Origin: Chryseobacterium sp. R2A-55
GTDB lineage: Bacteria > Bacteroidota > Bacteroidia > Flavobacteriales > Weeksellaceae
DNA length: 64,000 bases
Assembly (NCBI RefSeq): GCF_021401085.1
Contig: NZ_JACBFP010000011.1
Span: forward strand, 1-64,000
Direction of reading: 5' to 3'
This document shows, piece by piece, positions 1 to 64,000 of the stretch (positions are counted from its first letter, which is position 1; each line of letters begins with the position of its first letter). The notes under the pieces are model-generated. The model saw only the letters and a list, made by a program, of their open reading frames with translations, made no database searches and was not told where the DNA came from. Both the position numbers and the translations under genes were made by a program.

Positions 1-235
1 ACGAAAAACCGACACCCGACGAAGAACCCATGTTCCACCAGTTTTCATATTTTATTTGGGAATAATCTGTATAATCGGGGTTCCAAGTTGGATTTACTGC
101 GTCGTGACCAACGCATAACTTTATGAATGCTTTTGCAGCTTCAACATGGCGTTCCGGACATCCAGTGATTTCGATTTTGTTGATGTCCAATCCTTCTTTT
201 TCGAAGGCTTCTTTAATACTTGGTAATTTTTTCAT
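1..235 (-). CDS. Phage protein, 3' end outside the window; paralogue of the next gene
   Basis: The reading frame starts at the ATG on 235-233 and runs off the left edge still open (78 codons seen). The product begins MKKLPSIKEAFEKEGLDINK and reaches a segment NPTWNPDYTDYSQIKYENWW followed by SSSGVGFS, which aligns with the C-terminal part of the neighbouring 155-residue protein. The N-terminal halves of the two are unrelated, so the shared part looks like a module joined to different heads. It lies 13 nt downstream of the neighbour in the prophage operon. The family is recalled as common in Bacteroidota phages; its function is unknown. Confidence 0.75.
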   Translation of the reverse strand, partial: MKKLPSIKEAFEKEGLDINKIEITGCPERHVEAAKAFIKLCVGHDAVNPTWNPDYTDYSQIKYENWWNMGSSSGVGFS

Positions 236-248
236 ATCTATTTTAATT

Positions 249-716
249 TTAAATTGTCATAAAGTCTTTAAATATTGATGTAAACTGAGTTCCCGCATAT
301 TTTGCCAAACCAGAATTTTTCAGGGCAAGGCGGGAACCGACAAGCGAAAGCGTATTCCAGCCATCGCAGACGGTGCACGAAAAACCGACACCCGACGAAG
401 AACACATTTTAAACCAGGGAAAATATTTGTATTGGCTTGAATTTGTCCAATCCGGAACCCAGCCTTCATTTAGAGCCTTAATAATGACTACAGCCATTTG
501 ATTCTTTAAAATATGACTGGTTATTTCTGCTTTTTGAAGTTTACGTAATTCAATAACTTCTAAGTCATTTTCGCCAAGTTCTTCAACAGCATCATCGATG
601 CTTTTAATTCTTTCGGTAACGTCTTTTGGAAGTGGTGCAAATTTTACCGTTCCGCTTTTTTCGTCGAAAGATTCTACTTTGAATCCTGCGGGAATTTCAA
701 TTTTTAATGTGTTCAT
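249..716 (-). CDS. Conserved phage protein with W/GSRL-type C-terminal module
   Basis: This 155-residue protein has two parts. Residues 1-75 are a charged, helical head (GTVKFAPLPKDVTERIKSID). Residues about 85-155 are an aromatic module with VPDWTNSSQYKYFPWFKM, SSSGVGFS, VGSRLALKN and KYAGTQF. Proteins ending in VGSRL.FK and YAGKQF are recalled as frequent in Bacteroidota phages, without a known role. No signal peptide or membrane segment is seen. It follows the membrane-protein gene by 19 nt in the leftward prophage operon and precedes a paralogue. A role in virion or host interaction would be a guess. Confidence 0.8.
   Translation of the reverse strand: MNTLKIEIPAGFKVESFDEKSGTVKFAPLPKDVTERIKSIDDAVEELGENDLEVIELRKLQKAEITSHILKNQMAVVIIKALNEGWVPDWTNSSQYKYFPWFKMCSSSGVGFSCTVCDGWNTLSLVGSRLALKNSGLAKYAGTQFTSIFKDFMTI
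377..403. repeat. 27-bp direct repeat shared by the two paralogous phage genes
   Basis: The first 27 bases of the window recur exactly here. Both copies encode the same frame (the SSSGVGFS segment) on the minus strand. The flanking codons differ, so identity at the DNA level over this stretch suggests recent duplication or gene conversion rather than protein constraint alone. Confidence 0.85.
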
Positions 717-735
717 TGTAAAAATTATTAATTGT

Positions 736-1041
736 TTAATCTTTAATATATTCTAATACTTCGCCAGTGCTTGTAACGCCTTCGAAAAGATGTGCATTAG
801 TGCTGGTCACTATAACCGTCATGTGTGGATGATGATTCTCGGCGAGGTATTTTATTAAAACCTTTGCGCAATCATCAAAATCGTTAACATCGACATGGAT
901 ACCCTTATAAATCGGATAAGGAACCTCCTTTTCTTCCAAATGATGGAACGAGCTCTCAGTTATTACGGTAATTATTGCGCCTATGCAGATACCTGCAAAA
1001 AGAGCTAATAATCCGACTGTTAATAAAATTATTGCTTCCAT
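736..1041 (-). CDS. Small phage protein with one N-terminal membrane segment
   Basis: The 101-residue product starts with a strong hydrophobic helix (residues 3-27, LLTVGLLALFAGICIGAIIT) without a signal-peptidase site. The remaining 70 residues are soluble and end with HMTVIVTSTNAHLFEGVTST. It is probably an inner-membrane-anchored prophage protein. It sits 3 nt downstream of the DUF3164-like gene and is surely co-transcribed with it. The family is not recognised. Confidence 0.75.
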   Translation of the reverse strand: MEAIILLTVGLLALFAGICIGAIITVITESSFHHLEEKEVPYPIYKGIHVDVNDFDDCAKVLIKYLAENHHPHMTVIVTSTNAHLFEGVTSTGEVLEYIKD

Positions 1042-1044
1042 AAC

Positions 1045-1740
1045 TTACTCGGATGGTAATAAAAATGTTAAATCCATATCCGCTGGAAGTTCTGCGCTTG
1101 TGATCGATAGCGGCAGATTCTTTTCTATTCCGGTTTTGTCGGTGTATGATGCCTCAATAAACCATTTGCTAAGCTTTGGCTTATATTCTGCCTGAATCAG
1201 CTCAACCCCTTTTTGAAAATCGGTGTGAGGGAAATCCTTATCTGCAATCTGACGAAGCTCCAATACTTTTTTGCTGTCCAAATCGCCTTTTCCGTTTCTT
1301 TGTAATAGACGGTAGATCATTGAAAGTAGTTTCTTTGAGTTTTCATCCTTTCCAAGTGACCCAATGAACTTGTGTATCATTGCAATTCCATAGGAGGCAT
1401 TTTCTCCATAACCGTCAGTAATTCTGTAACCCAATCTTATGCTTTCATTACCTACTGTGATGGTGTGTGTCTGCTGATTGCTTTTAATACCGATAGTCTC
1501 GATTTTTTGTTTGAGATAGATTTCAAAATCAGAAAAAACTTTTGCTTTTGCTTTCTCTAATGTTTCTGAGGCTTCCCGAAGGATTCTCATAGATTCAGGC
1601 AGCGTTTCAGCCGCCAATTCGTCGAGAGCTTTTAGATCGGCTGCTCTCTTTTCTTTTTCTGCTTTTTCTTGCTCTCTGAGCTGTTTTTGAAGCTCTTTTT
1701 TTTGGTCTGCTGATAAAGCATTGATGTCAATTGTTGTCAT
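1045..1740 (-). CDS. DUF3164-like protein of Mu-like phages
   Basis: The 231-residue protein opens with a very charged coiled-coil-like region (residues about 10-75). The middle carries QTHTITVGNESIRLGYRITD and the rest is helical, ending in an acidic tail. Length, the internal NESIRLGYR-type strand and position behind the transposition genes match the DUF3164 family found in early operons of Mu-type phages, whose biochemical role is unknown. No membrane segment or cysteine is present. The gene follows an 81-codon gene after 18 nt. The family call is from memory of its features, so moderately certain. Confidence 0.7.
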   Translation of the reverse strand: MTTIDINALSADQKKELQKQLREQEKAEKEKRAADLKALDELAAETLPESMRILREASETLEKAKAKVFSDFEIYLKQKIETIGIKSNQQTHTITVGNESIRLGYRITDGYGENASYGIAMIHKFIGSLGKDENSKKLLSMIYRLLQRNGKGDLDSKKVLELRQIADKDFPHTDFQKGVELIQAEYKPKLSKWFIEASYTDKTGIEKNLPLSITSAELPADMDLTFLLPSE

Positions 1741-1758
1741 ATTGTTGCTAATAAATTG

Positions 1759-2004
1759 TTAATTTTCTTTTGTTGTTACATTTTTAATTCGGTGTTTTAG
1801 GAAACCGTAATTAATGTGTGGAGGCTTATGAATTGGACAAGGCAACCCGGGTAAAAGCATGTCCGGTGATTTAATCGGAATAAAACCGCCCTTCCAGATT
1901 GAAGATTGAAAAGGCTTCGTTTCTATAATTTCACCATTTTCGTCGCATACTATTTCTAAGAAGTCTTGACCGTTGTCTTCTAATTCTATTATTGTATTTT
2001 TCAT
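1759..2004 (-). CDS. Small hypothetical phage protein
   Basis: This 81-residue product reads MKNTIIELEDNGQDFLEIVC and continues with a proline-rich stretch (LLPGLPCPIHKPPHINYGF). It has two cysteines and no membrane segment. It lies 3 nt after the preceding gene in the early prophage operon, with a start-stop arrangement that implies translational coupling. The family is not recognised. Confidence 0.7.
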   Translation of the reverse strand: MKNTIIELEDNGQDFLEIVCDENGEIIETKPFQSSIWKGGFIPIKSPDMLLPGLPCPIHKPPHINYGFLKHRIKNVTTKEN

Positions 2005-2007
2005 TTT

Positions 2008-2229
2008 TTAAAAGGGGCTTACCCAGCTGTATTTTGTGATGTAAATTAATTTTGTTTTCATTTTTTCTTCCACATTTTCCGGTAACTTGTAATCTTTGTT
2101 ATTTAACAGAGCGCTTCGGTTCTGGTGGATGAACATCCGGTCAAAGTCCGTGAGGTACTTTTCGCCGTAACTGTCGTACTGTAGAGCTACAGTGAGCTGT
2201 AGGAATCTGTCTTCGTAATTTTCTGTCAT
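2008..2229 (-). CDS. Small hypothetical phage protein
   Basis: A 73-residue soluble protein, MTENYEDRFLQLTVALQYDS at its start, rich in aromatic and charged residues. It is packed 6 nt behind the P-loop ATPase gene and 3 nt before the next gene. No known domain is seen. Its place suggests an accessory to the early replication or transposition functions, which is inference from position only. Confidence 0.7.
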   Translation of the reverse strand: MTENYEDRFLQLTVALQYDSYGEKYLTDFDRMFIHQNRSALLNNKDYKLPENVEEKMKTKLIYITKYSWVSPF

Positions 2230-2235
2230 AGTTTT

Positions 2236-2865
2236 TTATTCTAATTTGGCGTAATAACTTGCTGCGCGTTCTGCATCGATGATATATTCTTTACCACCGC
2301 CGTATCGGCTTTCGGGATAGGCTTTAAAACCTTCAACTTTGATCTTCACATCAGCATCGAATTTTATATCTTCAGCCAGCGATCCTTTGGGATTTCCGCT
2401 TTTGTCGGCTTGAGAAATAAAAATCCATAACTTGTTTCGGAACCGCTCTCTCAACTCTTCAAAACCTTTCTTATTGAGTTTCGCATATTGTAAACTGTCA
2501 ATCATGATAATTTCTGGACTGCGTTGTTTTTCGAGACGCTCGAAAATCTTTTCCATGGGCACCCGGTTGCCGAATAAAACCTTTTCTTTTACCGAACTGA
2601 TCCCGGATCGCTCCACATTCATTTTGAAAGATTTCGTTTTACCCTCTTCCAAAGTGTTTATCAGAACTTTGTTCTTTACGAAACCGGTGAGATACTTTGC
2701 GAGCTGCATCATGAATGATGATTTTCCGTTGAATGATTTCCCGTAGATAATCCAAACTCCACGTGCTTCCGGTTTTCCAAATGAGGCCTCCCATTTTCCT
2801 TCGAAGTTGAAATCTTTAAACTTTGTACTTTCCAGCTCTTCTACCGAGAAAAAATCATTCGCCAT
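2236..2865 (-). CDS. Phage P-loop ATPase, RecA-like
   Basis: This 209-residue protein carries a Walker A motif GKSFNGKS (residues 42-49) and a Walker B motif EIIMIDS (118-124), followed by LQYAKLNKKGFEELRERF and WIFISQADKSGNPKG, which resembles sensor and L1/L2 regions of RecA-fold ATPases. The length of about 210 residues fits small phage RecA-like recombinases or annealing ATPases of the Sak4 kind as well as other compact phage ATPases; the sequence alone does not decide. It follows the HNH/HTH gene by 1 nt and is the second ATPase in this operon besides the MuB-like one. Confidence 0.75.
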   Translation of the reverse strand: MANDFFSVEELESTKFKDFNFEGKWEASFGKPEARGVWIIYGKSFNGKSSFMMQLAKYLTGFVKNKVLINTLEEGKTKSFKMNVERSGISSVKEKVLFGNRVPMEKIFERLEKQRSPEIIMIDSLQYAKLNKKGFEELRERFRNKLWIFISQADKSGNPKGSLAEDIKFDADVKIKVEGFKAYPESRYGGGKEYIIDAERAASYYAKLE

Positions 2866-2866
2866 A

Positions 2867-3304
2867 TTATTTGTTTTTGTTTCTCAACTGGTAAATCGCG
2901 GTTCTTGTAACGCCGTACTCTTTGGCTAAAGAGTTGCCGGATTGCCCGCCTTTTAATTTTTCCAAAATTTCAGCAGTCTGAGTCATGCTAAGCTTTGGAG
3001 AGAATTTTTTATTTCCGCCTTTTGGACCCCACATTAAGTTTGAATAATGGTAATTATTGTGATCTTCATCGATGTGCTTAGGCATGAGCTGCGGATCTGG
3101 TGTAACACCTTTCCAACATTCTAAAACTAGCTTTGCAAGACCGATCTGTTTGTTTTTAAAGTAGAAAAACCTGTGAGCGTGCCTTTCGGAACCTTTATCT
3201 CTTACCTTTATTTTAACAGGGTTTTCATTCCATATAACCTCAGAGCCGTCCTCATTCACTTTTAAACCTTCTATTTCTGGATGATATCTATACTCTTTCA
3301 TCAT
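2867..3304 (-). CDS. HNH endonuclease-like protein with C-terminal helix-turn-helix
   Basis: Residues 55-93 (LAKLVLECWKGV, then MPKHIDEDHNNYHYSNLMWG) have the HNH_3 pattern of phage and intron homing endonucleases: H77-I-D79, N83-N84 and N89-L-x-W. The first histidine of the usual V-N-H-I-D motif is retained as K-H-I-D. Residues 104-145 form a resolvase-type helix-turn-helix (GNSLAKEYGVTRTAIYQLRN). Its start codon overlaps the stop of the MuB-like gene by 4 nt, so it is translationally coupled to the transposition genes. It could be a homing-type nuclease that joined the operon or a DNA-binding protein that lost catalysis. Confidence 0.75.
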   Translation of the reverse strand: MMKEYRYHPEIEGLKVNEDGSEVIWNENPVKIKVRDKGSERHAHRFFYFKNKQIGLAKLVLECWKGVTPDPQLMPKHIDEDHNNYHYSNLMWGPKGGNKKFSPKLSMTQTAEILEKLKGGQSGNSLAKEYGVTRTAIYQLRNKNK

Positions 3305-4161
3305 ACTATTAATCTGTCTTTTTCGTCAATTCTTGAAGCTATTACAGCGTTGTACACTTTTCTTAGATCACCTTTTGATAACATAGATACCTTGTTCAGT
3401 AATCTTTCGTCATTCAAGCCATTTCCAACGGCTACCAATTTTACATCACTTGCAGAAGTGTCCTCCAGTTCGATAAAAGAGCCATATCGGCTTTTTATTT
3501 CCTCATATCCTTTTTTTCTTAACCTGATACCGTCATCAATTCTTTTCTTTAGAAAATGAGTGCCTAAAATGATTATAGAGCAATGTTTGAATAGCTCGTT
3601 GTACAATGTGATGAGAAATAAAAAAACATCATCGGGAACTTTATCAATTTCATCTAATATCAATTGTGGATTCTCTAAATCCTTGATTTTTCGCACTAAG
3701 TCACGCATCATATGGGAAATTTTCGGAGTGAAATCTTTAGAACCCATTTGCATCAAGATTTCCGAAAGGAAAAAACTTCTGTCCCAATACTGTCCACATT
3801 CTACCCGAAAAACATTTTTATTTTCAGAGGCGAATTTTTTAGTAGCCTCAGACTTTCCAGCACCTGCATTGCCAATAAAACTTAAAACCAAATGATTGGT
3901 CTTAGCATCATCAATTCTTGTCAGTATTGTTTTAGAATTCGTGGTGTCAACAAATTGCCATTCCTTAGAATTGTGCCCAACTTGTGCACCTACTCTTCGA
4001 AACATATCATCCGAGTATGGTTCCCAGTTGCCACTCAATAAATGTGAAACAACAGCAGTGGAAACACCTTTCAAAGATGCAGATGCTTTGTTTTGACTTC
4101 CTTTTTGTTCAACGTAGTTTCTTAGGAGTTCTACGATTGCAATTTTTTCCTTTTGATTCAT
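3301..4161 (-). CDS. MuB-like AAA+ ATPase, transposition target activator
   Basis: This 286-residue protein has an N-terminal helix-turn-helix (residues about 20-60, SQNKASASLKGVSTAVVSHL) and an AAA+ ATPase core with Walker A GNAGAGKS (97-104) and Walker B LILDEIDK (167-174). This is the architecture of phage Mu protein B, which binds target DNA as ATP-dependent filaments and delivers it to the transposase. It starts 2 nt after the stop of the MuA-like transposase gene, the same order as in Mu. The C-terminal part (residues about 240-275) has the helical bundle seen in the family. High confidence. Confidence 0.9.
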   Translation of the reverse strand: MNQKEKIAIVELLRNYVEQKGSQNKASASLKGVSTAVVSHLLSGNWEPYSDDMFRRVGAQVGHNSKEWQFVDTTNSKTILTRIDDAKTNHLVLSFIGNAGAGKSEATKKFASENKNVFRVECGQYWDRSFFLSEILMQMGSKDFTPKISHMMRDLVRKIKDLENPQLILDEIDKVPDDVFLFLITLYNELFKHCSIIILGTHFLKKRIDDGIRLRKKGYEEIKSRYGSFIELEDTSASDVKLVAVGNGLNDERLLNKVSMLSKGDLRKVYNAVIASRIDEKDRLIV

Positions 4162-4163
4162 AT

Positions 4164-6188
4164 CTAATTACTTATTATTTGTTCGAATAGTGATTTTTTG
4201 TTTGTCTGTATTTGCTCCTCTTTAGTTCCGTATGCAAGCATTTTCGCATCAAGTTCCCAGTTGTCAACAATCATTGCATTTTGCTCATCAACGAGGGATT
4301 CTCGTGTAATTCCGGTGCGTTCTGCAATCTCCTGGTACCTTGTCCAGTCGCGCATCATTTCGCGGTCTCTAACCGCCAAATCTTTCAGCATTTGTGCCTT
4401 ACTGTCTTCAGTAGAGAATTTCATCATTTGGCTGTGTTCCCGTTTTTTCTGCGCGTAAGCGACAAATACTTTTTGCCCTTTTTCGTTCAGCTCATACAGT
4501 TTTATATACTGATCTAAATATTCTGGATCATAGTTGACAATCAGTTTTGTGTTCACGTATTTTTGTCTGAAATCCTCGTCGATCTGGTTATCCTTGTCAT
4601 ATACTTCAAAGTCGTAATCAACGCCGGAAACGGTCAGCTTCATTCCTTCACGTTTATAAAGCTTCGGTTTGGTTTCTTCCAGCCAGAACATTGAGATTTG
4701 TTCGAATGCATCAAGTTCTTGTGTATGTTCTGACTTGGCCGCGTAAACTTCGTTTCGAGATTTGTTGAACCGTGGGTGTTTCATCCCGTTCCACTCGTTG
4801 ACCATTACGATGAAGTGCTTGTAAAGCTCATCTTTGGTTGGTAGTGCATCTTTGAATTCCTTAATGAAATCTACATTCACCTGTGAGCGGCTTTGCTTTG
4901 CTTTAATCGACTGTTTGTCTGAAAACCAACGCTTACCAATAACCTGCTGTTGAAAGCGGTTAAAAACCTGCTCTATAGGGTTTGATTTCCTACCGACTTT
5001 GTGGTGATAGTGTGAGTTGGCAACCTTGCTGTACAGTTCCTGCATTTTCTTGGTTCTGTGACCAGACTGCGCATCATAAGTCAGTAAATAAGGTTTTGCA
5101 CAAGCATCGTTTACTGCCATCTTTAGAGCCTTGAAGTGATCAACGTGGGTTTCGGATTCTGATAAGCTCCAACCGAGTATTTTTTCTGAATAAACATCGA
5201 TTACGACATCGATATTCATATCTGCACCCATCTTGTTTTTGTTATCCTTAACATGAATGGTGTCAAGCTTGGTCCCGTCGATTGCCCAATGTGCATTCGG
5301 GAATAGGGTTTCTTTGTTTTTCTTGATGGTGTGACCAAATCTGTTAATGTATGCCTCCTTTCCATCGCGTGGGCGCAACCATATCCTTTCGTTTTCGGGC
5401 TTCATAATGAAATTTTGAATTCCACTTTCTGAAAGCCGTGGAAATCCCGTAACGGGTCTATTTTTTTCGTAAGCTTCGAAAAGTTCCGGGATAGAACATT
5501 TGATGGGTAAAGAATAATAAGCAATCAACCATTCGCCAACTTCCTGTGATATCTTCAGAGAGTGATTATTACAATAGTTATTGTGAATTAAACCTTCTAA
5601 GCCTATTCTAGGATAGCGTTTGTTTGATTTTTCCAGAATGCAAGCTTCATACTTTGCACGGAGTGCTTGCGGATTTTCAGGAAGGTCAAACGGGTATCTA
5701 AATCTTAAATCATCGCTGATATTGTGAACTGATTCGGCGATATTCTGCCATAATTCAGCTTTGTTGATTTTTGGATTTGCGGACATGACTTTTGCCAAAA
5801 CCTTTGTAATTGCATTGAAAATAGAAACGTTTGCCGTGTACTGTGCAACAGCATCACTATTCGCTTCTGACAGATATCTGCCGTCCTCAAGTTCGTAATT
5901 CGCAAAATACGAAGCTGCCGTTTCATCATAGGCTAGAAACTCAGAAAAATGAATCGTGCTTTTTTGCTGGTGTGGATTAATTCCTAAATCATGCTCGATG
6001 ATATTTTTGAAACGTTCTGGCAGTGAACTGTAGATATATAAGGCAGGATTGCCAAGCCCACCACCATTGCGAGCCTTCTTTATTTTACCTTTACTTGCTA
6101 ACTGCTTTAGGTTATTATAGGAAATGACACCCGTTTCAGATAGCCAATTAGCCTGGACGCATAAAGTATTGTTATAGTATTCAAACAT
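4164..6188 (-). CDS. MuA-like DDE transposase
   Basis: The 674-residue protein has an N-terminal DNA-binding region typical of Mu A proteins (WLSETGVISYNNLKQLASKG and the SLPERFK motif), then an integrase-core fold. The catalytic triad is visible as D304 (HWAIDGTKLD), D372 (LLTYDAQSGH) and E406 (GRKSNPIEQVFNRF). A beta-barrel region and a C-terminal basic helix follow, as in MuA, where the tail contacts MuB. It cuts and joins the phage ends to the target for integration and replicative transposition. The gene has an unusual 75-nt leader holding a tRNA-like structure. Length agrees with MuA (663 residues). Confidence 0.95.
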   Translation of the reverse strand: MFEYYNNTLCVQANWLSETGVISYNNLKQLASKGKIKKARNGGGLGNPALYIYSSLPERFKNIIEHDLGINPHQQKSTIHFSEFLAYDETAASYFANYELEDGRYLSEANSDAVAQYTANVSIFNAITKVLAKVMSANPKINKAELWQNIAESVHNISDDLRFRYPFDLPENPQALRAKYEACILEKSNKRYPRIGLEGLIHNNYCNNHSLKISQEVGEWLIAYYSLPIKCSIPELFEAYEKNRPVTGFPRLSESGIQNFIMKPENERIWLRPRDGKEAYINRFGHTIKKNKETLFPNAHWAIDGTKLDTIHVKDNKNKMGADMNIDVVIDVYSEKILGWSLSESETHVDHFKALKMAVNDACAKPYLLTYDAQSGHRTKKMQELYSKVANSHYHHKVGRKSNPIEQVFNRFQQQVIGKRWFSDKQSIKAKQSRSQVNVDFIKEFKDALPTKDELYKHFIVMVNEWNGMKHPRFNKSRNEVYAAKSEHTQELDAFEQISMFWLEETKPKLYKREGMKLTVSGVDYDFEVYDKDNQIDEDFRQKYVNTKLIVNYDPEYLDQYIKLYELNEKGQKVFVAYAQKKREHSQMMKFSTEDSKAQMLKDLAVRDREMMRDWTRYQEIAERTGITRESLVDEQNAMIVDNWELDAKMLAYGTKEEQIQTNKKSLFEQIISN

Positions 6189-6222
6189 AGATTTAAACGG
6201 TGTTTAAATGGTTGTTAATTTG

Positions 6223-6263
6223 TTCCCAACAGAGGAATCGAACCTCTGAGAAACCGTTTGGGA
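6223..6263 (-). other. tRNA-like minihelix (acceptor stem plus T arm) before the transposase gene
   Basis: Read on the minus strand, a T arm is complete: stem AGAGG/CCTCT around the canonical loop TTCGATT. The 3' side continues directly into GTTGGGA and an unpaired A, like an acceptor strand with discriminator base. Six bases, TCCCAA, placed 10 nt upstream of the T stem pair with TTGGGA. There is no D arm or anticodon arm, and the expected complete 5' acceptor strand is not found 73 nt upstream. The structure lies between the stop codon of the 83-codon gene (immediately adjacent) and the transposase start 35 nt further on. Confidence 0.65.
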
Positions 6264-6515
6264 TTATTGTAAATCTTCGAGCTGGCTTGCCAGATCTTCC
6301 AGCTCATCAACTATATTTTGAACTGTGCTACATGTATCATCCAGTTGTTCTGTTTTTTCTTGATACGATTCACCTGCTGATGACTCCAGCCATTTTTCAG
6401 ATTTTTCGCATACATAGTCTTCACGTTGAGAGATTGTTTCTTCCAATTTCTCTAATTTGGTTTTTAGCTTTTCGGAAATTTTTAAAATAGCCTCCTGTTC
6501 TTGAGTAAATTTCAT
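6264..6515 (-). CDS. Small coiled-coil phage protein
   Basis: The 83-residue product is almost entirely charged heptad sequence (KISEKLKTKLEKLEETISQR, then DELEDLASQLEDLQ at the end) and should form a coiled coil. It has no membrane segment. It lies between a 41-codon ORF and the transposase gene in the early prophage operon; its stop codon touches the tRNA-like element. The family is not recognised; a role as regulator or transposition accessory would be inference. Confidence 0.65.
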   Translation of the reverse strand: MKFTQEQEAILKISEKLKTKLEKLEETISQREDYVCEKSEKWLESSAGESYQEKTEQLDDTCSTVQNIVDELEDLASQLEDLQ

Positions 6516-6525
6516 CTGTAAAATT

Positions 6526-6651
6526 TTAGTGGTTAAAATCAGTTCTAAAGTGAAAATCGAAATGCCAGTCCAATAAAATGACGTGTAAATAATATTTTAT
6601 CACGTTGGAGCTGTGTTTTCTGTAAGGAATAAGTGAGATTAGTTTTTTCAT
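6526..6651 (-). CDS. Possible 41-residue phage protein filling the operon gap
   Basis: An ATG one base after the stop of the upstream regulator gene opens a frame of 41 codons beginning MKKLISLIPYRKHSSNVIKY and ending HFRTDFNH, with the stop 10 nt before the next gene. The spacing fits the packed operon exactly, which supports a real gene. The composition (basic and aromatic) gives no functional clue. It is too short to judge by coding statistics by eye, so it could also be a chance frame. Confidence 0.45.
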   Translation of the reverse strand: MKKLISLIPYRKHSSNVIKYYLHVILLDWHFDFHFRTDFNH

Positions 6652-6652
6652 T

Positions 6653-6931
6653 TTATGGATTTAAAAGTTTTCTGCGATTTTCAATGACAGCCTTTAAAGC
6701 GGCGACCGCTTCTGTGTGGTTTTTGGAATACACTCTCACAAAAGCTTTTTCAACAGAAAAGCGGGAGATGTTAGCAATGTTAGCGGCCAGATCCCAATCA
6801 CCCCGTCTTTTCGACTTAAGTAACTCTTGAAGAGTTACCAAATATTTTTCCTCTTCTGGAGTAGAAGGATCAAAATATATTTTGGGTGCTTTTTCACATT
6901 TTACGGCTTCCCGTACTTTATTTATTTTCAT
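6653..6931 (-). CDS. Small putative DNA-binding regulator, first gene of the early phage operon
   Basis: The start is placed at the ATG on 6931, giving 92 residues beginning MKINKVREAVKCEKAPKIYF; an upstream ATG at 7000 would put translation across the operator repeats and is unlikely. The C-terminal half, DWDLAANIANISRFSVEKAF, looks like a helix-turn-helix followed by a helix of the type found in small phage regulators (a Ner- or Cro-like position). It is divergent from the repressor gene and first in the leftward operon. The function is inferred from place and fold appearance. Confidence 0.6.
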   Translation of the reverse strand: MKINKVREAVKCEKAPKIYFDPSTPEEEKYLVTLQELLKSKRRGDWDLAANIANISRFSVEKAFVRVYSKNHTEAVAALKAVIENRRKLLNP

Positions 6932-7014
6932 TTGTCTTATTTTTGTCTTAATTACAAGACAAATATAAATAGAAAGTTTTCTATTCACCAAATAAATCAT
7001 AGAAAACTTTCAAA
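6931..7014. promoter_or_regulatory. Operator region between repressor and early operon
   Basis: Two perfect inverted repeats lie between the divergent genes. The first is TTTGTCTT (6942-6949) with AAGACAAA (6956-6963); a third direct copy of TTTGTCTT touches the regulator start at 6931-6938. The second is GAAAGTTTTCTAT (6972-6984) with ATAGAAAACTTTC (6999-7011), whose halves are themselves nearly palindromic, so it may be two operators with centres about 27 bp apart. This fits a repressor/Cro-type switch; which protein binds which repeat cannot be told. Confidence 0.7.
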
Positions 7015-7026
7015 TTATTTTAATTT

Positions 7027-7737
7027 ATGAGAAATATTGTTGCAAAACTGGAAGAGTACCTTCACTTTAAAAATATACCTGTAGCTACTGCTGAAAGGGA
7101 GGTTGGTTTATCAAATGCAAGTTTGAGTAAGCCATTTAAAGCCAAAACAACAATTAAAACTGATACTTTAGAAAAGTTTCTATCTGCATATAATGACATC
7201 AATCCTATGTGGCTTATGGACCTTTCACCCGAAATGCTTCTGAAAAGTGAAAATGGTCATGTAAATGAGCCAATGAAAGTTTATAGTGCCAAGAAGACCA
7301 AAGAGGCTATAATCGGCATTCAAGAAGTGCCTTTATATGATCTGGAAGCTACTGCCGGTCTTACCGAACTATTCGATAGTGGAAAGTCTCATAAGATTCT
7401 TGACACTATTAAGATACCTAACCTTCCCAGATGCGATGGTGCATTGCCCATAACCGGTGATAGCATGTATCCATTGTTAAAATCCGGAGATATCATTCTA
7501 TTTAAACAAACCTCCGTCGAAAACATATTTTTTGGTGAAATGTACCTTCTCAGTGTGAAAATAGACCATTGGGAAGAATATGTGACAGTTAAGTATGTGC
7601 AAAAATCTGACAAAGGAGAAAATTTCGTAAAACTGGTTAGCCAAAACCAACACCATCAATCAAAAGACATTGATGTTAAGCATATTATAGCGATTGCAAT
7701 GGTAAAAGCTAGTATTAGATACAACACAATGTTTTAA
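7027..7737 (+). CDS. Phage repressor, HTH plus S24 (LexA/CI-type) peptidase
   Basis: The 236-residue protein has an N-terminal helix-turn-helix (residues 1-55, VATAEREVGLSNASLSKPFK) and a C-terminal S24 peptidase domain. The catalytic serine is S146 in ITGDSMYPLLKSGDIILF and the lysine is K189 in YVTVKYVQK. A likely self-cleavage site is A110-G111 in LEATAGLTELF. Such repressors keep the prophage silent and cleave themselves when RecA filaments form, so induction by DNA damage is expected. It is the only rightward gene of the prophage and faces the early operon across paired operators. Confidence 0.92.
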   Translation: MRNIVAKLEEYLHFKNIPVATAEREVGLSNASLSKPFKAKTTIKTDTLEKFLSAYNDINPMWLMDLSPEMLLKSENGHVNEPMKVYSAKKTKEAIIGIQEVPLYDLEATAGLTELFDSGKSHKILDTIKIPNLPRCDGALPITGDSMYPLLKSGDIILFKQTSVENIFFGEMYLLSVKIDHWEEYVTVKYVQKSDKGENFVKLVSQNQHHQSKDIDVKHIIAIAMVKASIRYNTMF

Positions 7738-8180
7738 ACGCTTGTTTTTGAGTTACTTATATTCAAAAAAGCCTTAATTTTCATCATCATTGCCCATATA
7801 ACTCAATCCTTTTTAATGTAATTCACTACGATTAAACAGTGATTAACTATTGTTCTATGTACGTATTTATATTTTTTTTATAACCCCAAACATAACCCCT
7901 AATCTAACCGCACTTGATATATTTTGATTTTTGATAAGCGACGAAAATTTTGATTTAAAACGTCTTTAAAATGGTCTTAAATACTTTTTTAAACACAATA
8001 AAAAACGCCAAAAAACCTTATAATACTTATTTTTTTGGCGTTTTTTCGTTGGAGATGGTATTGTATCTTAAATTTTGGCTTTTAAAGGTGATCTTAAAGG
8101 AACCAAAATGGTACTAAATGGCAGTAAATTTTACCTTTTGTCAAATTCTTTTTTTTTACTTTTTTTGCTTCAAACAACGG
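7738..8180. other. AT-rich non-coding end of the prophage
   Basis: No gene is visible between the repressor stop and the repeat-rich host DNA. A hairpin terminator-like structure with stem AAAACGCCAAAAAA lies at about 8000-8046. Five similar short sites built on a TTAAA or CTAAA core preceded by an AAATGG-like box occur at about 7966-7981, 8060-8074, 8085-8099, 8104-8120 and 8115-8130. The last three are spaced about 22 and 11 bp, as transposase-binding sites at a Mu-type end would be. Confidence 0.5.
8122..8143. mobile_element. Proposed terminus of the Mu-like prophage
   Basis: Mu-type elements end in 5'-TG...CA-3'. The plus strand here ends ...TTTTGTCA at 8143, just beyond the outermost transposase-like repeat, so the phage read inward would start TGACAAAAGG. 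The following AATTC would be one copy of the 5-bp target duplication. The other end is outside the window, so the exact base is a prediction. Confidence 0.35.
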
Positions 8181-8232
8181 CTAACACGGAGTTTTTAATA
8201 AATTTTTTCTTTTTTTTCTTTTGACATTTTGT

Positions 8233-8345
8233 GCTGTCTGCCCTAGGTCGGGCTTTCCATGGCTCCACTTCGTTTCGGTGCTCCGCTTCGCTCCGCACTG
8301 CTCCCTTTGGTCGCACCATTCCAATCCCTCACGCAAAGCGGTAAT
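8233..8345. repeat. GC-rich interspersed repeat upstream of aspS
   Basis: An abruptly GC-rich block (GGTCGGGCTTTCCATGG, then CGCTTCGCTCCGCACTG and CCAATCCCTCACGCAAAGCG) stands in AT-rich surroundings. Blocks with GCCCGAC-type and GATTGG/AGCGGA-type segments are recalled as dispersed intergenic repeats of Chryseobacterium relatives, and a related block is found before gltA. The 98-codon frame through it is most likely not a gene. Confidence 0.6.
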
Positions 8346-8534
8346 CCTTTCAAAAACCCGTCTAAATTGAAAAACTTTGCTTATCCAACTTCCCGCCGCC
8401 ATGCAAAATCCCTGATATGAAAACGCTGACGCAAATAAGTAGAGATGGCTTCCTCGTTCGTCCTTCATTCCCAGCAATCACCAGCAAAATCAAACCGAAT
8501 CAAACGATTTCATACCGTCATTGCTATTCACACC

Positions 8535-8574
8535 TAACCTTGTCAATCCCTAAGTTTCAAGATTGACAAGGTTA
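8535..8574. terminator. Perfect 14-bp inverted repeat upstream of aspS
   Basis: TAACCTTGTCAATC (8535-8548) and GATTGACAAGGTTA (8561-8574) form a perfect stem with a 12-nt loop. There is no T tract on either side, so it is not a standard terminator; it may be a dispersed palindrome or regulatory hairpin close to the aspS promoter. Confidence 0.55.
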
Positions 8575-8592
8575 ATTACCACCCAAAAATCT

Positions 8593-8600
8593 TATCTTTG
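8593..8600 (+). promoter_or_regulatory. -7 box of the aspS promoter
   Basis: TATCTTTG matches the Bacteroidota -7 consensus TAnnTTTG. No TTG is found 19-21 bases upstream, so the -33 element is weak; transcription would start near 8607, about 64 nt before aspS. Confidence 0.55.
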
Positions 8601-8670
8601 CAAACGATTTTTAACAGCAGAAAATCAAACCATCTCAAACTAAATCAAACGATTTCAAACAAAAGCATTT

Positions 8671-10425
8671 ATGTTCAGAACGCACACCAACGGAGAATTA
8701 TCAATCAAAAATCTCAATGAAAACGTTACCCTTTCCGGCTGGGTCCAAACCATCCGGGACAAAGGTTTTATGGCTTGGATTGATTTGCGCGACCGATACG
8801 GAATTACCCAACTGGTTTTTGACGAAGACAGAACCCCAAAAGAAATCTTAGAAAACGCCAAAAAACTTGGGCGGGAATTCGTGATTCAAGTAAAAGGAAA
8901 AGTAATCGAACGCGCTTCCAAAAACCCGAAAATTCCAACCGGTGAAATTGAAATCTTGGTAGAGGATCTGAAAATTCTCAACGCATCCGAACTTCCGCCT
9001 TTCACCATCGAAGATGAAACCGACGGCGGAGAGGAGTTGAGAATGAAATACCGTTATCTGGACATCCGCAGAAATCCCGTGAAAGACAAACTGATTTTTC
9101 GCCACCAAATGGCACAGAAAGTCAGAAATTATCTTTCCGACAAAGGATTTATCGAAGTAGAAACGCCGGTCCTCATCAAATCAACACCGGAAGGGGCGAG
9201 AGATTTCGTGGTTCCGAGCAGAATGAATCCAGGACAGTTTTATGCACTTCCGCAATCACCACAAACTTTCAAACAACTATTGATGGTCGGAGGAATGGAT
9301 CGCTATTTCCAAATCGTGAAATGCTTCCGTGACGAAGATTTGCGTGCAGACCGCCAACCGGAATTCACCCAGATCGATTGCGAAATGGCTTTTGTGGAAC
9401 AGGAAGATGTTTTAGAGATTTTTGAAGGAATGACTGCTTCATTACTGAAAGATATTTCCGGAAAAGAGTTCGGAAAATTCCCGAGAATGACTTTCGACGA
9501 AGCGATGAAAAAATACGGAAACGACAAACCGGACATCCGTTTCGGAATGGAGTTTTGCGAACTGAACGATTTGGTGAAAGGAAAAGATTTCAAAATTTTT
9601 GACGATGCAGAATTGGTTGTTGGAATTAATGTGGAAGGTTGTGCAGATTACACAAGAAAGCAAATCGACGCATTAACTGATTGGGTAAAACGCCCACAAA
9701 TTGGAGCTTCAGGAATGGTTTGGATTAAATTCCAAAATGATGGAGTTGTAACTTCTTCGGTAAACAAATTTTACCCGGAAGACGACCTGAAGAAAATCGC
9801 AGAAAAATTCGGAGCAAAACCAGGAGATTTGATGTTCATCATGAGCGGCAATTCGCACAAAGTAAGGACCCAACTTTCCGCCTTGAGAATGGAATTGGGG
9901 AATCAATTGGGGTTAAGAAAACCCGACGAATTTGCGCCACTTTGGGTCATCGATTTCCCACTTTTGGAATGGGACGAGGAAACCGGAAGATACCACGCCA
10001 TGCACCACCCATTCACTTCGCCAAAACCCGAAGATTTGGAATTAATTCATTCTGAACCGGGAAAAGTTCGTGCAAATGCCTACGATTTGGTTTTAAACGG
10101 AAACGAAATTGGCGGCGGTTCTGTCCGAATTTTCGATAAAGATTTGCAAAGCAGAATGTTCGATTTATTAGGATTTTCCAAGGAAGAAGCAGAAGCGCAG
10201 TTTGGATTTTTAATGAACGCCTTCAAATACGGCGCACCACCTCATGCTGGCTTGGCTTTTGGTTTTGACAGACTGGTTGCCATTTTGGACGGAAACGAAG
10301 TCATCAGAGATTATATCGCCTTCCCGAAAAACAATTCAGGAAGAGACGTGATGATTGATGCGCCGAGTTCGATTGCGGATGCGCAGCTGGAGGAACTTTT
10401 TTTAAAAGTAGATCCTAAAGAATAA
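8671..10425 (+). CDS. aspS: Aspartate-tRNA ligase
   Basis: The 584-residue protein is a class IIb aminoacyl-tRNA synthetase that charges tRNA-Asp with aspartate. An N-terminal OB fold for anticodon binding (residues 1-110, [20 protein letters not shown]) precedes the catalytic domain. Motif 2 is seen as [19 protein letters not shown], the flipping-loop region as [11 protein letters not shown], and motif 3 as GLAFGFDRL. The bacterial GAD insertion (residues about 280-420) is present, and length is normal for bacterial AspRS. It is a single-gene transcript with its own promoter and terminator; the prophage end lies about 530 bp upstream. Confidence 0.97.
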
Positions 10426-10512
10426 AAAATAAGCCGTATCACAACTAAATGATATGGGTTGAAAATCCTTTAAACGAAACACATTCTCGTATAGAGGTAC
10501 AGGAAAAATCAC

Positions 10513-10557
10513 AAAAAAAGCCGTCTTTCACGAATTGTGAGACGGCTTCTTTTTTTT
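10513..10557. terminator. Bidirectional terminator between aspS and a lipoprotein gene
   Basis: AAGCCGTCT and AGACGGCTT form a strong stem, extended inside by TCAC/GTGA, flanked by an A tract on the left and a T tract on the right, so it can stop transcription from both convergent genes. Confidence 0.85.
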
Positions 10558-10567
10558 GAAGCAATTT

Positions 10568-11269
10568 TTAACTTCTCATTTCTGAAACTAAGTTTTTCGT
10601 AGCGGTTTTAATAAATTCCTCCAATTCATTTTTCTCTACTCCTTCATAAGGCTGCACGCCTTGCTTTCTTAATCTTTTCATTTCTTCCTTCATATCCTGA
10701 AAAGATTTAGTGATAATACAACCATCAACACATGGGGTATAATTAAAATCATATAATCCAGCAAATTGGTTATTCTTTATCAAAACTACTTTAAATTGTA
10801 CAGTAGCACCATAACGCTGAAATGGACCGCTAAGATCATCTGTTCTTTCCGAACCTTTTGAATCAATATATCTGTTTGTTTCATACAAAACACTTCTATC
10901 TAATTTTGTTAATTCAATAATTAGGTCTGTATCCGATTTTTTGTTCAAATTTTCATAATTCAAGTTATTTTCGTTGTTACCAATTATCTGGTTAAAAAGT
11001 TGACGATCACGAACTATAAAACCACTTGCCATCAACTGATTCTCTATCGCATTGTATAAATAATCATTATTCTCTTTATCAGTAACATTATTCGAAGTCT
11101 CTTTTACCCTTAAAACAACTTTGGGATTTTTTGTTTTGCTTAAAAAAACACTCAATACCTCTGTAGTCTGAACTTCATTTGGTTTTTGGGTAAACTTTAT
11201 TGTTTTCGTTGTAGAGCAACTACTTAGTAAAAAACTAATTGCAATAATGAAGAAATAAGTGTTTTTCAT
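10568..11269 (-). CDS. Lipoprotein of unknown function
   Basis: The 233-residue protein has a lipoprotein signal with the lipobox LLSSC (residues 14-18). The mature part is mixed alpha/beta with a motif LIIELTKLDRSVLYETNRYI and a CVDGC pair of cysteines near residue 180, and ends in a charged helix (EFIKTATKNLVSEMRS). It should sit in the periplasm or outer membrane. The fold reminds one of small periplasmic lipoproteins that respond to envelope state, but no family is recognised. It is convergent with aspS. A palindrome lies 58 bp before its start. Confidence 0.75.
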   Translation of the reverse strand: MKNTYFFIIAISFLLSSCSTTKTIKFTQKPNEVQTTEVLSVFLSKTKNPKVVLRVKETSNNVTDKENNDYLYNAIENQLMASGFIVRDRQLFNQIIGNNENNLNYENLNKKSDTDLIIELTKLDRSVLYETNRYIDSKGSERTDDLSGPFQRYGATVQFKVVLIKNNQFAGLYDFNYTPCVDGCIITKSFQDMKEEMKRLRKQGVQPYEGVEKNELEEFIKTATKNLVSEMRS

Positions 11270-11614
11270 AATATTTAATTTTGATAATTATTTTATTCAA
11301 AATTGCACTTAATCTTCAGTTCCACCTTACGGTTTTCCGTAAAAACAACTAAATAATTGCTTCTTTATCTATCTTTATGAACATCAACATTTTTAAACCT
11401 CATCATTTCCGAAATATATGTTTCTTTTTTATAACACTTTACGACAATCCATTCGCACAATAATTTAATTTTCATATTTTCACTCAAACCCGAATTCAAG
11501 AATTATGATTGTACTATTTTATCAAATTATTTTCAAAGAAATTCTTAAGTTTATTTAATAATTATGGCAACTTCGCTACCAAACTTTCTGACAACATCTT
11601 CAAAATAAAATAAA
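11270..11614. other. AT-rich intergenic stretch upstream of the lipoprotein gene
   Basis: No convincing gene is seen. The perfect palindrome TTACGGTTTTCCGTAA stands at 11327-11342, upstream of the lipoprotein gene on the minus strand. A short frame just right of it reads DLFYFEDVVRKFGSEVAIII before a stop and may be debris from a decayed gene. Confidence 0.5.
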
Positions 11615-11695
11615 TCATTTTCCATTCTCTAAACATTTCAAAATACATTGTTTTGCAACCTCGGAATTGGCGCCTAAAATAAGAACAGGTTTCAA
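11615..11695 (-). pseudogene. Remnant of a short-chain dehydrogenase gene
   Basis: A 26-residue frame opening with TTG reads MKPVLILGANSEVAKQCILK and stops after CLENGK. The LILGANSEVAK segment is the start of a Rossmann-fold short-chain dehydrogenase (dinucleotide-binding GxxSxxA motif), followed by a premature stop and no continuation in any frame that I can see. It lies 21 nt after the enoyl-CoA hydratase gene in the same direction, so it probably was the next gene of that operon. Recognition is by motif only. Confidence 0.45.
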
Positions 11696-11715
11696 AGGTT
11701 CCGGTATTATTTCAA

Positions 11716-12480
11716 TTATTTCGTCCTCAATCTCTGCTTAATCATCTCAATATTTTTCTTCGCAGAATCTTCCAGAATCAAACTTGCACTCATGTGGATT
11801 CTTTCCGGCATCAGTTCAGAAAAATGTTCGGTTCCTTCCCAGGAAACCTTTTTGATTAAAGCCAAAGCATCCGAACTTCTGCCCGAAAGTTTTTGCAGGA
11901 ATTCAAAAATTTCTTCATCCATTTGCTCAATCGTATGCGAAACCGAATGAAAAACATCGCGTCTCGCGCACCATTCCGAACTTCTGAAATCCGCATCGAT
12001 GGACATCGCTTCATAAGCCGACTTTCCCACTTTCCTTTCCACATAAGGCCCGATCACAAATGGTCCTATTCCCAAATTCAGTTCGGTTAAAGCCATAGAT
12101 GCATCGCGGGTAGCGAAACAATAATCCGCCGCACATGCGATTCCAACTCCGCCTCCTGTCGTTTTTCCCTGAACTCTTACGATGACGAGTTTTCCGCAAC
12201 TCCGCATCGCATCAAGCACTTTGGCAAATCCGCCAAAAAATTTTTTCGAAGTTTCCAAATCTTCTATTTCTAAAAGTTCATCGAAACTTGCTCCGGCGCA
12301 GAAAGCTTTATCTCCCGCAGATTTCAGAAGGATTGCTTTTACCTCTGGTTTTGCGCCTTCATACAAGATAGTTACTGCAAGTTTTTGCAGAATATGTCCC
12401 GGAAGAGAATTGCTCTTCGGGGTTCCGAAAGTGATTTCGGCGATATTGTTTTTGAGTTCTGATGTTACGAATGCTTCCAT
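11716..12480 (-). CDS. Enoyl-CoA hydratase/isomerase family protein
   Basis: The 254-residue protein is a crotonase-fold enzyme acting on a CoA thioester. The CoA-binding start (NNIAEITFGTPKSNSLPG), the oxyanion-hole segment KAFCAGASFDELL and the second GGGVGIACAADYCFA box are in place. One usual glutamate position reads LTELNLGI, as in hydratases. The exact substrate cannot be read from sequence. Its neighbours are a SMUG2-like glycosylase and paaZ, so a part in aromatic acid (phenylacetyl-CoA) or related breakdown is possible, but no other paa genes are in the window. Confidence 0.88.
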   Translation of the reverse strand: MEAFVTSELKNNIAEITFGTPKSNSLPGHILQKLAVTILYEGAKPEVKAILLKSAGDKAFCAGASFDELLEIEDLETSKKFFGGFAKVLDAMRSCGKLVIVRVQGKTTGGGVGIACAADYCFATRDASMALTELNLGIGPFVIGPYVERKVGKSAYEAMSIDADFRSSEWCARRDVFHSVSHTIEQMDEEIFEFLQKLSGRSSDALALIKKVSWEGTEHFSELMPERIHMSASLILEDSAKKNIEMIKQRLRTK

Positions 12481-12561
12481 AATTTTTATTTAACGCATAC
12501 AGCGCAAAGATTTGTTCTAAAATTTTTTGAAAATATTTTTAAGTTCACAAAGGCACTTCGC

Positions 12562-13251
12562 TTATGAATGCCCGCTCAATGCCATGATATATTTATCTAT
12601 ATACAACTGTTTTTCCTTCGATCTGTATTGCTGAATATATCTTGGATGCTCCAAAACCGTCATCTTTTCGAAAAACTTTTCTTCGCGGTTGAGTTTCTGG
12701 AGGAATTCAGCGTTTTTCTTTCCTAATATGAAGACTTCAGAAGTATCCAGTCCCAGTTCGATGTGGTTTTTTAAACTTTTGACCATAAAACTTTTTACCG
12801 CCTCGAAAAGGTTTTTGTCGTCATAGTAATTGGCATTCAACCAGCCGTTTTTTGTTTGCCTCACAATTGCCAGAGGAAATGGCGAGTTGATATAAAATTC
12901 ACTATAAAACTTCTCCGCACCACCAAACTGTTCAATCACATCATAAAGAAAAACAGAAGAAACTTCGTGGGTTCTGGCGGAATTCATTTTGATTCCGTTG
13001 TGGCTTAAAAGCCTTTTCGTATCGGTGAAAGGAACCCCGGTAACTCCTGCTCCGTGGCGGCTTGGATTAATCCCGATGATGAATTTTCTACTCCGATTAT
13101 CGCAGTAGAACTTTTCGTAAAACTGCTGCATGACGACCAATGTTTCGGGATTGTCGAAAAAAGGATTTAATACTGCGAATCCTTTCGGGAGTTCACCCGA
13201 AAATTTTAGGTTCTTGTTATATGCTACAACTTTTTGGCCGAATGTTTCCAT
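12562..13251 (-). CDS. SMUG2-like uracil-DNA glycosylase family protein
   Basis: The 229-residue protein has the active-site motif GINPSRHGAGVTGVPFTDT (residues about 58-77) and the C-terminal loop LEHPRYIQQYRSKEK with the catalytic-pocket histidine. These are the two signature motifs of the SMUG2/DUF4918 branch of the uracil-DNA glycosylase superfamily, which removes uracil (and in one studied member hypoxanthine or xanthine) from DNA in base excision repair. It lies 47 nt after paaZ in the same direction, so it may be read from the same transcript, though the functions are unrelated. Length fits the family. Confidence 0.85.
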   Translation of the reverse strand: METFGQKVVAYNKNLKFSGELPKGFAVLNPFFDNPETLVVMQQFYEKFYCDNRSRKFIIGINPSRHGAGVTGVPFTDTKRLLSHNGIKMNSARTHEVSSVFLYDVIEQFGGAEKFYSEFYINSPFPLAIVRQTKNGWLNANYYDDKNLFEAVKSFMVKSLKNHIELGLDTSEVFILGKKNAEFLQKLNREEKFFEKMTVLEHPRYIQQYRSKEKQLYIDKYIMALSGHS

Positions 13252-13298
13252 CTCTTTTTCAACACAATGCCCGGAAAAATTAACTGCGTCAAAGTATT

Positions 13299-15791
13299 TT
13301 AAATCAAATCAAACTGCTCAAAATGATGCGTGAAATGCTTCCTGTGGAAAAGTTCCATCATTTCCTTGTTCAGCATTCCAAAACGTGGATGAAAATGCTC
13401 GGCTTGTGGGTTTTCCCGGTAGTAAATCAGGAATTCCTTTAAGGTTTCCAGCAGCTTCTCTTTTGCTTCGGCAAGATCCTTAAATCGAAGTTGCGGCTCT
13501 TCACCTTCTTTAAGAAGTGGGTACTGCGCACCAGGTCTGATTTTCTGATCGGAATAAATCCAGTCCTGAAGCAGCACGAGCTTATCGGCAGGAATTTCAG
13601 GAAAATCAGAAGGCTCCAAAGAACCGAAACCGTTGCGCAACACCTCCTCCAAATGTTCAACCATCATCTGAGGCGACATCATTCCGAATTTTCTTTTAGA
13701 GTTTTCAGTCAAGCCGTTGAGTAAGTTTTGAATCATCTTGGTCTGCAACGGAATAAAAGGTGATTTTTTAGCAACAAGTGTTAGAATTGTGGCTATACAA
13801 ACAATTTCGTCGCGCTGATTTACGACTTCGACCAACCATTTCACTACTCCGCTCGGAATATTTCTGCCTTTAACACCTTTGTTGATTTTTTCTTTCGCTG
13901 TTAAATATACCGTAATGGTATCACCTGCATAAACAGGCTTCAAGAAACTTGCATTTTCTAAACCGTAATTGGCGATAACCGGACCTTTTTTGCCGCTGAC
14001 AAATAATCCTGCAGCAGCGGAAAGGATGAAATATCCGTGCGCAACCGGTTTATCGAAAATGGTTCCATTCAAAGAAGTTGCGTCGGTATGTGCGTAAAAA
14101 TGATCCCATGAGACATTGGAAAAATTCACAATGTCTGCTTCGGTAACCGTTCTTCCTGCCGTTTCCAAAGAATCGCCGATTTCTACTTCCTCAAAATATT
14201 TCCTGAACGGATGTTTGTCGGAAAAATGCTGAGTCGCTCCTTGCTGATAAATTTTAGTAATCGCCGTCAAAATATCTGGTGAGCCTTGAATTGCGGTTCT
14301 TTGAAGGAAAAAATGAAGTCCGTTCAAACCGCCCATTTCTTCACCTCCGCCTGCTCTACCGGGACCGCCGTGCATCAAGGTCGGGAGCGGAGAACCGTGA
14401 CCGGTGGATTCTTTGGCATTATCTCTATTTAAAACAAAAATCCTTCCGTGTGTGGAAGCCATTTTCCAGGAAGTTTCTGCCACGAATTTTTCGTCGTAGG
14501 AAATAATTGAACCAACCAAACTTCCTTTCCCCCTTTTCGCCAAAGCGGCCGCTTCTTCTGCATCCCGGTACGGCATCAAAGTAGAAACCGGTCCAAATGC
14601 CTCCACATCGTGGGAAATGTTTTTTTCGAAAGGTTTGTCATTCAGGAATAGTTTAGGGGACATGAACGCACCGCTTTCGTAATCTGCGTCGATGAGTTCC
14701 TGTTTTCCGTCATAGATCAGTTCGGTTTCGGTTTTCAGCAATTCTATTTTCTCGGAAACTTCCCTGTATTGGTCTTTTCCGGCTAAAGCGCCCATTCTGG
14801 TTTCGCGGCTCAAAGGATTTCCGATTTTTACCTGATCTAAAGATTTTATCAATGCGTTTTGAACATCGCCGATTAGGTTTTCAGGAACAATGATTCTTCT
14901 GATTGCTGTACATTTTTGTCCGGATTTTGTGGTCATTTCGTTTCGTACTTCTTTGATGAAGAGTTCGAATTCCGGTGTTCCGGGTTTTGCATCAAGTCCT
15001 AAAATCGAACAGTTCAGGGAATCCGCCTCCATATTGAAACGAACCGCATTGTTGGAAACTGACGGCATTGATTTCAGCTTTTTTCCCGTTGAAGCCGAAC
15101 CGGTGAACAAAACCGAGTCGCCATCTTTCATGAATTCCAGCATATTTCCTGCGCTTCCGCAAATCAGCTGAATCGCACCTTCCGGCAGAACTCCACTTTC
15201 GATCATATCTTGGAAAACGGCGTGAGTGAGGTAACTTGTAGGTGTTGCCGGCTTGATAATACTCGGAACTCCTGCCAAAAGCGAGGTCGATAATTTTTCC
15301 AACATTCCCCATACCGGAAAGTTGTAGGCATTAATCTGAACGGAAACGCCTTCACTCGGCGTAAGAATATGCGTTCCCAGGAAAGTTCCGTTTTTTGAAA
15401 TTTTCTGGGTGTCGCCATCTACCCAAAAAGGCGTGTTCGGCAACATTCTTTTGGCCAAACCGGAATAGGTGAAAAAAGTACCGAAACCTCCCTCGATGTC
15501 CACCCAGGAATCAGCGTGGGTTGCCCCGGTTTTGTAAGAGATTTCGTAATATTTTTTCTTTCTTTCAAGCAGGTAAAGTGCCACTTTTTTCAGCATTTCA
15601 CCACGGTCATAGAAAGTCATTGAAGAAAGGTTTTTGTAACCAACCGTTCTTCCGTATTCGAGTGCATGTTTGAAGTTGATTCCCTCTGTATCTGCGATTG
15701 CGACTTTTTCGCCGTTTACCGAATTATATAGTTGAGTGCCGTTTCCGGATCCTTCGATCCATTCTCCGTGGAGGTAGTTCTTTAGTTTCAT
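13299..15791 (-). CDS. paaZ: Bifunctional PaaZ with a C-terminal DinB-like extension
   Basis: The start is placed at the ATG on 15791 (MKLKNYLHGEWIEGSG), giving 830 residues; an ATG 21 codons upstream lacks conservation. Residues 1-515 are an aldehyde dehydrogenase with E255 (FNMEADSLN) and C294 (KSGQKCTAI); residues 530-675 are a MaoC-type hydratase with D563 and H568 (SWDHFYAHTD). This is the ring-opening enzyme of aerobic phenylacetate breakdown: oxepin-CoA hydrolase plus 3-oxo-5,6-dehydrosuberyl-CoA semialdehyde dehydrogenase. The classical protein ends near residue 680; here about 150 further residues (MMSPQMMVEHLEEVL, many histidines at the end) form a DinB/DUF1569-like domain. Confidence 0.92.
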   Translation of the reverse strand: MKLKNYLHGEWIEGSGNGTQLYNSVNGEKVAIADTEGINFKHALEYGRTVGYKNLSSMTFYDRGEMLKKVALYLLERKKKYYEISYKTGATHADSWVDIEGGFGTFFTYSGLAKRMLPNTPFWVDGDTQKISKNGTFLGTHILTPSEGVSVQINAYNFPVWGMLEKLSTSLLAGVPSIIKPATPTSYLTHAVFQDMIESGVLPEGAIQLICGSAGNMLEFMKDGDSVLFTGSASTGKKLKSMPSVSNNAVRFNMEADSLNCSILGLDAKPGTPEFELFIKEVRNEMTTKSGQKCTAIRRIIVPENLIGDVQNALIKSLDQVKIGNPLSRETRMGALAGKDQYREVSEKIELLKTETELIYDGKQELIDADYESGAFMSPKLFLNDKPFEKNISHDVEAFGPVSTLMPYRDAEEAAALAKRGKGSLVGSIISYDEKFVAETSWKMASTHGRIFVLNRDNAKESTGHGSPLPTLMHGGPGRAGGGEEMGGLNGLHFFLQRTAIQGSPDILTAITKIYQQGATQHFSDKHPFRKYFEEVEIGDSLETAGRTVTEADIVNFSNVSWDHFYAHTDATSLNGTIFDKPVAHGYFILSAAAGLFVSGKKGPVIANYGLENASFLKPVYAGDTITVYLTAKEKINKGVKGRNIPSGVVKWLVEVVNQRDEIVCIATILTLVAKKSPFIPLQTKMIQNLLNGLTENSKRKFGMMSPQMMVEHLEEVLRNGFGSLEPSDFPEIPADKLVLLQDWIYSDQKIRPGAQYPLLKEGEEPQLRFKDLAEAKEKLLETLKEFLIYYRENPQAEHFHPRFGMLNKEMMELFHRKHFTHHFEQFDLI

Positions 15792-15919
15792 TGTTTTAAT
15801 GTAGCAATTTGAAAAATATATTAAGGTAGCAATCTCAATTCTTTGAATTTGCAATTATCAAAGGTTCTAAGATACAGAAAATTTCAGTTTTGCTAAAATG
15901 GTGATTAGATGACGAAACC

Positions 15920-16009
15920 GCGCCCCGACTTGAGCGGAAATCCTTTTTTTGCTGCAGGATTGGTGCAGGCAAAAAAAGATTGGGAGCGGAAGGCGGAAAT
16001 GTGCGCCCA
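15920..16009. repeat. GC-rich interspersed repeat between paaZ and gltA
   Basis: The block reads GCGCCCCGACTTGAGCGGAA at its left and GATTGGGAGCGGAAGGCGGA at its right, around CTTTTTTTGC and GCAAAAAAAG, which are inverted copies. The same kinds of segments occur in the block before aspS. It is a recurrent intergenic element in this group of bacteria as far as I recall; an open frame through it should not be taken as a gene. Confidence 0.6.
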
Positions 16010-16010
16010 A

Positions 16011-16045
16011 AAAAATCCCCTCCAAAATAATTTGAAAGGGAAGTT
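16011..16045 (-). terminator. Terminator of gltA
   Basis: On the minus strand CCCTTTCAAA and TTTTGGAGGG form an imperfect stem followed by GGATTTTTTT, 20-50 nt after the gltA stop. Confidence 0.6.
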
Positions 16046-16062
16046 TTATTTAATTCAAGCTG

Positions 16063-17349
16063 TTATCTTGCGTTCATATCTACATAGTCACGTTTTTGTG
16101 CGCCTTGGTAAACCTGTCTTGGTCTTCCGATTGGATCGCCTTTCAAACGCATTTCTTTCCATTGGGAGATCCATCCCGGAAGCCTGCCCAATGCGAACAT
16201 TACGGTGAACATTTCGGTTGGGATTCCCAGTGCGCGGTAAATGATTCCTGAATAGAAATCCACGTTTGGATACAATTTTCTGCTCACGAAATACTCATCT
16301 TCCAACGCTACTCTTTCCAGTTGCATGGCAATGTCGAGTGCTTTATCGTCAATTCCAAGCGCATTTAAGATATCGTCTGCAGCTTTTTTGATGATGGTTG
16401 CTCTCGGATCGAAGTTTTTGTAAACTCTGTGACCGAATCCCATCAAACGGAAATTGTCATCTTTGTTTTTCGCTTTTTCTACATATTTTGCCACGTTGCC
16501 GCCATCTTTTTCGATCAATTCGAGCATTTCGATTACCGCCTGGTTTGCCCCCCCATGAAGTGGTCCCCAAAGTGCGGAAATACCTGCGGAAACAGAAGCG
16601 AACAATCCAGTGTGTGCGGAACCAACCATTCTCACGGTCGATGTAGAACAGTTTTGCTCATGATCTGCGTGAAGAATCAAGAGTTTATCTAATGCTCCAA
16701 CTACAACCGGATCAATCTCAAATTCTTCATTTGGACGACGGAAGCACATTCTGTAGAAGTTCTCCACATAGTTCAGTTTATTGTCGCCATGGTTGATTGG
16801 CAGACCTAATTTTTTTCTGTAAGTCCATGCGCAAAGGTGAGAGAATTTTGCGATGAGCATTTCCGCTGCATGGTCCAGATCACTTGGGGAATTGACGTCA
16901 ACTGCTTTTGGATTAAAGGCAGTGAGTGCGGAAGTGAGGGAGGATAAAACCCCCATTGGATGCGCAGAACGAGGGAACACATCAATTAATCGCTTCATTT
17001 CATCGGCAATATAATTATAGTTTTTGATTCCCGCTTCGAATTTGGTGAACTGATCTTTCGTTGGTAATTCACCGTGAAGCAAAAGATACATCACCTCTGT
17101 GAAATTTGATTTATCTGCGATTTGCTCGATTGGATACCCTCTGTAATAAAGCTCACCTTGGTCACCATCGAGGTAGGTAATTTCGCTGATGGTTGCTCCG
17201 GTATTTTTATAACCCAAATCGAGTGTGATCAAACCGGTTTGGTCTCTGAGTTTGGAAATATCGATTCCTCGATCGCCGAGAGTGCTGTCTATGATAGGAT
17301 ATTCGTAGGAATTACCATCATAGTTCAATACAACTTTATTGTCTGACAT
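16063..17349 (-). CDS. gltA: Citrate synthase
   Basis: The start is placed at the ATG on 17349 (MSDNKVVLNYDGNSYEYP); a longer frame has an implausible N-terminal tail. The 428-residue product is a type II citrate synthase, condensing oxaloacetate and acetyl-CoA as the first step of the TCA cycle. Catalytic residues are visible as the histidine of LHADHEQNCSTSTVR, the second histidine of GFGHRVYKNFDPRA and the aspartate of NVDFYSGIIYRALG. Length and N-terminal extension fit the hexameric type. It follows eno by 81 nt; a repeat block and its own terminator lie downstream. Confidence 0.96.
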   Translation of the reverse strand: MSDNKVVLNYDGNSYEYPIIDSTLGDRGIDISKLRDQTGLITLDLGYKNTGATISEITYLDGDQGELYYRGYPIEQIADKSNFTEVMYLLLHGELPTKDQFTKFEAGIKNYNYIADEMKRLIDVFPRSAHPMGVLSSLTSALTAFNPKAVDVNSPSDLDHAAEMLIAKFSHLCAWTYRKKLGLPINHGDNKLNYVENFYRMCFRRPNEEFEIDPVVVGALDKLLILHADHEQNCSTSTVRMVGSAHTGLFASVSAGISALWGPLHGGANQAVIEMLELIEKDGGNVAKYVEKAKNKDDNFRLMGFGHRVYKNFDPRATIIKKAADDILNALGIDDKALDIAMQLERVALEDEYFVSRKLYPNVDFYSGIIYRALGIPTEMFTVMFALGRLPGWISQWKEMRLKGDPIGRPRQVYQGAQKRDYVDMNAR

Positions 17350-17430
17350 CTTTAAATTTATTTTTATTACTAATTTATGAATATTGATAGAAAACAGCAA
17401 ATGAAAAACCTGGTTTTCTATTTATTTTAT

Positions 17431-18729
<1,299 letters not shown>

Positions 18730-18740
18730 CTATAATTTGT

Positions 18741-18819
18741 TTAAGGTTCAATTTTGTTCAAACTGGTTCAAAAATGTTCAATCTTGGTGCAGGATGCAGG
18801 TTGCACGGTGCAAGTTTTG
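18741..18819. repeat. Periodic array upstream of eno: ten-base units turning into seven-base units
   Basis: From 18741 four ten-base units end in GTTCA (18741-18780, for example AACTGGTTCA). From 18785 the period changes to seven: TGGTGCA, GGATGCA, GGTTGCA, CGGTGCA, AGTTTTG. The eno start is 15 nt to the left, so this is the leader or promoter-proximal region. See the family description in the findings. Confidence 0.75.
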
Positions 18820-18953
18820 AACGCTGAAAAGGCGCTTGAGATTTTGCTGTACAAATTTAGTTAAAATTGAGCATTTATTAATGTTTGCGCAAATGATTTT
18901 GATAAGGTTTGCGTTAATTTTTGGTTAATTCCAAATATTAGGAAAGATATCAT

Positions 18954-18961
18954 TAAATTTG
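18954..18961 (+). promoter_or_regulatory. -7 box for the lipoprotein gene
   Basis: TAAATTTG fits TAnnTTTG, 21 nt before the start codon; no clear -33 TTG is seen at the usual distance. Confidence 0.4.
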
Positions 18962-18982
18962 AGAAAAGAAAAAATATAAAAA

Positions 18983-19420
18983 ATGAAAAAATTCACTATC
19001 GCAATCGCCGCATTTTCTTTGTTTGTGACGTTCAGCTGCAAGAAATCCAGTGATGGAAATAAAAGCGTCATCGTGAAAGAAAATGTTGAAGAAAAAATCA
19101 GTAATGAAAATGGAAAAACCGACAGTAGCTACACTGCCGAAAAAACTGTTGAAAACGGCAACGCCAAATCTCAGGAAATCACAGAACGCTACGTTGCAGA
19201 GGATGGAAGTTCTGCATTAGTCACTTTTAAAAACTCCGATACGGAGCACACCATCAGTATCCGAAGTAACAACAAGACGATTGTAGCGGAACAGAAAGCT
19301 TCCGATGGCAAAGCCCACATTTACCACAACCAGGATATCGAAATAAAATCCGAAAATGACAAAGTCACCATTACCCAGGGAAATAATGTGATCGAACTGA
19401 AGAAAGCGAGAGGACAATGA
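18983..19420 (+). CDS. Small lipoprotein
   Basis: The 145-residue product has a lipoprotein signal (MKKFTIAIAAFSLFVTFSC, modified cysteine at residue 19) followed by a lysine/asparagine-rich linker and a beta-rich domain ending in NDKVTITQGNNVIELKKARG. Several short repeats of alternating polar residues suggest a small beta-sandwich or adhesive fold. The family is not recognised. It is convergent with rplQ, separated by a terminator. Confidence 0.75.
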   Translation: MKKFTIAIAAFSLFVTFSCKKSSDGNKSVIVKENVEEKISNENGKTDSSYTAEKTVENGNAKSQEITERYVAEDGSSALVTFKNSDTEHTISIRSNNKTIVAEQKASDGKAHIYHNQDIEIKSENDKVTITQGNNVIELKKARGQ

Positions 19421-19569
19421 TAGAGTTGGGGACTTGGTGAGCATTGTTGCATTGCAAATCTCTTCGGGTAAATTTATCTGAGTGATTTTTTAAGATTCCT
19501 CCTTCATGGAAATGACAGAGGTTTAAATCTAAAACCAAACTTTATTCAGACTTCGGATTCTTAAAAACA

Positions 19570-19604
19570 AAAAAATCCACCCAGAAATTCTGAGTGGATT
19601 TTTA
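19570..19604 (-). terminator. Terminator at the end of the ribosomal operon
   Basis: AAATCCACCCAGA and TCTGAGTGGATTT form the stem, with T and A tracts on the two sides, so it stops the rplQ transcript and probably also the opposing lipoprotein transcript. Confidence 0.8.
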
Positions 19605-19622
19605 TTGGGAAAACCGAAGTTT

Positions 19623-20177
19623 TTACTCTTCAGTTTTTTCTTCTGTAGCATCTGTTGCTTCAGCAGCCGGAAGTTCTGCCGCAGGAGCTTCTGCAACTGG
19701 TTCCTCAGCTTTTGCTTCTTCCTTTGCAGGAATGGCAGCAACAGCTTCTTTTTTAGGAGCCGCAGATCTTCTGCTTCTTCTGGTTGCTTTTTTCTCTTCA
19801 GCATTCGGGTTGTAGAGTTCATTAAAATCTACAAGTTCGATCATTGCCATATCAGCAGCGTCTCCCGGTCTGAATCCGGTTTTGATGATTCTGGTGTACC
19901 CACCATTTCTTTCTGCAATTTTCGGAGCAACTGTTCTGAATAATTCAGTAACTGCTTCTTTGCTTTGCAGGTAAGAGAAAACCGTTCTTCTGTTGTGTGT
20001 TGTATCTTCTTTCGACTTTGTAAGGAGAGGTTCAACATACACTCTCAAAGCTTTTGCTTTGGCAACAGTAGTGTTGATTCTTTTATGCTCAATAAGAGAA
20101 CAAGCCATATTAGAAAGCATTGCCTTTCTGTGCGAAGCCGTTCTTCCTAAGTGATTGATTTTTTTACCGTGTCTCAT
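19623..20177 (-). CDS. rplQ: 50S ribosomal protein L17 with long A/E-rich tail
   Basis: The core (residues 1-125, [20 protein letters not shown]) is L17, which lines the large subunit near the exit tunnel. The last 55 residues are a low-complexity tail of Ala, Glu and Lys ([20 protein letters not shown]), longer than in most bacteria but seen as extensions in Bacteroidota. It is the last gene of the supercluster, 6 nt after rpoA, and is followed by a strong terminator. Confidence 0.95.
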
Positions 20178-20183
20178 TGTTTT

Positions 20184-21179
20184 TTATTTATCAGCGTCTA
20201 ATTTATATTTAGCAACGTCGAAACCGAAGTTCAGACCTTTTGCATGCACTAATTCTTCTAATTCTGTTAAAGATTTTTTACCGAAATTTCTGAATTTCAT
20301 CAAATCAGACTTGGTGTAAGAAACCAGCTCGCCCAGAGTTTCTACTTCGGCAGCTTTCAAACAGTTCAATGCTCTCACCGAAAGATCCATATCTGTCAAT
20401 TTAGATTTAAGCAGCTGTCTTGTGTGAAGGGTTTCTTCATCGTATTGGATGGATGCTTTCACTGCTTCGGTTTCCAAAGTAATTCTCTCATCAGAGAACA
20501 ACATGAAGTGATAGATTAATATCTTTGAAGCCTCCGTCAAAGCATTTTGAGGACTGATAGAACCATCAGTTTCAATATCCAAAACGAGTTTTTCGTAGTC
20601 TGTTTTTTGCTCTACACGATAGTTTTCAACGCTGTACTGAACTTTCTTGATCGGGGTGAAGATGGAGTCTATGGCAATGGTTCCGATTGGAGCGTTTGCA
20701 GACTTGTTTTGTTCGGATGGAACGTAACCTCTTCCTTTCTCAATTTGGAAAGACATTTCAAACTTCACGCTTTTGTTTGGAGTGCAGATCACCAAATCAG
20801 GGTTCAATACTTCGAATCCTTGAATTGATTTTCCTAAATCTCCCGCAGTCACGATTGTTTGACCGGAAATTTTAGCGGTAACCTGTTCCGCCGCTGCGTT
20901 TTCAGTTTTCGCTTTAAGTCTTAATTGTTTCAGGTTCAGAACGATTTCTGTTACGTCTTCAATTACTCCCGGAATGGTTGAAAATTCGTGCTCTACGCCT
21001 TCTATTTTAATAGATGAGATAGCATATCCTTCTAGAGAAGAAAGCAAAACTCTTCTCAAAGCATTACCGATGGTAAGTCCAAATCCTGGTTCCAATGGTC
21101 TGAATTCAAATTGTCCTTTGAAGTCATCGGAATTGAGAAGGATTACTTTATCGGGTTTAATAAATGTTAAAATTGCCAT
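20184..21179 (-). CDS. rpoA: RNA polymerase alpha subunit
   Basis: The start is placed at the ATG on 21179 ([14 protein letters not shown], the usual Bacteroidota N-terminus), giving 331 residues. The N-terminal domain for dimerisation and assembly contains [20 protein letters not shown]; the C-terminal domain with two helix-hairpin-helix motifs contains [20 protein letters not shown] and [13 protein letters not shown]. It nucleates assembly of beta and beta'. It lies between rpsD and rplQ as in the alpha operon of other bacteria. Confidence 0.97.
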
Positions 21180-21213
21180 ATAATTTGGGTTGAGCAAAAA
21201 TTTGAAAAAATTA

Positions 21214-21822
21214 TTATTTAGAGTAAAGTTCGACGATCAGTTGTTCTTTGATATCCTCCGGAATCTGAATTCTCTCCGGTGCAGATATGAAAGTACCTTC
21301 TTTCTTCTCATCGTTATATTGCAACCACTCATAATTAGACTTTGAAGCCAATGAATCGGCAATCACTTCAAGAGATTTTGATTTCTCTCTGATTGCCACC
21401 ACATCGCCTGCTTTCAATGAATAAGAAGGAATGTTTACCAATTCTCCGTTTACTGTTACGTGTCTGTGAGAAACCAATTGTCTAGCAGCAGCTCTGGTTT
21501 TTGCGAAACCGAATCTGTATACCACATTGTCTAATCTAGATTCACATAATTGTAAAAGAACTTCACCTGTAACGCCTTTTGCTCTTTGCGCTTTTTCGTA
21601 TAAGTTAGCAAATTGTCTTTCCAAAATACCGTAAGTGTATTTTGCCTTCTGCTTTTCAGTCAACTGAATTGCATACTCAGATTTTTTTGCTCCTCTTCTT
21701 TTATTCGGGCCGTGTTGTCCCGGTGGTTGGTTTTTTCTTTTTTCGAAGTCTTTGTCGTCTCCGAAGATTGCAGCACCAAATTTTCTTGCAATCTTAGTTT
21801 TTGGTCCAATATATCTTGCCAT
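21214..21822 (-). CDS. rpsD: 30S ribosomal protein S4
   Basis: The 202-residue protein nucleates 16S rRNA folding (5' domain). The N-terminal part ([20 protein letters not shown]) lacks the zinc-binding cysteines, as in the C-minus type. The S4 RNA-binding domain reads [20 protein letters not shown] followed by [12 protein letters not shown]. It is in its normal place between rpsK and rpoA. In many bacteria S4 represses its own operon; nothing seen here proves this. Confidence 0.97.
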
Positions 21823-21838
21823 AAAATTTTTGTTTAAA

Positions 21839-21901
21839 AGGTTTCAAGTTTCCGGTACAAAGTTCCTTGCAGAACATGGAACGCGAAACTCGGAACTAAG
21901 A
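21839..21901. repeat. Nine-unit seven-base array between rpsK and rpsD
   Basis: The whole spacer divides into heptamers: AGGTTTC, AAGTTTC, CGGTACA, AAGTTCC, TTGCAGA, ACATGGA, ACGCGAA, ACTCGGA, ACTAAGA. The first four are of GTTTC type and the last four are the reverse-complement type (GGAAC/GAAAC), so the spacer can fold on itself. Confidence 0.75.
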
Positions 21902-22291
21902 TTACACTCTTCTTCTTTTTGGTGGTCTGCATCCGTTGTGCGGCATAGGAGTCACATCAACGATTTCACTTACTTCAATTCCTGAATTGTGGATGGTTCT
22001 GATGGCAGATTCTCTACCTGCACCGGGACCTTTCACAAACACCTTTACTCTTCTGAGTCCTGCTTCATGAGCTACTTGAGAGCAATTTTCTGCAGCCATC
22101 TGAGCTGCGAATGGAGTATTCTTCTTCGACCCTCTGAATCCCATTTTACCGGCAGATGCCCAAGAGATTACTTCTCCGTTTTTATTTGTCAAAGAAATGA
22201 TAATATTGTTGAATGATGCCTGGATATGTGCTTCTCCGATCGCTTCAACTTTTACTTTTCTTTTTTTTACGACTTTAGTCTGTTTTGCCAT
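21902..22291 (-). CDS. rpsK: 30S ribosomal protein S11
   Basis: The 129-residue protein forms part of the platform near the mRNA exit and the Shine-Dalgarno cleft. The motifs [20 protein letters not shown] and [20 protein letters not shown] and the basic end [14 protein letters not shown] are typical. It follows rpsM by 15 nt. Confidence 0.97.
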
Positions 22292-22306
22292 AATTAATTC
22301 TAAAGA

Positions 22307-22684
22307 TTATTTACTTGCTTTTTTCTTGTTAGCAACAGTTTTTCTTCTTCCTTTTCGGGTTCTAGAATTGTTTTTAGTTCTTTGGCCTCTTAAAGGTAAT
22401 CCCAGTCTGTGACGTATTCCTCGTTGGCAACCGATGTCCATCAATCGTTTGATGTTCAACTGTACTTCAGAACGCAGCTCACCTTCTACTTTGATGTTGT
22501 CGGTGATGTAGTTTCTGATTAATGCCAATTCATCGTCATTCCATTCGTTGACTTTCTTGTCTTCGCTGATTCCAGCGTTCTTCAAAATTTGAGCAGCGGT
22601 ACTTCTTCCGATTCCGTAGATGTAAGTAAGCCCGATAACGCCCCTTTTGTTTTTTGGTAAATCAATACCTGAAATTCTCGCCAT
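22307..22684 (-). CDS. rpsM: 30S ribosomal protein S13
   Basis: The 125-residue head protein contacts the P-site tRNA and bridges the subunits. Present are [20 protein letters not shown], the helix-two-turns-helix motif [14 protein letters not shown] and the tail [20 protein letters not shown]. It lies 9 nt after rpmJ. Confidence 0.97.
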
Positions 22685-22693
22685 AATTTAATT

Positions 22694-22810
22694 TTAGCCT
22701 TGTCTTTGTTTAAATTTTGGGTTCTTTTTGTTGATTACAAAGAGTACGCCTTTTCTACGGACGATTTTGCAATCAGCACTTCTTTTTTTGATAGATGCTC
22801 TAACTTTCAT
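22694..22810 (-). CDS. rpmJ: 50S ribosomal protein L36
   Basis: A 38-residue product, [20 protein letters not shown] then [18 protein letters not shown], has the L36 pattern. Only one of the usual zinc-binding cysteines is kept (C14), with the later ligand positions changed to V/N-type residues, so this is the zinc-free (C-minus) form. It stands between infA and rpsM, the usual place. Confidence 0.95.
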
Positions 22811-22823
22811 TGTTTCTAATTTT

Positions 22824-22865
22824 CGCAATCGGCTTTTGGCTTTTGGCTTTCGGCGTTTCGCATTT
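22824..22865. repeat. Six-unit seven-base array between infA and rpmJ
   Basis: Heptamers CGCAATC, GGCTTTT, GGCTTTT, GGCTTTC, GGCGTTT, CGCATTT fill the middle of an 88-nt spacer, all in one direction. Confidence 0.75.
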
Positions 22866-22898
22866 TATGTTTAAAAGTATTCTTCTATTTCAATCAGA

Positions 22899-23114
22899 TT
22901 AATATCTGAAAGTAATTCTCCCTTTCGACAGGTCGTAAGGAGATAATTCCAATTTCACTTTGTCTCCGGGTAATAGCTTGATGTAGTGCATCCTCATCTT
23001 GCCAGAAATATGCGCGATGAGCACGTGTCCATTTTCAAGTTCAACACGAAACATGGCGTTTGAAAGTGCCTCCACGATCACGCCATCTTGTTCGATATGT
23101 TTTTGTTTTGCCAT
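22899..23114 (-). CDS. infA: Translation initiation factor IF-1
   Basis: The 71-residue OB-fold protein ([20 protein letters not shown], then [20 protein letters not shown] and [11 protein letters not shown]) binds the A site of the 30S subunit during initiation. It follows secY by 11 nt, as in other Bacteroidota. Confidence 0.97.
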
Positions 23115-23125
23115 TAACCTTTAAA

Positions 23126-24505
23126 TTATGAATTGCTTGTTCTGGATAATTTGGACTGCATTAACCCATCATAGTGATGGTTCAACAAATACGTGTTGAT
23201 TTGCTGAACGGTATCTAGGGTTACACCGACCATAATTAAAAGGGACGTACCACCGAAGAACAGGGCAAATCCATCAGTCTGAACAAGCCAACCGTGTATA
23301 AACGCCGGAAGGACTGCAAAGATAGCTAATAAAATTGAACCGGGAAAGGTAATTTTAGATAAAATATCATCCAGATAATCAGATGTTTCTTTACCAGGTC
23401 TTACTTTCGGGATCAATCCGCCGTTTCTCTTCAGGTCATCCGCCATTTGGTTTACTGGAATGGTGATCGCAGTGTAGAAGAAGGTGAAAATCACAATCAG
23501 TATGGCAAACAATACATTGTATTGCCAGCTGAACACGTCCTTGAAACCTGCAAGGAAAGTGTTGGACTCATCCACTTTGGTCAATAATCCCGGAACGAAC
23601 ATCAATGCCTGTGCAAAGATGATTGGCATTACTCCGGCAGCATTCACCTTTAATGGGATCCACTGTCTTGCTCCCTGCATCAAGTTTCTGTTTACTCCTC
23701 CTCTCGCCTGTGCTCTGCTTACATATTGAATCGGTATTTTCCTTACGGCCACAGAAAGTAGAATTCCAAGCAATACCACCAACATCCAGAATAATACTTC
23801 GATCAGAATCATGATTGTTCCCAATCCGCCTTTTCCAGTCTGTGTTGCAAGTTCCTGAAGAAAAGAAGATGGAAGGTTTGCCAAGATTCCCACCATGATG
23901 AGGATGGAGATACCGTTTCCAATTCCCTTGTCTGTTATTTTTTCTCCCAACCACATTGCAAATACAGATCCTGCCACAAGAATTACGATACTCGGAAGCC
24001 AAAACATAATTGACTGCGGATCAACATAATATGCCGATGCAAACTGTGCATGTGGCAAGAACATCTGAGTAATTGAGGTAAGGTAAGATGGTGCCTGTAC
24101 CAAACAAACTGCAATAGTTAACCATCTTGTGATCTGATTAAGGGTATTTCGGCCGCTTTCCCCATCCTTTTGTAATTTCTGAAGGTAAGGAATTGCCATA
24201 CCCATCAGCTGCACGATGATGGATGCAGAAATATAGGGCATAATTCCGAGTGCCATGATTGACGCTCTGGAAAACGCTCCCCCTGTAAAGGACGAAAGCA
24301 GCCCGAGAAGTCCTGCTCCCTGTTTGTTACCACCCTGATTTTTGTATTGCTCCAATAAACTTCCCACCTCCGTCATATTGATCGCAGGTAGGGAAATATA
24401 AGATGCGAATCTATACACAAGGATAATTCCGAGCGTAAAAAGAATTTTTTCTCTGAGTTCCTTAAGAGTCCAAATGTTTTTCAGTGTTTGTATAAATTCT
24501 TTCAT
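23126..24505 (-). CDS. secY: Protein translocase subunit SecY
   Basis: The 459-residue inner-membrane channel protein has ten hydrophobic segments. The first helix follows LKELREKILFTLGIILVYRF, and the plug region near GLLGLLSSFTGGAFSRASIM and the cytosolic loop RKIPIQYVSRAQARGG are recognised. It forms the SecYEG pore for export and membrane insertion, which the many signal-peptide proteins here need. It is embedded in the ribosomal operon between rplO and infA. Confidence 0.97.
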   Translation of the reverse strand: MKEFIQTLKNIWTLKELREKILFTLGIILVYRFASYISLPAINMTEVGSLLEQYKNQGGNKQGAGLLGLLSSFTGGAFSRASIMALGIMPYISASIIVQLMGMAIPYLQKLQKDGESGRNTLNQITRWLTIAVCLVQAPSYLTSITQMFLPHAQFASAYYVDPQSIMFWLPSIVILVAGSVFAMWLGEKITDKGIGNGISILIMVGILANLPSSFLQELATQTGKGGLGTIMILIEVLFWMLVVLLGILLSVAVRKIPIQYVSRAQARGGVNRNLMQGARQWIPLKVNAAGVMPIIFAQALMFVPGLLTKVDESNTFLAGFKDVFSWQYNVLFAILIVIFTFFYTAITIPVNQMADDLKRNGGLIPKVRPGKETSDYLDDILSKITFPGSILLAIFAVLPAFIHGWLVQTDGFALFFGGTSLLIMVGVTLDTVQQINTYLLNHHYDGLMQSKLSRTSNS

Positions 24506-24514
24506 GGGTGAAAA

Positions 24515-24961
24515 TTAAAGGGTAATTGCTTTTCCTCCTGCCTTAGAAATGGCTTCTTCAGCGGATTTTGTGAATTTGTCTGCAGAGATCGAAACGCCTG
24601 TTTTCAATTCACCTCTACCCATGATTTTCACGATTTCAGATTTTTTTGCCAAACCATTTTCCACCAAGACATCTTTTGTGATCTCGGTGATGTTTTTAGC
24701 ATCTGCCAAAAGTTGAATGGTATCTAGGTTAATTCCTCTGTACTCCTTTCTGTTTACATTATTGAAACCGAATTTAGGCAATCTTCTTTGCAAAGGCATC
24801 TGTCCACCTTCAAAACCAATTTTTTGAGAGTATCCGGCTCTGGATTTCTGACCTTTGTGCCCTTTTGTAGAAGTTCCTCCGTATCCGCTTCCCTGTCCTC
24901 TACCAATTCTTTTTTGGCTGTGAGTGGAACCTGATGCCGGTTTTAAATTATTTAAATTCAT
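24515..24961 (-). CDS. rplO: 50S ribosomal protein L15
   Basis: The 148-residue protein has the glycine-rich basic start of L15 (SQKRIGRGQGSGYGGTSTKG) that threads into 23S rRNA, and a globular end (FTKSAEEAISKAGGKAITL). It precedes secY by 9 nt. Confidence 0.97.
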   Translation of the reverse strand: MNLNNLKPASGSTHSQKRIGRGQGSGYGGTSTKGHKGQKSRAGYSQKIGFEGGQMPLQRRLPKFGFNNVNRKEYRGINLDTIQLLADAKNITEITKDVLVENGLAKKSEIVKIMGRGELKTGVSISADKFTKSAEEAISKAGGKAITL

Positions 24962-24983
24962 TTTGTTTAGATTTGATATTTAA

Positions 24984-25032
24984 AGATTAGAGAAAGGAGA
25001 CTTTAATTTCTTTCAGTCTCCGCTCTGGTGTC
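24984..25032. repeat. Seven-base array between rpmD and rplO
   Basis: Heptamers AGATTAG, AGAAAGG, AGACTTT then AATTTCT, TTCAGTC, TCCGCTC, TGGTGTC: an AGA-type half followed by its TCT/TC-type reverse complement. GGAGACT and AGTCTCC within it form a perfect 7-bp stem. Confidence 0.65.
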
Positions 25033-25039
25033 CATTTTC

Positions 25040-25216
25040 TTACTTTTGAACTTCAACTAAGTGGCTTACTGCCGCTACCATTCCCAAGATTGCAGGAGTC
25101 GCCTCATGCTCTACAACTTGGTGAAGTTTTTTCAATCCTAATGCTTCAAGCGTTCTTTTTTGGGTTTTAGTTCTACCAATAGCGCTTCTTACTTGTTTTA
25201 CCTGAATTTTTGCCAT
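25040..25216 (-). CDS. rpmD: 50S ribosomal protein L30
   Basis: A 58-residue frame, MAKIQVKQVRSAIGRTKTQK then RTLEALGLKKLHQVVEHEAT, ends in LVEVQK. The pattern IxVxxxxSxIGxxxxQxxTLxxLGL is the L30 signature. It lies 10 nt after rpsE, in the normal spc-operon place. Confidence 0.96.
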   Translation of the reverse strand: MAKIQVKQVRSAIGRTKTQKRTLEALGLKKLHQVVEHEATPAILGMVAAVSHLVEVQK

Positions 25217-25226
25217 TGCTTTAAAA

Positions 25227-25748
25227 TTAACCGTTAAACACTTTATTTAATGAAACACCTCTCAATTTAGCGATTTCTTCCGGTCTTCTGATGTCCAACA
25301 ACGCTTTGAAAGTGGCTTTCACTACGTTGTGCGGGTTTGAAGATCCTTTAGATTTAGAAAGGATATCTTTAATTCCGGCCGCCTCTACTACCATACGCAC
25401 CGTTCCACCTGCGATTACACCTGTACCGTGGGTAGCAGGTCTCAGAAAGATGTCTGCACCACCGTATCTAGCGGAAGTTTGATGAGGAATGGTATGGTTG
25501 ATTACCGGAACTTTTACCAAATTTTTCTTAGCGTCTTCCACTGCTTTAGCGATTGCGGAAGCAACTTCTTTTGATTTTCCCAAACCGTAACCAACGGTTC
25601 CGTCCTCGTCACCTACAACCACGATTGCAGAAAATCCGAATGCACGTCCCCCTTTAGTTACTTTGGTTACTCTGTTTACAGCCACGAGACGATCTTTCAA
25701 TTCTAATCCTCCCGGTTTTACTTTTTCTATATTATCTAGTCCTAACAT
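25227..25748 (-). CDS. rpsE: 30S ribosomal protein S5
   Basis: The 173-residue protein helps translational accuracy and mRNA unwinding at the entry site. The double-stranded RNA-binding N-domain ([40 protein letters not shown]) and the C-domain ([20 protein letters not shown]) are complete. Confidence 0.97.
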
Positions 25749-25767
25749 ATTATCCGAAATTTATTGA

Positions 25768-26115
25768 TTAGAATTTTAGTCCTCCTTCTCTAGCGCCATC
25801 AGCAAGAGCTTTCACTCTACCGTGGTACACGAATCCGTTTCTGTCAAACACAATGGTTTCAATTCCTGCAGCTTTGGCTTTTTCAGCGATCGCTTTACCT
25901 ACTTCTGCGGAGATTTCTACCTTAGTTCCTTTAGCGTTCAAAGCTCTTGAAGAAGCTGAAGCCAAAGTTTTACCTTCTTTATCGTCGATCAATTGCGCGT
26001 AAATTTCCTTGTTACTTTTGTAAACGGATAATCTTGGCAATTCAGCAGAGCCGGAAATTTTTCCACGGACTCTTCTTTTGATTCTGTCTCTTTTTTGTAC
26101 TTTATTCAGTGCCAT
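25768..26115 (-). CDS. rplR: 50S ribosomal protein L18
   Basis: The 115-residue protein binds 5S rRNA and attaches it to the large subunit. Motifs: [20 protein letters not shown] and the C-terminal [20 protein letters not shown]. It lies 14 nt after rplF. Confidence 0.97.
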
Positions 26116-26129
26116 TTTCTTAAATTTTA

Positions 26130-26675
26130 TTAAGCAGATTTACCAGCTTTACGTCTAACAATTTCTCCTACGAATCTGATTCCTTTTCCTTTGTAAGGTT
26201 CAGGTTTTCTGAATGATCTGATTTTAGCGGCCACCATTCCCAAAAGTTGCTTGTCATAAGACGTCAACGTGATGATCGGGTTTTTACCTTTTTCAGAAAG
26301 TGTTTCCACCCCTACTTCTTTTGGAAGATCCAATACGATCCCATGAGAGAATCCCAAAGCCAACTCAAGTTTCTGACCTGAATGTGATGCTCTGTATCCA
26401 ACCCCTACGAGTTCAAGCTGCTTGGTCCAGCCAGTAGCAGTTCCTTGAACCATATTATTGATTAACGCTCTGTAAAGACCGTGCAATGCTTTGTGTTGTT
26501 TTGATTCAGACGGTCTATCTAAAGTCAGTGTTCCGTCTTCTTGTTTTAGAGTGATTCCCTCGCTCAATTGCTGTGTAAGTTCACCTTTCGGGCCTTTCAC
26601 AGTAACCAGTCCATCCTTCTCAGTAATGGTAACTCCTGCGGGAACTTCTATAATTGCTTTACCAATTCTTGACAT
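26130..26675 (-). CDS. rplF: 50S ribosomal protein L6
   Basis: The 181-residue protein of the stalk base has two repeats of one fold: [20 protein letters not shown] for the first and the C-terminal [19 protein letters not shown] for the second. Aminoglycoside-related and fusidic acid-related mutations in other species fall in this gene; no such change can be judged here. It is in the normal place between rpsH and rplR. Confidence 0.97.
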
Positions 26676-26692
26676 TTTCCTTGGATTAAAAA

Positions 26693-27091
26693 TTAATAAA
26701 CATAGCAGATTACTTCTCCACCAACTTTTTCTTGTCTGGCTTTCTTATCAGTCATTACTCCTCTGGAAGTTGAGATGATAGCCACTCCCAAACCGTTCAG
26801 TACTCTTGGAAGCTCGTCAGAACCTTTGTACTGTCTCAAACCTGGTCTTGAAGCACGTTGAATGCTTTTGATTGCCGGTTTGTTGGTTTGTTTGTCATAC
26901 TTTAAAGCGATTTTGATAATTCCCTGAACAGCGTTGTCCTCGAACTTGTAGTTCAAGATATAACCCTGGTCAAACAAAATTTTCGTAATCTCCTTTTTGA
27001 TTTTCGATGCAGGAATTTCCACCACTTTGTGGCCTGCGCTTTGTGCGTTCCTTACTCTGGTCAGGAAATCTGAAATTGGATCTGTTACCAT
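26693..27091 (-). CDS. rpsH: 30S ribosomal protein S8
   Basis: The 132-residue protein organises the central domain of 16S rRNA. MVTDPISDFLTRVRNAQSAG at the start and ISTSRGVMTDKKARQEKVGG near the end are the usual motifs. In Escherichia coli S8 represses the spc operon; no target hairpin was identified here. Confidence 0.97.
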   Translation of the reverse strand: MVTDPISDFLTRVRNAQSAGHKVVEIPASKIKKEITKILFDQGYILNYKFEDNAVQGIIKIALKYDKQTNKPAIKSIQRASRPGLRQYKGSDELPRVLNGLGVAIISTSRGVMTDKKARQEKVGGEVICYVY

Positions 27092-27135
27092 TTTTCTATT
27101 TGTTGTTATTGGTTAAGGACAATCAGTTTTGAAAG

Positions 27136-27220
27136 AGAACCAAGATCAAGGAACAAAGAAACAAGACTTAGTATTTGTAATTTATTCTTTTATCTTTTAT
27201 CTTAAGTCAACTTGACTGTC
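27136..27220. repeat. Seven-base array between rpsN and rpsH
   Basis: The spacer of 147 nt holds AGAACCA, AGATCAA, GGAACAA, AGAAACA, AGACTTA (27136-27170) and, after about 15 nt, TCTTTTA, TCTTTTA, TCTTAAG, TCAACTT, GACTGTC (27186-27220). The second set is the TCT-type complement of the first AGA-type set. Confidence 0.75.
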
Positions 27221-27238
27221 TAGATTAGTAAATAATTA

Positions 27239-27508
27239 TTACCAACTTGCTTTTTTAACTCCCGGGATCAGACCTGCGTTGGCCATTTCACGGAATGTTA
27301 CTCTGGAAATACCGAAGGTTCTCATATATCCTCTTGGTCTACCGGTCAATTTGCATCTGTTGTGCAATCTAACTGGTGACGCGTCTTTCGGAAGTTTTTG
27401 CAATGCTTCGTAATCACCGGCTTCTTTCAAAGCCTTTCTTTTCTCAGCATATTTTGCAACTGTAGCTTCTCTTTTGCGCTCACGCGCTTTCATTGATTCT
27501 TTAGCCAT
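27239..27508 (-). CDS. rpsN: 30S ribosomal protein S14, zinc-free type
   Basis: The 89-residue protein is of the longer S14 type without the CxxC pairs (only one cysteine, in [20 protein letters not shown]). It binds the 16S 3' major domain. It follows rplE by 3 nt and precedes a long repeat-bearing spacer. Confidence 0.97.
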
Positions 27509-27511
27509 TTC

Positions 27512-28063
27512 TTAGTTCTTTTTGAAAGGTAAACCGAAGTGAGTTAATAATGATTTTGCTTCTTTGTCAGTTTTCGCAGAAGTTACAAAAGTAATGTCCA
27601 TCCCTTGGATTTTTTTCACTTTGTCGATTACGATCTCCGGGAAGATGATTTGCTCAGTGATTCCCAAGTTGTAATTTCCTCTTCCATCAAAACCGTCTGC
27701 TTTGATTCCGCTGAAATCTCTGATTCGCGGTAATGCTGAAGAGGTCAATCTATCAAGAAACTCATACATTCTTTCAGCTCTCAATGTTACTCTTGCTCCA
27801 ACCGGCATTCCTTTTCTCAATTTGAAGGCTGCTTCGTCTTTTTTAGAGATTGTTCCCACTGCTTTCTGGCCGGTAATTGCTGTTAATTCTTCCACTGCAT
27901 AGTCCACAATTTTCTTGTCAGCTGTAGCAGCTCCCAATCCTTGTGATACAACGATTTTCTGTAATTTAGGAACCTGCATCACAGATTTGTACCCAAATTC
28001 TTCCATCATTGCAGGAACAATTTTCTCTTTGTATATTTTTTTAGGTCTTGCTATAAATTCCAT
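27512..28063 (-). CDS. rplE: 50S ribosomal protein L5
   Basis: The start at the ATG on 28063 ([20 protein letters not shown]) is preferred over one two codons upstream; 183 residues. L5 binds 5S rRNA and forms part of the P-site bridge. Motifs [20 protein letters not shown] and [11 protein letters not shown] are present. Confidence 0.97.
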
Positions 28064-28076
28064 TGTCATTTACAAA

Positions 28077-28397
28077 TTATATTGTTTTACCGGTTGTTTT
28101 AGCAACTCTTACTTTTTTGTCACCTTCCGTTTTGAATCCTACTTTGGTAGCATTTCCTTTGTCATCCAAAAGTGCTATATTGGAAATGTGGATAGATGCC
28201 TCTTTTTCTACAATTCCACCTTGAGGATTTCCTGCGGATGGTTTTGTGTGTCTTTTCACGATGTTCAATCCAGCGATGATCACTCTTGGATCTTTGCCTT
28301 CTTTCTTAATTACTTCAAGAACTTCGCCCTTGTTTCCTTTATTTTTTCCGGTAGTAACGATGACGTTATCTCCTCTTTTAATTTTAACTTTAGTCAT
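28077..28397 (-). CDS. rplX: 50S ribosomal protein L24
   Basis: The 106-residue assembly initiator of the large subunit has the KOW motif (IKRGDNVIVTTGKNKGNKGE) and the end VRVAKTTGKTI. It lies 19 nt after rplN. Confidence 0.97.
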   Translation of the reverse strand: MTKVKIKRGDNVIVTTGKNKGNKGEVLEVIKKEGKDPRVIIAGLNIVKRHTKPSAGNPQGGIVEKEASIHISNIALLDDKGNATKVGFKTEGDKKVRVAKTTGKTI

Positions 28398-28416
28398 TTT
28401 CTTAAAATTTTAAAAA

Positions 28417-28785
28417 TTAAAGTACTTCGGGTGCCAAAGAAATTACTTTCATATATTCCTTGTCTCTCAGTTCTCTTGCCACTGGTCCGAAAACACGTGT
28501 TCCTCTCATTTCTCCTGCCGCGTTTAAAAGCACGCAAGCATTGTCGTCGAATTTGATGTATGAACCGTCTTTCCTTCTCACCGCTTTTTTAGTTCTCACT
28601 ACTACAGCTTTAGAAACTGTACCTTTTTTAGCGTTTCCCTGTGGTGTGGAATCTTTGATAGTCACTACGATCTTATCACCAACTGAAGCATATCTTCTTC
28701 TAGTTCCACCTAGAACTCTGATTACAAGTACTTCTTTTGCACCTGTGTTATCAGCAACTTTTAATCTTGATTCTGTTTGTAACAT
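28417..28785 (-). CDS. rplN: 50S ribosomal protein L14
   Basis: The 122-residue protein ([40 protein letters not shown]) sits at the subunit interface and binds L19 and RsfS. Its start codon shares one base with the rpsQ stop (TAATG), so translation is coupled. Confidence 0.97.
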
Positions 28786-29039
28786 TACTTAGCTTTTTCA
28801 ATGATTCTTACTAATCTCCATCTTTTATTTTTGCTCAAAGGTCTGGTTTCGGTAATCAAAACTTTGTCGCCTTCGCTACACTCGTTGTTCTCATCATGAG
28901 CGGTATATTTTTTCGTTTTCAAAACGAACTTACCGTACATCGGGTGTTTCATTCTCATCGTTTCACTTACAACAATGGTTTTTTCCATCTTATTGCTAGA
29001 AACGATTCCGATTCTTTCTTTTCTTAAATTTCTATCCAT
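28785..29039 (-). CDS. rpsQ: 30S ribosomal protein S17
   Basis: The 84-residue OB-fold protein ([40 protein letters not shown]) binds the 5' domain of 16S rRNA. It overlaps rplN by one base and follows rpmC by 15 nt. Confidence 0.97.
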
Positions 29040-29054
29040 GATAAAATGAAATTC

Positions 29055-29243
29055 TTATTGTTGTTTAAGTGTTAGTTCTGTTTCCAGTCTGGCGATCGTT
29101 TTTCTCAGATCCCTGATTTGGATTGGATTTTCGATCGGGCTGATTTTGTGTGCCAATTTCAGCTTCTGCAAATCTGCTCTTGTCTCAGCTAATTTGTTTT
29201 TGATATCTCCTTCGCTTAGATTTTTGATGTCTGCTTTCTTCAT
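29055..29243 (-). CDS. rpmC: 50S ribosomal protein L29
   Basis: The start is at the ATG on 29243 (MKKADIKNLSEGDIKNKLAE), giving 62 residues; a frame nine codons longer would overlap rplP. L29 lies beside the exit tunnel and contacts trigger factor and SRP. The end NPIQIRDLRKTIARLETELT is typical. Confidence 0.96.
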   Translation of the reverse strand: MKKADIKNLSEGDIKNKLAETRADLQKLKLAHKISPIENPIQIRDLRKTIARLETELTLKQQ

Positions 29244-29253
29244 TTTTCTACAA

Positions 29254-29679
29254 TTATTGAGGTTGAACAAAATCGTTAGCGACTACAAATTTGGTAACTA
29301 CCGGCAATTTCTGTGCGGCAAGTCTAAGTGCTTCTTTCGCTACTTCGTAAGGGACACCACCTACTTCGAACATAATTTTACCTGGTTTTACTACGGCTAC
29401 CCAATATTCCACGGCACCTTTACCTTTACCCATACGTACTTCGGCTGGTTTTTTGGTAATTGGTTTATCTGGGAAGATTTTGATCCATAGCTGACCTTCT
29501 CTTTTCATATATCTCGTAGCGGCGATACGCGCAGCTTCGATTTGTCTTGCAGTAATCCAAGCACCTTCAGTTGCCTTGATCCCGAAAGTTCCGTAAGCGA
29601 GTTGATTCCCTCTTTGGGCAATCCCCTTCATCTTCATCTTGTGAACTTTACGGAATTTAGTTCTTCTTGGTTGTAACAT
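29254..29679 (-). CDS. rplP: 50S ribosomal protein L16
   Basis: The 141-residue protein near the A site and the peptidyl transferase centre shows [40 protein letters not shown] and [20 protein letters not shown]. The last reaches the conserved arginine region that ycfD-type enzymes hydroxylate elsewhere. It is separated from rpsC by a repeat-bearing spacer. Confidence 0.97.
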
Positions 29680-29689
29680 TTCTTTAAAT

Positions 29690-29745
29690 TTTAGACCTGT
29701 CTGCCGACAGGCAGGTTTTAGATTCTAGACTTTAAAATTTTCTAT
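29690..29745. repeat. Weaker seven-base array with a palindrome between rpsC and rplP
   Basis: Blocks TTTAGAC, CTGTCTG, CCGACAG, GCAGGTT, TTAGATT, CTAGACT, TTAAAAT, TTTCTAT. The centre, CCTGTCTG CCGA CAGGCAGG, is a near-perfect palindrome of a type recalled as scattered in flavobacterial genomes. The period is less clear than in the other arrays. Confidence 0.5.
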
Positions 29746-29792
29746 TTTAAAAAAGTAACGGTAATTTAAAATTTAAAAACTCATCTAAAATT

Positions 29793-30539
29793 TTAGTTGT
29801 TAGTATTTCTTCTAGGTTTTCTTTCTCTGTCCCCTCTTTCGCCTCTCTCGCTTCTTTCTCCTCTTCCTGAAGGTCCTTTTTTCTGTTGTCCTACTAGTGG
29901 GCTAAGTTCTCTCTTACCGTAAACTTCACCTTTCATGATCCAAACTTTCACACCTAGTTTTCCGTATTGTGTCAATGCTTCCCCGATGTGGTAATCGATA
30001 TCTGCTCGGAATGTTGACAATGGGATTCTTCCTTCTTTGAAAGATTCGCTTCTTGCCATTTCAGCACCGTTTAATCTTCCGGAGATCATCACTTTGATTC
30101 CTTCTGCACCCATTCTCATTGTGGAAGCCATTGCCATTTTCACGGCTCTTCTATAAGAGATACGGTTTTCGATTTGTTTTGCGATGCTGTCTGCAACCAA
30201 TACTGCGTCAAGCTCAGGTCTTTTGATTTCGAAGATATTGATCTGGATGTCTTTGTCAGTAATCTTTTTCAACTCTTCTTTCAGTTTGTCAACTTCCTGG
30301 CCACCTTTACCAATGATTAAACCTGGTCTTGCAGTGGTGATGGTTACGGTTACTAATTTCAGGGTTCTTTCAATAAAGATTTTTGAAATCCCGCCTTTAG
30401 ATAATCTTGCTTCAAGGTATCTTCTGATTTTGTAGTCTTCTGCGATTCTGTCTCCATAATCGTTTCCGCCAAACCAGTTAGAATCCCATCCTCTGATGAT
30501 TCCTAATCTGTTACCAATTGGATTTGTCTTCTGTCCCAT
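29793..30539 (-). CDS. rpsC: 30S ribosomal protein S3 with basic tail
   Basis: The 248-residue protein lines the mRNA entry channel. The KH domain ([20 protein letters not shown]) and the C-domain ([20 protein letters not shown]) are complete. The last 30 residues are an Arg/Glu/Gly-rich tail ([20 protein letters not shown]), probably unstructured. Confidence 0.97.
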
Positions 30540-30542
30540 ACC

Positions 30543-30944
30543 TTATTTATTATCTTTAGTACCTAAAATTAAAGTGATGTGGTTGCTTCTTTTTCTGATT
30601 CTGTACCCTCTTCCTTGAGGAGCTGGTCTGAGTCTCTTCAATTGTCTTGCACTGTCCACATGAATTTCCTTCACGATAAGTCCTGCTTCTTCAATGTCTG
30701 CACCTTCATTTTTAGTCTGCCAGTTTGCCATTGCAGAAAGTAATACTTTCTCTAATTTGTTGGATGCATCTTTTTTCGAGAATTTAAGGATAGCCAAAGC
30801 TTTGTCCACCTCAACGCCTCTGATGATGTCTGCAACCAACCTCATTTTTCTAGGAGAAGACGGGCAATCGTTGTGCAACGCTTTTACCACATCTTGGTTT
30901 GCTATTTTACGTGCCAAAGCACTCTCTCTTTTTCTTGATCCCAT
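30543..30944 (-). CDS. rplV: 50S ribosomal protein L22
   Basis: The 133-residue protein reaches into the exit tunnel with its beta-hairpin ([20 protein letters not shown]). Motifs [20 protein letters not shown] and [20 protein letters not shown] are present. The hairpin appears normal, with no visible deletion of the macrolide-resistance kind. Confidence 0.97.
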
Positions 30945-30946
30945 GA

Positions 30947-31225
30947 TTATCTACCTCCTTTATTTTTGTTACCACCGTGACCTCTGAAAGATCTTGTCGG
31001 AGAAAATTCGCCTAACTTGTGACCTACCATGTTTTCAGTAACGTAAACCGGGATAAAAGATTTCCCGTTGTGCACTGCAATGGTTTGTCCCACGAAATCC
31101 GGAGAGATCATTGACGCTCTGGACCACGTTTTGATTACTGTCTTCTTACCAGACTCTATGTTTGCCTGAACCTTCTTATCTAAAGTATGATGAATGAAAG
31201 GTCCTTTTTTAAGTGATCTTGCCAT
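30947..31225 (-). CDS. rpsS: 30S ribosomal protein S19
   Basis: The 92-residue head protein ([40 protein letters not shown]) binds the 16S 3' domain together with S13. Spacing to both neighbours is 2 nt. Confidence 0.97.
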
Positions 31226-31227
31226 AA

Positions 31228-32049
31228 TTATTTTCTTTTAGATACGATAAATCGGTTAGACTCTTTGTTTTTCTTTCTTGTTTTATAACCTTTCGCCGGT
31301 TTACCGTTTCTTGATCTTGGATGACCTCCAGAAGAACGACCTTCACCACCTCCCATTGGGTGATCAACCGGGTTCATTACTACGGCTCTGGTTCTTGGTC
31401 TTCTACCCAACCATCTGCTTCTACCAGCTTTTCCAGACACGGTCAATTGGTGGTCTGAGTTGGAGATAGATCCAATCATTGCCATACATTCTGAAAGAAT
31501 CATTCTGGATTCTCCTGAAGGCAATTTGATGATTGCATATTTCTTGTCTCTTGAGACCAACTGCGCTGAAGAACCTGCAGATCTGGCCAAAATTGCACCT
31601 TGTCCAGGTTTCAATTCTATGCAAGAAATCACAGTTCCTAAAGGAATGTTTTTCAATTTCATTGCATTACCAACGTTTGGTTCTGCACTTTCAGAAGAAA
31701 TTACTTTCTGATCCACTTTGATACCGTTTGGAGCGATGATGTATCTCTTCTCTCCGTCTGTGTATTCCACTAGTGCGATGAAAGCAGTTCTGTTTGGATC
31801 GTACTCTACAGTTTTTACCGTTGCTTCAACATTGAATTTGTTTCTTTTGAAGTCGATAATTCTGTATTTCTTTTTGTGTCCACCTCCGGTGTAACGCATG
31901 GTCATCTTACCAGTTTGGTTACGTCCACCTGACTTTTTAATACCAACGGTTAGAGATTTCTCTGGCTTGTTGGTAGTAATTTCCTCAAAGTTGTTTACAA
32001 CTCTGAATCTCTGTCCCGGGGTGATAGGTTTTAATTTTCTAACAGACAT
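31228..32049 (-). CDS. rplB: 50S ribosomal protein L2
   Basis: The 273-residue protein is needed for subunit joining and peptidyl transfer. The central domain ([20 protein letters not shown]) and the conserved loop near the catalytic centre ([20 protein letters not shown]) with its histidine are present. Confidence 0.97.
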
Positions 32050-32073
32050 TACTATTGTTTATATTATTTAATT

Positions 32074-32127
32074 GCTATTTGCTTTTGGCTACTGGCGGCT
32101 GGCTTTTAGCTATTCGCCATCTGCTAT
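32074..32127. repeat. Eight-unit seven-base array between rplW and rplB
   Basis: GCTATTT, GCTTTTG, GCTACTG, GCGGCTG, GCTTTTA, GCTATTC, GCCATCT, GCTATTT: eight units in perfect phase, each starting with GC, the last ending in the rplW stop codon. All run in one direction. Confidence 0.85.
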
Positions 32128-32415
32128 TTACACTGCGAAAATGTCGATAACTTCGCCTTCTACAAGCTTCACTACCGCTTTTTTCAATTTGTTGGTTTTT
32201 CCAACTTGTAGTCCTTTTTTGGTGTATTTCGAAGAAACTGTAGGAGCGTAAATCATGGTGTTTACTTCCGCCACTTTCACACCGTAAGCATCTTCTATCG
32301 CTTTCTTAATCTGGATTTTGTTAGCTTTTGGTTGCACCAAGAAGCTGTAAGTCCCTCTTAAATCAGTAAGATAGTTTGCTTTTTCTGAAATAACTGGTTT
32401 AATGATAATAGACAT
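32128..32415 (-). CDS. rplW: 50S ribosomal protein L23
   Basis: The 95-residue tunnel-exit protein (MSIIIKPVISEKANYLTDLR; VQPKANKIQIKKAIEDAYGV) is the docking site for trigger factor and SRP. It lies 3 nt after rplD. Confidence 0.97.
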   Translation of the reverse strand: MSIIIKPVISEKANYLTDLRGTYSFLVQPKANKIQIKKAIEDAYGVKVAEVNTMIYAPTVSSKYTKKGLQVGKTNKLKKAVVKLVEGEVIDIFAV

Positions 32416-32418
32416 GAT

Positions 32419-33048
32419 TTATTTTCTTAAATTTTCCTGGAATTTTTCGATAGCACCTTCTAAGAATACGATCTCACCTGCATGTACCAAGTCATAAGAA
32501 CTGATCTCATTGTAAGTCAGAACTTTGGTTTTCGGTAAATTTCTTGATGACAAGTAAACATTTTTGTTGGCTTCCGGCAAAATGTATAGAGACTTTTTCC
32601 CTTCGAAACCAAGTGCGTTGTTCAAGTTGATAAATTCTTTAGTTTTAGGAGCATCGAAAGTGAAAGCTTCCAAAATTTTAATAGAATTATCTTTCAATTT
32701 TTGAGAAAGCACAGATTTTTTAGCCAATCTTTTCAAAGCTTTGTTCAGTTTGAATCTGTAGTCTCTTGGTTTTGGACCAAAAACTCTACCTCCACCTTTG
32801 AAAGTAGGTGATTTGATGTCACCATATCTTGCAGATCCAGAACCTTTTTGCTTTTTAAGCTTTCTGGTAGAAGCGGTGATTTCGCTTCTTTCTTTTGATT
32901 TATGAGTCCCCTGTCTTTGTGCAGCAAGGTATTGTTTCACTTCTAAGTAAACCGCGTGCTGGTTTGGCTCAATCCCGAAGATTGAGTCGTCCAAAGTAAC
33001 TGTTCTTCCGGTTTCCTTTCCTGATGTATTTAATACTACTAGTTCCAT
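32419..33048 (-). CDS. rplD: 50S ribosomal protein L4
   Basis: The 209-residue protein has the tunnel loop ([40 protein letters not shown]). L4 represses the S10 operon in enterobacteria; no matching leader hairpin is seen here. Its start overlaps the rplC end by 10 nt. Confidence 0.97.
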
Positions 33049-33665
33049 TTTCTGATAATTACATAAGAATTTTTTGCTCCCGGAACAGCACCTTTTACTA
33101 CTAAAAGATTTTGTTCTTCATCCACTTTTAACACTTCAAGGTTTTGAACGGTAACTTGTTTGCCACCCATTCTACCCGCCATTCTCATTCCTTTGAAAAC
33201 TCTGGACGGGTCTGAACCTGCACCGATAGAACCTGGAGCTCTCAATCTGTTGTGCTGTCCGTGTGTTGCCTGCATTACACCACCAAAGTTGTGTCTTTTA
33301 ACAACACCCTGAAAACCTTTACCTTTAGAAGTTCCAGTAACATCTACATATTCCCCTTCTGTGAATAAGTTTACCTTTACTTCATCTCCAACTTTCAACT
33401 CGTCTACGAATTCATTGTAGAATTCCACAAGTTTAGCTTTTGGAGTTACACCCGCCTTTTTGAAATGGCCGGCCAACGCTTTACCAACGTTCTTTTCACT
33501 CTTGTCATCGAAACCAAGCTGAGCAGCTTTGTACCCATCTTTTTCTATGGTTCTGACCTGTAAAACCGAGCATGGACCTGCTTGAATAACGGTACAAGGA
33601 ATGTTTTTTCCTTCTTCGTTAAACAGGGAAGTCATCCCGACTTTTTTACCAATAATACCTGACAT
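33039..33665 (-). CDS. rplC: 50S ribosomal protein L3
   Basis: The 208-residue protein ([60 protein letters not shown]) reaches the peptidyl transferase centre. It is now the first gene of a separate operon, because two opposing genes lie between it and rpsJ; a good promoter stands about 90 bp upstream. Confidence 0.97.
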
Positions 33666-33761
33666 TATTTATATATATCTATTAAGTTCTTCATTGTCAA
33701 TCAGAGATTGCAGTGATTTCTACGTTCGAAATAGGCACACTTCTTCCCTAAATTGAGAGTG

Positions 33762-33791
33762 CAAATGTATGAAGATTTTTTGAATTGACAA
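33762..33791 (-). promoter_or_regulatory. Promoter of the rplC operon
   Basis: On the minus strand TTG (33791-33789), a 19-base spacer and TACATTTG (33769-33762) match the Bacteroidota -33/-7 consensus exactly. Transcription would begin near 33755, giving a leader of about 90 nt. It explains how rplC to rplQ are expressed although separated from rpsJ. Confidence 0.8.
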
Positions 33792-33871
33792 TGAGAGAGA
33801 TAAAAATATTTATAAAATTTAATCGCGGAGCTTTCACTAATTTTTGTATATTTTCTGCAAATATTTTAATC

Positions 33872-34294
33872 ATGAAGAAATTATTTCTGTTATCCATTTT
33901 TAGCCTGTTTTTAACTGGATGTTCGCCACAGATCAAAACCCTTGCAAACGGAAAACAAATAGACACCAGATTGGCCGGAGTTTGGACCGGTTCCGAAAAA
34001 GACCAGCAAATAGACGGCGTCTCCAAGTCTTGGGAAATGAAAAGAATGGATGACGGAACCTACACCATCAATTTCAAATTCACGCAAGATGAAATCACAG
34101 ATACCACCCACGAAGAAGGTAAATGGTGGACCGAAAATGGAAAATATTACGAATTCCATGACTATGACGGGAAAACAGATGTCTACAGCTATACTGTTCT
34201 GGATTCAAAGCGGGTAAAGTTTAAGAGCGAACAAATCACAGTTGGCATGGAAAACAACGGTTATGAATTCATAGACACGAAAACCGGAAACTAA
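33872..34294 (+). CDS. Lipoprotein inserted between rpsJ and rplC
   Basis: The start is set at the ATG on 33872, where MKKLFLLSIFSLFLTGC gives a perfect lipoprotein signal (modified Cys17); a longer frame starts 29 codons upstream, inside the rplC promoter. The 140-residue product is a beta-rich, lipocalin-like domain (RLAGVWTGSEKDQQIDG, GTYTINFKFTQDE, EGKWWTENGKYYEFHDYDG). The pattern 'G.W......DG.Y......' is common in small flavobacterial lipoproteins of unknown role. It runs opposite to the ribosomal genes on both sides. Confidence 0.8.
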   Translation: MKKLFLLSIFSLFLTGCSPQIKTLANGKQIDTRLAGVWTGSEKDQQIDGVSKSWEMKRMDDGTYTINFKFTQDEITDTTHEEGKWWTENGKYYEFHDYDGKTDVYSYTVLDSKRVKFKSEQITVGMENNGYEFIDTKTGN

Positions 34295-34297
34295 AAA

Positions 34298-34531
34298 ATG
34301 GAAACCGCAACAAAAAATGACGGATCCTCCTATGAAAACGCCATCAAAATAAGCAGCGTGCCGGAAGAATATCAATACGTGAAAGCAAACTGTAGCGACT
34401 GCAAATTAAATAGCCAGTCACTCAGTGAGAACAAAGGCCGATTTTTTGACGTGATCACAGTTACAAAGCCGGATGGTTCTACCAAAAGCTTTTACTTCGA
34501 TATTACTTCTTTTTATGGTAAAGGATTTTAG
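34298..34531 (+). CDS. Small hypothetical protein following the lipoprotein
   Basis: This 77-residue protein begins METATKNDGSSYENAIKISS, contains a CSDCKLNSQS segment with two cysteines three apart, and ends with TKSFYFDITSFYGKGF. It has no signal peptide. It starts 3 nt after the lipoprotein stop, so the pair is one transcript. The family is not known to me. Confidence 0.7.
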   Translation: METATKNDGSSYENAIKISSVPEEYQYVKANCSDCKLNSQSLSENKGRFFDVITVTKPDGSTKSFYFDITSFYGKGF

Positions 34532-34630
34532 ATTTTAAGACGGAGTGCGGAAAATAAAACGAGTACTCATTACCAAAAATTGCTAAAATCATGATTTGGA
34601 GCAAATGCACTATCGACTATTTTTAACACA

Positions 34631-34660
34631 AAAATCCGCCCTCTTTAGAGAACGGATTCA
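34631..34660 (-). terminator. Terminator after rpsJ
   Basis: On the minus strand AATCCG and CGGATT, with CTCT/AGAG inside, form a stem followed by GGATTTTTGTG. It stops the rpsL-fusA-rpsJ transcript before it can run through the inserted plus-strand genes, and may also serve those genes in reverse. Confidence 0.75.
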
Positions 34661-34680
34661 TTATAAGTATTTCGCAGTTA

Positions 34681-34715
34681 GTCTTCCGTCTCCGGACTTC
34701 GGACTTCCCGCTCCA
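34681..34715. repeat. Five-unit seven-base array after rpsJ
   Basis: GTCTTCC, GTCTCCG, GACTTCG, GACTTCC, CGCTCCA: five units ending 3 nt before the rpsJ stop, between the gene and its terminator. All run in one direction. Confidence 0.75.
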
Positions 34716-34718
34716 TCA

Positions 34719-35024
34719 TCATACTTTGATTTCCACGTCAACTCCTGATGGAAGCTCCAATTTCATAAGAGCATCTACAGTTTTTGAGGAAGAGGAATAG
34801 ATGTCCATCAATCTTTTGTGTGCAGAAAGCTGGAACTGTTCTCTTGCTTTTTTGTTAACGTGTGGAGACCTCAATACGGTGAAGATTCTCTTGTTCGTTG
34901 GCAAAGGGATTGGTCCGTTTACTACAGCACCGGTCGCTTTTACCGTTTTTACGATTTTCTCGGCAGATTTGTCCACCAAATTGTAATCGTAAGATTTTAA
35001 TTTTATTCTGATTCGTTGTGACAT
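34719..35024 (-). CDS. rpsJ: 30S ribosomal protein S10
   Basis: The 101-residue protein ([40 protein letters not shown]) is a head protein and the NusE antitermination factor. It normally starts the S10 operon; here it is the last gene of the rpsL operon, 19 nt after fusA. Confidence 0.97.
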
Positions 35025-35043
35025 TTTAATCTAATTTTTAAAA

Positions 35044-37161
35044 TTAACCTTTAGCTTTAGCGACTACTTCTTCGGCAACGTTTTGAGGCGCTGCTTCGTA
35101 TCTTTCGAATTCCATTGAAGAGGTTGCTCTACCTGATGATAAAGTCCTCAATGAAGTTACATATCCGAACATTTCGGAAAGTGGCACGAAAGCTTTGATT
35201 ACTTTGGCGTTATTTCTATCGTCCATACCGTTCACGGTTCCTCTTCTTCTGTTAAGGTCACCCACGATATCTCCCATATATTCTTCCGGAGTTACTACTT
35301 CCAGTTTCATGATTGGTTCCATGATTACTGGTTTCGCTTTCTTGCCCGCTTCACGGAATCCCATTTTAGCTGCCAATTCGAAAGATAACTGATCCGAGTC
35401 CACTGCGTGGTATGATCCGTCCTTAAGGGTAACTTTGATCCCTTCAATTTCGAAACCTGCCAACGGTCCGTTTTTCATAGACTCTTTGAATCCTTTTTCC
35501 ACCGAAGGGATAAATTCTTTTGGAATGTTACCACCTTTGATTTCATTCACGAATACCAAACCAGGTTTTCCGTCATCGGTTGGACCCAATTCGAAAACGA
35601 TATCCGCAAACTTACCACGACCACCAGATTGCTTTTTGTAAACTTCTCTGTGGTTAGTAGTAGCGGTAAGGTTTTCTTTGTATTCCACCTGCGGCTGACC
35701 TTGGTTCACCTCCACCTTGAATTCTCTTCTCATACGGTCCACGATGATGTCCAGGTGAAGTTCACCCATACCGGAAATAATCGTTTGCCCAGAAGCTTCA
35801 TCAGTTTTCACTTGGAAAGTTGGATCTTCTTCAGCCAGTTTTGCAAGAGCGTTACCCATTTTATCTTGGTCAGCTTTTGTTTTTGGCTCCACGGCGATCC
35901 CAATTACCGGATCTGGGAAGATCATCGATTCCAAAACGATTGGGTTTTTCTCGTCAGACAAAGTATCACCAGTTTTGATATCTTTAAATCCTACAGCTGC
36001 ACCGATATCTCCTGCCTCAATATATTCCACTGGATTTTGTTTGTTCGCGTGCATCTGATAAATTCTGGAGATTCTTTCTTTGTTACCAGATCTGGTGTTC
36101 AAAACATAAGAACCTGCATCAAGTCTTCCGGAGTAAGCTCTAAAGAAAGCCAGTCTTCCTACGAAAGGATCGGTTGCGATTTTGAAAGCCAGCGCTGCGA
36201 AAGGTTCTTTCACATCTGGTTTTCTGGTAATCGGCTCGTCAGTTCTTGGGTCAGTTCCGTCGATCGCTTCTTTATCCATCGGAGAAGGAAGGTATTTACA
36301 AACTGCATCCAGCATGAACTGAACTCCTTTATTTTTGAATGAAGAACCACAAGTCATCGGGATGATTGACATATCGATGGTTGCTTTTCTCAACGCTTCG
36401 TTGATTTCGTCCTCAGTGATAGAATCTGGATCTTCGAAGAATTTCTCCATCAAAGTATCGTCATAATCAGCTACAGCTTCAACCAGTTTTTCACGGTAAG
36501 TATGAACTTCCTCTTTCATATCTTCCGGAATTGGAACTACTTGGTAAGTTGCACCTTGACCAGCATCGTCCCAAACGATTGCTCTGTTTTTGATTAAATC
36601 CACCACTCCTTTGAAATCTTCCTCAGAACCGATTGGCAAAACGATTGGAACTGCGTTTGAACCTAACATTTCTTTCACCTGGTTTACCACCATTAAGAAG
36701 TCGGCTCCCTGTCGGTCCATTTTGTTTACGAATCCCATTCTGGCCACTTTGTAGTTGTCTGCCAATCTCCAGTTGGTTTCGGATTGTGGCTCAACTCCGT
36801 CTACTGCGGAGAAAAGGAATACCAATCCATCCAATACTCTTAGGGAACGGTTTACTTCTACAGTGAAGTCAACGTGTCCCGGTGTATCGATGATGTTGAA
36901 ATGGTAAGGCTTAGATTCAGGTAAAAGTTGTCCCTGTGAAGTGGGGAACTGCCATTGGCAAGTCGTTGCTGCAGACTGAATCGTGATTCCTCTTTCAGCT
37001 TCCTGCTCCATCCAGTCCATTTGAGAAGAACCTTCGTGAGTTTCTCCCAATTTGTGGGTTTTACCGGTGTAAAATAAAATTCTTTCTGTAGTGGTTGTTT
37101 TCCCTGCGTCGATGTGAGCAGCGATACCGATGTTTCTTGTATATTTAAGGTCTCTTGCCAT
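35044..37161 (-). CDS. fusA: Elongation factor G
   Basis: The 705-residue GTPase moves tRNAs and mRNA after peptide bond formation. G1 reads [13 protein letters not shown]3 [12 protein letters not shown]4 [12 protein letters not shown]. Domain IV ([20 protein letters not shown]) and the C-terminal domain V are complete. The residues altered in fusidic-acid resistance appear normal. It lies between rpsG and rpsJ, the usual str-operon order without tuf. Confidence 0.97.
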
Positions 37162-37167
37162 TTCAGA

Positions 37168-37644
37168 TTAGAATTTAAAGTGTGAAAATGCTTTGTTAGC
37201 TTCAGCCATTCTGTGAGTGTCTGTTTTCTTTTTGTACGCAGCACCTTCTTCTTTAGCAGCAGCGATTACTTCGGCAGCCAATTTCTGAGCCATCGATTTG
37301 TCATTTCTTGCTTTAGAATATTTGATGAGCCATTTCATCGCCATAGAGATTTTTCTGTCGGCTCTGATTGGCATTGGAATTTGGAAGTTTGCACCACCGA
37401 TTCTTCTTGAACGCACTTCCACGTGAGGCATTACGTTAGTCAAAGCATCTTTCCAGATTTCAAGGGAAGACTTTTCGTTTTCACCTTTTTTAGCTTCCAC
37501 GATGTCTAACGCATCATAGAAAATTTTGAATGCGATTGACTTTTTCCCGTCAAGCATCAAATTGTTTACGAATCTCGTTACCAGCTGATCATTAAATTTT
37601 GGATCCGGTAACAACGGTCTTTTTTTCGCTTTTGTCTTTCTCAT
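37168..37644 (-). CDS. rpsG: 30S ribosomal protein S7
   Basis: The 158-residue head nucleator ([40 protein letters not shown]) binds the 3' domain of 16S rRNA near the E site. It follows rpsL by 25 nt. Confidence 0.97.
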
Positions 37645-37669
37645 TGTTTCGTTTCTTAAAAATTAATGA

Positions 37670-38083
37670 TTACTTCTTCTTACCTTTTGCAGGTGCTGCT
37701 GCAGCTTGACCTGGTTTTGGTCTCTTAGCTCCATACTTAGATCTTCTCTGAGTTCTTCCGTTAACTCCTGCGGTATCCAAAGCTCCACGAACAATGTGAT
37801 AGCGTACTCCCGGTAGGTCTTTCACCCTTCCGCCTCTCACCAATACTATCGAGTGCTCTTGAAGATTGTGTCCTTCGCCCGGGATATAAGCGTTGACTTC
37901 TTTACCGTTAGAAAGTCTTACCCTTGCTACTTTTCTTAGTGCAGAGTTTGGTTTCTTCGGAGTGGTGGTATATACTCTTGTACATACACCTCGTCTTTGT
38001 GGACAAGATTCAAGGGCAGCCGATTTGCTCTTCTTGGCAAGTGTGGCTCTTCCTTTTCTTACTAGTTGTTGAATAGTAGGCAT
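37670..38083 (-). CDS. rpsL: 30S ribosomal protein S12
   Basis: The 137-residue decoding-centre protein has both conserved loops: [20 protein letters not shown] with the lysine equivalent to K43, and [20 protein letters not shown] with the second loop intact. Streptomycin-resistance positions therefore look wild type. The tail ([13 protein letters not shown]) is longer than usual. It starts the rpsL-rpsG-fusA-rpsJ operon. Confidence 0.97.
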
Positions 38084-38107
38084 TTAATTGCTTTTTATTT
38101 TAGGGTG

Positions 38108-38137
38108 CAAAAGTAGGAATAAAATTTTAATTGGCAA
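38108..38137 (-). promoter_or_regulatory. Promoter of the rpsL operon
   Basis: TTG (38137-38135), 19 bases and TACTTTTG (38115-38108) on the minus strand form a consensus Bacteroidota promoter, 25 nt before the rpsL start. Confidence 0.8.
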
Positions 38138-38205
38138 ACTGCTTCCCAAATATTTTTTTGAATTAAATCATTAGGAATCAATTCCATCAGAATATTGAAT
38201 TTTGA

Positions 38206-38213
38206 TATATTTG
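38206..38213 (+). promoter_or_regulatory. -7 box before the secreted-protein gene
   Basis: TATATTTG fits TAnnTTTG, 22 nt before the start codon; there is no TTG at the expected -33 distance. Confidence 0.45.
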
Positions 38214-38235
38214 CCAATGAAGAACAAACTTTAAC

Positions 38236-39087
38236 ATGAGAATAATTACCTTTTTGATCTGCGTTCTTATTTCGCAAATGGCTTTTTCACAAATTGAAAA
38301 AAGAAATATGAAATCTGGGGAAATGACCTTAATCAATAATGACAAAATCCTGTTCAAGGATCTGACCTGGAAAAATGACAAAGCATATTATATTAATGCA
38401 AATACCAATCAGCCGGAAGATTTGTTCGATGCTTCCATTAAAGAAGTTGAAGAAAAAGAGATCACCATAGAAGCTCCGGTTGCGCAGAAAATTGAAACCA
38501 TAGAAAATGACAGTTTCGGTTATCCTGAAGGTGTTTACAAAACCAAAGAGGAATTCATCAACAAAACACCAAGTTCAAATCCAAGACTCTTCAAACGAGG
38601 TCTTTATGGATTAGACAAACCGCCTTTGGGCGATAGTGCCCCAATTTGTTACTTCTATGACAAATCTGATTCAAAACTAAAATATGTTTTCGCGGTGGTT
38701 CATAACAGTCTTCTCTATTTCAACGTGAGAGCCATTCTTCAAAACCGAAATAAAACGGACCGGGCGCAAGATTCCGATAATCCGAACAGCTTCGTAAAAG
38801 CATTGGTGGGAGGCGACAATTATCTTTATACCGAGGTTCCGCTTGGAAATCTATGGGCGAAAGCACTTGCCTATAATGCAGGAGTTGCCGGAGCTGCGGT
38901 TGCCTCCACACTGACCACCTGGAAAGGAGTCGTTTGGGATTTCAAAAATAAAGAATTCAACATTTTCAAGAACTGCAATGATTATAATGATTTCATCCGG
39001 GAAAAGTCTCCGGAAGACATCTTGAAATGCGAGGATCAACAACCGAATTACGATTTTGTGCGGGATGCCATGAACAGAATTAAGTAG
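38236..39087 (+). CDS. Secreted protein of unknown function
   Basis: The 283-residue protein has a cleavable signal peptide (MRIITFLICVLISQMAFSQ). The mature part is mixed alpha/beta, with a hydrophobic stretch around residues 200-220 (ALAYNAGVAGAAVASTLTTW) and a charged C-terminus (NYDFVRDAMNRIK). It may be periplasmic or surface-exposed. The family is not recognised. It is divergent from rpsL and convergent with the next gene, and probably monocistronic. Confidence 0.75.
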   Translation: MRIITFLICVLISQMAFSQIEKRNMKSGEMTLINNDKILFKDLTWKNDKAYYINANTNQPEDLFDASIKEVEEKEITIEAPVAQKIETIENDSFGYPEGVYKTKEEFINKTPSSNPRLFKRGLYGLDKPPLGDSAPICYFYDKSDSKLKYVFAVVHNSLLYFNVRAILQNRNKTDRAQDSDNPNSFVKALVGGDNYLYTEVPLGNLWAKALAYNAGVAGAAVASTLTTWKGVVWDFKNKEFNIFKNCNDYNDFIREKSPEDILKCEDQQPNYDFVRDAMNRIK

Positions 39088-39088
39088 A

Positions 39089-40696
39089 TTAGTTCTTTAT
39101 ATAAAAACTTTGAACCACTTTCTTGTTCCGATCAAAACGCATCAGATTTTGCTGAAGTTTTTTTATCTGCCCTGGTTTTAGCGCATAAAAAACAACCCGG
39201 TTCTGCGCAGCCATGCGGTTATCTGGATTAGTCCAAGACGCAACCGGAATCCAGGAGGAAGGAATATCACCGGGAAACCATTTTGGATAGATGACGGCGA
39301 CTTGATAATTATTTTCGGCAGTGTACTCCATCAAAAAGTTTCGATAATGACTCTGAAATTCGGGAGCCGGCAAATCATTATTTTCCAAAATCATTTTGGC
39401 CACCTCTGTGGAACCCAATCCCACCATATCCAATAACTGAACACCACTGAAATAGGAAATTGCACCAATATCATTTGCAACCACTTTTTCACCACGGTAA
39501 AACTCGCCAAGAAACCTAGACATTTCAACTTGCTGACCATAAATATCCCTGGAACCAACTACTGAAGGACGATGCATGTACTGAAACCTATAAACAGAAA
39601 TCACCGAAATACCCAATATGCTCATTAAAGAAATCATGTTGAAAACATCAAGCTTGACTTTTCCTGCTTTAAGGTTTTTAAGAAAACCGGAAATAATCGG
39701 AATGATTACCAGCAAAAGTGAAATCATCAGATAGTTTTCATAGCGGTATTTCAAAATGGAAAATAATGCATGCATCAAACCCACTGAAACAATGGTGATG
39801 ATTAAAGTTTCTCTTTGAAACAAGTCCCGCATATTTTGACCACGATATTTTTTGATCAAATAAACCCCCGCCAGCAGAAACGGGAAAAACAGACATTTGT
39901 AAAAACTCGCATTAAGCAGAATTCCTTCCCGAAATATAATCCACAGTTTGAAAAACAAATTTCCCTCACTCGGAACACTGGTTTTTATGAAGACCGAATT
40001 CGGAAAAAAAAAGCCGCCATTTTGCATCGAAATCAAACCGAAAATCAAAATCGGGAAAAAACCAATCAGCAACACCCAAAAACCTTTCCGGAAACTTTGT
40101 CTTAAAAATAAAGCGAAAGCAAGTGCTGCTGTAAAAAACATACTTTCGAAGCGAATCATCGAAATGAGCAATACGATGATCAAAAGTTTAATGAAATTCG
40201 AACCTTCAAAATTGGCATCCACATTTTTATGGATCCAGTAAACAGCCAAAACCATCAGAAACATGTGGATGGTGTGTTCCATTCCGATCAGTGTCATCGC
40301 ATATAATAAGGAAAAGGGCAAAAGTAGAATAATTGCCCACTTCATTTCCGATGAAGTGTAAAAATCTTTGAAGTACCTGTAAAACCAATAAACCGCCAAA
40401 TATCCAGCTGCAATATTGATGATCAAAGGATAAAATTCCCAGTCGCCAAAAACTTTAATCAATGTGGAAAGCAACAATGTATAAAGAATCGAAGACGAAG
40501 CGCTGTCAAATCCTGTTGCATTAATCGACCAAGCTCCATTCAACGCAAAATTTTTCGCAATCGCCAAATGGATATAGGCATCGTCCAGAGGATAAACAAA
40601 CCGCTCACCTTTTGGAAGCAAGCTCCAACTCCATAAAAAATATCCACCTGTAATGACAGTGAAGATCAATAAAAGCAAAAACAAATACCGCTTCAT
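39089..40696 (-). CDS. Polytopic membrane protein, GT-C glycosyltransferase-like
   Basis: The start is placed at the ATG on 40696 (MKRYLFLLLLIFTVITGGYF), giving 535 residues; a longer start overlaps the divergent gene. About ten hydrophobic segments are followed by a soluble end. The motif PLDDAYIHLAIAKNFALNG, then GFDSASSSILYTLLL, is the acidic-loop signature of GT-C glycosyltransferases using lipid-linked sugars, and ANDIGAISYFSGVQLLDMVG late in the protein is another shared motif. It probably glycosylates envelope or secreted molecules; the sugar and acceptor are unknown. Confidence 0.7.
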   Translation of the reverse strand: MKRYLFLLLLIFTVITGGYFLWSWSLLPKGERFVYPLDDAYIHLAIAKNFALNGAWSINATGFDSASSSILYTLLLSTLIKVFGDWEFYPLIINIAAGYLAVYWFYRYFKDFYTSSEMKWAIILLLPFSLLYAMTLIGMEHTIHMFLMVLAVYWIHKNVDANFEGSNFIKLLIIVLLISMIRFESMFFTAALAFALFLRQSFRKGFWVLLIGFFPILIFGLISMQNGGFFFPNSVFIKTSVPSEGNLFFKLWIIFREGILLNASFYKCLFFPFLLAGVYLIKKYRGQNMRDLFQRETLIITIVSVGLMHALFSILKYRYENYLMISLLLVIIPIISGFLKNLKAGKVKLDVFNMISLMSILGISVISVYRFQYMHRPSVVGSRDIYGQQVEMSRFLGEFYRGEKVVANDIGAISYFSGVQLLDMVGLGSTEVAKMILENNDLPAPEFQSHYRNFLMEYTAENNYQVAVIYPKWFPGDIPSSWIPVASWTNPDNRMAAQNRVVFYALKPGQIKKLQQNLMRFDRNKKVVQSFYIKN

Positions 40697-40748
40697 TTGG
40701 CAAATATGCAAAATTTTAAAAATTAATTTCTCATTTCAACTTTTAATA

Positions 40749-40756
40749 TATATTTG
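40749..40756 (+). promoter_or_regulatory. -7 box of the leucine-rich-repeat gene
   Basis: TATATTTG matches TAnnTTTG, 25 nt before the GTG start of the gene; the -33 region lacks TTG at 19-21 bases. Confidence 0.5.
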
Positions 40757-40781
40757 TACTTCTAAAAAAACACAAAACAGG

Positions 40782-42410
40782 GTGAAAAAAATTCTACTTT
40801 TTCTATTTTTCTCGCAGCTATTTTACGCGCAGCAATGGAGCATCTCCAACGCAGAAAGAAACACGCTGATCGGCATTTACAACACTACTTCCGGCGACCA
40901 GTGGAGCCAAACCTGGGACATGGCCAAAGATCCTAAAACATGGTTCGGCGTGAAGGTAATTGGCGGAAGCGTGGTGGAACTGAACCTGCGCGGAAACGGC
41001 TTGAAAGGCAGTTTTCCTACATTAGTTTCCAGTCTGCTGAAACTGGAAAAACTTGATCTGAGCTCCAATCAGCTTTCGGGTGATGTTTCTCCAGCGATTT
41101 CTTCTTTGCAAAACCTGATTCGCCTGGATTTAAGCAACAACCGATTCACCGGCGATCCTACCGCTGCAATTCTGCCCCTCTCAAAATTGACGGAAATCTC
41201 CGTGGGTAACAATAATTTTCAGTTTGCAGACCTCAATATGCTGCTCGGGAACTTTCCCCAACTATCGGTATTGGATCTTTCACATACCGGGTTGACTGCA
41301 GTTCCGCAAAAAATCTCCACACTGACTTCATTGAAATCGCTCAACCTAAGCAATAACGCGATTACGCAGAATTTCGGGAATCTTTCTACTTTAACCCAAA
41401 TTCTTGAATTAAACCTGTCGGGAAATCAGTTGACAAAAATCCCAACCGAAGTTGGAAATCTCACCACGCTGAAAACACTGGACCTAAGTGATAATTTATT
41501 CGTCACCAATTTTTCAGCAGCACTTTTGCCATTGAAAAATTTGGAATGGCTTTCGTTAAGAAGTAACCAGATCACCGCAGTTCCTGCCGAATTACCGCAG
41601 CTCACCAATCTGGTTCATCTCAATTTGGGCGACAATAAAATTTCATCAGGTTTTCAGCCTATCCGACTCTTGAAAAAATTGGAGCAACTGTATTTGGATA
41701 AAAACCAAATCACCGCATTTCCCGAAACTCTGCTTCAGCTTCCGATGCTGCAAATGTTTTCACTGGTTGGAAACCAAATGACTGGTACAATTCCGGATCT
41801 AATCCCCCAATTAACCTTCATCGATAACAACCGGTACACCAAATCGGACCTCCGGGATTTTCTTTTGAAAAACAAAGAGATGGCAGACTTTACCTATTCT
41901 CCACAAAGGTATGATGAGCAAAAAACAATCTCTGCACTACTAGGAGCATCTGCAGCGCTTCCGCAAGAACTCAGCGGGGATGATTACCTTTTTACCTGGT
42001 TTAAGAATTTGGACGAAAAAACGCCCTCTACCACCGAGTCTTATTACATCAGCAATGTGACTGAAAGCGACTTTGCAGATTATACCTGTGAAGCCTACTA
42101 TTTCGAAAAACTTCCGCAAGCATTGATGGAGGTCGCATTTTACCGGGAACCCGTGACTCTGGCGAATGCACTAGCAACTCAGGAGGTGTCCCGAGATTTG
42201 ATCGTTTATCCTAATCCGACCAAGGATTTTCTGAATATCAAAACGAATAGGAACGATATCGAAAAAGTCTTTGTGTTTGACCTAAGCGGAAAGGTCATCT
42301 TTTCAGAAAACAGCAGGCGCATCAATGTTTCCAATCTTCCATCTGGAAACTATATTTTGTCGATCAAGACTTCAGACGGCGTGAAATCTTTCAAATTCAT
42401 CAAACAGTAA
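40782..42410 (+). CDS. Secreted leucine-rich-repeat protein with T9SS sorting domain
   Basis: A GTG start is chosen because it is followed by a signal peptide (VKKILLFLFFSQLFYAQQWS) and preceded at 25 nt by a promoter box; the ATG upstream would put the start before the promoter. The 542-residue protein has about ten leucine-rich repeats (LEKLDLSSNQLSGDVSPAIS, LKSLNLSNNAITQNFGNLST) of the plant-like LRR type. An Ig-like part follows, then a type A T9SS C-terminal domain (VYPNPTKDFLNIKTN; LPSGNYILSIKTSDGVKSFK). It should be displayed or released at the cell surface by the type IX system and bind proteins or glycans there. Confidence 0.88.
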   Translation: MKKILLFLFFSQLFYAQQWSISNAERNTLIGIYNTTSGDQWSQTWDMAKDPKTWFGVKVIGGSVVELNLRGNGLKGSFPTLVSSLLKLEKLDLSSNQLSGDVSPAISSLQNLIRLDLSNNRFTGDPTAAILPLSKLTEISVGNNNFQFADLNMLLGNFPQLSVLDLSHTGLTAVPQKISTLTSLKSLNLSNNAITQNFGNLSTLTQILELNLSGNQLTKIPTEVGNLTTLKTLDLSDNLFVTNFSAALLPLKNLEWLSLRSNQITAVPAELPQLTNLVHLNLGDNKISSGFQPIRLLKKLEQLYLDKNQITAFPETLLQLPMLQMFSLVGNQMTGTIPDLIPQLTFIDNNRYTKSDLRDFLLKNKEMADFTYSPQRYDEQKTISALLGASAALPQELSGDDYLFTWFKNLDEKTPSTTESYYISNVTESDFADYTCEAYYFEKLPQALMEVAFYREPVTLANALATQEVSRDLIVYPNPTKDFLNIKTNRNDIEKVFVFDLSGKVIFSENSRRINVSNLPSGNYILSIKTSDGVKSFKFIKQ

Positions 42411-42488
42411 TAGATTTTTAAAATCTTTCAACATAACTCCGATTGTTTTTGACTATTGCTAATCCTTTCTAAAGAGGTCCAATTTTCT

Positions 42489-42496
42489 TATTTTTG
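42489..42496 (+). promoter_or_regulatory. -7 box of the dps-like gene
   Basis: TATTTTTG matches TAnnTTTG, 16 nt before the start codon, so the leader is very short; no proper -33 TTG was seen. Confidence 0.5.
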
Positions 42497-42512
42497 TGAT
42501 AAATTAAATGTT

Positions 42513-42989
42513 ATGAAAAATTCGAATATTATTGGCCTCAAAGAAACCGACTGCGCAAAAATAGCGGAACAGCTCAATATCCTTCTGGCAGATTACTCCG
42601 TCTTTTATCAAAACACGAGAGGTGCACACTGGAACATCAAGGGAGAACAATTCTTCACGCTTCACCCGAAATTCGAGGAACTTTACAATAATTTGGTTCT
42701 GAAAATTGATGAGATTGCAGAAAGGATTCTCACTCTTGGCGGAGTTCCAAACCACAATTATTCCGATTATCTGAAACTTTCTTCCATCAAGGAAAGCAAA
42801 GAAGTCAGTGACGCCACAAAATGTGTGGAAAACATCTTGGCTTCCTTCAAAATCATTATCGATCTGCAACGAGACCTGCTGGATCTCACAGAAAAAGCAG
42901 GTGACGAGGGAACCAATTCACAGATGAGCGATTATATTACCGAACAGGAGAAAGAAGTCTGGATGTACAATTCCTATCTGGGAAAATAA
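42513..42989 (+). CDS. Dps-like ferritin
   Basis: The start is set at the ATG on 42513, which gives the usual Dps length of 158 residues. The four-helix bundle contains the inter-subunit ferroxidase ligands: H39 in NTRGAHWNIKGEQFF, H51 in LHPKFEELYNN, and D66 and E70 in LKIDEIAERI. Dps forms 12-mers that oxidise and store iron, using hydrogen peroxide, and protect DNA. The gene is a single transcript with its own promoter box; peroxide control would be usual but no operator was recognised. Confidence 0.92.
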   Translation: MKNSNIIGLKETDCAKIAEQLNILLADYSVFYQNTRGAHWNIKGEQFFTLHPKFEELYNNLVLKIDEIAERILTLGGVPNHNYSDYLKLSSIKESKEVSDATKCVENILASFKIIIDLQRDLLDLTEKAGDEGTNSQMSDYITEQEKEVWMYNSYLGK

Positions 42990-43022
42990 TCTAAGGAGTA
43001 GTTTTCGGGAGGTGACGATGAA

Positions 43023-43700
43023 TTATCTGAGCCTGAATTTGGTATAGGTAATTGTTTTTCCCTTCGCTGAAAACAGGCCTTCATAATAGGTTTTTATTTC
43101 TCGCAGAAGTGGAGTTCCTGGTTCATACTCTGGTGCTCCATAAATATCGTGATGGGCGGAAATAATCTCGTGGCCTGCACCCTGAAGCAATCCCAATGTG
43201 TACCCATGCAGAAATTCGGAATCTGTTTTCAGGTGGATCACGCCGTCTTTTTTCAAAATCTTCTTATACCTTTTCAGGAAATCAGGGTGTGTCATTCTGT
43301 GTTTCGTCCTTCGGTATTTAATTTGCGGATCCGGAAAGGTGATCCAGATTTCATCCACCTCATCATGGTCAAAAAAACAATCGACCAGTTCGATTTGAGT
43401 CCTCAGAAAAGCTACATTTCTTAATTTGCTGTCGATTGCTTCCTTGGCTCCAAACCAAAATCTAGCACCCTTAATATCAATGCCGATAAAGTTTTTTTCA
43501 GGAAAAGCTTTTGCCAAACCCACGGAGTATTCTCCCTTTCCGCACCCGAGTTCCAAAACGATCGGATGATCATTCTTAAAAACATCAGACCTCCATTTTC
43601 CCTTTAAGTAGGAATTATTCAGCGCTTCCTCCCGAGTTGGCTGAAAAACATTCGGAAGCGTCTTATTTTCGGCAAATCTTGCCAGTTTATTTTTACCCAT
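43023..43700 (-). CDS. trmB: tRNA (guanine-N7)-methyltransferase
   Basis: The 225-residue SAM-dependent enzyme makes m7G46 in tRNA. The SAM site is VLELGCGKGEYSVGLAKAFP, and the motifs NFIGIDIKGARFWFGAKEA, EIWITFPDPQIKYRRTKHR and HLKTDSEFLHGYTL are signature TrmB segments. Length is standard. It is convergent with the dps-like gene. Confidence 0.96.
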   Translation of the reverse strand: MGKNKLARFAENKTLPNVFQPTREEALNNSYLKGKWRSDVFKNDHPIVLELGCGKGEYSVGLAKAFPEKNFIGIDIKGARFWFGAKEAIDSKLRNVAFLRTQIELVDCFFDHDEVDEIWITFPDPQIKYRRTKHRMTHPDFLKRYKKILKKDGVIHLKTDSEFLHGYTLGLLQGAGHEIISAHHDIYGAPEYEPGTPLLREIKTYYEGLFSAKGKTITYTKFRLR

Positions 43701-43826
43701 TTAAAAATCAAAGGGAACAAATGTAAAAAAAAATATTAAAACTTAGGAATATTCCTAAAGGGTGGCAAAATAATATGCGAAGTTTTTGGGCAATAATGTT
43801 ATCTATTTTTATGCCTCACTGACCAG

Positions 43827-44624
43827 TTAATTTTCACCAAGGGAAACCATAATTGCTTTTTGCACGGTTTTCTGCGAGGAATACTGGGAACCGCACACGA
43901 TGCTGGAGAAAAGGTAATCCCCTTTTTTCACCACAATCGTATTATCACCATTCGCAGGAACCGGAAGCCTGTATTTGGTATAGCCCACTCCCTCGATACG
44001 CATAATCATATTGCATTTCGACTTATTTGTAATCATCACAATGCTTTCAGCGCTATTGGGATCATTATCAAAAAGGGAATTCAGGATTTTCACCGTTCGG
44101 TTTTTGTGTTCGATTGGATTTTCAGACATTAACATTTTAAATTCTTTATCTTCCTCGGCAGACATTCGGTTGGAGGCAGCATCTTCAGAAGAGAGTTGGT
44201 CTTTTGGAGTTTCTAAACCCGCTGGAGAACTGGCTCCGTAAACTTTTGTCGAATAATTTCCTTTTTCTGCAAGCTCCCTCTGAAACTTGGCAATCTGAGC
44301 CTGTCTGATTTTCGCATTCATTTCATCAAAGCTAATCTTGGTAGATCCCCTTTTCACGAGGAGAGAAATCTTTTCCTGATATTCCTTAACCCTCTGATCG
44401 CCAGCTTTTGCATTTTTGATATATTCCCTCAACATTTTGATCAGGCGTGGTCTTAGAATAATCCTTTTCGGGTCGTCTGGATGAGCATCGCGGAGAAACG
44501 CTTCGATTTCGTAAACATTCGTGCTGCTCATAATGCGCGAGTAGTCTTTCATTCTTTCTTGCGAATGAAAAGAGGCAGCACAAAAAACCATGAACAAAAG
44601 GATAACTTTGGAAAAATTCTTCAT
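43827..44624 (-). CDS. Secreted protein, DUF6759-like
   Basis: The 265-residue protein has a signal peptide (MKNFSKVILLFMVFCAASFHS). A charged helical region (residues 25-130) is followed by a beta domain at the end (MIMRIEGVGYTKYRLPVPAN, VVKKGDYLFSSIVCGSQYSS). This arrangement is recalled from Chryseobacterium proteins of the DUF6759 family, function unknown. It is divergent from nothing obvious and lies 71 nt after the next gene to the right in the same direction. Confidence 0.65.
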   Translation of the reverse strand: MKNFSKVILLFMVFCAASFHSQERMKDYSRIMSSTNVYEIEAFLRDAHPDDPKRIILRPRLIKMLREYIKNAKAGDQRVKEYQEKISLLVKRGSTKISFDEMNAKIRQAQIAKFQRELAEKGNYSTKVYGASSPAGLETPKDQLSSEDAASNRMSAEEDKEFKMLMSENPIEHKNRTVKILNSLFDNDPNSAESIVMITNKSKCNMIMRIEGVGYTKYRLPVPANGDNTIVVKKGDYLFSSIVCGSQYSSQKTVQKAIMVSLGEN

Positions 44625-44695
44625 AGGCTAATTCCGGACAAAAACATTCAATTACTCCGTCAAAAATAGCTAATTTTTTTTAGAAGTACCTCCCT

Positions 44696-45487
44696 CTATT
44701 TGGCCTCCTCTATTAAATGGGAATTTCTTAGACGCCTTTGGTAAACAGGAAGATACTTATCAATATAAACCCCCACGATCTCTATTTTTTGGCTTTCTAC
44801 CAAAGCGTAGAAGTTATCGGAAGTATAGACAAATTGCAGAAAATTGTCAACTAGATTTTCGGGAATCTTCAAATTATTGAAATAGGCTTTTCCGAAATAG
44901 TTTTTCACCGCGGTAATAGCGTTGCTCATTTTCTCGTATTCTTGAGCTCTCTCTTTCTTCTTTCGTTCTCCGGATAAAATATCATATATACTTTCTAGGC
45001 CGAAGCTGAGTCCACCATTGGCCAAACTCGCGACAGGAAGTTGGGTGGGCAAACCGGTACCTTTGGGAGCAGGCAATCCGATCACCTTTTGCAGTGCGAG
45101 TTCTTTTTCCCCGTTTTTCAGAGATGCCACGTCCTTCCTTAAATTTCCCGTGGGCTTGAACCTACTGATGACAACCTCCTGGATGTCATAATAGGCGACT
45201 TTTAATTCAACAATATTTCGGGTGTTTTCTAAATTTTCAGCTGTCACTTCCACATCTTTTCTATCGGTGACGATAGAGGTGAACCGGATGATGTCTCCCG
45301 GTTTTGCAGGTATTCTGAATGATCCATAATAGTCTGTATAAACAGTGTTATGCTCGGTAATATTAGTAACGTAAATTTGATTCAGATAATAGATTGATTG
45401 ATCTCTCATCAAAATTTCACCGGAGAAAAATTGAGCATTCGCCTTCCAAAAGAAAAGGACGATCAACAGGAAAAAAGTTTTCTTCAT
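44696..45487 (-). CDS. Periplasmic protein with carboxypeptidase-like regulatory domain
   Basis: The start at the ATG on 45487 gives a signal peptide (MKKTFFLLIVLFFWKANAQF). The 263-residue product has an N-terminal beta-sandwich of the carboxypeptidase regulatory type (VYTDYYGSFRIPAKPGDIIR), which is often found in TonB-linked envelope proteins, and a helical end. Such domains bind to the cell surface or assist folding of partner proteins. No catalytic motif is seen. A 9-bp inverted repeat (AAATAATCG / CGATTATTT, 45499-45533) and a TATTTTTG box lie just before the start. Confidence 0.75.
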   Translation of the reverse strand: MKKTFFLLIVLFFWKANAQFFSGEILMRDQSIYYLNQIYVTNITEHNTVYTDYYGSFRIPAKPGDIIRFTSIVTDRKDVEVTAENLENTRNIVELKVAYYDIQEVVISRFKPTGNLRKDVASLKNGEKELALQKVIGLPAPKGTGLPTQLPVASLANGGLSFGLESIYDILSGERKKKERAQEYEKMSNAITAVKNYFGKAYFNNLKIPENLVDNFLQFVYTSDNFYALVESQKIEIVGVYIDKYLPVYQRRLRNSHLIEEAK

Positions 45488-45610
45488 AGGAGCAGCAAAA
45501 ATAATCGAATTTTTATGCAAAATCCGATTATTTGATGAGGCAACACGGTTAAAGTTAGGTTAAATAATGAGAAATTCCGTTAAATGAATTTTGAACGTTC
45601 TCTTTTTCAA

Positions 45611-45641
45611 CAAAAAATCCCCGAAGCAAAACCTCGGGGAC
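45611..45641 (-). terminator. Terminator of the metalloprotease gene
   Basis: On the minus strand CCCCGA and TCGGGG form the stem, followed by ATTTTTTG. Confidence 0.8.
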
Positions 45642-45662
45642 TACGAATTTATTGAGCTAAAA

Positions 45663-48599
45663 TTATCTTTTGATAAATTTCACTTGGCTTACTTGCCCAT
45701 TGTCATTGATGGAAATCATGTAAACTCCTTTCTCCAAGTTAGAAACCTGAACTTTGTTTCCGGTTACCTGTCCTTTAGAAACCACTTGACCAGCCATATT
45801 GGTAATTAAGTAAGTAGCTTTGTCAGAAATTTTCACAATATTCAACAAATCAACGGCCGGGTTAGGGAATACTTTTACTCCTTCTGATTTCACTGCGTCA
45901 TTCACCGCAAGATTTGAAGTAATTTTCACAGCATAATCCTCTACTTCACCATAAGTGTAAGATCCACATGGGGTAATTTGAGGAGTGCTATATCTCAATG
46001 CCACTCTCATTCCCACAGTTTTTGGTCCAGTGTACGCATTTGACGGTACTGCGAAAATATCGGTAACCGGTGTTGTTTTATCTGCAGATGTAGACAAGAT
46101 GAATTCACTGTCATCAAAAGTACCACTTCTGTCGAAGTCAATCCAGGCAGTTACTGCTTCGTTGAATTGGGTTCCTGTCCAAGATTTTGAAACGGAAATC
46201 ACGTTGTTGCTGGTTCCTGCCACCAAGTTTACAAGTCTCGCCGGATCTGTCGTATAATTGGTATATGTTGATGCACCGGAGTTACTGTTCATCACTGGAG
46301 TACCACCTTCCGGAGTTATTTTCACATTAGAAATAAACTCGTCATTAGAATTGGTAGAAGTCAAATTGCAGTACTGCAACATGGAGGTATTGAAATTGGT
46401 CACGGCGGTATAAGTTCCTGTAGTTCCAGAACACACAGCGGCTACCTGAACATTGTAGGCAGTTCCTTCATCCAGTCCAGTAATATTGTAGGTATTGGTT
46501 GCTACAGGCACTTCAGTCCAATTAGTGTCACTCGCTTTTTTATATCTCACGATAAAGGTTGCGTTTGCTATTGCGTTCCAAGAAACTGTCACACCATCAG
46601 TGGTAATATTGGTAACCGCAAGTCCTGTAGGAGCAGCTCCAGTACAAGGATCCATCGCAGCCACGGTTACTGGCTGAACCGCATAAAACACGTTTCCAAT
46701 CGCTGAAATTCTGATTTTCAATGTGGCTCCGGTTGTTTGGGTAAACTGGAAGTTTTCTGAACCATCATTAGGCGTTGAAGCAGCCAATACGGTCCATGTT
46801 GCCCCGTCATCTGTGGTATAATCGATTTTTACATTCGCCACATTAAATGGTGCTGCGTTTGTTCCAACCACGTCCCAAGTCAATGCACCTGGAGCGTTAT
46901 TATAGACTTTAGTAGAGGTAATTTTAAAAGGTCCATTCGCATGAACTGTTACCGATTGCAAAGCTTCCTGAGTCTGTTGTTGTAGAGGATCAGGGTTATT
47001 GTCTCTTACGGTTACTCTATAGTTAGAAGATCTTGCAACAGAGGAAACAGCTTCCCATCCGTTTGGATTACTCAAAACTCCTGACATTACTGTAGCTAAC
47101 TTAGGGAAATATCTTGTTGGACTTGCAGTTCCCATGATCGAACGGAAGCTCGCTCCACTTGTAGTTGTTCCCAAGTTGGTTTTTGTAATTTCTACCGTAG
47201 CATTATCAACTTCTTCCCAGGTATAGGTGAGTGGATCTCCTTCCTGATCAGTTGCTTGTGCGGTCAAGACAAAAGCAGTTCCCTTCGGAATGGTCACTGC
47301 AGGCATTGGAGTAATCACCGGAGGACTATTGTTGATCGAAGTTTCCACATCGCAGGTTTTTGCAATGAGGTTATTCTGAACCTGAATAATCGAATTAATG
47401 TGGAAGTATGCATCGGAATGCGGCTGCACATCTGTAGCACCGGTGATACCTGCGTAACCCATGATCGTTGAACCTGAACCAGGCTCCACATTTTGCCCAG
47501 TTCCTTCAAGACCCATTGAGAATGTGTGGTTTGCTCCGAGCTGATGCCCCATTTCATGGGCAACATAGTCGATATCGAAGTTATCACCAAATGGCTTACC
47601 ATCTGCAGGGGAAGTAAATGCCGACCCTTTTGCTTTCGAACTTGAATTAACAGGGTTCACACAAACACAACCGATACATCCGGCATTTCCACCTCCACCG
47701 GTGGCACCAAACAAATGTCCGATATCGTAAGCAGCATTCCCAATCGTATTGGTCAGGTTATTCTGAAGTTCAAGATTCCACGCACCACCGGCTCCGGTAG
47801 CAGCTGGGGAATATGGATCTGTGTTCGGGTTCGTATAAATTAATTGAGGGAAATCCTGCAACAAAAGCTGAAGGGCAAAATCTTTCTCGAAAACAAAATT
47901 ACATCTGGTCAAAGTCGCATTGATTGCAGTCAGTGCTCCGGCTACCGTTCCACCAAAATACTGGGTATATTCACCAGTTACAGACATTGCAAGACGCATG
48001 GTTCTGAATTTTTTGTCAGACGCCTTATTGAAGTTAGTCGGATTATTGGCAAACCCTTTTCCAGACATGTACAATTTGTCAATCTGCGCTTTGCTCAATG
48101 CCGGTTCAGTACTTGAACAGAAAAATGCATTGTCCGAGTCGATCTTATTTGTTTTTGGAAGCACTCCGTAAACCGTTTTCGAAGCGTTTTGTGGCTCGAT
48201 AAATTCATAAGCACCATTTCTCAGCATCATCGATTGAAAATCGTTTTGAGACAAGCTGAATCTCACATAAGCAGTAGGATCATCAATCCCGACTCCTACA
48301 TAAGATCCCAAATCGTACTTATCCGCTAATGATTTCACTGCTACAGGAGCACTGTAAACAGCGAATCTTTGGACACTCCCAGCTAAAGTGGGCAACTTAA
48401 TCTCAACAGCAGTTGAATTTTTTCCTGTTTCCTGCGCTTTAGCAAGCTTGGATCTCATCACATTAAGATCCAGGGAATAATAACTTGTGACATTGGCTGT
48501 CGGTCGGATTCTTTCGCCTTGCATTGACGTTGGACTCCATTGCGCAAAGGCAGCAGTGCTCATCAATCCACAAAGCAAAGAAGTAAAAATTTTCTTCAT
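45663..48599 (-). CDS. Secreted zinc metalloprotease with fibronectin and T9SS domains
   Basis: The 978-residue protein starts with a signal peptide (MKKIFTSLLCGLMSTAAFAQ) and has the metzincin zinc site HEMGHQLGANH with H348, E349, H352 and H358, followed by a turn methionine (GSTIMGYAGI). This is the reprolysin-like M12 group. After it come a fibronectin type III domain (ITTDGVTVSWNAIANATF), a GEVEDY-type domain and a T9SS type A sorting domain (VFPNPAVDLLNIVKIS; VYMISINDNGQVSQVKFIKR). It degrades proteins outside the cell after type IX export. Confidence 0.92.
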   Translation of the reverse strand: MKKIFTSLLCGLMSTAAFAQWSPTSMQGERIRPTANVTSYYSLDLNVMRSKLAKAQETGKNSTAVEIKLPTLAGSVQRFAVYSAPVAVKSLADKYDLGSYVGVGIDDPTAYVRFSLSQNDFQSMMLRNGAYEFIEPQNASKTVYGVLPKTNKIDSDNAFFCSSTEPALSKAQIDKLYMSGKGFANNPTNFNKASDKKFRTMRLAMSVTGEYTQYFGGTVAGALTAINATLTRCNFVFEKDFALQLLLQDFPQLIYTNPNTDPYSPAATGAGGAWNLELQNNLTNTIGNAAYDIGHLFGATGGGGNAGCIGCVCVNPVNSSSKAKGSAFTSPADGKPFGDNFDIDYVAHEMGHQLGANHTFSMGLEGTGQNVEPGSGSTIMGYAGITGATDVQPHSDAYFHINSIIQVQNNLIAKTCDVETSINNSPPVITPMPAVTIPKGTAFVLTAQATDQEGDPLTYTWEEVDNATVEITKTNLGTTTSGASFRSIMGTASPTRYFPKLATVMSGVLSNPNGWEAVSSVARSSNYRVTVRDNNPDPLQQQTQEALQSVTVHANGPFKITSTKVYNNAPGALTWDVVGTNAAPFNVANVKIDYTTDDGATWTVLAASTPNDGSENFQFTQTTGATLKIRISAIGNVFYAVQPVTVAAMDPCTGAAPTGLAVTNITTDGVTVSWNAIANATFIVRYKKASDTNWTEVPVATNTYNITGLDEGTAYNVQVAAVCSGTTGTYTAVTNFNTSMLQYCNLTSTNSNDEFISNVKITPEGGTPVMNSNSGASTYTNYTTDPARLVNLVAGTSNNVISVSKSWTGTQFNEAVTAWIDFDRSGTFDDSEFILSTSADKTTPVTDIFAVPSNAYTGPKTVGMRVALRYSTPQITPCGSYTYGEVEDYAVKITSNLAVNDAVKSEGVKVFPNPAVDLLNIVKISDKATYLITNMAGQVVSKGQVTGNKVQVSNLEKGVYMISINDNGQVSQVKFIKR

Positions 48600-48627
48600 A
48601 GAATTAATAATATTTTTTTGATATCGC

Positions 48628-48658
48628 CAAATTTATTGCTTTTTTAGCACTCCATCAA
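48628..48658 (-). promoter_or_regulatory. Promoter of the metalloprotease gene
   Basis: TTG (48658-48656), 20 bases and TAAATTTG (48635-48628) on the minus strand, 29 nt before the start codon. Confidence 0.65.
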
Positions 48659-48945
48659 AATAAAAATGTTAATTCTAAAGAATGTTTTTCAGATTATCAT
48701 TAATAAGACAAACATTATGTTGCAGATTTTATACTATAACCAATCAAAAAATAACTACAACACAATGATAGTTTCCAATTTAAAAAATTTGACCTAATTT
48801 TTGGATGAAAAAATTAGCAATAATAAAATGGCATATTTTATGGCATAAAATATTTTGAAAGGGACAATGACCACCCTGCGCAATTCATTGCGCTTCAATA
48901 ATAAAGACCATCAGGAGGAAAAATGATGCAGCAACTGCATTTTTC
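48659..48945. other. Non-coding AT-rich spacer
   Basis: About 290 bp without a credible gene, RNA structure or repeat between the metalloprotease promoter and the end of the next gene. A TTTCTTAGAAGAAG stretch close to its left end overlaps the neighbouring stop. Confidence 0.5.
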
Positions 48946-49605
48946 TTAGAAGAAGTAAGCTATATTCCAGGCAAAACCTACATTAAACTTGCCCGAACTT
49001 TTGCCAAATCCTGGGACAATCATAGGTTGGATATCTTCCTGTTTTGTGGAAAACAATAGGTATCTGGGTTGAATGTTGACCTCTATATAAAAAGGACTCT
49101 CAAAAAGCTGAACTCTTCCCCCCACGGCGCCCTCCAACCAAAAAGAGCTCTGAGAACTTGCGGGATATGCTACCGATGTCTCACTTCCGCCATATCCACG
49201 AACAGGAACCGCTTTGTATTCCTGACTGTAGAATGAACCGGACAATTTGCCACCGAGATAGAAACCGTTCATCGGATTCTCTCGGTCACTTGCGAGCATA
49301 TAGAAAGCCCCCAATTTCAGAAAAGGTCCGTTTACAGTGGCATCATATCCGTTTTTCTGGTACACGTTTCTTTCAAAACCCGCATCCACCACCGCATGAA
49401 TGTTTTTGGTCAATCGTGAGGAAACAAATCCCTGATAAAGCATCCGGTCCGAAAATAAACCAGTTGCGGCATTCAGCACATCAATTCCCACCAGGAAATT
49501 TGGTTGATATTTCCATTTAAATTTCGTGGAATCCTGCTGTGTCTGCGCAAGACTCAAAACGAAAAGAACACTAAAAAAGAAGGAAAAGATGCGTTTTGTT
49601 TTCAT
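48946..49605 (-). CDS. Envelope protein, DUF6048-like
   Basis: The start at the ATG on 49605 (MKTKRIFSFFFSVLFVLSLA) gives a signal peptide; 219 residues. The mature part is rich in beta strands with aromatic ends (FYLGGKLSGSFYSQEYKAVP, FYIEVNIQPRYLLFSTKQED) and closes with FNVGFAWNIAYFF, the pattern of an outer-membrane beta barrel. The pairing with the next gene and rlmD is a recalled conserved neighbourhood in Flavobacteriales. It overlaps the upstream gene by 35 nt. Confidence 0.75.
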   Translation of the reverse strand: MKTKRIFSFFFSVLFVLSLAQTQQDSTKFKWKYQPNFLVGIDVLNAATGLFSDRMLYQGFVSSRLTKNIHAVVDAGFERNVYQKNGYDATVNGPFLKLGAFYMLASDRENPMNGFYLGGKLSGSFYSQEYKAVPVRGYGGSETSVAYPASSQSSFWLEGAVGGRVQLFESPFYIEVNIQPRYLLFSTKQEDIQPMIVPGFGKSSGKFNVGFAWNIAYFF

Positions 49606-50047
49606 CTGTAATTTGGGTTTGATTTTGCTCCAGATCAATCACGGCATCTGCAACTTCCAACTGAGAAGTCACATTTTCGTACATCTTCTTAATTCCGCAA
49701 GCAGGTGAAACATATTGAGCAGCAGTGGTGTAATTGACTTTGATTTTTGAGTTAATTTCTGCTTTTTTCAAGCCCACCAAGATCTCGGTAAATGGACCAT
49801 CATCCACTCGCAAAGGGATAAACACCGAATCCACCTTACTTTTTGCAATAACAGGAATCAAACCGTTTCCATAGTTCACCTGCACATATAATGAATCCAA
49901 GGTTTTCAGTTTTCCGGTCGATTTGGTCTTGAATTTCAGTTTCATTCTCGGAGTAGCTTCCCCCCCGACGCAAATATCGTCATCACTTCCGCAGGAAAAA
50001 AGTGAAAGCAGAAAAACCGATGACAAAAATATTTTCAGAAATCTCAT
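49571..50047 (-). CDS. Lipoprotein, DUF6452-like
   Basis: The 158-residue protein has a lipoprotein signal (MRFLKIFLSSVFLLSLFSC) and a compact beta domain (PRMKLKFKTKSTGKLKTLDS) with three further cysteines. It probably acts with the barrel-like protein of the next gene, whose start it overlaps. The function of the pair is unknown. Confidence 0.75.
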   Translation of the reverse strand: MRFLKIFLSSVFLLSLFSCGSDDDICVGGEATPRMKLKFKTKSTGKLKTLDSLYVQVNYGNGLIPVIAKSKVDSVFIPLRVDDGPFTEILVGLKKAEINSKIKVNYTTAAQYVSPACGIKKMYENVTSQLEVADAVIDLEQNQTQITDENKTHLFLLF

Positions 50048-50081
50048 GATTCAATTGTATTTAATTGACTTTGCTTATAAA

Positions 50082-51497
50082 CTAATTCGCGATTTTCACC
50101 AGAAGTGCAATATTCTCCACATGATGAGTTTGCGGAAACATATCCACCGGCAGAATTTTCACCAGCCGATAGTGGTCTTTCATCAAAGCCAAATCTCTGG
50201 CCTGAGTTGCCGAGTTGCAGCTCACATACACGATTTTCTCAGGTGAAAGCTTCAGAATTTGCTCCACCACTTTCTGGTGCATCCCGTCTCTTGGCGGATC
50301 GGTAATCAAAACGTCTGCTTTGGGATGGCTGGCTAAAAATTCGTCATTAAAGATATCTTTCATGTCGCCACAATAAAATGTGCAGTTGGAAAGCCCATTT
50401 AATTCCGCATGTTCTTTTGCCGCGTCAATTGCTTCCTGAACGGATTCAATCCCGATGACCTGTTTCGCATTTCTGGCCACATATTGCGCAATGGTTCCGG
50501 TTCCCGTGTATAAATCGTAAACTACTTCATCACCTTTTAAATCAGCAAATTCCAGGGTTTTCCGATAAAGGTTTAGTGCCTGCTGATAATTGGTTTGGAA
50601 AAATGATTTGGGGCCGATTTTAAATTTCAATCCATCCATTTCTTCCCTCAAAAATCCTTCCCCGAAATAGGTCTGAACATTCTGATCATAAATGGAATCG
50701 TTGGGTTTCGAGTTAATGGCAAAAACCAAAGTCTTAATTTGCGGGAACTCCTTCAAAAGAAAATCAAACAATTTTTCACGTTGCTCTTTTTCTTCACGGA
50801 AGAGCTGAAACAAAACCATCCATTCTCCTTTTGAATTCTGGCGCATCATCAAAGTCCTCAAGAAACCTTCCTGGTTTTTCACATCAAAAAATTCCAGACC
50901 GTTTTCCACCGCATAATTTTTTACAGCAAGACGGATCGCGTTCGAAGGCTCTTCCTGCAGCCAACATTCCTTTAAGTCCAAAATCTTGCTCCACATTCCG
51001 GGAATATGGAAACCCAGCGCATTTTTATCACCAAAATCTTCACCCGAGCTCACTTCATCAAAAGTAAGCCAACGAGCATTGGAAAAGGAAAACTCCATTT
51101 TGTTGCGGTAAAAATATTGTTCCTCACTTCCCATAATCGGCAAAGTCTCGAAATCCTCAATCCCGCCGATTCTTTTGATATGGTTATAAACTTCTTCCTG
51201 TTTGAATTCAAGTTGCTTTTCATAGGAAAGATTCTGCCATTTGCAGCCGCCGCAAACTCCGAAATGGATGCATTTCGGCTCTGCTCGGTACGGAGATTTT
51301 TCCAAGATTTCCAGCGCTTCGCCTTCCACATATTTTGATTTGGATTTCTTCACCCGCACATTTACCACATCACCGGGAACCGCACCTGAAACCAAAACAG
51401 TTTTCCCTTCTTCCGTTTTTCCCACTGCAACTCCTTTCGCTCCTGCGGAAATCAGTTTGATGTTTTCCAACACCATATTTTTTTGCTTCTTTCTCAT
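50082..51497 (-). CDS. rlmD: 23S rRNA (uracil-1939-C5)-methyltransferase
   Basis: The start is the ATG on 51497 (MRKKQKNMVLENIKL); 471 residues. An N-terminal TRAM domain (AVGKTEEGKTVLVSGAVPGD) precedes an iron-sulfur site (CIHFGVCGGCKWQ). The methyltransferase part carries VVYDLYTGTGTIAQYVARNA and the catalytic nucleophile in IVYVSCNSATQARDLALM. The product forms m5U1939 in 23S rRNA. It stands upstream of the DUF6452/DUF6048 pair. Confidence 0.93.
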   Translation of the reverse strand: MRKKQKNMVLENIKLISAGAKGVAVGKTEEGKTVLVSGAVPGDVVNVRVKKSKSKYVEGEALEILEKSPYRAEPKCIHFGVCGGCKWQNLSYEKQLEFKQEEVYNHIKRIGGIEDFETLPIMGSEEQYFYRNKMEFSFSNARWLTFDEVSSGEDFGDKNALGFHIPGMWSKILDLKECWLQEEPSNAIRLAVKNYAVENGLEFFDVKNQEGFLRTLMMRQNSKGEWMVLFQLFREEKEQREKLFDFLLKEFPQIKTLVFAINSKPNDSIYDQNVQTYFGEGFLREEMDGLKFKIGPKSFFQTNYQQALNLYRKTLEFADLKGDEVVYDLYTGTGTIAQYVARNAKQVIGIESVQEAIDAAKEHAELNGLSNCTFYCGDMKDIFNDEFLASHPKADVLITDPPRDGMHQKVVEQILKLSPEKIVYVSCNSATQARDLALMKDHYRLVKILPVDMFPQTHHVENIALLVKIAN

Positions 51498-51534
51498 TGA
51501 AAAATTTAGTGGCACAAAATTAAGGTTTTAAAAC

Positions 51535-51558
51535 AAAAAAAGGGGAATCATCCCCATT
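51535..51558 (-). terminator. Terminator after the two small membrane protein genes
   Basis: GGGGATGATTCCCC followed by TTTTTTTG on the minus strand, lying between the small membrane protein genes and rlmD. Confidence 0.7.
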
Positions 51559-51624
51559 TTCTAATGCATCAATTTTTGAGAACCTCATTAAAAAACCTCA
51601 AAAATCCGGATTATTAAATGAAAT

Positions 51625-51933
51625 TCATTTTCCCGCCAAATTCCGTTCCCGATTCATCAGGTAGAAAACTCCGGCGACACAACCGGTCAATAAAAAACCT
51701 ATAGTCCACAAATATTTGGCGGAAAGATTATTTTTAAAAACATCCACAATCAAAACCACCGCAGAGATGAAATTGCAGATCAAAACTAAAAAAGGGAGGA
51801 TTTTACCCACTTCCAATGGAATGCCAAAATTTGTCAGGTCAATTGTTACGGTAAAAATCCCAAAAATCAAACCAAGTAAAGCGATTGCATAAATGATGTT
51901 TTTGGAGACGAGGAGATTTGAAGACTTATTCAA
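51625..51933 (-). CDS. Small three-helix membrane protein
   Basis: The 102-residue protein has three hydrophobic segments (IIYAIALLGLIFGIFTVTID, ILPFLVLICNFISAVVLIVD, LWTIGFLLTGCVAGVFYLMN) and ends with a basic NRERNLAGK. The last segment resembles the small N-terminal domain of phospholipase-D-type proteins ('W......G.....YL..R'). It is a paralogue of the next gene and overlaps it by 4 nt (ATGA). Confidence 0.75.
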   Translation of the reverse strand: MNKSSNLLVSKNIIYAIALLGLIFGIFTVTIDLTNFGIPLEVGKILPFLVLICNFISAVVLIVDVFKNNLSAKYLWTIGFLLTGCVAGVFYLMNRERNLAGK

Positions 51934-52229
51934 TTTGTTTTTTCTTTTCTTCTAATGAGATACAAAATAGTGGTGATGCTTCCGAACAAAATCATTCCCA
52001 CTATCCAAAATACTGAATATTTATTTCGGTTTCTGAAAATATCTGTAATCACGATGACCCACGAAATTGCAGAAAAAACAATTCCCAAGTCGATGACAAT
52101 ATTCCCGGTGAGATCGCCAAAGTTCCAATGAACGAGCATCATGTAAGCGCCAAACAAAACAACGACTAACCCAAAAACCGCCATTGGCAGCAAATATCTT
52201 TTTGGAATCAAGAGCGGATGTTCCATCAC
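51930..52229 (-). CDS. Small three-helix membrane protein, paralogue
   Basis: The 99-residue protein has the same plan: helices LPMAVFGLVVVLFGAYMMLV and LGIVFSAISWVIVITDIFRN, then VFWIVGMILFGSITTILYLI and a basic end. It shares the W/G/YLxxR layout of its neighbour, so the two arose by tandem duplication. The role is unknown; both should lie in the inner membrane. Confidence 0.75.
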   Translation of the reverse strand: MMEHPLLIPKRYLLPMAVFGLVVVLFGAYMMLVHWNFGDLTGNIVIDLGIVFSAISWVIVITDIFRNRNKYSVFWIVGMILFGSITTILYLIRRKEKTN

Positions 52230-52252
52230 ATTTAAATTTAAGTAAATATATA

Positions 52253-52285
52253 AAAATTCCCGATAGACAAAGCCATCGGGAATTT
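52253..52285 (-). terminator. Terminator of the thioredoxin-fold lipoprotein gene
   Basis: ATTCCCGAT and ATCGGGAAT form the stem, followed by TTTTTATA on the minus strand, 22 nt after the stop codon. Confidence 0.75.
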
Positions 52286-52306
52286 GAATATCTACTTTCT
52301 GAATTT

Positions 52307-53830
52307 TTATTTTGCGGTAGGAGCCGGTTGTTTTTGCAAATCCTGAGCACTTGGCGCCAACAAGTCGTTTTGCAGATGTGCTTCCGGTGCAACTGTAGGA
52401 GCTTTCAACCCGGTCATTTTATCCAAAACACTTACTATTTCTGGATCTGCCAAATTGTAAAAGAAACGGCTTGCAATCTTTCCGTCCTTATCCAAAACGA
52501 TAAATGAAGGCATTTTGAAACCATAAATTCCAAAATCTTTGGCAATCTTAGAATTCAGTCCACCATCAGCATAAAGGTTGGTTCCTGGAATCCCTTTCAA
52601 CATGGCGTTGCTGGTTTTCACGAACTGTTCTTGGGTATCATCTAAATTCACATAGGTGAAATTCATTTTTGATTTGTAGAAATTCACCACTTCCTTTAGT
52701 ACCGGAATCGCTGCTTCAGAGATGTATGGATTCCATGAAGCGTAAAACATCACCATGGTTGGTTTTCCTTTTCCGTCAAAAAGTTTGTCCGTATTACCGT
52801 CTGCTTTCACCAATTTCCCGCTGGAAGCTGCTTCGCCAATTTTTGGACCATTGATCACAAACTGGATTCTCTGCAAATCTTTTTTCACTTCAGAGTCCTT
52901 GATATTTTTTTCAATCAGTTTATTGATGGATTCGGCTCTTTCAGGAGATTCATTGGGAGAGACATCCTGGCTGGAAATCACGAATGCGAGCAAATAATCT
53001 TTGGTCAGCTGCGACAAATCTTTTTTCGTTTCCAAATACTTCGCAAAAATCTCTGAAGAAGTTGATTTCCCGTCCTTGTTTTGGGAAGCGGCAAATTCTT
53101 GAAATCCGTTCGTCAGTTTCCCCAAAAGGTAATTTCGGAAAATAGGCTGATTTCTCAGCAGTCTATCGTGGTCTGTGGTCAGCTTTTTCTCCAGATCAAG
53201 GAAATTTTTGGTTACCTTGAAGCTTGGATTCCCGGTCGCCATTCCGTGATTGTTTTCATACTGTGCCATCACACTTAGGATGCTTGCATTAAGTTCGTCT
53301 TTTTTCCACTGGATTGCATCGCTGTCCGGAGAAGTTTTCTTGGCAGCAGATTCTATATTATTTCCGATATCTGTTTTGATTTTTTCCACACCCTTCAAGA
53401 ATCCCGCTTCATCTTTGGCAATGAGTTCCTGCATATTGATTTTCGGTGCATATTCCTGGATGAATTTCACGGTTTCAGCAATGAATTCATTATTTTTTTG
53501 TGCGTCTCCAGTCACAGTGAACTGCTGCGGAAAATTTGCTGCCTGACCAGAAATATTGAATTTTTGCCCACCTTTCAAATAAACCATCGCCTGCTTTCCG
53601 GCATAGGATATGAGGTACATCCCATTTTTCGGAGCATCAAAACTGCCGCTGAAGCTGCCTTTTGGATCAACGCCCATATTAATCAAAGGCAAAGTTCCTA
53701 CTCCTGAAGCTTCAATAATCTCCACTCTTTCCAATGGCGAACCGCCGGCAAAATTTCCGGTCACCTCTACTTTTTTTGAACATGAAACTGCCATCACGGC
53801 GAAAAGAAATACTAAAAAATAAGTTTTCAT
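52307..53830 (-). CDS. Thioredoxin-fold (TlpA/AhpC-like) lipoprotein without redox cysteines
   Basis: The 507-residue lipoprotein (lipobox AVSC, C17) has an N-terminal beta domain of the DUF4369 type (VEVTGNFAGGSPLERVEIIE), a helical middle part and a C-terminal thioredoxin fold (GKPTMVMFYASWNPYISEAA, then MPSFIVLDKDGKIASRFF with the conserved cis-proline). Where redox-active relatives have WCxxC, this protein has W366-N-P-Y-I370, and C17 is its only cysteine. It cannot do thiol chemistry, so a binding or chaperone role is more likely. The gene carries a TATTTTTG box (53851-53858). Confidence 0.8.
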   Translation of the reverse strand: MKTYFLVFLFAVMAVSCSKKVEVTGNFAGGSPLERVEIIEASGVGTLPLINMGVDPKGSFSGSFDAPKNGMYLISYAGKQAMVYLKGGQKFNISGQAANFPQQFTVTGDAQKNNEFIAETVKFIQEYAPKINMQELIAKDEAGFLKGVEKIKTDIGNNIESAAKKTSPDSDAIQWKKDELNASILSVMAQYENNHGMATGNPSFKVTKNFLDLEKKLTTDHDRLLRNQPIFRNYLLGKLTNGFQEFAASQNKDGKSTSSEIFAKYLETKKDLSQLTKDYLLAFVISSQDVSPNESPERAESINKLIEKNIKDSEVKKDLQRIQFVINGPKIGEAASSGKLVKADGNTDKLFDGKGKPTMVMFYASWNPYISEAAIPVLKEVVNFYKSKMNFTYVNLDDTQEQFVKTSNAMLKGIPGTNLYADGGLNSKIAKDFGIYGFKMPSFIVLDKDGKIASRFFYNLADPEIVSVLDKMTGLKAPTVAPEAHLQNDLLAPSAQDLQKQPAPTAK

Positions 53831-54044
53831 TATTAAAAATTAAATTCCTGCAAAAATAATTTATTCTTTGCGAACACACGAAAAAATAAGCACTTTATCA
53901 TTATTTTAACATGATTTTCTTTTGGTGCATGCGTCGCAATTGCAGCATCGGATAAAAATATTGAAGAGGTTGCAAAATAAGTGACGGGATTTTATGAAAT
54001 TCAAACTTCGCATTCCGTATGCGCCTGTCGGTGGACAAGCCTTG
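53831..54044. other. Non-coding spacer
   Basis: Between the thioredoxin-fold gene and the thermonuclease gene nothing coding is convincing. A 79-codon frame over part of it has an unlikely composition and overlaps the thermonuclease end. Confidence 0.5.
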
Positions 54045-54545
54045 CTATGGTTTTCGAAAACTCCACGGTGAAATGGAATTCGGATCGCTCCACAAACCGA
54101 GTTTTTTGCTTTTGGCCAACTCCTCCAATCTTGCGTATTCGGCATCAGAAGAGTATTTCTTAAAATGCCACGCTAATCCGGATTTCAGCATTTCCTTGTT
54201 CACGTTGGTTCCGTCTTCCAGGAAAATTTCTGCAATTATTCTTCCCCTGGAATCAAAATTCCCGTTCTTTCCTCTGCTGATGATGGTTACCATTTTTCCG
54301 AAACATAAATCAGACAGTTTCTCTTTGGATTTTGTTCCAAACGGTTGCCTTTTTTCCGGCGCATCGATATGTTCCAAGCGAATGTTCATCGGGAATTGGT
54401 AATATAGTCCTTCCACGGTGTCGCCATCTTTTACGCCGATGATTTTTAGTTTTAAGGTAACATTGTTTTGTTGCGAAGTCTGAAAAGTTCCTGGAATGAA
54501 TGTATTACTCAGGAAAATGAATAGTAGGAAAAGTATTTTCTGCAT
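54045..54545 (-). CDS. Thermonuclease (SNase) family protein
   Basis: The 166-residue secreted protein has a signal peptide (MQKILFLLFIFLSNTFIPG) and the OB-fold nuclease core: GVKDGDTVEGLYYQFPMNIR with the metal-binding aspartate, then LEHIDAPEKRQPFGTKSKEK with the arginine and aspartate positions, and FDSRGRIIAEIFLEDGTNV with the second arginine. It is expected to cut DNA or RNA outside the cell or in the periplasm. Length is normal; the C-terminal Cys-rich extension of some relatives is missing. Confidence 0.85.
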   Translation of the reverse strand: MQKILFLLFIFLSNTFIPGTFQTSQQNNVTLKLKIIGVKDGDTVEGLYYQFPMNIRLEHIDAPEKRQPFGTKSKEKLSDLCFGKMVTIISRGKNGNFDSRGRIIAEIFLEDGTNVNKEMLKSGLAWHFKKYSSDAEYARLEELAKSKKLGLWSDPNSISPWSFRKP

Positions 54546-54884
54546 GGTTTGTTTTCTTGGAAGAGCAAGCTACGGAAATTATGTGAATTTTTGGTCAGGG
54601 GGAATTTTCTTTTATAAACGAAAATTTACCTTATTTAACGAGTCTTTCAATTACAAACGATTATTTTGTCAAAATTTAGAATTTTTCATCTAAAAACGAA
54701 AAAATTTATCTTTTGTTGAAAAATCCATCTAGACTAGGAAAAACCTTTCAGCGTTTTGAAAACATCCAGACTTTAGCAAAAGTTCAAAAACGCTGAAAGG
54801 GTATCGACAAAAAAATCCCAACTTCGCAGTCGGGATTTTTATTTTAAAAACTTGGCCAAAGCTTGAAACTTTGGTGAAGTTTTA
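54546..54884. other. Spacer with a long hairpin and a terminator
   Basis: No gene is seen. CCTTTCAGCGTTTTGAA (54744-54760) pairs with TTCAAAAACGCTGAAAGG (54783-54800) around a 22-nt loop, with one extra A. To its right stands the terminator of the DUF3467 gene. Confidence 0.7.
54810..54845 (-). terminator. Terminator of the DUF3467 gene (end of the rpo operon)
   Basis: On the minus strand AAATCCCGACTGCGAAGT and GGGATTTTTTT form a stem-loop with a T run, 40-75 nt after the stop codon. Confidence 0.75.
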
Positions 54885-55190
54885 TTACGCCTGAACGTTG
54901 TTCTGTCCTAAAACAAATGGCTCAACTTCTTTGATTTCGCCGAATTGTTGCTCGTAGTTTGCGATGTTCTGCTGCAAAGCTGCTAGAACTCTTTTTGCGT
55001 GAAGCGGAGCCAAGATTACTCTTGATCTCACTTTCGCCTGCTGAACTCCCGGCATCAATTGGATGAAATCTACTACAAATTCTGATGGGGAATGGTTGAC
55101 CAAAGCAAGGTTCGCATAAACTCCTGCTGCTACCATTTCGTTCAATTCAATGTTGATGTTGTTTGGATCTTGGTTTTGATTGTTGTCCAT
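54885..55190 (-). CDS. DUF3467 protein
   Basis: The 101-residue protein (NINIELNEMVAAGVYANLAL, then FVVDFIQLMPGVQQAKVRSR and APLHAKRVLAALQQNIANYE) matches DUF3467 in length and motifs. It has no signal peptide or membrane part. Its place directly behind rpoC is usual in Bacteroidota, which suggests a role near transcription or simple co-transcription; the function is unknown. It is 92 nt from rpoC across a heptameric repeat array. Confidence 0.9.
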   Translation of the reverse strand: MDNNQNQDPNNINIELNEMVAAGVYANLALVNHSPSEFVVDFIQLMPGVQQAKVRSRVILAPLHAKRVLAALQQNIANYEQQFGEIKEVEPFVLGQNNVQA

Positions 55191-55203
55191 TTTTAATTTT
55201 TTT

Positions 55204-55274
55204 GTTTAAAGTTTAAAGTTTAAGGTTTCAGGTTTGCAAATTTAACTTTAAACTTCAAACCTGAAACTTCAAAC
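55204..55274. repeat. Ten-unit seven-base array after rpoC
   Basis: GTTTAAA, GTTTAAA, GTTTAAG, GTTTCAG, GTTTGCA, AATTTAA, CTTTAAA, CTTCAAA, CCTGAAA, CTTCAAA. The first five are GTTTxxx units, the last four their reverse complement type, so a long imperfect hairpin can form. Confidence 0.85.
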
Positions 55275-55282
55275 AAATTTAT

Positions 55283-58200
55283 TTAGTTGATGTCTTCAAA
55301 TTCTTTCTTTGAACCCACGATGATTGTTTGATAGTCTTTAAGACCCGTTCCTGCAGGAATTCTGTGTCCCACGATCACGTTTTCTTTCAGACCGCCAAGA
55401 TAATCAACTTTTCCTGAAACTGCTGCCTCGTTCAGAACTTTTGTAGTTTCCTGGAAGGATGCTGCAGACATAAAGGATTTGGTTTGCAACGCGGCTCTGG
55501 TGATACCCTGAAGTACAGGAGTTGCTGTTGCCGGAAGTGCTTCACGAACTTCCACCAAAGCTAAATCTTCACGTTTCAGTTTGGAATTTTCGTCTCTGAG
55601 TTCTCTTGCGGTGATCATTTGTCCCGGTTTGAACTCCTTGGAATCTCCGGCTTCGGTTACCACTTTCAATCCGAAAACTCTGTTATTTTCTTCCAAGAAA
55701 TCATATTTGTGTTCCAGCGCACCTTCTAGGAATTGAGTATCTCCTCCGTCCACGATCTCTACTTTGGTCATCATTTGACGAACGATGATTTCGAAATGTT
55801 TGTCGTCGATTTTCACCCCTTGAAGTCGGTACACTTCCTGGATTTCATTCACCAGATATTCTTGAACCGCGGTTGGGCCTTTGATTTTAAGGATATCGTC
55901 TGGCGTGATGGAACCGTCGGAAAGTGGCGAACCAGCTCTCACGAAGTCGTTCTCCTGAACCAAAATCTGGTTGGAAAGTTTCACCAAATATTTGGAGATT
56001 TCCCCTGTTTTTGCTTCCACGATCAATTCGCGATTACCTCTCTTGATTTTCCCGTAAGAAACTACCCCGTCGATTTCGGTTACTACAGCCGGATTCGATG
56101 GATTTCTTGCTTCGAACAATTCAGTAACCCTCGGAAGACCACCTGTGATATCCCCAGCTTTTGCAGATTTTCTCGGGATCTTGATCAAGACTTTTCCAGA
56201 CTTGATTTTCTCACCGTCATTAACCATCAAGTGGGCTCCAACAGGTAGGTTATAAGCTCTTTGCTCCACACCTTTTGAATCCACCACTTTCAAAGTAGGA
56301 ACGGCTTTCTTATTTCTGGATTCAGAAATTACTTTTTCCTCGAAACCGGTTTGTTCGTCGATTTCCAGCTGGAAAGAAGTTCCCTGGATAATGTCTTCGT
56401 ATTCTACCTTACCGGCAGTTTCCGCGATGATTACCGCATTGTATGGATCCCATTTTGCGATCGTTTGACCTTTGGATACCTTGTCACCAGATTTCACCAA
56501 AAGTTCGGAACCATAAGGCAAGTTGGTCACCATCAAAGGCGTTCTAGCCGCATTGTCTGCAACCAAACGGAATTCTGTAGAACGTGAAACCACGATTTCA
56601 GCTTTTTTGCCTTCTTCGTTTTCCGAAGTCACGGTTCTTACTTCATCCATTTCCACGATACCGTCTCGTCTTGCAACGATGGAAGGATTTTCTGAGATGT
56701 TTCCTGCGGTACCTCCTTGGTGGAAGGTTCTCAGCGTCAACTGAGTTCCCGGTTCACCAATGGATTGTGCAGCGATTACTCCCACAGCTTCTCCCATGTG
56801 GATTGGTTTTCCGGTTGCCAAGTTTCTTCCGTAGCATTTTGCACAGATCCCTTTCTTCGCTTCACAAGTTAATGGCGAACGAACTTCAACCACTTCGATT
56901 CCCGCTTCTTCAATCTGTTTTGCAGTCGCTTCATTAATGATGTTGTCTGCTTCGAGAATGATTTCATCGGTTTCCGGATGGAAGATATCATGAAGTGAAA
57001 CCCTACCCAAAATTCTTTCGGAGATTTTCTCTACGATTTCGTCATTTTTCTTCAATGGAGTGATTTCCGTTCCTCTCAAAGTTCCACAATCATCTTCGGT
57101 GATGATTACGTCTTGAGCCACGTCAACCAATCTTCTGGTCAGGTAACCGGCATCTGCCGTTTTCAAGGCGGTATCTGCAAGACCTTTACGGGCACCGTGA
57201 GTGGAGATAAAGTATTCCAAAATGGAAAGACCCTCCTTAAAGTTCGCCACGATCGGGTTTTCAATGATTTCTGCTCCGGTGGAACCAGCTTTTTGTGGTT
57301 TTGCCATCAAACCTCTCATACCGGATAACTGACGGATCTGTTCTTTGGAACCCCTCGCTCCGGAATCCAGCATCATATAAACAGAGTTGAATCCACCTTG
57401 GTCGGTTTTCATTCTGCTCATGATCATCTCCGTTAAACCTGCGTTGGTGTTGGTCCAAACGTCGATCACCTGGTTGTATCTTTCAGTGTCTGTAATCAGA
57501 CCCATGTTATAGTTTGCTTTGATTTCATCTACGCTTTCCACCGCAGCGGCAATCATTTTCTTTTTCTCGTCAGGAATCACGATGTCTCCTAATGAGAATG
57601 AAAGTCCCCCTTTGAATGCATTGGAATAACCAAGATTCTTCATATCATCCAAGAATTTCACGGTGGTTGGGAAATCAGTATCTGCCAAAATTCTACCGAT
57701 GACGTTTCTTAATGATTTTTTAGTCAAAAGCTCATTGATGAAACCAACCTCTTTTGGTACAATTTGGTTGAATAAAATTCTACCCACGGTAGTCTCGATC
57801 AGTTTGGTTTCCATGACCCCTTCTTCATTTTTTACCGGAAGTTTACATCTTACTTTTGCATTTAAAGATGCTTTACCTTCAGCATAAGCAATTTCCGCTT
57901 CTTCTGGAGAGTAGAAAGCAAGACCTTCACCAACAACTTTCTTGGTTTCCGTAGAATCCAGTTGTTTGGTCATGAAGTAAAGCCCCAAAACCATGTCCTG
58001 AGAAGGAACGGTAATTGGAGAACCGTTTGCCGGGTTCAAAATGTTTTGGGAACCAAGCATCAAGAGTTGTGCTTCCAGAATCGCTTCCGGCCCTAAAGGT
58101 AAGTGCACCGCCATTTGGTCACCATCAAAGTCAGCGTTGAACGCCGTGGTTACCAATGGGTGAAGTTGGATCGCTTTACCCTCGATCATTTTTGGCTGGA

Positions 58201-59551
58201 ACGCCTGAATACCAAGTCTGTGAAGTGTAGGTGCCCTGTTCAAAAGTACCGGGTGACCTTTCATCACGTTTTCCAAAATATCGTAAACCACAGGTTCTTT
58301 CCTGTCGATGATACGTTTTGCTGATTTTACGGTTTTAACGATTCCTCTTTCAATCAGTTTTCTGATGATGAACGGTTTGTAAAGTTCCGCCGCCATATCT
58401 TTAGGAATACCACATTCATGAAGTTGAAGGTTTGGTCCCACGACGATTACCGAACGTGCGGAATAATCCACCCTTTTTCCTAATAGGTTTTGACGGAAAC
58501 GCCCTTGTTTTCCTTTCAATGAATCAGAAAGCGATTTTAATGGTCGGTTGGATTCGGATTTTACCGCGGAAGATTTTCTGGTGTTGTCGAATAGTGAATC
58601 TACAGATTCCTGCAACATTCTCTTTTCGTTTCTCAAGATTACTTCCGGAGCTTTGATTTCCAAAAGTCTCTTCAAACGGTTGTTTCTAATGATTACCCTT
58701 CTGTAAAGGTCGTTCAAATCCGAAGTCGCGAAACGACCACCATCCAATGGAACGAGTGGTCTCAATTCTGGCGGAATTACCGGAAGAACTCTCATAATCA
58801 TCCATTCGGGACGGTTGATCATTCTTGTATTCGCTCCTCTTAATGCCTCAACAACATTAAGACGCTTTAAGGCTTCTGTTCTTCTTTGTTTTGAAGATTC
58901 GTTGTGCGCTTTGTGACGAAGGTCGAAAGACAAAGCATCCAGGTCGATTCTTTTCAATAATTCCTCCACCGCTTCCGCTCCCATTTTGGCAACGAATTTA
59001 TTCGGGTCGGAATCGTCCAGATATTGGTTTTCGACAGGCAGGGTATCGAGAATATCCAGATATTCTTCCTCCGTTAAAAATTCCATATCATCGAAATCGG
59101 AGCCATCTGCTTTTTTTGCAATTCCGGGTTGGATGACGACATATCTTTCGTAATAGATAATCATATCCAATTTTTTGGAAGGCAGGCCAAGAAGATAACC
59201 GATTTTGTTCGGCAAAGAACGGAAATACCAGATATGCGCGATTGGGACCACCAAATTGATATGTCCGATTCTTTCTCTACGCACTTTCTTTTCGGTAACT
59301 TCAACCCCGCATCGGTCGCAAACAATCCCTTTGTAGCGGATTCTTTTGTATTTCCCGCATGCACATTCGTAATCCTTTACCGGACCGAAGATTTTTTCGC
59401 AGAAAAGACCGTCACGCTCAGGTTTGTGCGTTCTGTAGTTGATGGTTTCCGGTTTTAGCACCTCACCTCTTGATTCCTGAAGAATCGATTCGGGAGAAGC
59501 CAGACCGATCGTAATTTTACTGAAATTACTTGTTTTATTTTTATTTGACAT
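55283..59551 (-). CDS. rpoC: RNA polymerase beta' subunit
   Basis: The 1422-residue subunit holds the catalytic magnesium through D474, D476 and D478 ([10 protein letters not shown]). The first zinc site has C63, C65, C78 and C81 ([20 protein letters not shown]), the second [14 protein letters not shown]. The bridge helix and trigger loop region ([19 protein letters not shown]) are complete. It is separated from rpoB by an unrelated membrane protein gene. A TAAATTTG box lies in its leader, so it may be transcribed on its own as well. Confidence 0.98.
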
Positions 59552-59600
59552 AATATTAATTTTCAGGTTGTTGATGATTTAAAGCTTGTAATATGCAGCT

Positions 59601-59608
59601 CAAATTTA
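59601..59608 (-). promoter_or_regulatory. -7 box in the rpoC leader
   Basis: TAAATTTG on the minus strand, 50 nt before the rpoC start and 24 nt after the stop of the inserted gene; the -33 position has TTT instead of TTG. Confidence 0.45.
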
Positions 59609-59631
59609 AAGTTTCTGACAGTTAAAAATTT

Positions 59632-60882
59632 CTATTGTTTTTTAATATCCTCTATAAGGTATTGATGTTTTACTAATTCAATATATTCCTTTGCAGATTC
59701 GGTCATCCAATCCATTTTGTCTGGCGCAAGTTTACCTTCGATGACAAATTCTAGGATGCCCACATTGTTATTCATCCACGGTAACAGGTAATAATTTAAG
59801 CCGCCTTTGTATTCTTTTTGATGATGGAAACTTTTTCCCGCATCAGTTTGAAATACCAAGTTGTAACTTAAGAAATAATACAGTGGCGTCAACAGAATTA
59901 ATGGTTTCAATAATCTCATCGAATTAAATTTGCTTTCAGTTTTTATGATTCCATAATATACGAAAACGAACAAAATGACGTAGGAAATGATAAAGTATAC
60001 ATAATTATCACTTACTGCGTAAAATGTGGCAAACCCCAAATTAAAAAGGACAGATGCCATTAATACGATGAGCAACTTTTGCTCCTCTTTCCACATTCTG
60101 ATTATACCCAAAATGATGAAAGGTGTTAAAAACCAAAAGTTATATATTAAATATCCTATCGACTTCAAAATATCTTTAAAATACTGCGCAATGCTTTTAC
60201 TTAAAGTATCTTTCACCCAAACCGAATCTGTTCTAAGAACCTGATTAGACCCCACTGTCTGTATATGATTAACAATGTAAATCAATACAAAAAATGAAAA
60301 TGAAGAAAGCAGCGGTATGAAAGCAGCCCATTTGTTTTCTTTAAACTTCAGGAGTGCAAATACACCTAAACATGGCAGCAACATAATATTTTGAATATGC
60401 GATCCAAAACTTATTCCTAATAATATTCCCGTAATCCAATAGTATTTCACCAAGCCTGTTTTTATACTTTTAATTAAATAAATGTAAAACAGCATGATAA
60501 ATACGGCATTGAAAGTGTACATTTCCAGATTAGTCGCGTTTCTCCAAAAGGTGAAACTCAATCCGAAAGCAACCGTAATCCAAATTGACCATTTCTTGGA
60601 ACCCCCTATTTCCTTAAGCAAATTATACATTAATGAAATGCATAATGCAGCCGTGAAAACAGAAATGAACCTTCCAATTTCTATACTTGTCACAAATGGA
60701 AATATTTTTTTAAGCAATATTCCAAAATTGTAGTAGAGAAAATGCGAAATGGCTGTAATGGTAGTGACCCACTCCCCTTTTTCAAAGGCAGTGACAAATC
60801 CGATGCAGTCTCCAAAAGGAACCTTTGTAAAACTTGTGAAGTAATACAAAAGGAAAAACACTATGAACAGGATATATTTCAT
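59632..60882 (-). CDS. DUF2723-like membrane protein between rpoB and rpoC
   Basis: The 416-residue protein has about ten membrane segments (ILFIVFFLLYYFTSFTKVPF first) and a short soluble end. The aspartate-containing loop after helix 1 (FGDCIGFVTAFEKGEWVTT), the segment AISHFLYYNFG, WRNATNLEMYTFNAVFIMLF and DNYVYFIISYVILFVFVYYG follow the pattern of the DUF2723 family, GT-C-fold proteins of Bacteroidota thought to move sugars onto proteins. It is AT-rich compared with rpoB and rpoC. It starts 57 nt after the rpoB stop and ends 80 nt before rpoC. Confidence 0.65.
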   Translation of the reverse strand: MKYILFIVFFLLYYFTSFTKVPFGDCIGFVTAFEKGEWVTTITAISHFLYYNFGILLKKIFPFVTSIEIGRFISVFTAALCISLMYNLLKEIGGSKKWSIWITVAFGLSFTFWRNATNLEMYTFNAVFIMLFYIYLIKSIKTGLVKYYWITGILLGISFGSHIQNIMLLPCLGVFALLKFKENKWAAFIPLLSSFSFFVLIYIVNHIQTVGSNQVLRTDSVWVKDTLSKSIAQYFKDILKSIGYLIYNFWFLTPFIILGIIRMWKEEQKLLIVLMASVLFNLGFATFYAVSDNYVYFIISYVILFVFVYYGIIKTESKFNSMRLLKPLILLTPLYYFLSYNLVFQTDAGKSFHHQKEYKGGLNYYLLPWMNNNVGILEFVIEGKLAPDKMDWMTESAKEYIELVKHQYLIEDIKKQ

Positions 60883-60934
60883 TAAAAAAATTAAGAAACT
60901 CAGACTGTCAAAAGACTTTCTAAAGCCATTTTAA

Positions 60935-60942
60935 CAAATTTA
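60935..60942 (-). promoter_or_regulatory. Possible -7 box at the rpoB end
   Basis: TAAATTTG overlaps the rpoB stop codon, 53 nt before the inserted gene. A TTG lies about 23 bases upstream, slightly too far, so it is only a candidate promoter. Confidence 0.3.
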
Positions 60943-63900
60943 TTCTTCCAAGCGAACGTCTAATCCAAGACCTTGTAACTCGTGAAGCAATACGTTGAAG
61001 GATTCCGGAATACCTGGTTCAGGCATTGCTTCACCTTTTGCAATTGCTTCGTAAGTTTTCGCTCTTCCAATCACGTCATCAGATTTCACGGTCAAGATTT
61101 CTCGTAAAATATTTGATGCCCCGAACGCTTCAAGCGCCCAAACTTCCATCTCCCCGAAACGCTGTCCACCGAATTGCGCTTTACCACCGAGTGGTTGCTG
61201 CGTAATCAATGAATAAGGACCGATGGAACGTGCGTGCATTTTATCATCCACCATGTGACCGAGTTTCAGCATATAGATTACGCCCACAGTCGCCGGCTGA
61301 GAAAACCTTTCACCGGTTCCACCATCGTAAAGATAGGTGCTTCCGTATCTTGGAAGTCCTGCTTTGTCGGTGTATTCGTTGATTTCTTCCAGTTCGGCAC
61401 CATCAAAAATCGGCGTTGCGAATTTCAATCCTAATTTCTGACCTGCCCAACCAAGAACGGTTTCATAAATCTGGCCGATGTTCATACGTGAAGGTACACC
61501 AAGTGGATTCAACACAATGTCAACCGGAGTCCCATCTTCCAGGAACGGCATGTCTTCCTCGCGAACGATTCTTGATACGATACCTTTGTTTCCGTGACGA
61601 CCCGCCATTTTATCACCAACGTTCAGTTTACGTTTTTTAGCGATATATACCTTAGCCAATTTAATGATTCCTGCCGGAAGTTCGTCCCCGATTGAAATTG
61701 CGAATTTCTCACGGTTTTTCACACCCATGATGTCATTGTACTTGATTTTGTAGTTGTGGATTAATTGCTTGATTAATTCGTTTTTATCAGCATCCACCGT
61801 CCAATCAGCACCGCTTACGTTGACGTAATCTTCAACGCTTTGAAGCAATTTAGTTGTAAACTTCACTCCTTTTCCGATGATTTCTTCGTTAAGGTCGTTA
61901 TTCACCCCTTGAGAAGTTTTACCGTTTACCAGAGTTCCCAGTTTTTCAAGGAGCGTGTTTCTCAAATCGTCGAATTTCGCTTTGTAAGTGTTTTCGATTT
62001 CTTCAAGTTTCAGTTTCTCTTCGGTTCTTTTCTTTTTATCTTTAATATTTCTGGAGAACAATTTTTTGTTGATCACAACACCTCTCAATGATGAATCTGC
62101 TTTCAGGGAAGCATCTTTCACATCACCGGCTTTGTCACCGAAAATCGCTCTCAACAGTTTTTCTTCAGGAGTTGGGTCGGATTCCCCTTTTGGCGTAATT
62201 TTACCAATCATGATGTCGCCAGGTTTCACTTCCGCACCGATTCTGATCATTCCGTTTTCGTCCAGATCTTTGGTAGCTTCTTCAGAAACGTTTGGAATAT
62301 CTGAGGTCAATTCTTCCATACCCAATTTGGTATCGCGGACTTCCAAAGAATATTCATCCACGTGGATGGAAGTAAACCAGTCCTCACGAACTACTTTTTC
62401 GCTGATCACGATGGCGTCCTCAAAGTTGTACCCTTTCCAAGGCATGAATGCAACCACACAGTTTCTACCCAAAGCCAGTTCTCCGTTTTCGGTTGCATAA
62501 CCGTCACATAGAACCTGACCTTTCACCACTTTGTCACCCACTCTTACGTTTGGTCTCAAAGTAATCGTGGTAGATTGGTTGGTTTTTCTGAATTTGGTCA
62601 ATTTGTAAGATTTCGTAGCAGATTCGAATGATACCAAATCATCATCTTCGCTTCTTTCATATTTAATGGTGATGGTATCTGCATCCACATACTCCACCAC
62701 ACCGTTTCCTTCCGCATTGATCAACACTCTGGAATCTCTTGCCACCTGTTTTTCAAGACCTGTTCCCACAATCGGAGCTTGTGGCTTCAATAATGGAACC
62801 GCTTGACGCATCATGTTCGATCCCATCAACGCACGGTTCGCATCGTCATGTTCAAGGAATGTAATCAATGAAGCGGAAATACCGGAAATCTGGTTGGGTG
62901 CCACATCGATCAAGTTCACTTCAGTGGGTTCAACAACCGGATAATCCCCATCCAAACGAGCAATAACCCTTTCAGTAGAGATGGTTCCATCGTCTTCCAT
63001 TTCCACGTTTGCCTGAGCGATAACCTTGTCCTCTTCATCTTCGGCATTAAGGAAAATTGGTGCGCTCTTTAGATCTACTTTTCCATCTTTTACTTTTCTG
63101 TATGGAGTTTCAATGAATCCTAAGTTGTTGATTTTCGCGTAGATACCCAATGAAGAAATCAAACCGATGTTTGGTCCTTCCGGAGTTTCAATCGGACAAA
63201 TTCTTCCGTAGTGTGTGTGGTGAACGTCACGCACCTCAAAACCTGCTCTTTCTCTGGAAAGTCCACCAGGTCCTAAAGCGGAAAGTCTCCTCTTGTGAGT
63301 GATTTCCGAAAGTGGGTTGGTTTGGTCCATGAACTGTGACAACTGGTTGGTTCCGAAGAAAGAGTTGATCACCGATGTCAAAGTTTTGGCATTAACCAAG
63401 TCGATTGGCGTAAAGATTTCGTTATCTCTAACGTTCATTCTTTCACGGATTGTTCTGGCAATTCTGGAAAGACCAACACCGAACTGACCCGCCAATTGCT
63501 CACCAACAGTCTTGATTCTTCTGTTGGACAAGTGGTCGATATCGTCAACTTCTGCTTTGGAGTTCACCAATTCGATTAAGTGACGAACAATGGAGATAAT
63601 ATCTTCCTTGGTTAAAACTTCCGTTTTTTCAGGAATATTTAACCCTAATTTTTTGTTCAGTCTGTAACGTCCTACTTCACCTAATGAGTATCTCTGCTCA
63701 GAGAAGAATAATTTTTCAATAATTCCTCTTGCTGTTTCCTCATCTGGCGGATCAGCGTTTCTCAACTGACGGTAAATATATTCTACGGCCTCTTTTTCAG
63801 AGTTGGTAGGGTCTTTTTGCAAAGTATTCTGGATGATGGAGAACTCATTTGAATTTTCTTTGTGGATCAGGATGGATTTCACACCCGCTTCCAAAATCAA

Positions 63901-64000
63901 ATCCAAATGCTCTTTTTCCAGAACAGTTTCTCTATCCAAGATGATTTCGTTTCTTTCAATGGAAACTACTTCACCTGTATCTTCATCCACGAAATCTTCG
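60940..64000 (-). CDS. rpoB: RNA polymerase beta subunit, N-terminal part outside the window
   Basis: About 1019 residues of an expected ~1270 are present; the frame is open to the right edge. The rifampicin region reads [20 protein letters not shown] followed by [20 protein letters not shown], identical at the main resistance positions to sensitive enzymes (D516, H526, S531 in E. coli numbering). The flap and C-terminal clamp motifs ([14 protein letters not shown]-type segment [20 protein letters not shown]) are intact, and the end is [10 protein letters not shown]. It forms the catalytic core with beta'. Confidence 0.97.

Follow-up and report, generated by a model that had tools for sequence, protein, structure and literature searches.

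The 64,000-nucleotide window analyzed here, that is, the whole stretch of DNA under study, carries eno, a long ribosomal protein operon, and rpoC, and nine of its spacers hold degenerate tandem arrays with a step of seven bases (Table 1). Names of the flanking genes were confirmed with NCBIfam for 14 proteins, including eno, with rpmJ not among them. The host is a Kaistella-like bacterium, and arrays also occur in its relatives. Long spacers in the rplW–rplQ stretch measure 78, 113, 147, 78, and 79 nt, together with a 214-nt infA–rpsM gap that contains rpmJ and has 87 nt preceding it, while all other spacers are at most 34 nt, as a prior sequence-only reading had stated. Each of these six long spacers carries an array, rpsK/rpsD weakly. 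Gene calls refined two locations given by that reading: the eno array does lie on the eno side, but of a divergent spacer (18727–18982), and the array at the rpsJ end occupies a convergent one (34532–34718).

The rpsC/rplP array is interrupted in this genome by a palindromic insert (core CTGTCGGCAGACAG), which alignment shows to be missing from the same site in K. koreense. A role for this insert as a heptad-specific element was weakened by 20 other copies found elsewhere in the genome: just four of them have heptad flanks, and 12 lie inside another repeat. One plus-strand terminator-like site (29699–29716) is located inside the palindrome.

Table 1. Heptad arrays and adjoining elements in the window
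Feature	Coordinates	Strand	Evidence
Heptad array in the eno leader, GCACCnT type on the eno strand	18785..18819	-	lag-7 z 3.5 (18741-18830); TRF period 7 at 18786-18812
About four ten-base units adjoining the eno heptads, TTGAACnnnn on the eno strand	18746..18786	-	TRF period 10; lag-10 z 2.9
Two-armed array rpsK/rpsD; mRNA: GTTYC units then GAAAC units	21839..21901	-	lag-7 z 4.0; RNA fold z -2.3
One-armed array infA/rpmJ, GCCAAAA type on mRNA	22824..22865	-	lag-7 z 4.6; TRF period 7; fold z 0.06
Two-armed array rpmD/rplO around a GGAGACT/AGTCTCC stem	24984..25032	-	lag-7 z 2.8; stem kept in 13 Kaistella-type sequences
Two-armed array rpsN/rpsH; mRNA: AAGAnnn units then TCTTnnn units	27136..27220	-	lag-7 z 3.8; fold z -0.11
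Heptad array rpsC/rplP, TCTAnAA type, palindrome-interrupted in this genome	29690..29745	-	lag-7 z 3.4 (29681-29790)
Core CTGTCGGCAGACAG of the ~20-nt palindromic insert within the rpsC/rplP array	29697..29710	-	alignment; genome-wide counts
Heptad array rplW/rplB, AATAGCn/AAAAGCC type on mRNA	32074..32127	-	lag-7 z 6.0
GGACTTC heptads at the rpsJ end	34681..34715	+	lag-7 z 4.6; TRF period 7
Two-armed array after rpoC; mRNA: GTTTnnn units, loop, nnnAAAC units	55204..55274	-	lag-7 z 5.9; inverted-arm score 20

A period of seven with variable units

All nine arrays claimed by the sequence-only reading display an excess of lag-7 matches over 500 dinucleotide-preserving shuffles (z of 2.8 to 6.0, p ≤ 0.010 each), with p values that are post hoc because the stretches were chosen by that reading and their ends were widened in the analysis. 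An unselected sample was drawn from 864 kb of the same genome, comprising the window and 40 contiguous 20-kb stretches on two contigs, in which 503 spacers of 30–400 nt were scored by 28-nt windows for lag-7 matches. Windows matching at 60% or more were found in 47 of the 503 spacers versus 12.3 in shuffles, and windows at 70% in 16 versus 0.4; lags of 5, 6, 8, 9, 10, and 11 yielded 9 to 20 spacers at the lower threshold and 0 to 3 at the higher one. Reversed-pattern controls retain the step of seven and are no test of period; a separate period control was run. A period-7 window was detected in 21 of 356 co-directional spacers (1.2 in shuffles; 0 to 3 for other periods) of the 864 kb and in 22 of 329 from K. 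koreense (0.6 in shuffles; 0 to 4 for other periods). The comparison with shuffled spacers that had been suggested as a check thus comes out positive in both genomes. A broader role for period 8 elsewhere in the Bacteroidota, considered after octad-like arrays were listed in some genomes, was set aside: two octad-candidate genomes, sampled over 200 kb each (52 and 49 co-directional spacers only), revealed no lag-8 excess.

Lag 7 therefore stands out over its neighbors, in support of a period-specific family with variable units. The stronger assertion that only the period is kept applies among arrays, the units of which differ, but less so inside a single array, where some unit positions are often kept (GTTTnnn, TCTAAnn). 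Such position-bound variation reaches z > 2 in 13 of 66 arrays (mean z of 0.84). It is unexpected from plain decay, and the spread of a variant by unit copying could yield it.

Placement, strand polarity, and related species

The picture of long spacers filled by arrays fits the ribosomal protein operon but not the genome at large, where just 38 of the 314 co-directional spacers between 50 and 400 nt hold a 60% lag-7 window. With three samples pooled, arrays occupy 70 of 787 spacers between co-directional genes, compared with 4 of 165 divergent spacers and 4 of 150 convergent ones (p = 0.003 and 0.008), the K. koreense and other-species samples having been picked partly where arrays had already appeared; this genome alone gives 25 of 356 co-directional versus 2 of 77 divergent spacers (p = 0.20). 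Some arrays also follow stop codons or lie in convergent spacers.

Two features overlooked by the sequence-only reading are a C-rich polarity and the presence, in some arrays, of a second arm that forms the complement of the first. In arrays lying closer to a start codon, C mostly outnumbers G on the mRNA strand (16 of 17 in this genome, 16 of 20 for K. koreense, and 5 of 7 elsewhere), with a G:C count of 53:166 versus 2740:3326 in array-free spacers (odds ratio of 0.39, p = 4e-10, counted on bases, which are not independent). Arrays nearer a stop codon display no clear skew, with G exceeding C in 6 of 11 cases here and in 7 of 13 and 7 of 11 in the other samples. The start regions behind arrays are also more open: from -30 to -1, the mean unpaired probability reaches 0.73 (se 0.025, n = 34) versus 0.59 (se 0.011) for 150 sampled array-free spacers, and the fold energy is -2.3 versus -4.3 kcal/mol. 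This greater openness is an effect of base composition, because the mean z against shuffles of the same sequences is only 0.2. Bacteroidetes are described as lacking the Shine-Dalgarno sequence and requiring unstructured leaders, according to the accessible text of PMC3155529 and PMC6847099. Complementary arms are in excess, the arm score within spacers averaging 9.16 versus 7.55 (sd 0.28) when halves are swapped between spacers; the corresponding values for array-free spacers are 7.44 and 7.17 (sd 0.11).

Arrays hold their place between sister species while their sequence diverges. Of 19 array spacers, 13 are arrays in both species, compared with 2 of 118 other spacers, and median identity is 0.70 in array spacers versus 0.80 elsewhere. 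This persistence is the part of the suggested seven-base copying step that stands. The expected gain or loss of whole units was not apparent in 137 orthologous spacers, for which the alignments of array spacers are poor: among gaps of at least 4 nt, multiples of seven account for 2 of 18 in array spacers and 7 of 56 in the others. The rplW/rplB spacer measures 78 nt here and 56 nt in K. koreense, and a window of strong lag-7 matching is present in the rpsC/rplP spacer of all 79 relatives (79 of 79) whose sequence lacks N. The rpsK/rpsD site carries GTTYC/GAAAC, TTGAATC, or ATCTAAA units, depending on the species, and is an array-less spacer of ~20 nt in 60 of 81 loci. At one site, the period is kept across species while units may differ.

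Relation to known heptad repeats

The STRR heptamers of filamentous cyanobacteria are tandem, intergenic repeats with a conserved unit. The arrays described here are likewise tandem heptamers in intergenic DNA and are set apart, by description, through the conserved STRR unit. Calothrix heptanucleotides are mentioned in the available part of PMC4692102. The contrast with cyanobacteria drawn by the sequence-only reading is borne out to the extent that fixed units appear there in the accessible portions of Rehm et al. 2015 and MacGregor 2015, and is softened by the frequent retention of part of the unit here.

Heptad arrays with such placement and fixed units are documented, in the sections available, for Xanthomonas and Nostoc (PMC4692102) and for Beggiatoaceae (PMC4679880). 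The GGGNATC and GGGGA(C/T)T heptads of Xanthomonas and Nostoc can form G-quadruplexes, with four units preferred (Rehm et al. 2015, PMC4692102, in its accessible text). As far as that text extends, they share with the present arrays the period of seven, a location between aligned genes, rarity between divergent ones, inverted pairs, and the occurrence of other lengths in the same gene context of a related species. Their G-rich strand is described there as coding after stops and non-coding before starts. In our three partly chosen samples, aligned spacers were likewise favored over divergent ones and the coding strand was C-rich before starts; the counts after stops given above show no clear skew. 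The GGGNATC and GGGGA(C/T)T units were not found among our arrays, in which the units are GTTTnnn, TCTAAnn, GCYAAAA, AAGAnnn, and others, and no repeated run of three G was seen by eye in the arrays listed. G-quadruplexes cannot be the shared cause of this placement because the units here vary, are mostly A/T-rich, and contain few or no G runs.

TAACTGA heptads are reported from Beggiatoaceae, some Cyanobacteria, and Bacteroidetes, with one Elizabethkingia genome, in the accessible part of MacGregor 2015 (PMC4679880), which also describes other heptamers among them and, in Cyanothece, indels mostly 7 nt long. They resemble the present arrays in their period, their position just before starts, and their presence within ribosomal protein operons. 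Within that same text they have one fixed unit and are mostly direct, with one inverted case, whereas many units and two-armed arrays are found here; TAACTGA is not among the arrays listed. The long simple sequence repeats built from heptamers by Mrazek et al. 2007 (PNAS), as relayed in PMC4679880 and PMC4692102, have the same unit length of seven and are defined as repeating almost perfectly. In most arrays here, lag-7 matching over the best 28 nt is only 57–82% (0.57 to 0.82 in the six ribosomal protein spacers, with rpsK/rpsD weakest at 0.57), and their tandem units are neither perfect nor near-perfect. We read the present arrays as a degenerate, looser relative of the fixed-unit heptad repeats. 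No paper on unit-free heptad arrays was found in the literature searched, which had most subscription journals beyond its reach.

Origin and meaning of the arrays

We tentatively favor, at somewhat under an even chance, an origin of these arrays in local copying errors, filtered by selection for an open start region lacking a Shine-Dalgarno sequence. Copying errors with a seven-base step would give birth to degenerate tandem repeats and reshape them, with direct copying leading to direct units and copying onto the opposite strand to a complementary arm. The products would survive where they are harmless, in the transcribed gaps of co-directional genes, and near start codons translation would filter the survivors. 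C-rich, G-poor units are proposed to be kept before starts because starts without a Shine-Dalgarno sequence require an open, weakly folded leader, and the complements of such units would end up toward the stop codon of the preceding gene. In this way an array may help ribosomes reach the start of the following gene. We infer the copying process, why it should advance by seven bases, and the filtering by selection. Weighing against this account are the scarcity of seven-base multiples among the alignment gaps, the position-bound variation inside some units, the absence of a clear skew near stop codons, and the base composition that explains the greater openness. In its favor, seven-nucleotide polymerase slippage was proposed by Mrazek 2007 as the source of abundant heptamer repeats, as cited in PMC4679880 and PMC4692102. 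A purpose of the step in placing stop codons in all frames was dropped, because the mRNA strand of several arrays lacks any stop.

It is rather unlikely that a protein reads the period instead, with the heptads serving before starts as a platform for an RNA-binding protein (S1, cold-shock, or RRM-type) touching a small number of fixed bases at each seven-nucleotide step, such that period and core are selected and the rest is free. The combination, in some arrays, of a constant core and freely varying positions (TCTAAnn, GTTTnnn) and the location near start codons and in ribosomal protein operons would fit such a platform, as would the identically placed TAACTGA heptads of Beggiatoaceae, for which binding by S1, Csp, or Csr is proposed in the accessible part of PMC4679880. 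A single protein is, however, difficult to reconcile with a core that varies among arrays of one genome and by species at one site, with arrays that follow stop codons or sit in convergent spacers, or with the 60 of 81 relatives that are array-less at rpsK/rpsD.

The excess of complementary arms also invites a reading as intercistronic hairpins, in which pairing of the arms within the mRNA would protect, process, or attenuate the transcript of the operon, heptads being what results when both arms stay complementary. The rpoC-end array, the longest hairpin among the nine, folds at -25.8 kcal/mol (z of -6.5), and the rpmD/rplO stem is 93.8% paired across 13 species versus 43–64% when slid. The z values of the six arrays folded are -6.5, -2.3, -2.5, -0.1, 0.1, and -2.3, so the role in RNA structure considered by the sequence-only reading holds for some arrays but not for others: four reach only -2.5 to -0.1, the last being rpsN/rpsH, and infA/rpmJ has none. 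Mismatches in the arms also speak against selection on RNA, with 22 G-U and 42 A-C in arrays (115 and 120 in array-free spacers) and, in a second count, 17 and 21 (103 and 66); the lack of a G-U preference is what base composition alone predicts. Only one of ten rpmD/rplO pairs is changed on both sides, and no terminator-like site (a G+C-rich stem followed by a T run) was found on the mRNA (minus) strand within the operon arrays. Mismatch types, folding, and covariation thus show stems in some arrays and no sign of RNA-specific selection, and the hairpin was rejected as the main cause, leaving it improbable.

Neutral slippage alone, with heptads as mutational debris and with orientation and openness following from leader composition, strikes us as equally improbable. 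Rapid turnover, the same site being array-less in many relatives, accords with it, as does the finding of Mrazek 2007, relayed in PMC4679880, that among repeats of 5–11 nt heptamers are the commonest in many bacteria. Yet the C-over-G bias at starts far exceeds that of array-free leaders, and arrays hold their place between sister species. Traces of REP/RAYT-kind mobile elements that insert and leave heptads are very improbable: heptads lie beside a Y1 gene at loci L217, L224, and L226, with complementary arms flanking the transposase gene in two relatives (L224, L226), but most repeats that flank the Y1 genes at 20 loci are palindromes of other kinds, the genes seem to have inserted into heptad spacers that were already there, and 4 of the 16 genomes searched, some of them array-bearing relatives, gave no Y1 match.

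Beyond the favored origin in filtered copying errors, the arrays might constitute a class of spacer or leader element in Bacteroidota that is defined by a seven-base step and strand polarity and not by sequence, a proposition that we regard as doubtful. If true, a polymerase or an RNA-binding protein working in seven-nucleotide steps would write or read intergenic gaps, with units freely exchangeable while period and polarity persist, and it would perhaps also stand behind the heptads of Xanthomonas, Nostoc, and Beggiatoaceae. Fixed-unit heptads have so far been explained case by case, through G-quadruplexes or a TAACTGA-binding protein; arrays that lack a fixed unit but have the same period and start polarity point toward a cause that belongs to the period and not to the sequence. 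Identical operon sites in more than 80 Weeksellaceae species, with arrays present or absent and with differing units, form a natural experiment, and because it is set in essential genes with measurable expression, the question "why seven" becomes directly testable.

Seven-base periodicity across the genome

Self-matching at a shift of 7 nt (lag 7) exceeded 500 dinucleotide shuffles in all nine arrays listed by the sequence-only reading (z 2.8 to 6.0), and the genome-wide excess over shuffled spacers that it anticipated was found as well: a 28-nt window with at least 60% lag-7 match occurred in 47 of 503 spacers vs 12.3 after shuffling and, at 70%, in 16 of 503 vs 0.4. Control lags 5, 6, and 8 to 11 gave at most 20 spacers at 60% and 3 at 70%. 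The sums over spacers are conspicuous at lag 7 (z 4.4) and at lag 14 (z 7.4). Elevated values also occur at lags 12, 10, and 11 (z 5.2, 3.3, and 3.0, respectively), probably in part owing to the usual helical and composition signals. By spacer class, lag 7 reaches z 5.8 in co-directional (n = 356), 2.2 in convergent (n = 70), and 0.2 in divergent spacers (n = 77). The description of the arrays as filling the long operon spacers is true of the ribosomal-protein operon but not of the genome, since a 60% window is present in five of the operon's six long spacers (the sixth, rpsK/rpsD, reaches 57%) vs 38 of 314 co-directional spacers of 50-400 nt genome-wide; the corresponding count in Chryseobacterium (Kaistella) koreense is 37 of 276.

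On sequence grounds, the source of the window is a Kaistella-type member of Weeksellaceae. Among 80 loci listed from named genomes, K. koreense CCUG 49689 gave the best SecY match (99% identity), a comparison from which the window's own genome may be absent. The genome comprises 2.93 Mb in 35 contigs, and the window is the 64 kb at the start of contig 2. Fourteen flanking proteins were named by NCBIfam (S4, S11, IF-1, L15, L30, S8, S14, L16, S3, L23, L2, S10, RpoC, and enolase). Rfam returned no match at the heptad arrays, its sole match in the window being a Flavo-1 RNA.

Array sites, their arms, and neighboring features. Per site, 78 to 81 loci of relatives were compared, with rows containing N excluded; short, under 45 nt.
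Feature	Window position	Arm 1, arm 2 (mRNA strand)	Spacer in relatives	Lag-7 window (lag 6, lag 8)
Flavo-1 RNA (51.7 bits)	15917-16004			
Four ten-base units (TTGAACnnnn, eno strand) adjoining eno heptads; second period within eno leader	18746-18786			
Palindrome core, rpsC/rplP array	29697-29710			
Two plus-strand reading frames between rplC and rpsJ, opposite to ribosomal operon direction	33791-34531			
rpoC end		GTTTnnn, nnnAAAC		
rpsK/rpsD		GTTYC, GAAAC	short 60/81, long 21	strong, 18/21 long (4, 6)
rpmD/rplO			short 53/81, long 28	13/28 long (2, 4)
rpmD/rplO of comparison locus L062		~12 TTAGAnn + 13 TCTAAnn units	218 nt	
rplW/rplB			short 66/78, long 12	4/12 long (0, 0)
rpsC/rplP			long 79/79, 78-113 nt	79/79 (0, 1)
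rpsN/rpsH		AAGAnnn, TCTTnnn	long 79/79, 111-164 nt	19/79 (2, 0)
infA/rpsM			long 81/81	3/81 (0, 0)
infA/rpmJ		one-armed, an example of single-arm arrays		

Array anatomy and turnover among relatives

On the mRNA strand, many arrays are two-armed: the stop codon is followed by one arm, and another, built of the complementary unit, reaches nearly to the next start codon. Complementarity between the halves of 64 array spacers scored 9.16 vs 7.55 (sd 0.28) with halves swapped between spacers, and 150 array-free spacers displayed hardly any excess (7.44 vs 7.17, sd 0.11). Within the unit, some positions are kept and others are free: in a sample that included ten loci picked for their TCTAA arrays, columns were more unequal than a random spread of mismatches (z > 2) in 13 of 66 arrays, with a mean z of 0.84.

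The unit itself varies by species. At rpsK/rpsD, the GTTYC/GAAAC pair is shared by the window's genome and K. koreense, and TTGAATC units occur in three other loci (L044, L054, and L056) and ATCTAAA in others. The last bases before the ATG at rplW/rplB (AATAGTA) are common to short and long forms, which places the array after the stop codon and ahead of a leader end that is retained. The rpsN/rpsH and rpsC/rplP spacers, long in every relative, may carry a conserved S8 or L16 leader; at rpsC/rplP, AAATTACCGTTACTTTTTTAAAA is kept in the relatives read. Among 137 spacers orthologous between the window's genome and K. koreense, 19 carry an array in at least one species; 13 of these have it in both by a looser cut, which 2 of 118 others pass in both. 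Median identity is 0.70 for array spacers (n = 19) vs 0.80 for others (n = 117).

The rpsC/rplP array also holds a palindrome, CTGTCGGCAGACAG, of about 20 nt in all, seen also at loci L006, L028, L037, L130, L143, and L150-L154. It occupies 30 distinct places in the window's genome and 33 in K. koreense, with filled and empty sites between the two, and no copy was found in 16 other genomes searched. Among the sites read, heptads flank all 8 from K. koreense but 8 of 26 from the window's genome, where a further 12 of 26 lie within a different repeat; tandem copies recur at distances of 27 or 34 nt, equal to 20 plus 7 or 14. In two relatives (L224 and L226), a Y1 transposase gene lies between complementary heptad arms, the second of which seems to enter the start of the following reading frame. 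Arrays of like style with eight-base units (AACYnnnn) were observed in four genomes (G217, G099, G201, and G056); for G217 and G201, a 200-kb sample per genome gave no general lag-8 excess.

Start-side polarity and a proposed origin of the arrays

In arrays nearer the start codon, C mostly outnumbers G on the mRNA strand: the window's genome shows this in 16 of 17 arrays, K. koreense in 16 of 20 (3 reversed, 1 tied), and other species in 5 of 7. The two Kaistella counts are non-independent given their orthologous arrays in common. G:C bases number 53:166 in start-side arrays of the window's genome vs 2740:3326 in start-side halves of array-free spacers. Arrays nearer the stop codon display no clear G/C bias on this strand. 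Leaders with an array in their last 40 nt are more open than array-free ones (n = 34 vs 150), with an unpaired probability of 0.73 vs 0.59 and a fold energy of -2.3 vs -4.3 kcal/mol. This difference vanishes against shuffles of the same letters (z 0.2 and 0.0), and openness therefore stems from base composition.

The favored explanation is that arrays would be born through copying errors in steps of seven, upon which a filter for an open leader would then act, translation being SD-less (Accetto and Avgustin 2011, PMC3155529; Baez 2019, PMC6847099). The period, the turnover, and the literature argue for the copying half; polarity and openness argue for the filter. Copying predicts unit-sized indels, and the whole-unit gain or loss raised in the earlier reading was not supported between the sister species: of 18 gaps of at least 4 nt in arrays, 2 had a length divisible by seven, vs 7 of 56 in others, no excess, with alignment of arrays unreliable. 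The main rival to copying with an open-leader filter is a protein that reads the period of seven.

Arms kept as an RNA stem would give more G-U than A-C mismatches in the mRNA sense, and the arms showed no G-U excess (22 vs 42 in array spacers, 115 vs 120 in others); another scan gave 17 vs 21 and 103 vs 66 (difference p 0.07). The A-C excess arises because arrays are poor in G. Folding of six arrays gave z -6.5 at the rpoC end and -2.3, -2.5, -0.1, 0.1, and -2.3 for the other five. Across 13 rpmD/rplO sequences, 93.8% of cells were paired vs 43 to 64% when slid, but of 10 pairs only one had changed on both sides. Some array sites do have a hairpin; mismatch types, folding of the six arrays, and rpmD/rplO pair changes do not establish a general stem function. 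G-quadruplexes cannot be the reason for the arrays of the window's genome, a new point relative to known heptamers.

Spread and relation to known heptamer repeats

A four-unit pattern (AAMYNNN) at period 7 was counted against the same bases at period 8 in 198 genomes, all within the phylum. At least 20 period-7 matches and at least 3 times the period-8 number were found in 45, the mirror condition in none. A single pattern detects just a subset of the units, and heptads of such a style are therefore expected in 45 genomes at the least.

The GGGNATC arrays of Xanthomonas and Nostoc described by Rehm et al. 2015 (PMC4692102) include inverted pairs and lie between aligned genes, rarely between divergent ones, the coding strand being G-rich after stops and the non-coding strand before starts. 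TAACTGA arrays precede start codons, ribosomal-protein operons included, in Cyanobacteria and five Bacteroidetes, among them Elizabethkingia, in the cases presented by MacGregor 2015 (PMC4679880), where Mrazek 2007 is cited both on heptamers being the most frequent of the long units and on polymerase slippage by 7 nt. Heptamer repeats as such are already known; what is new is a free unit combined with a persistent period and start-side polarity.
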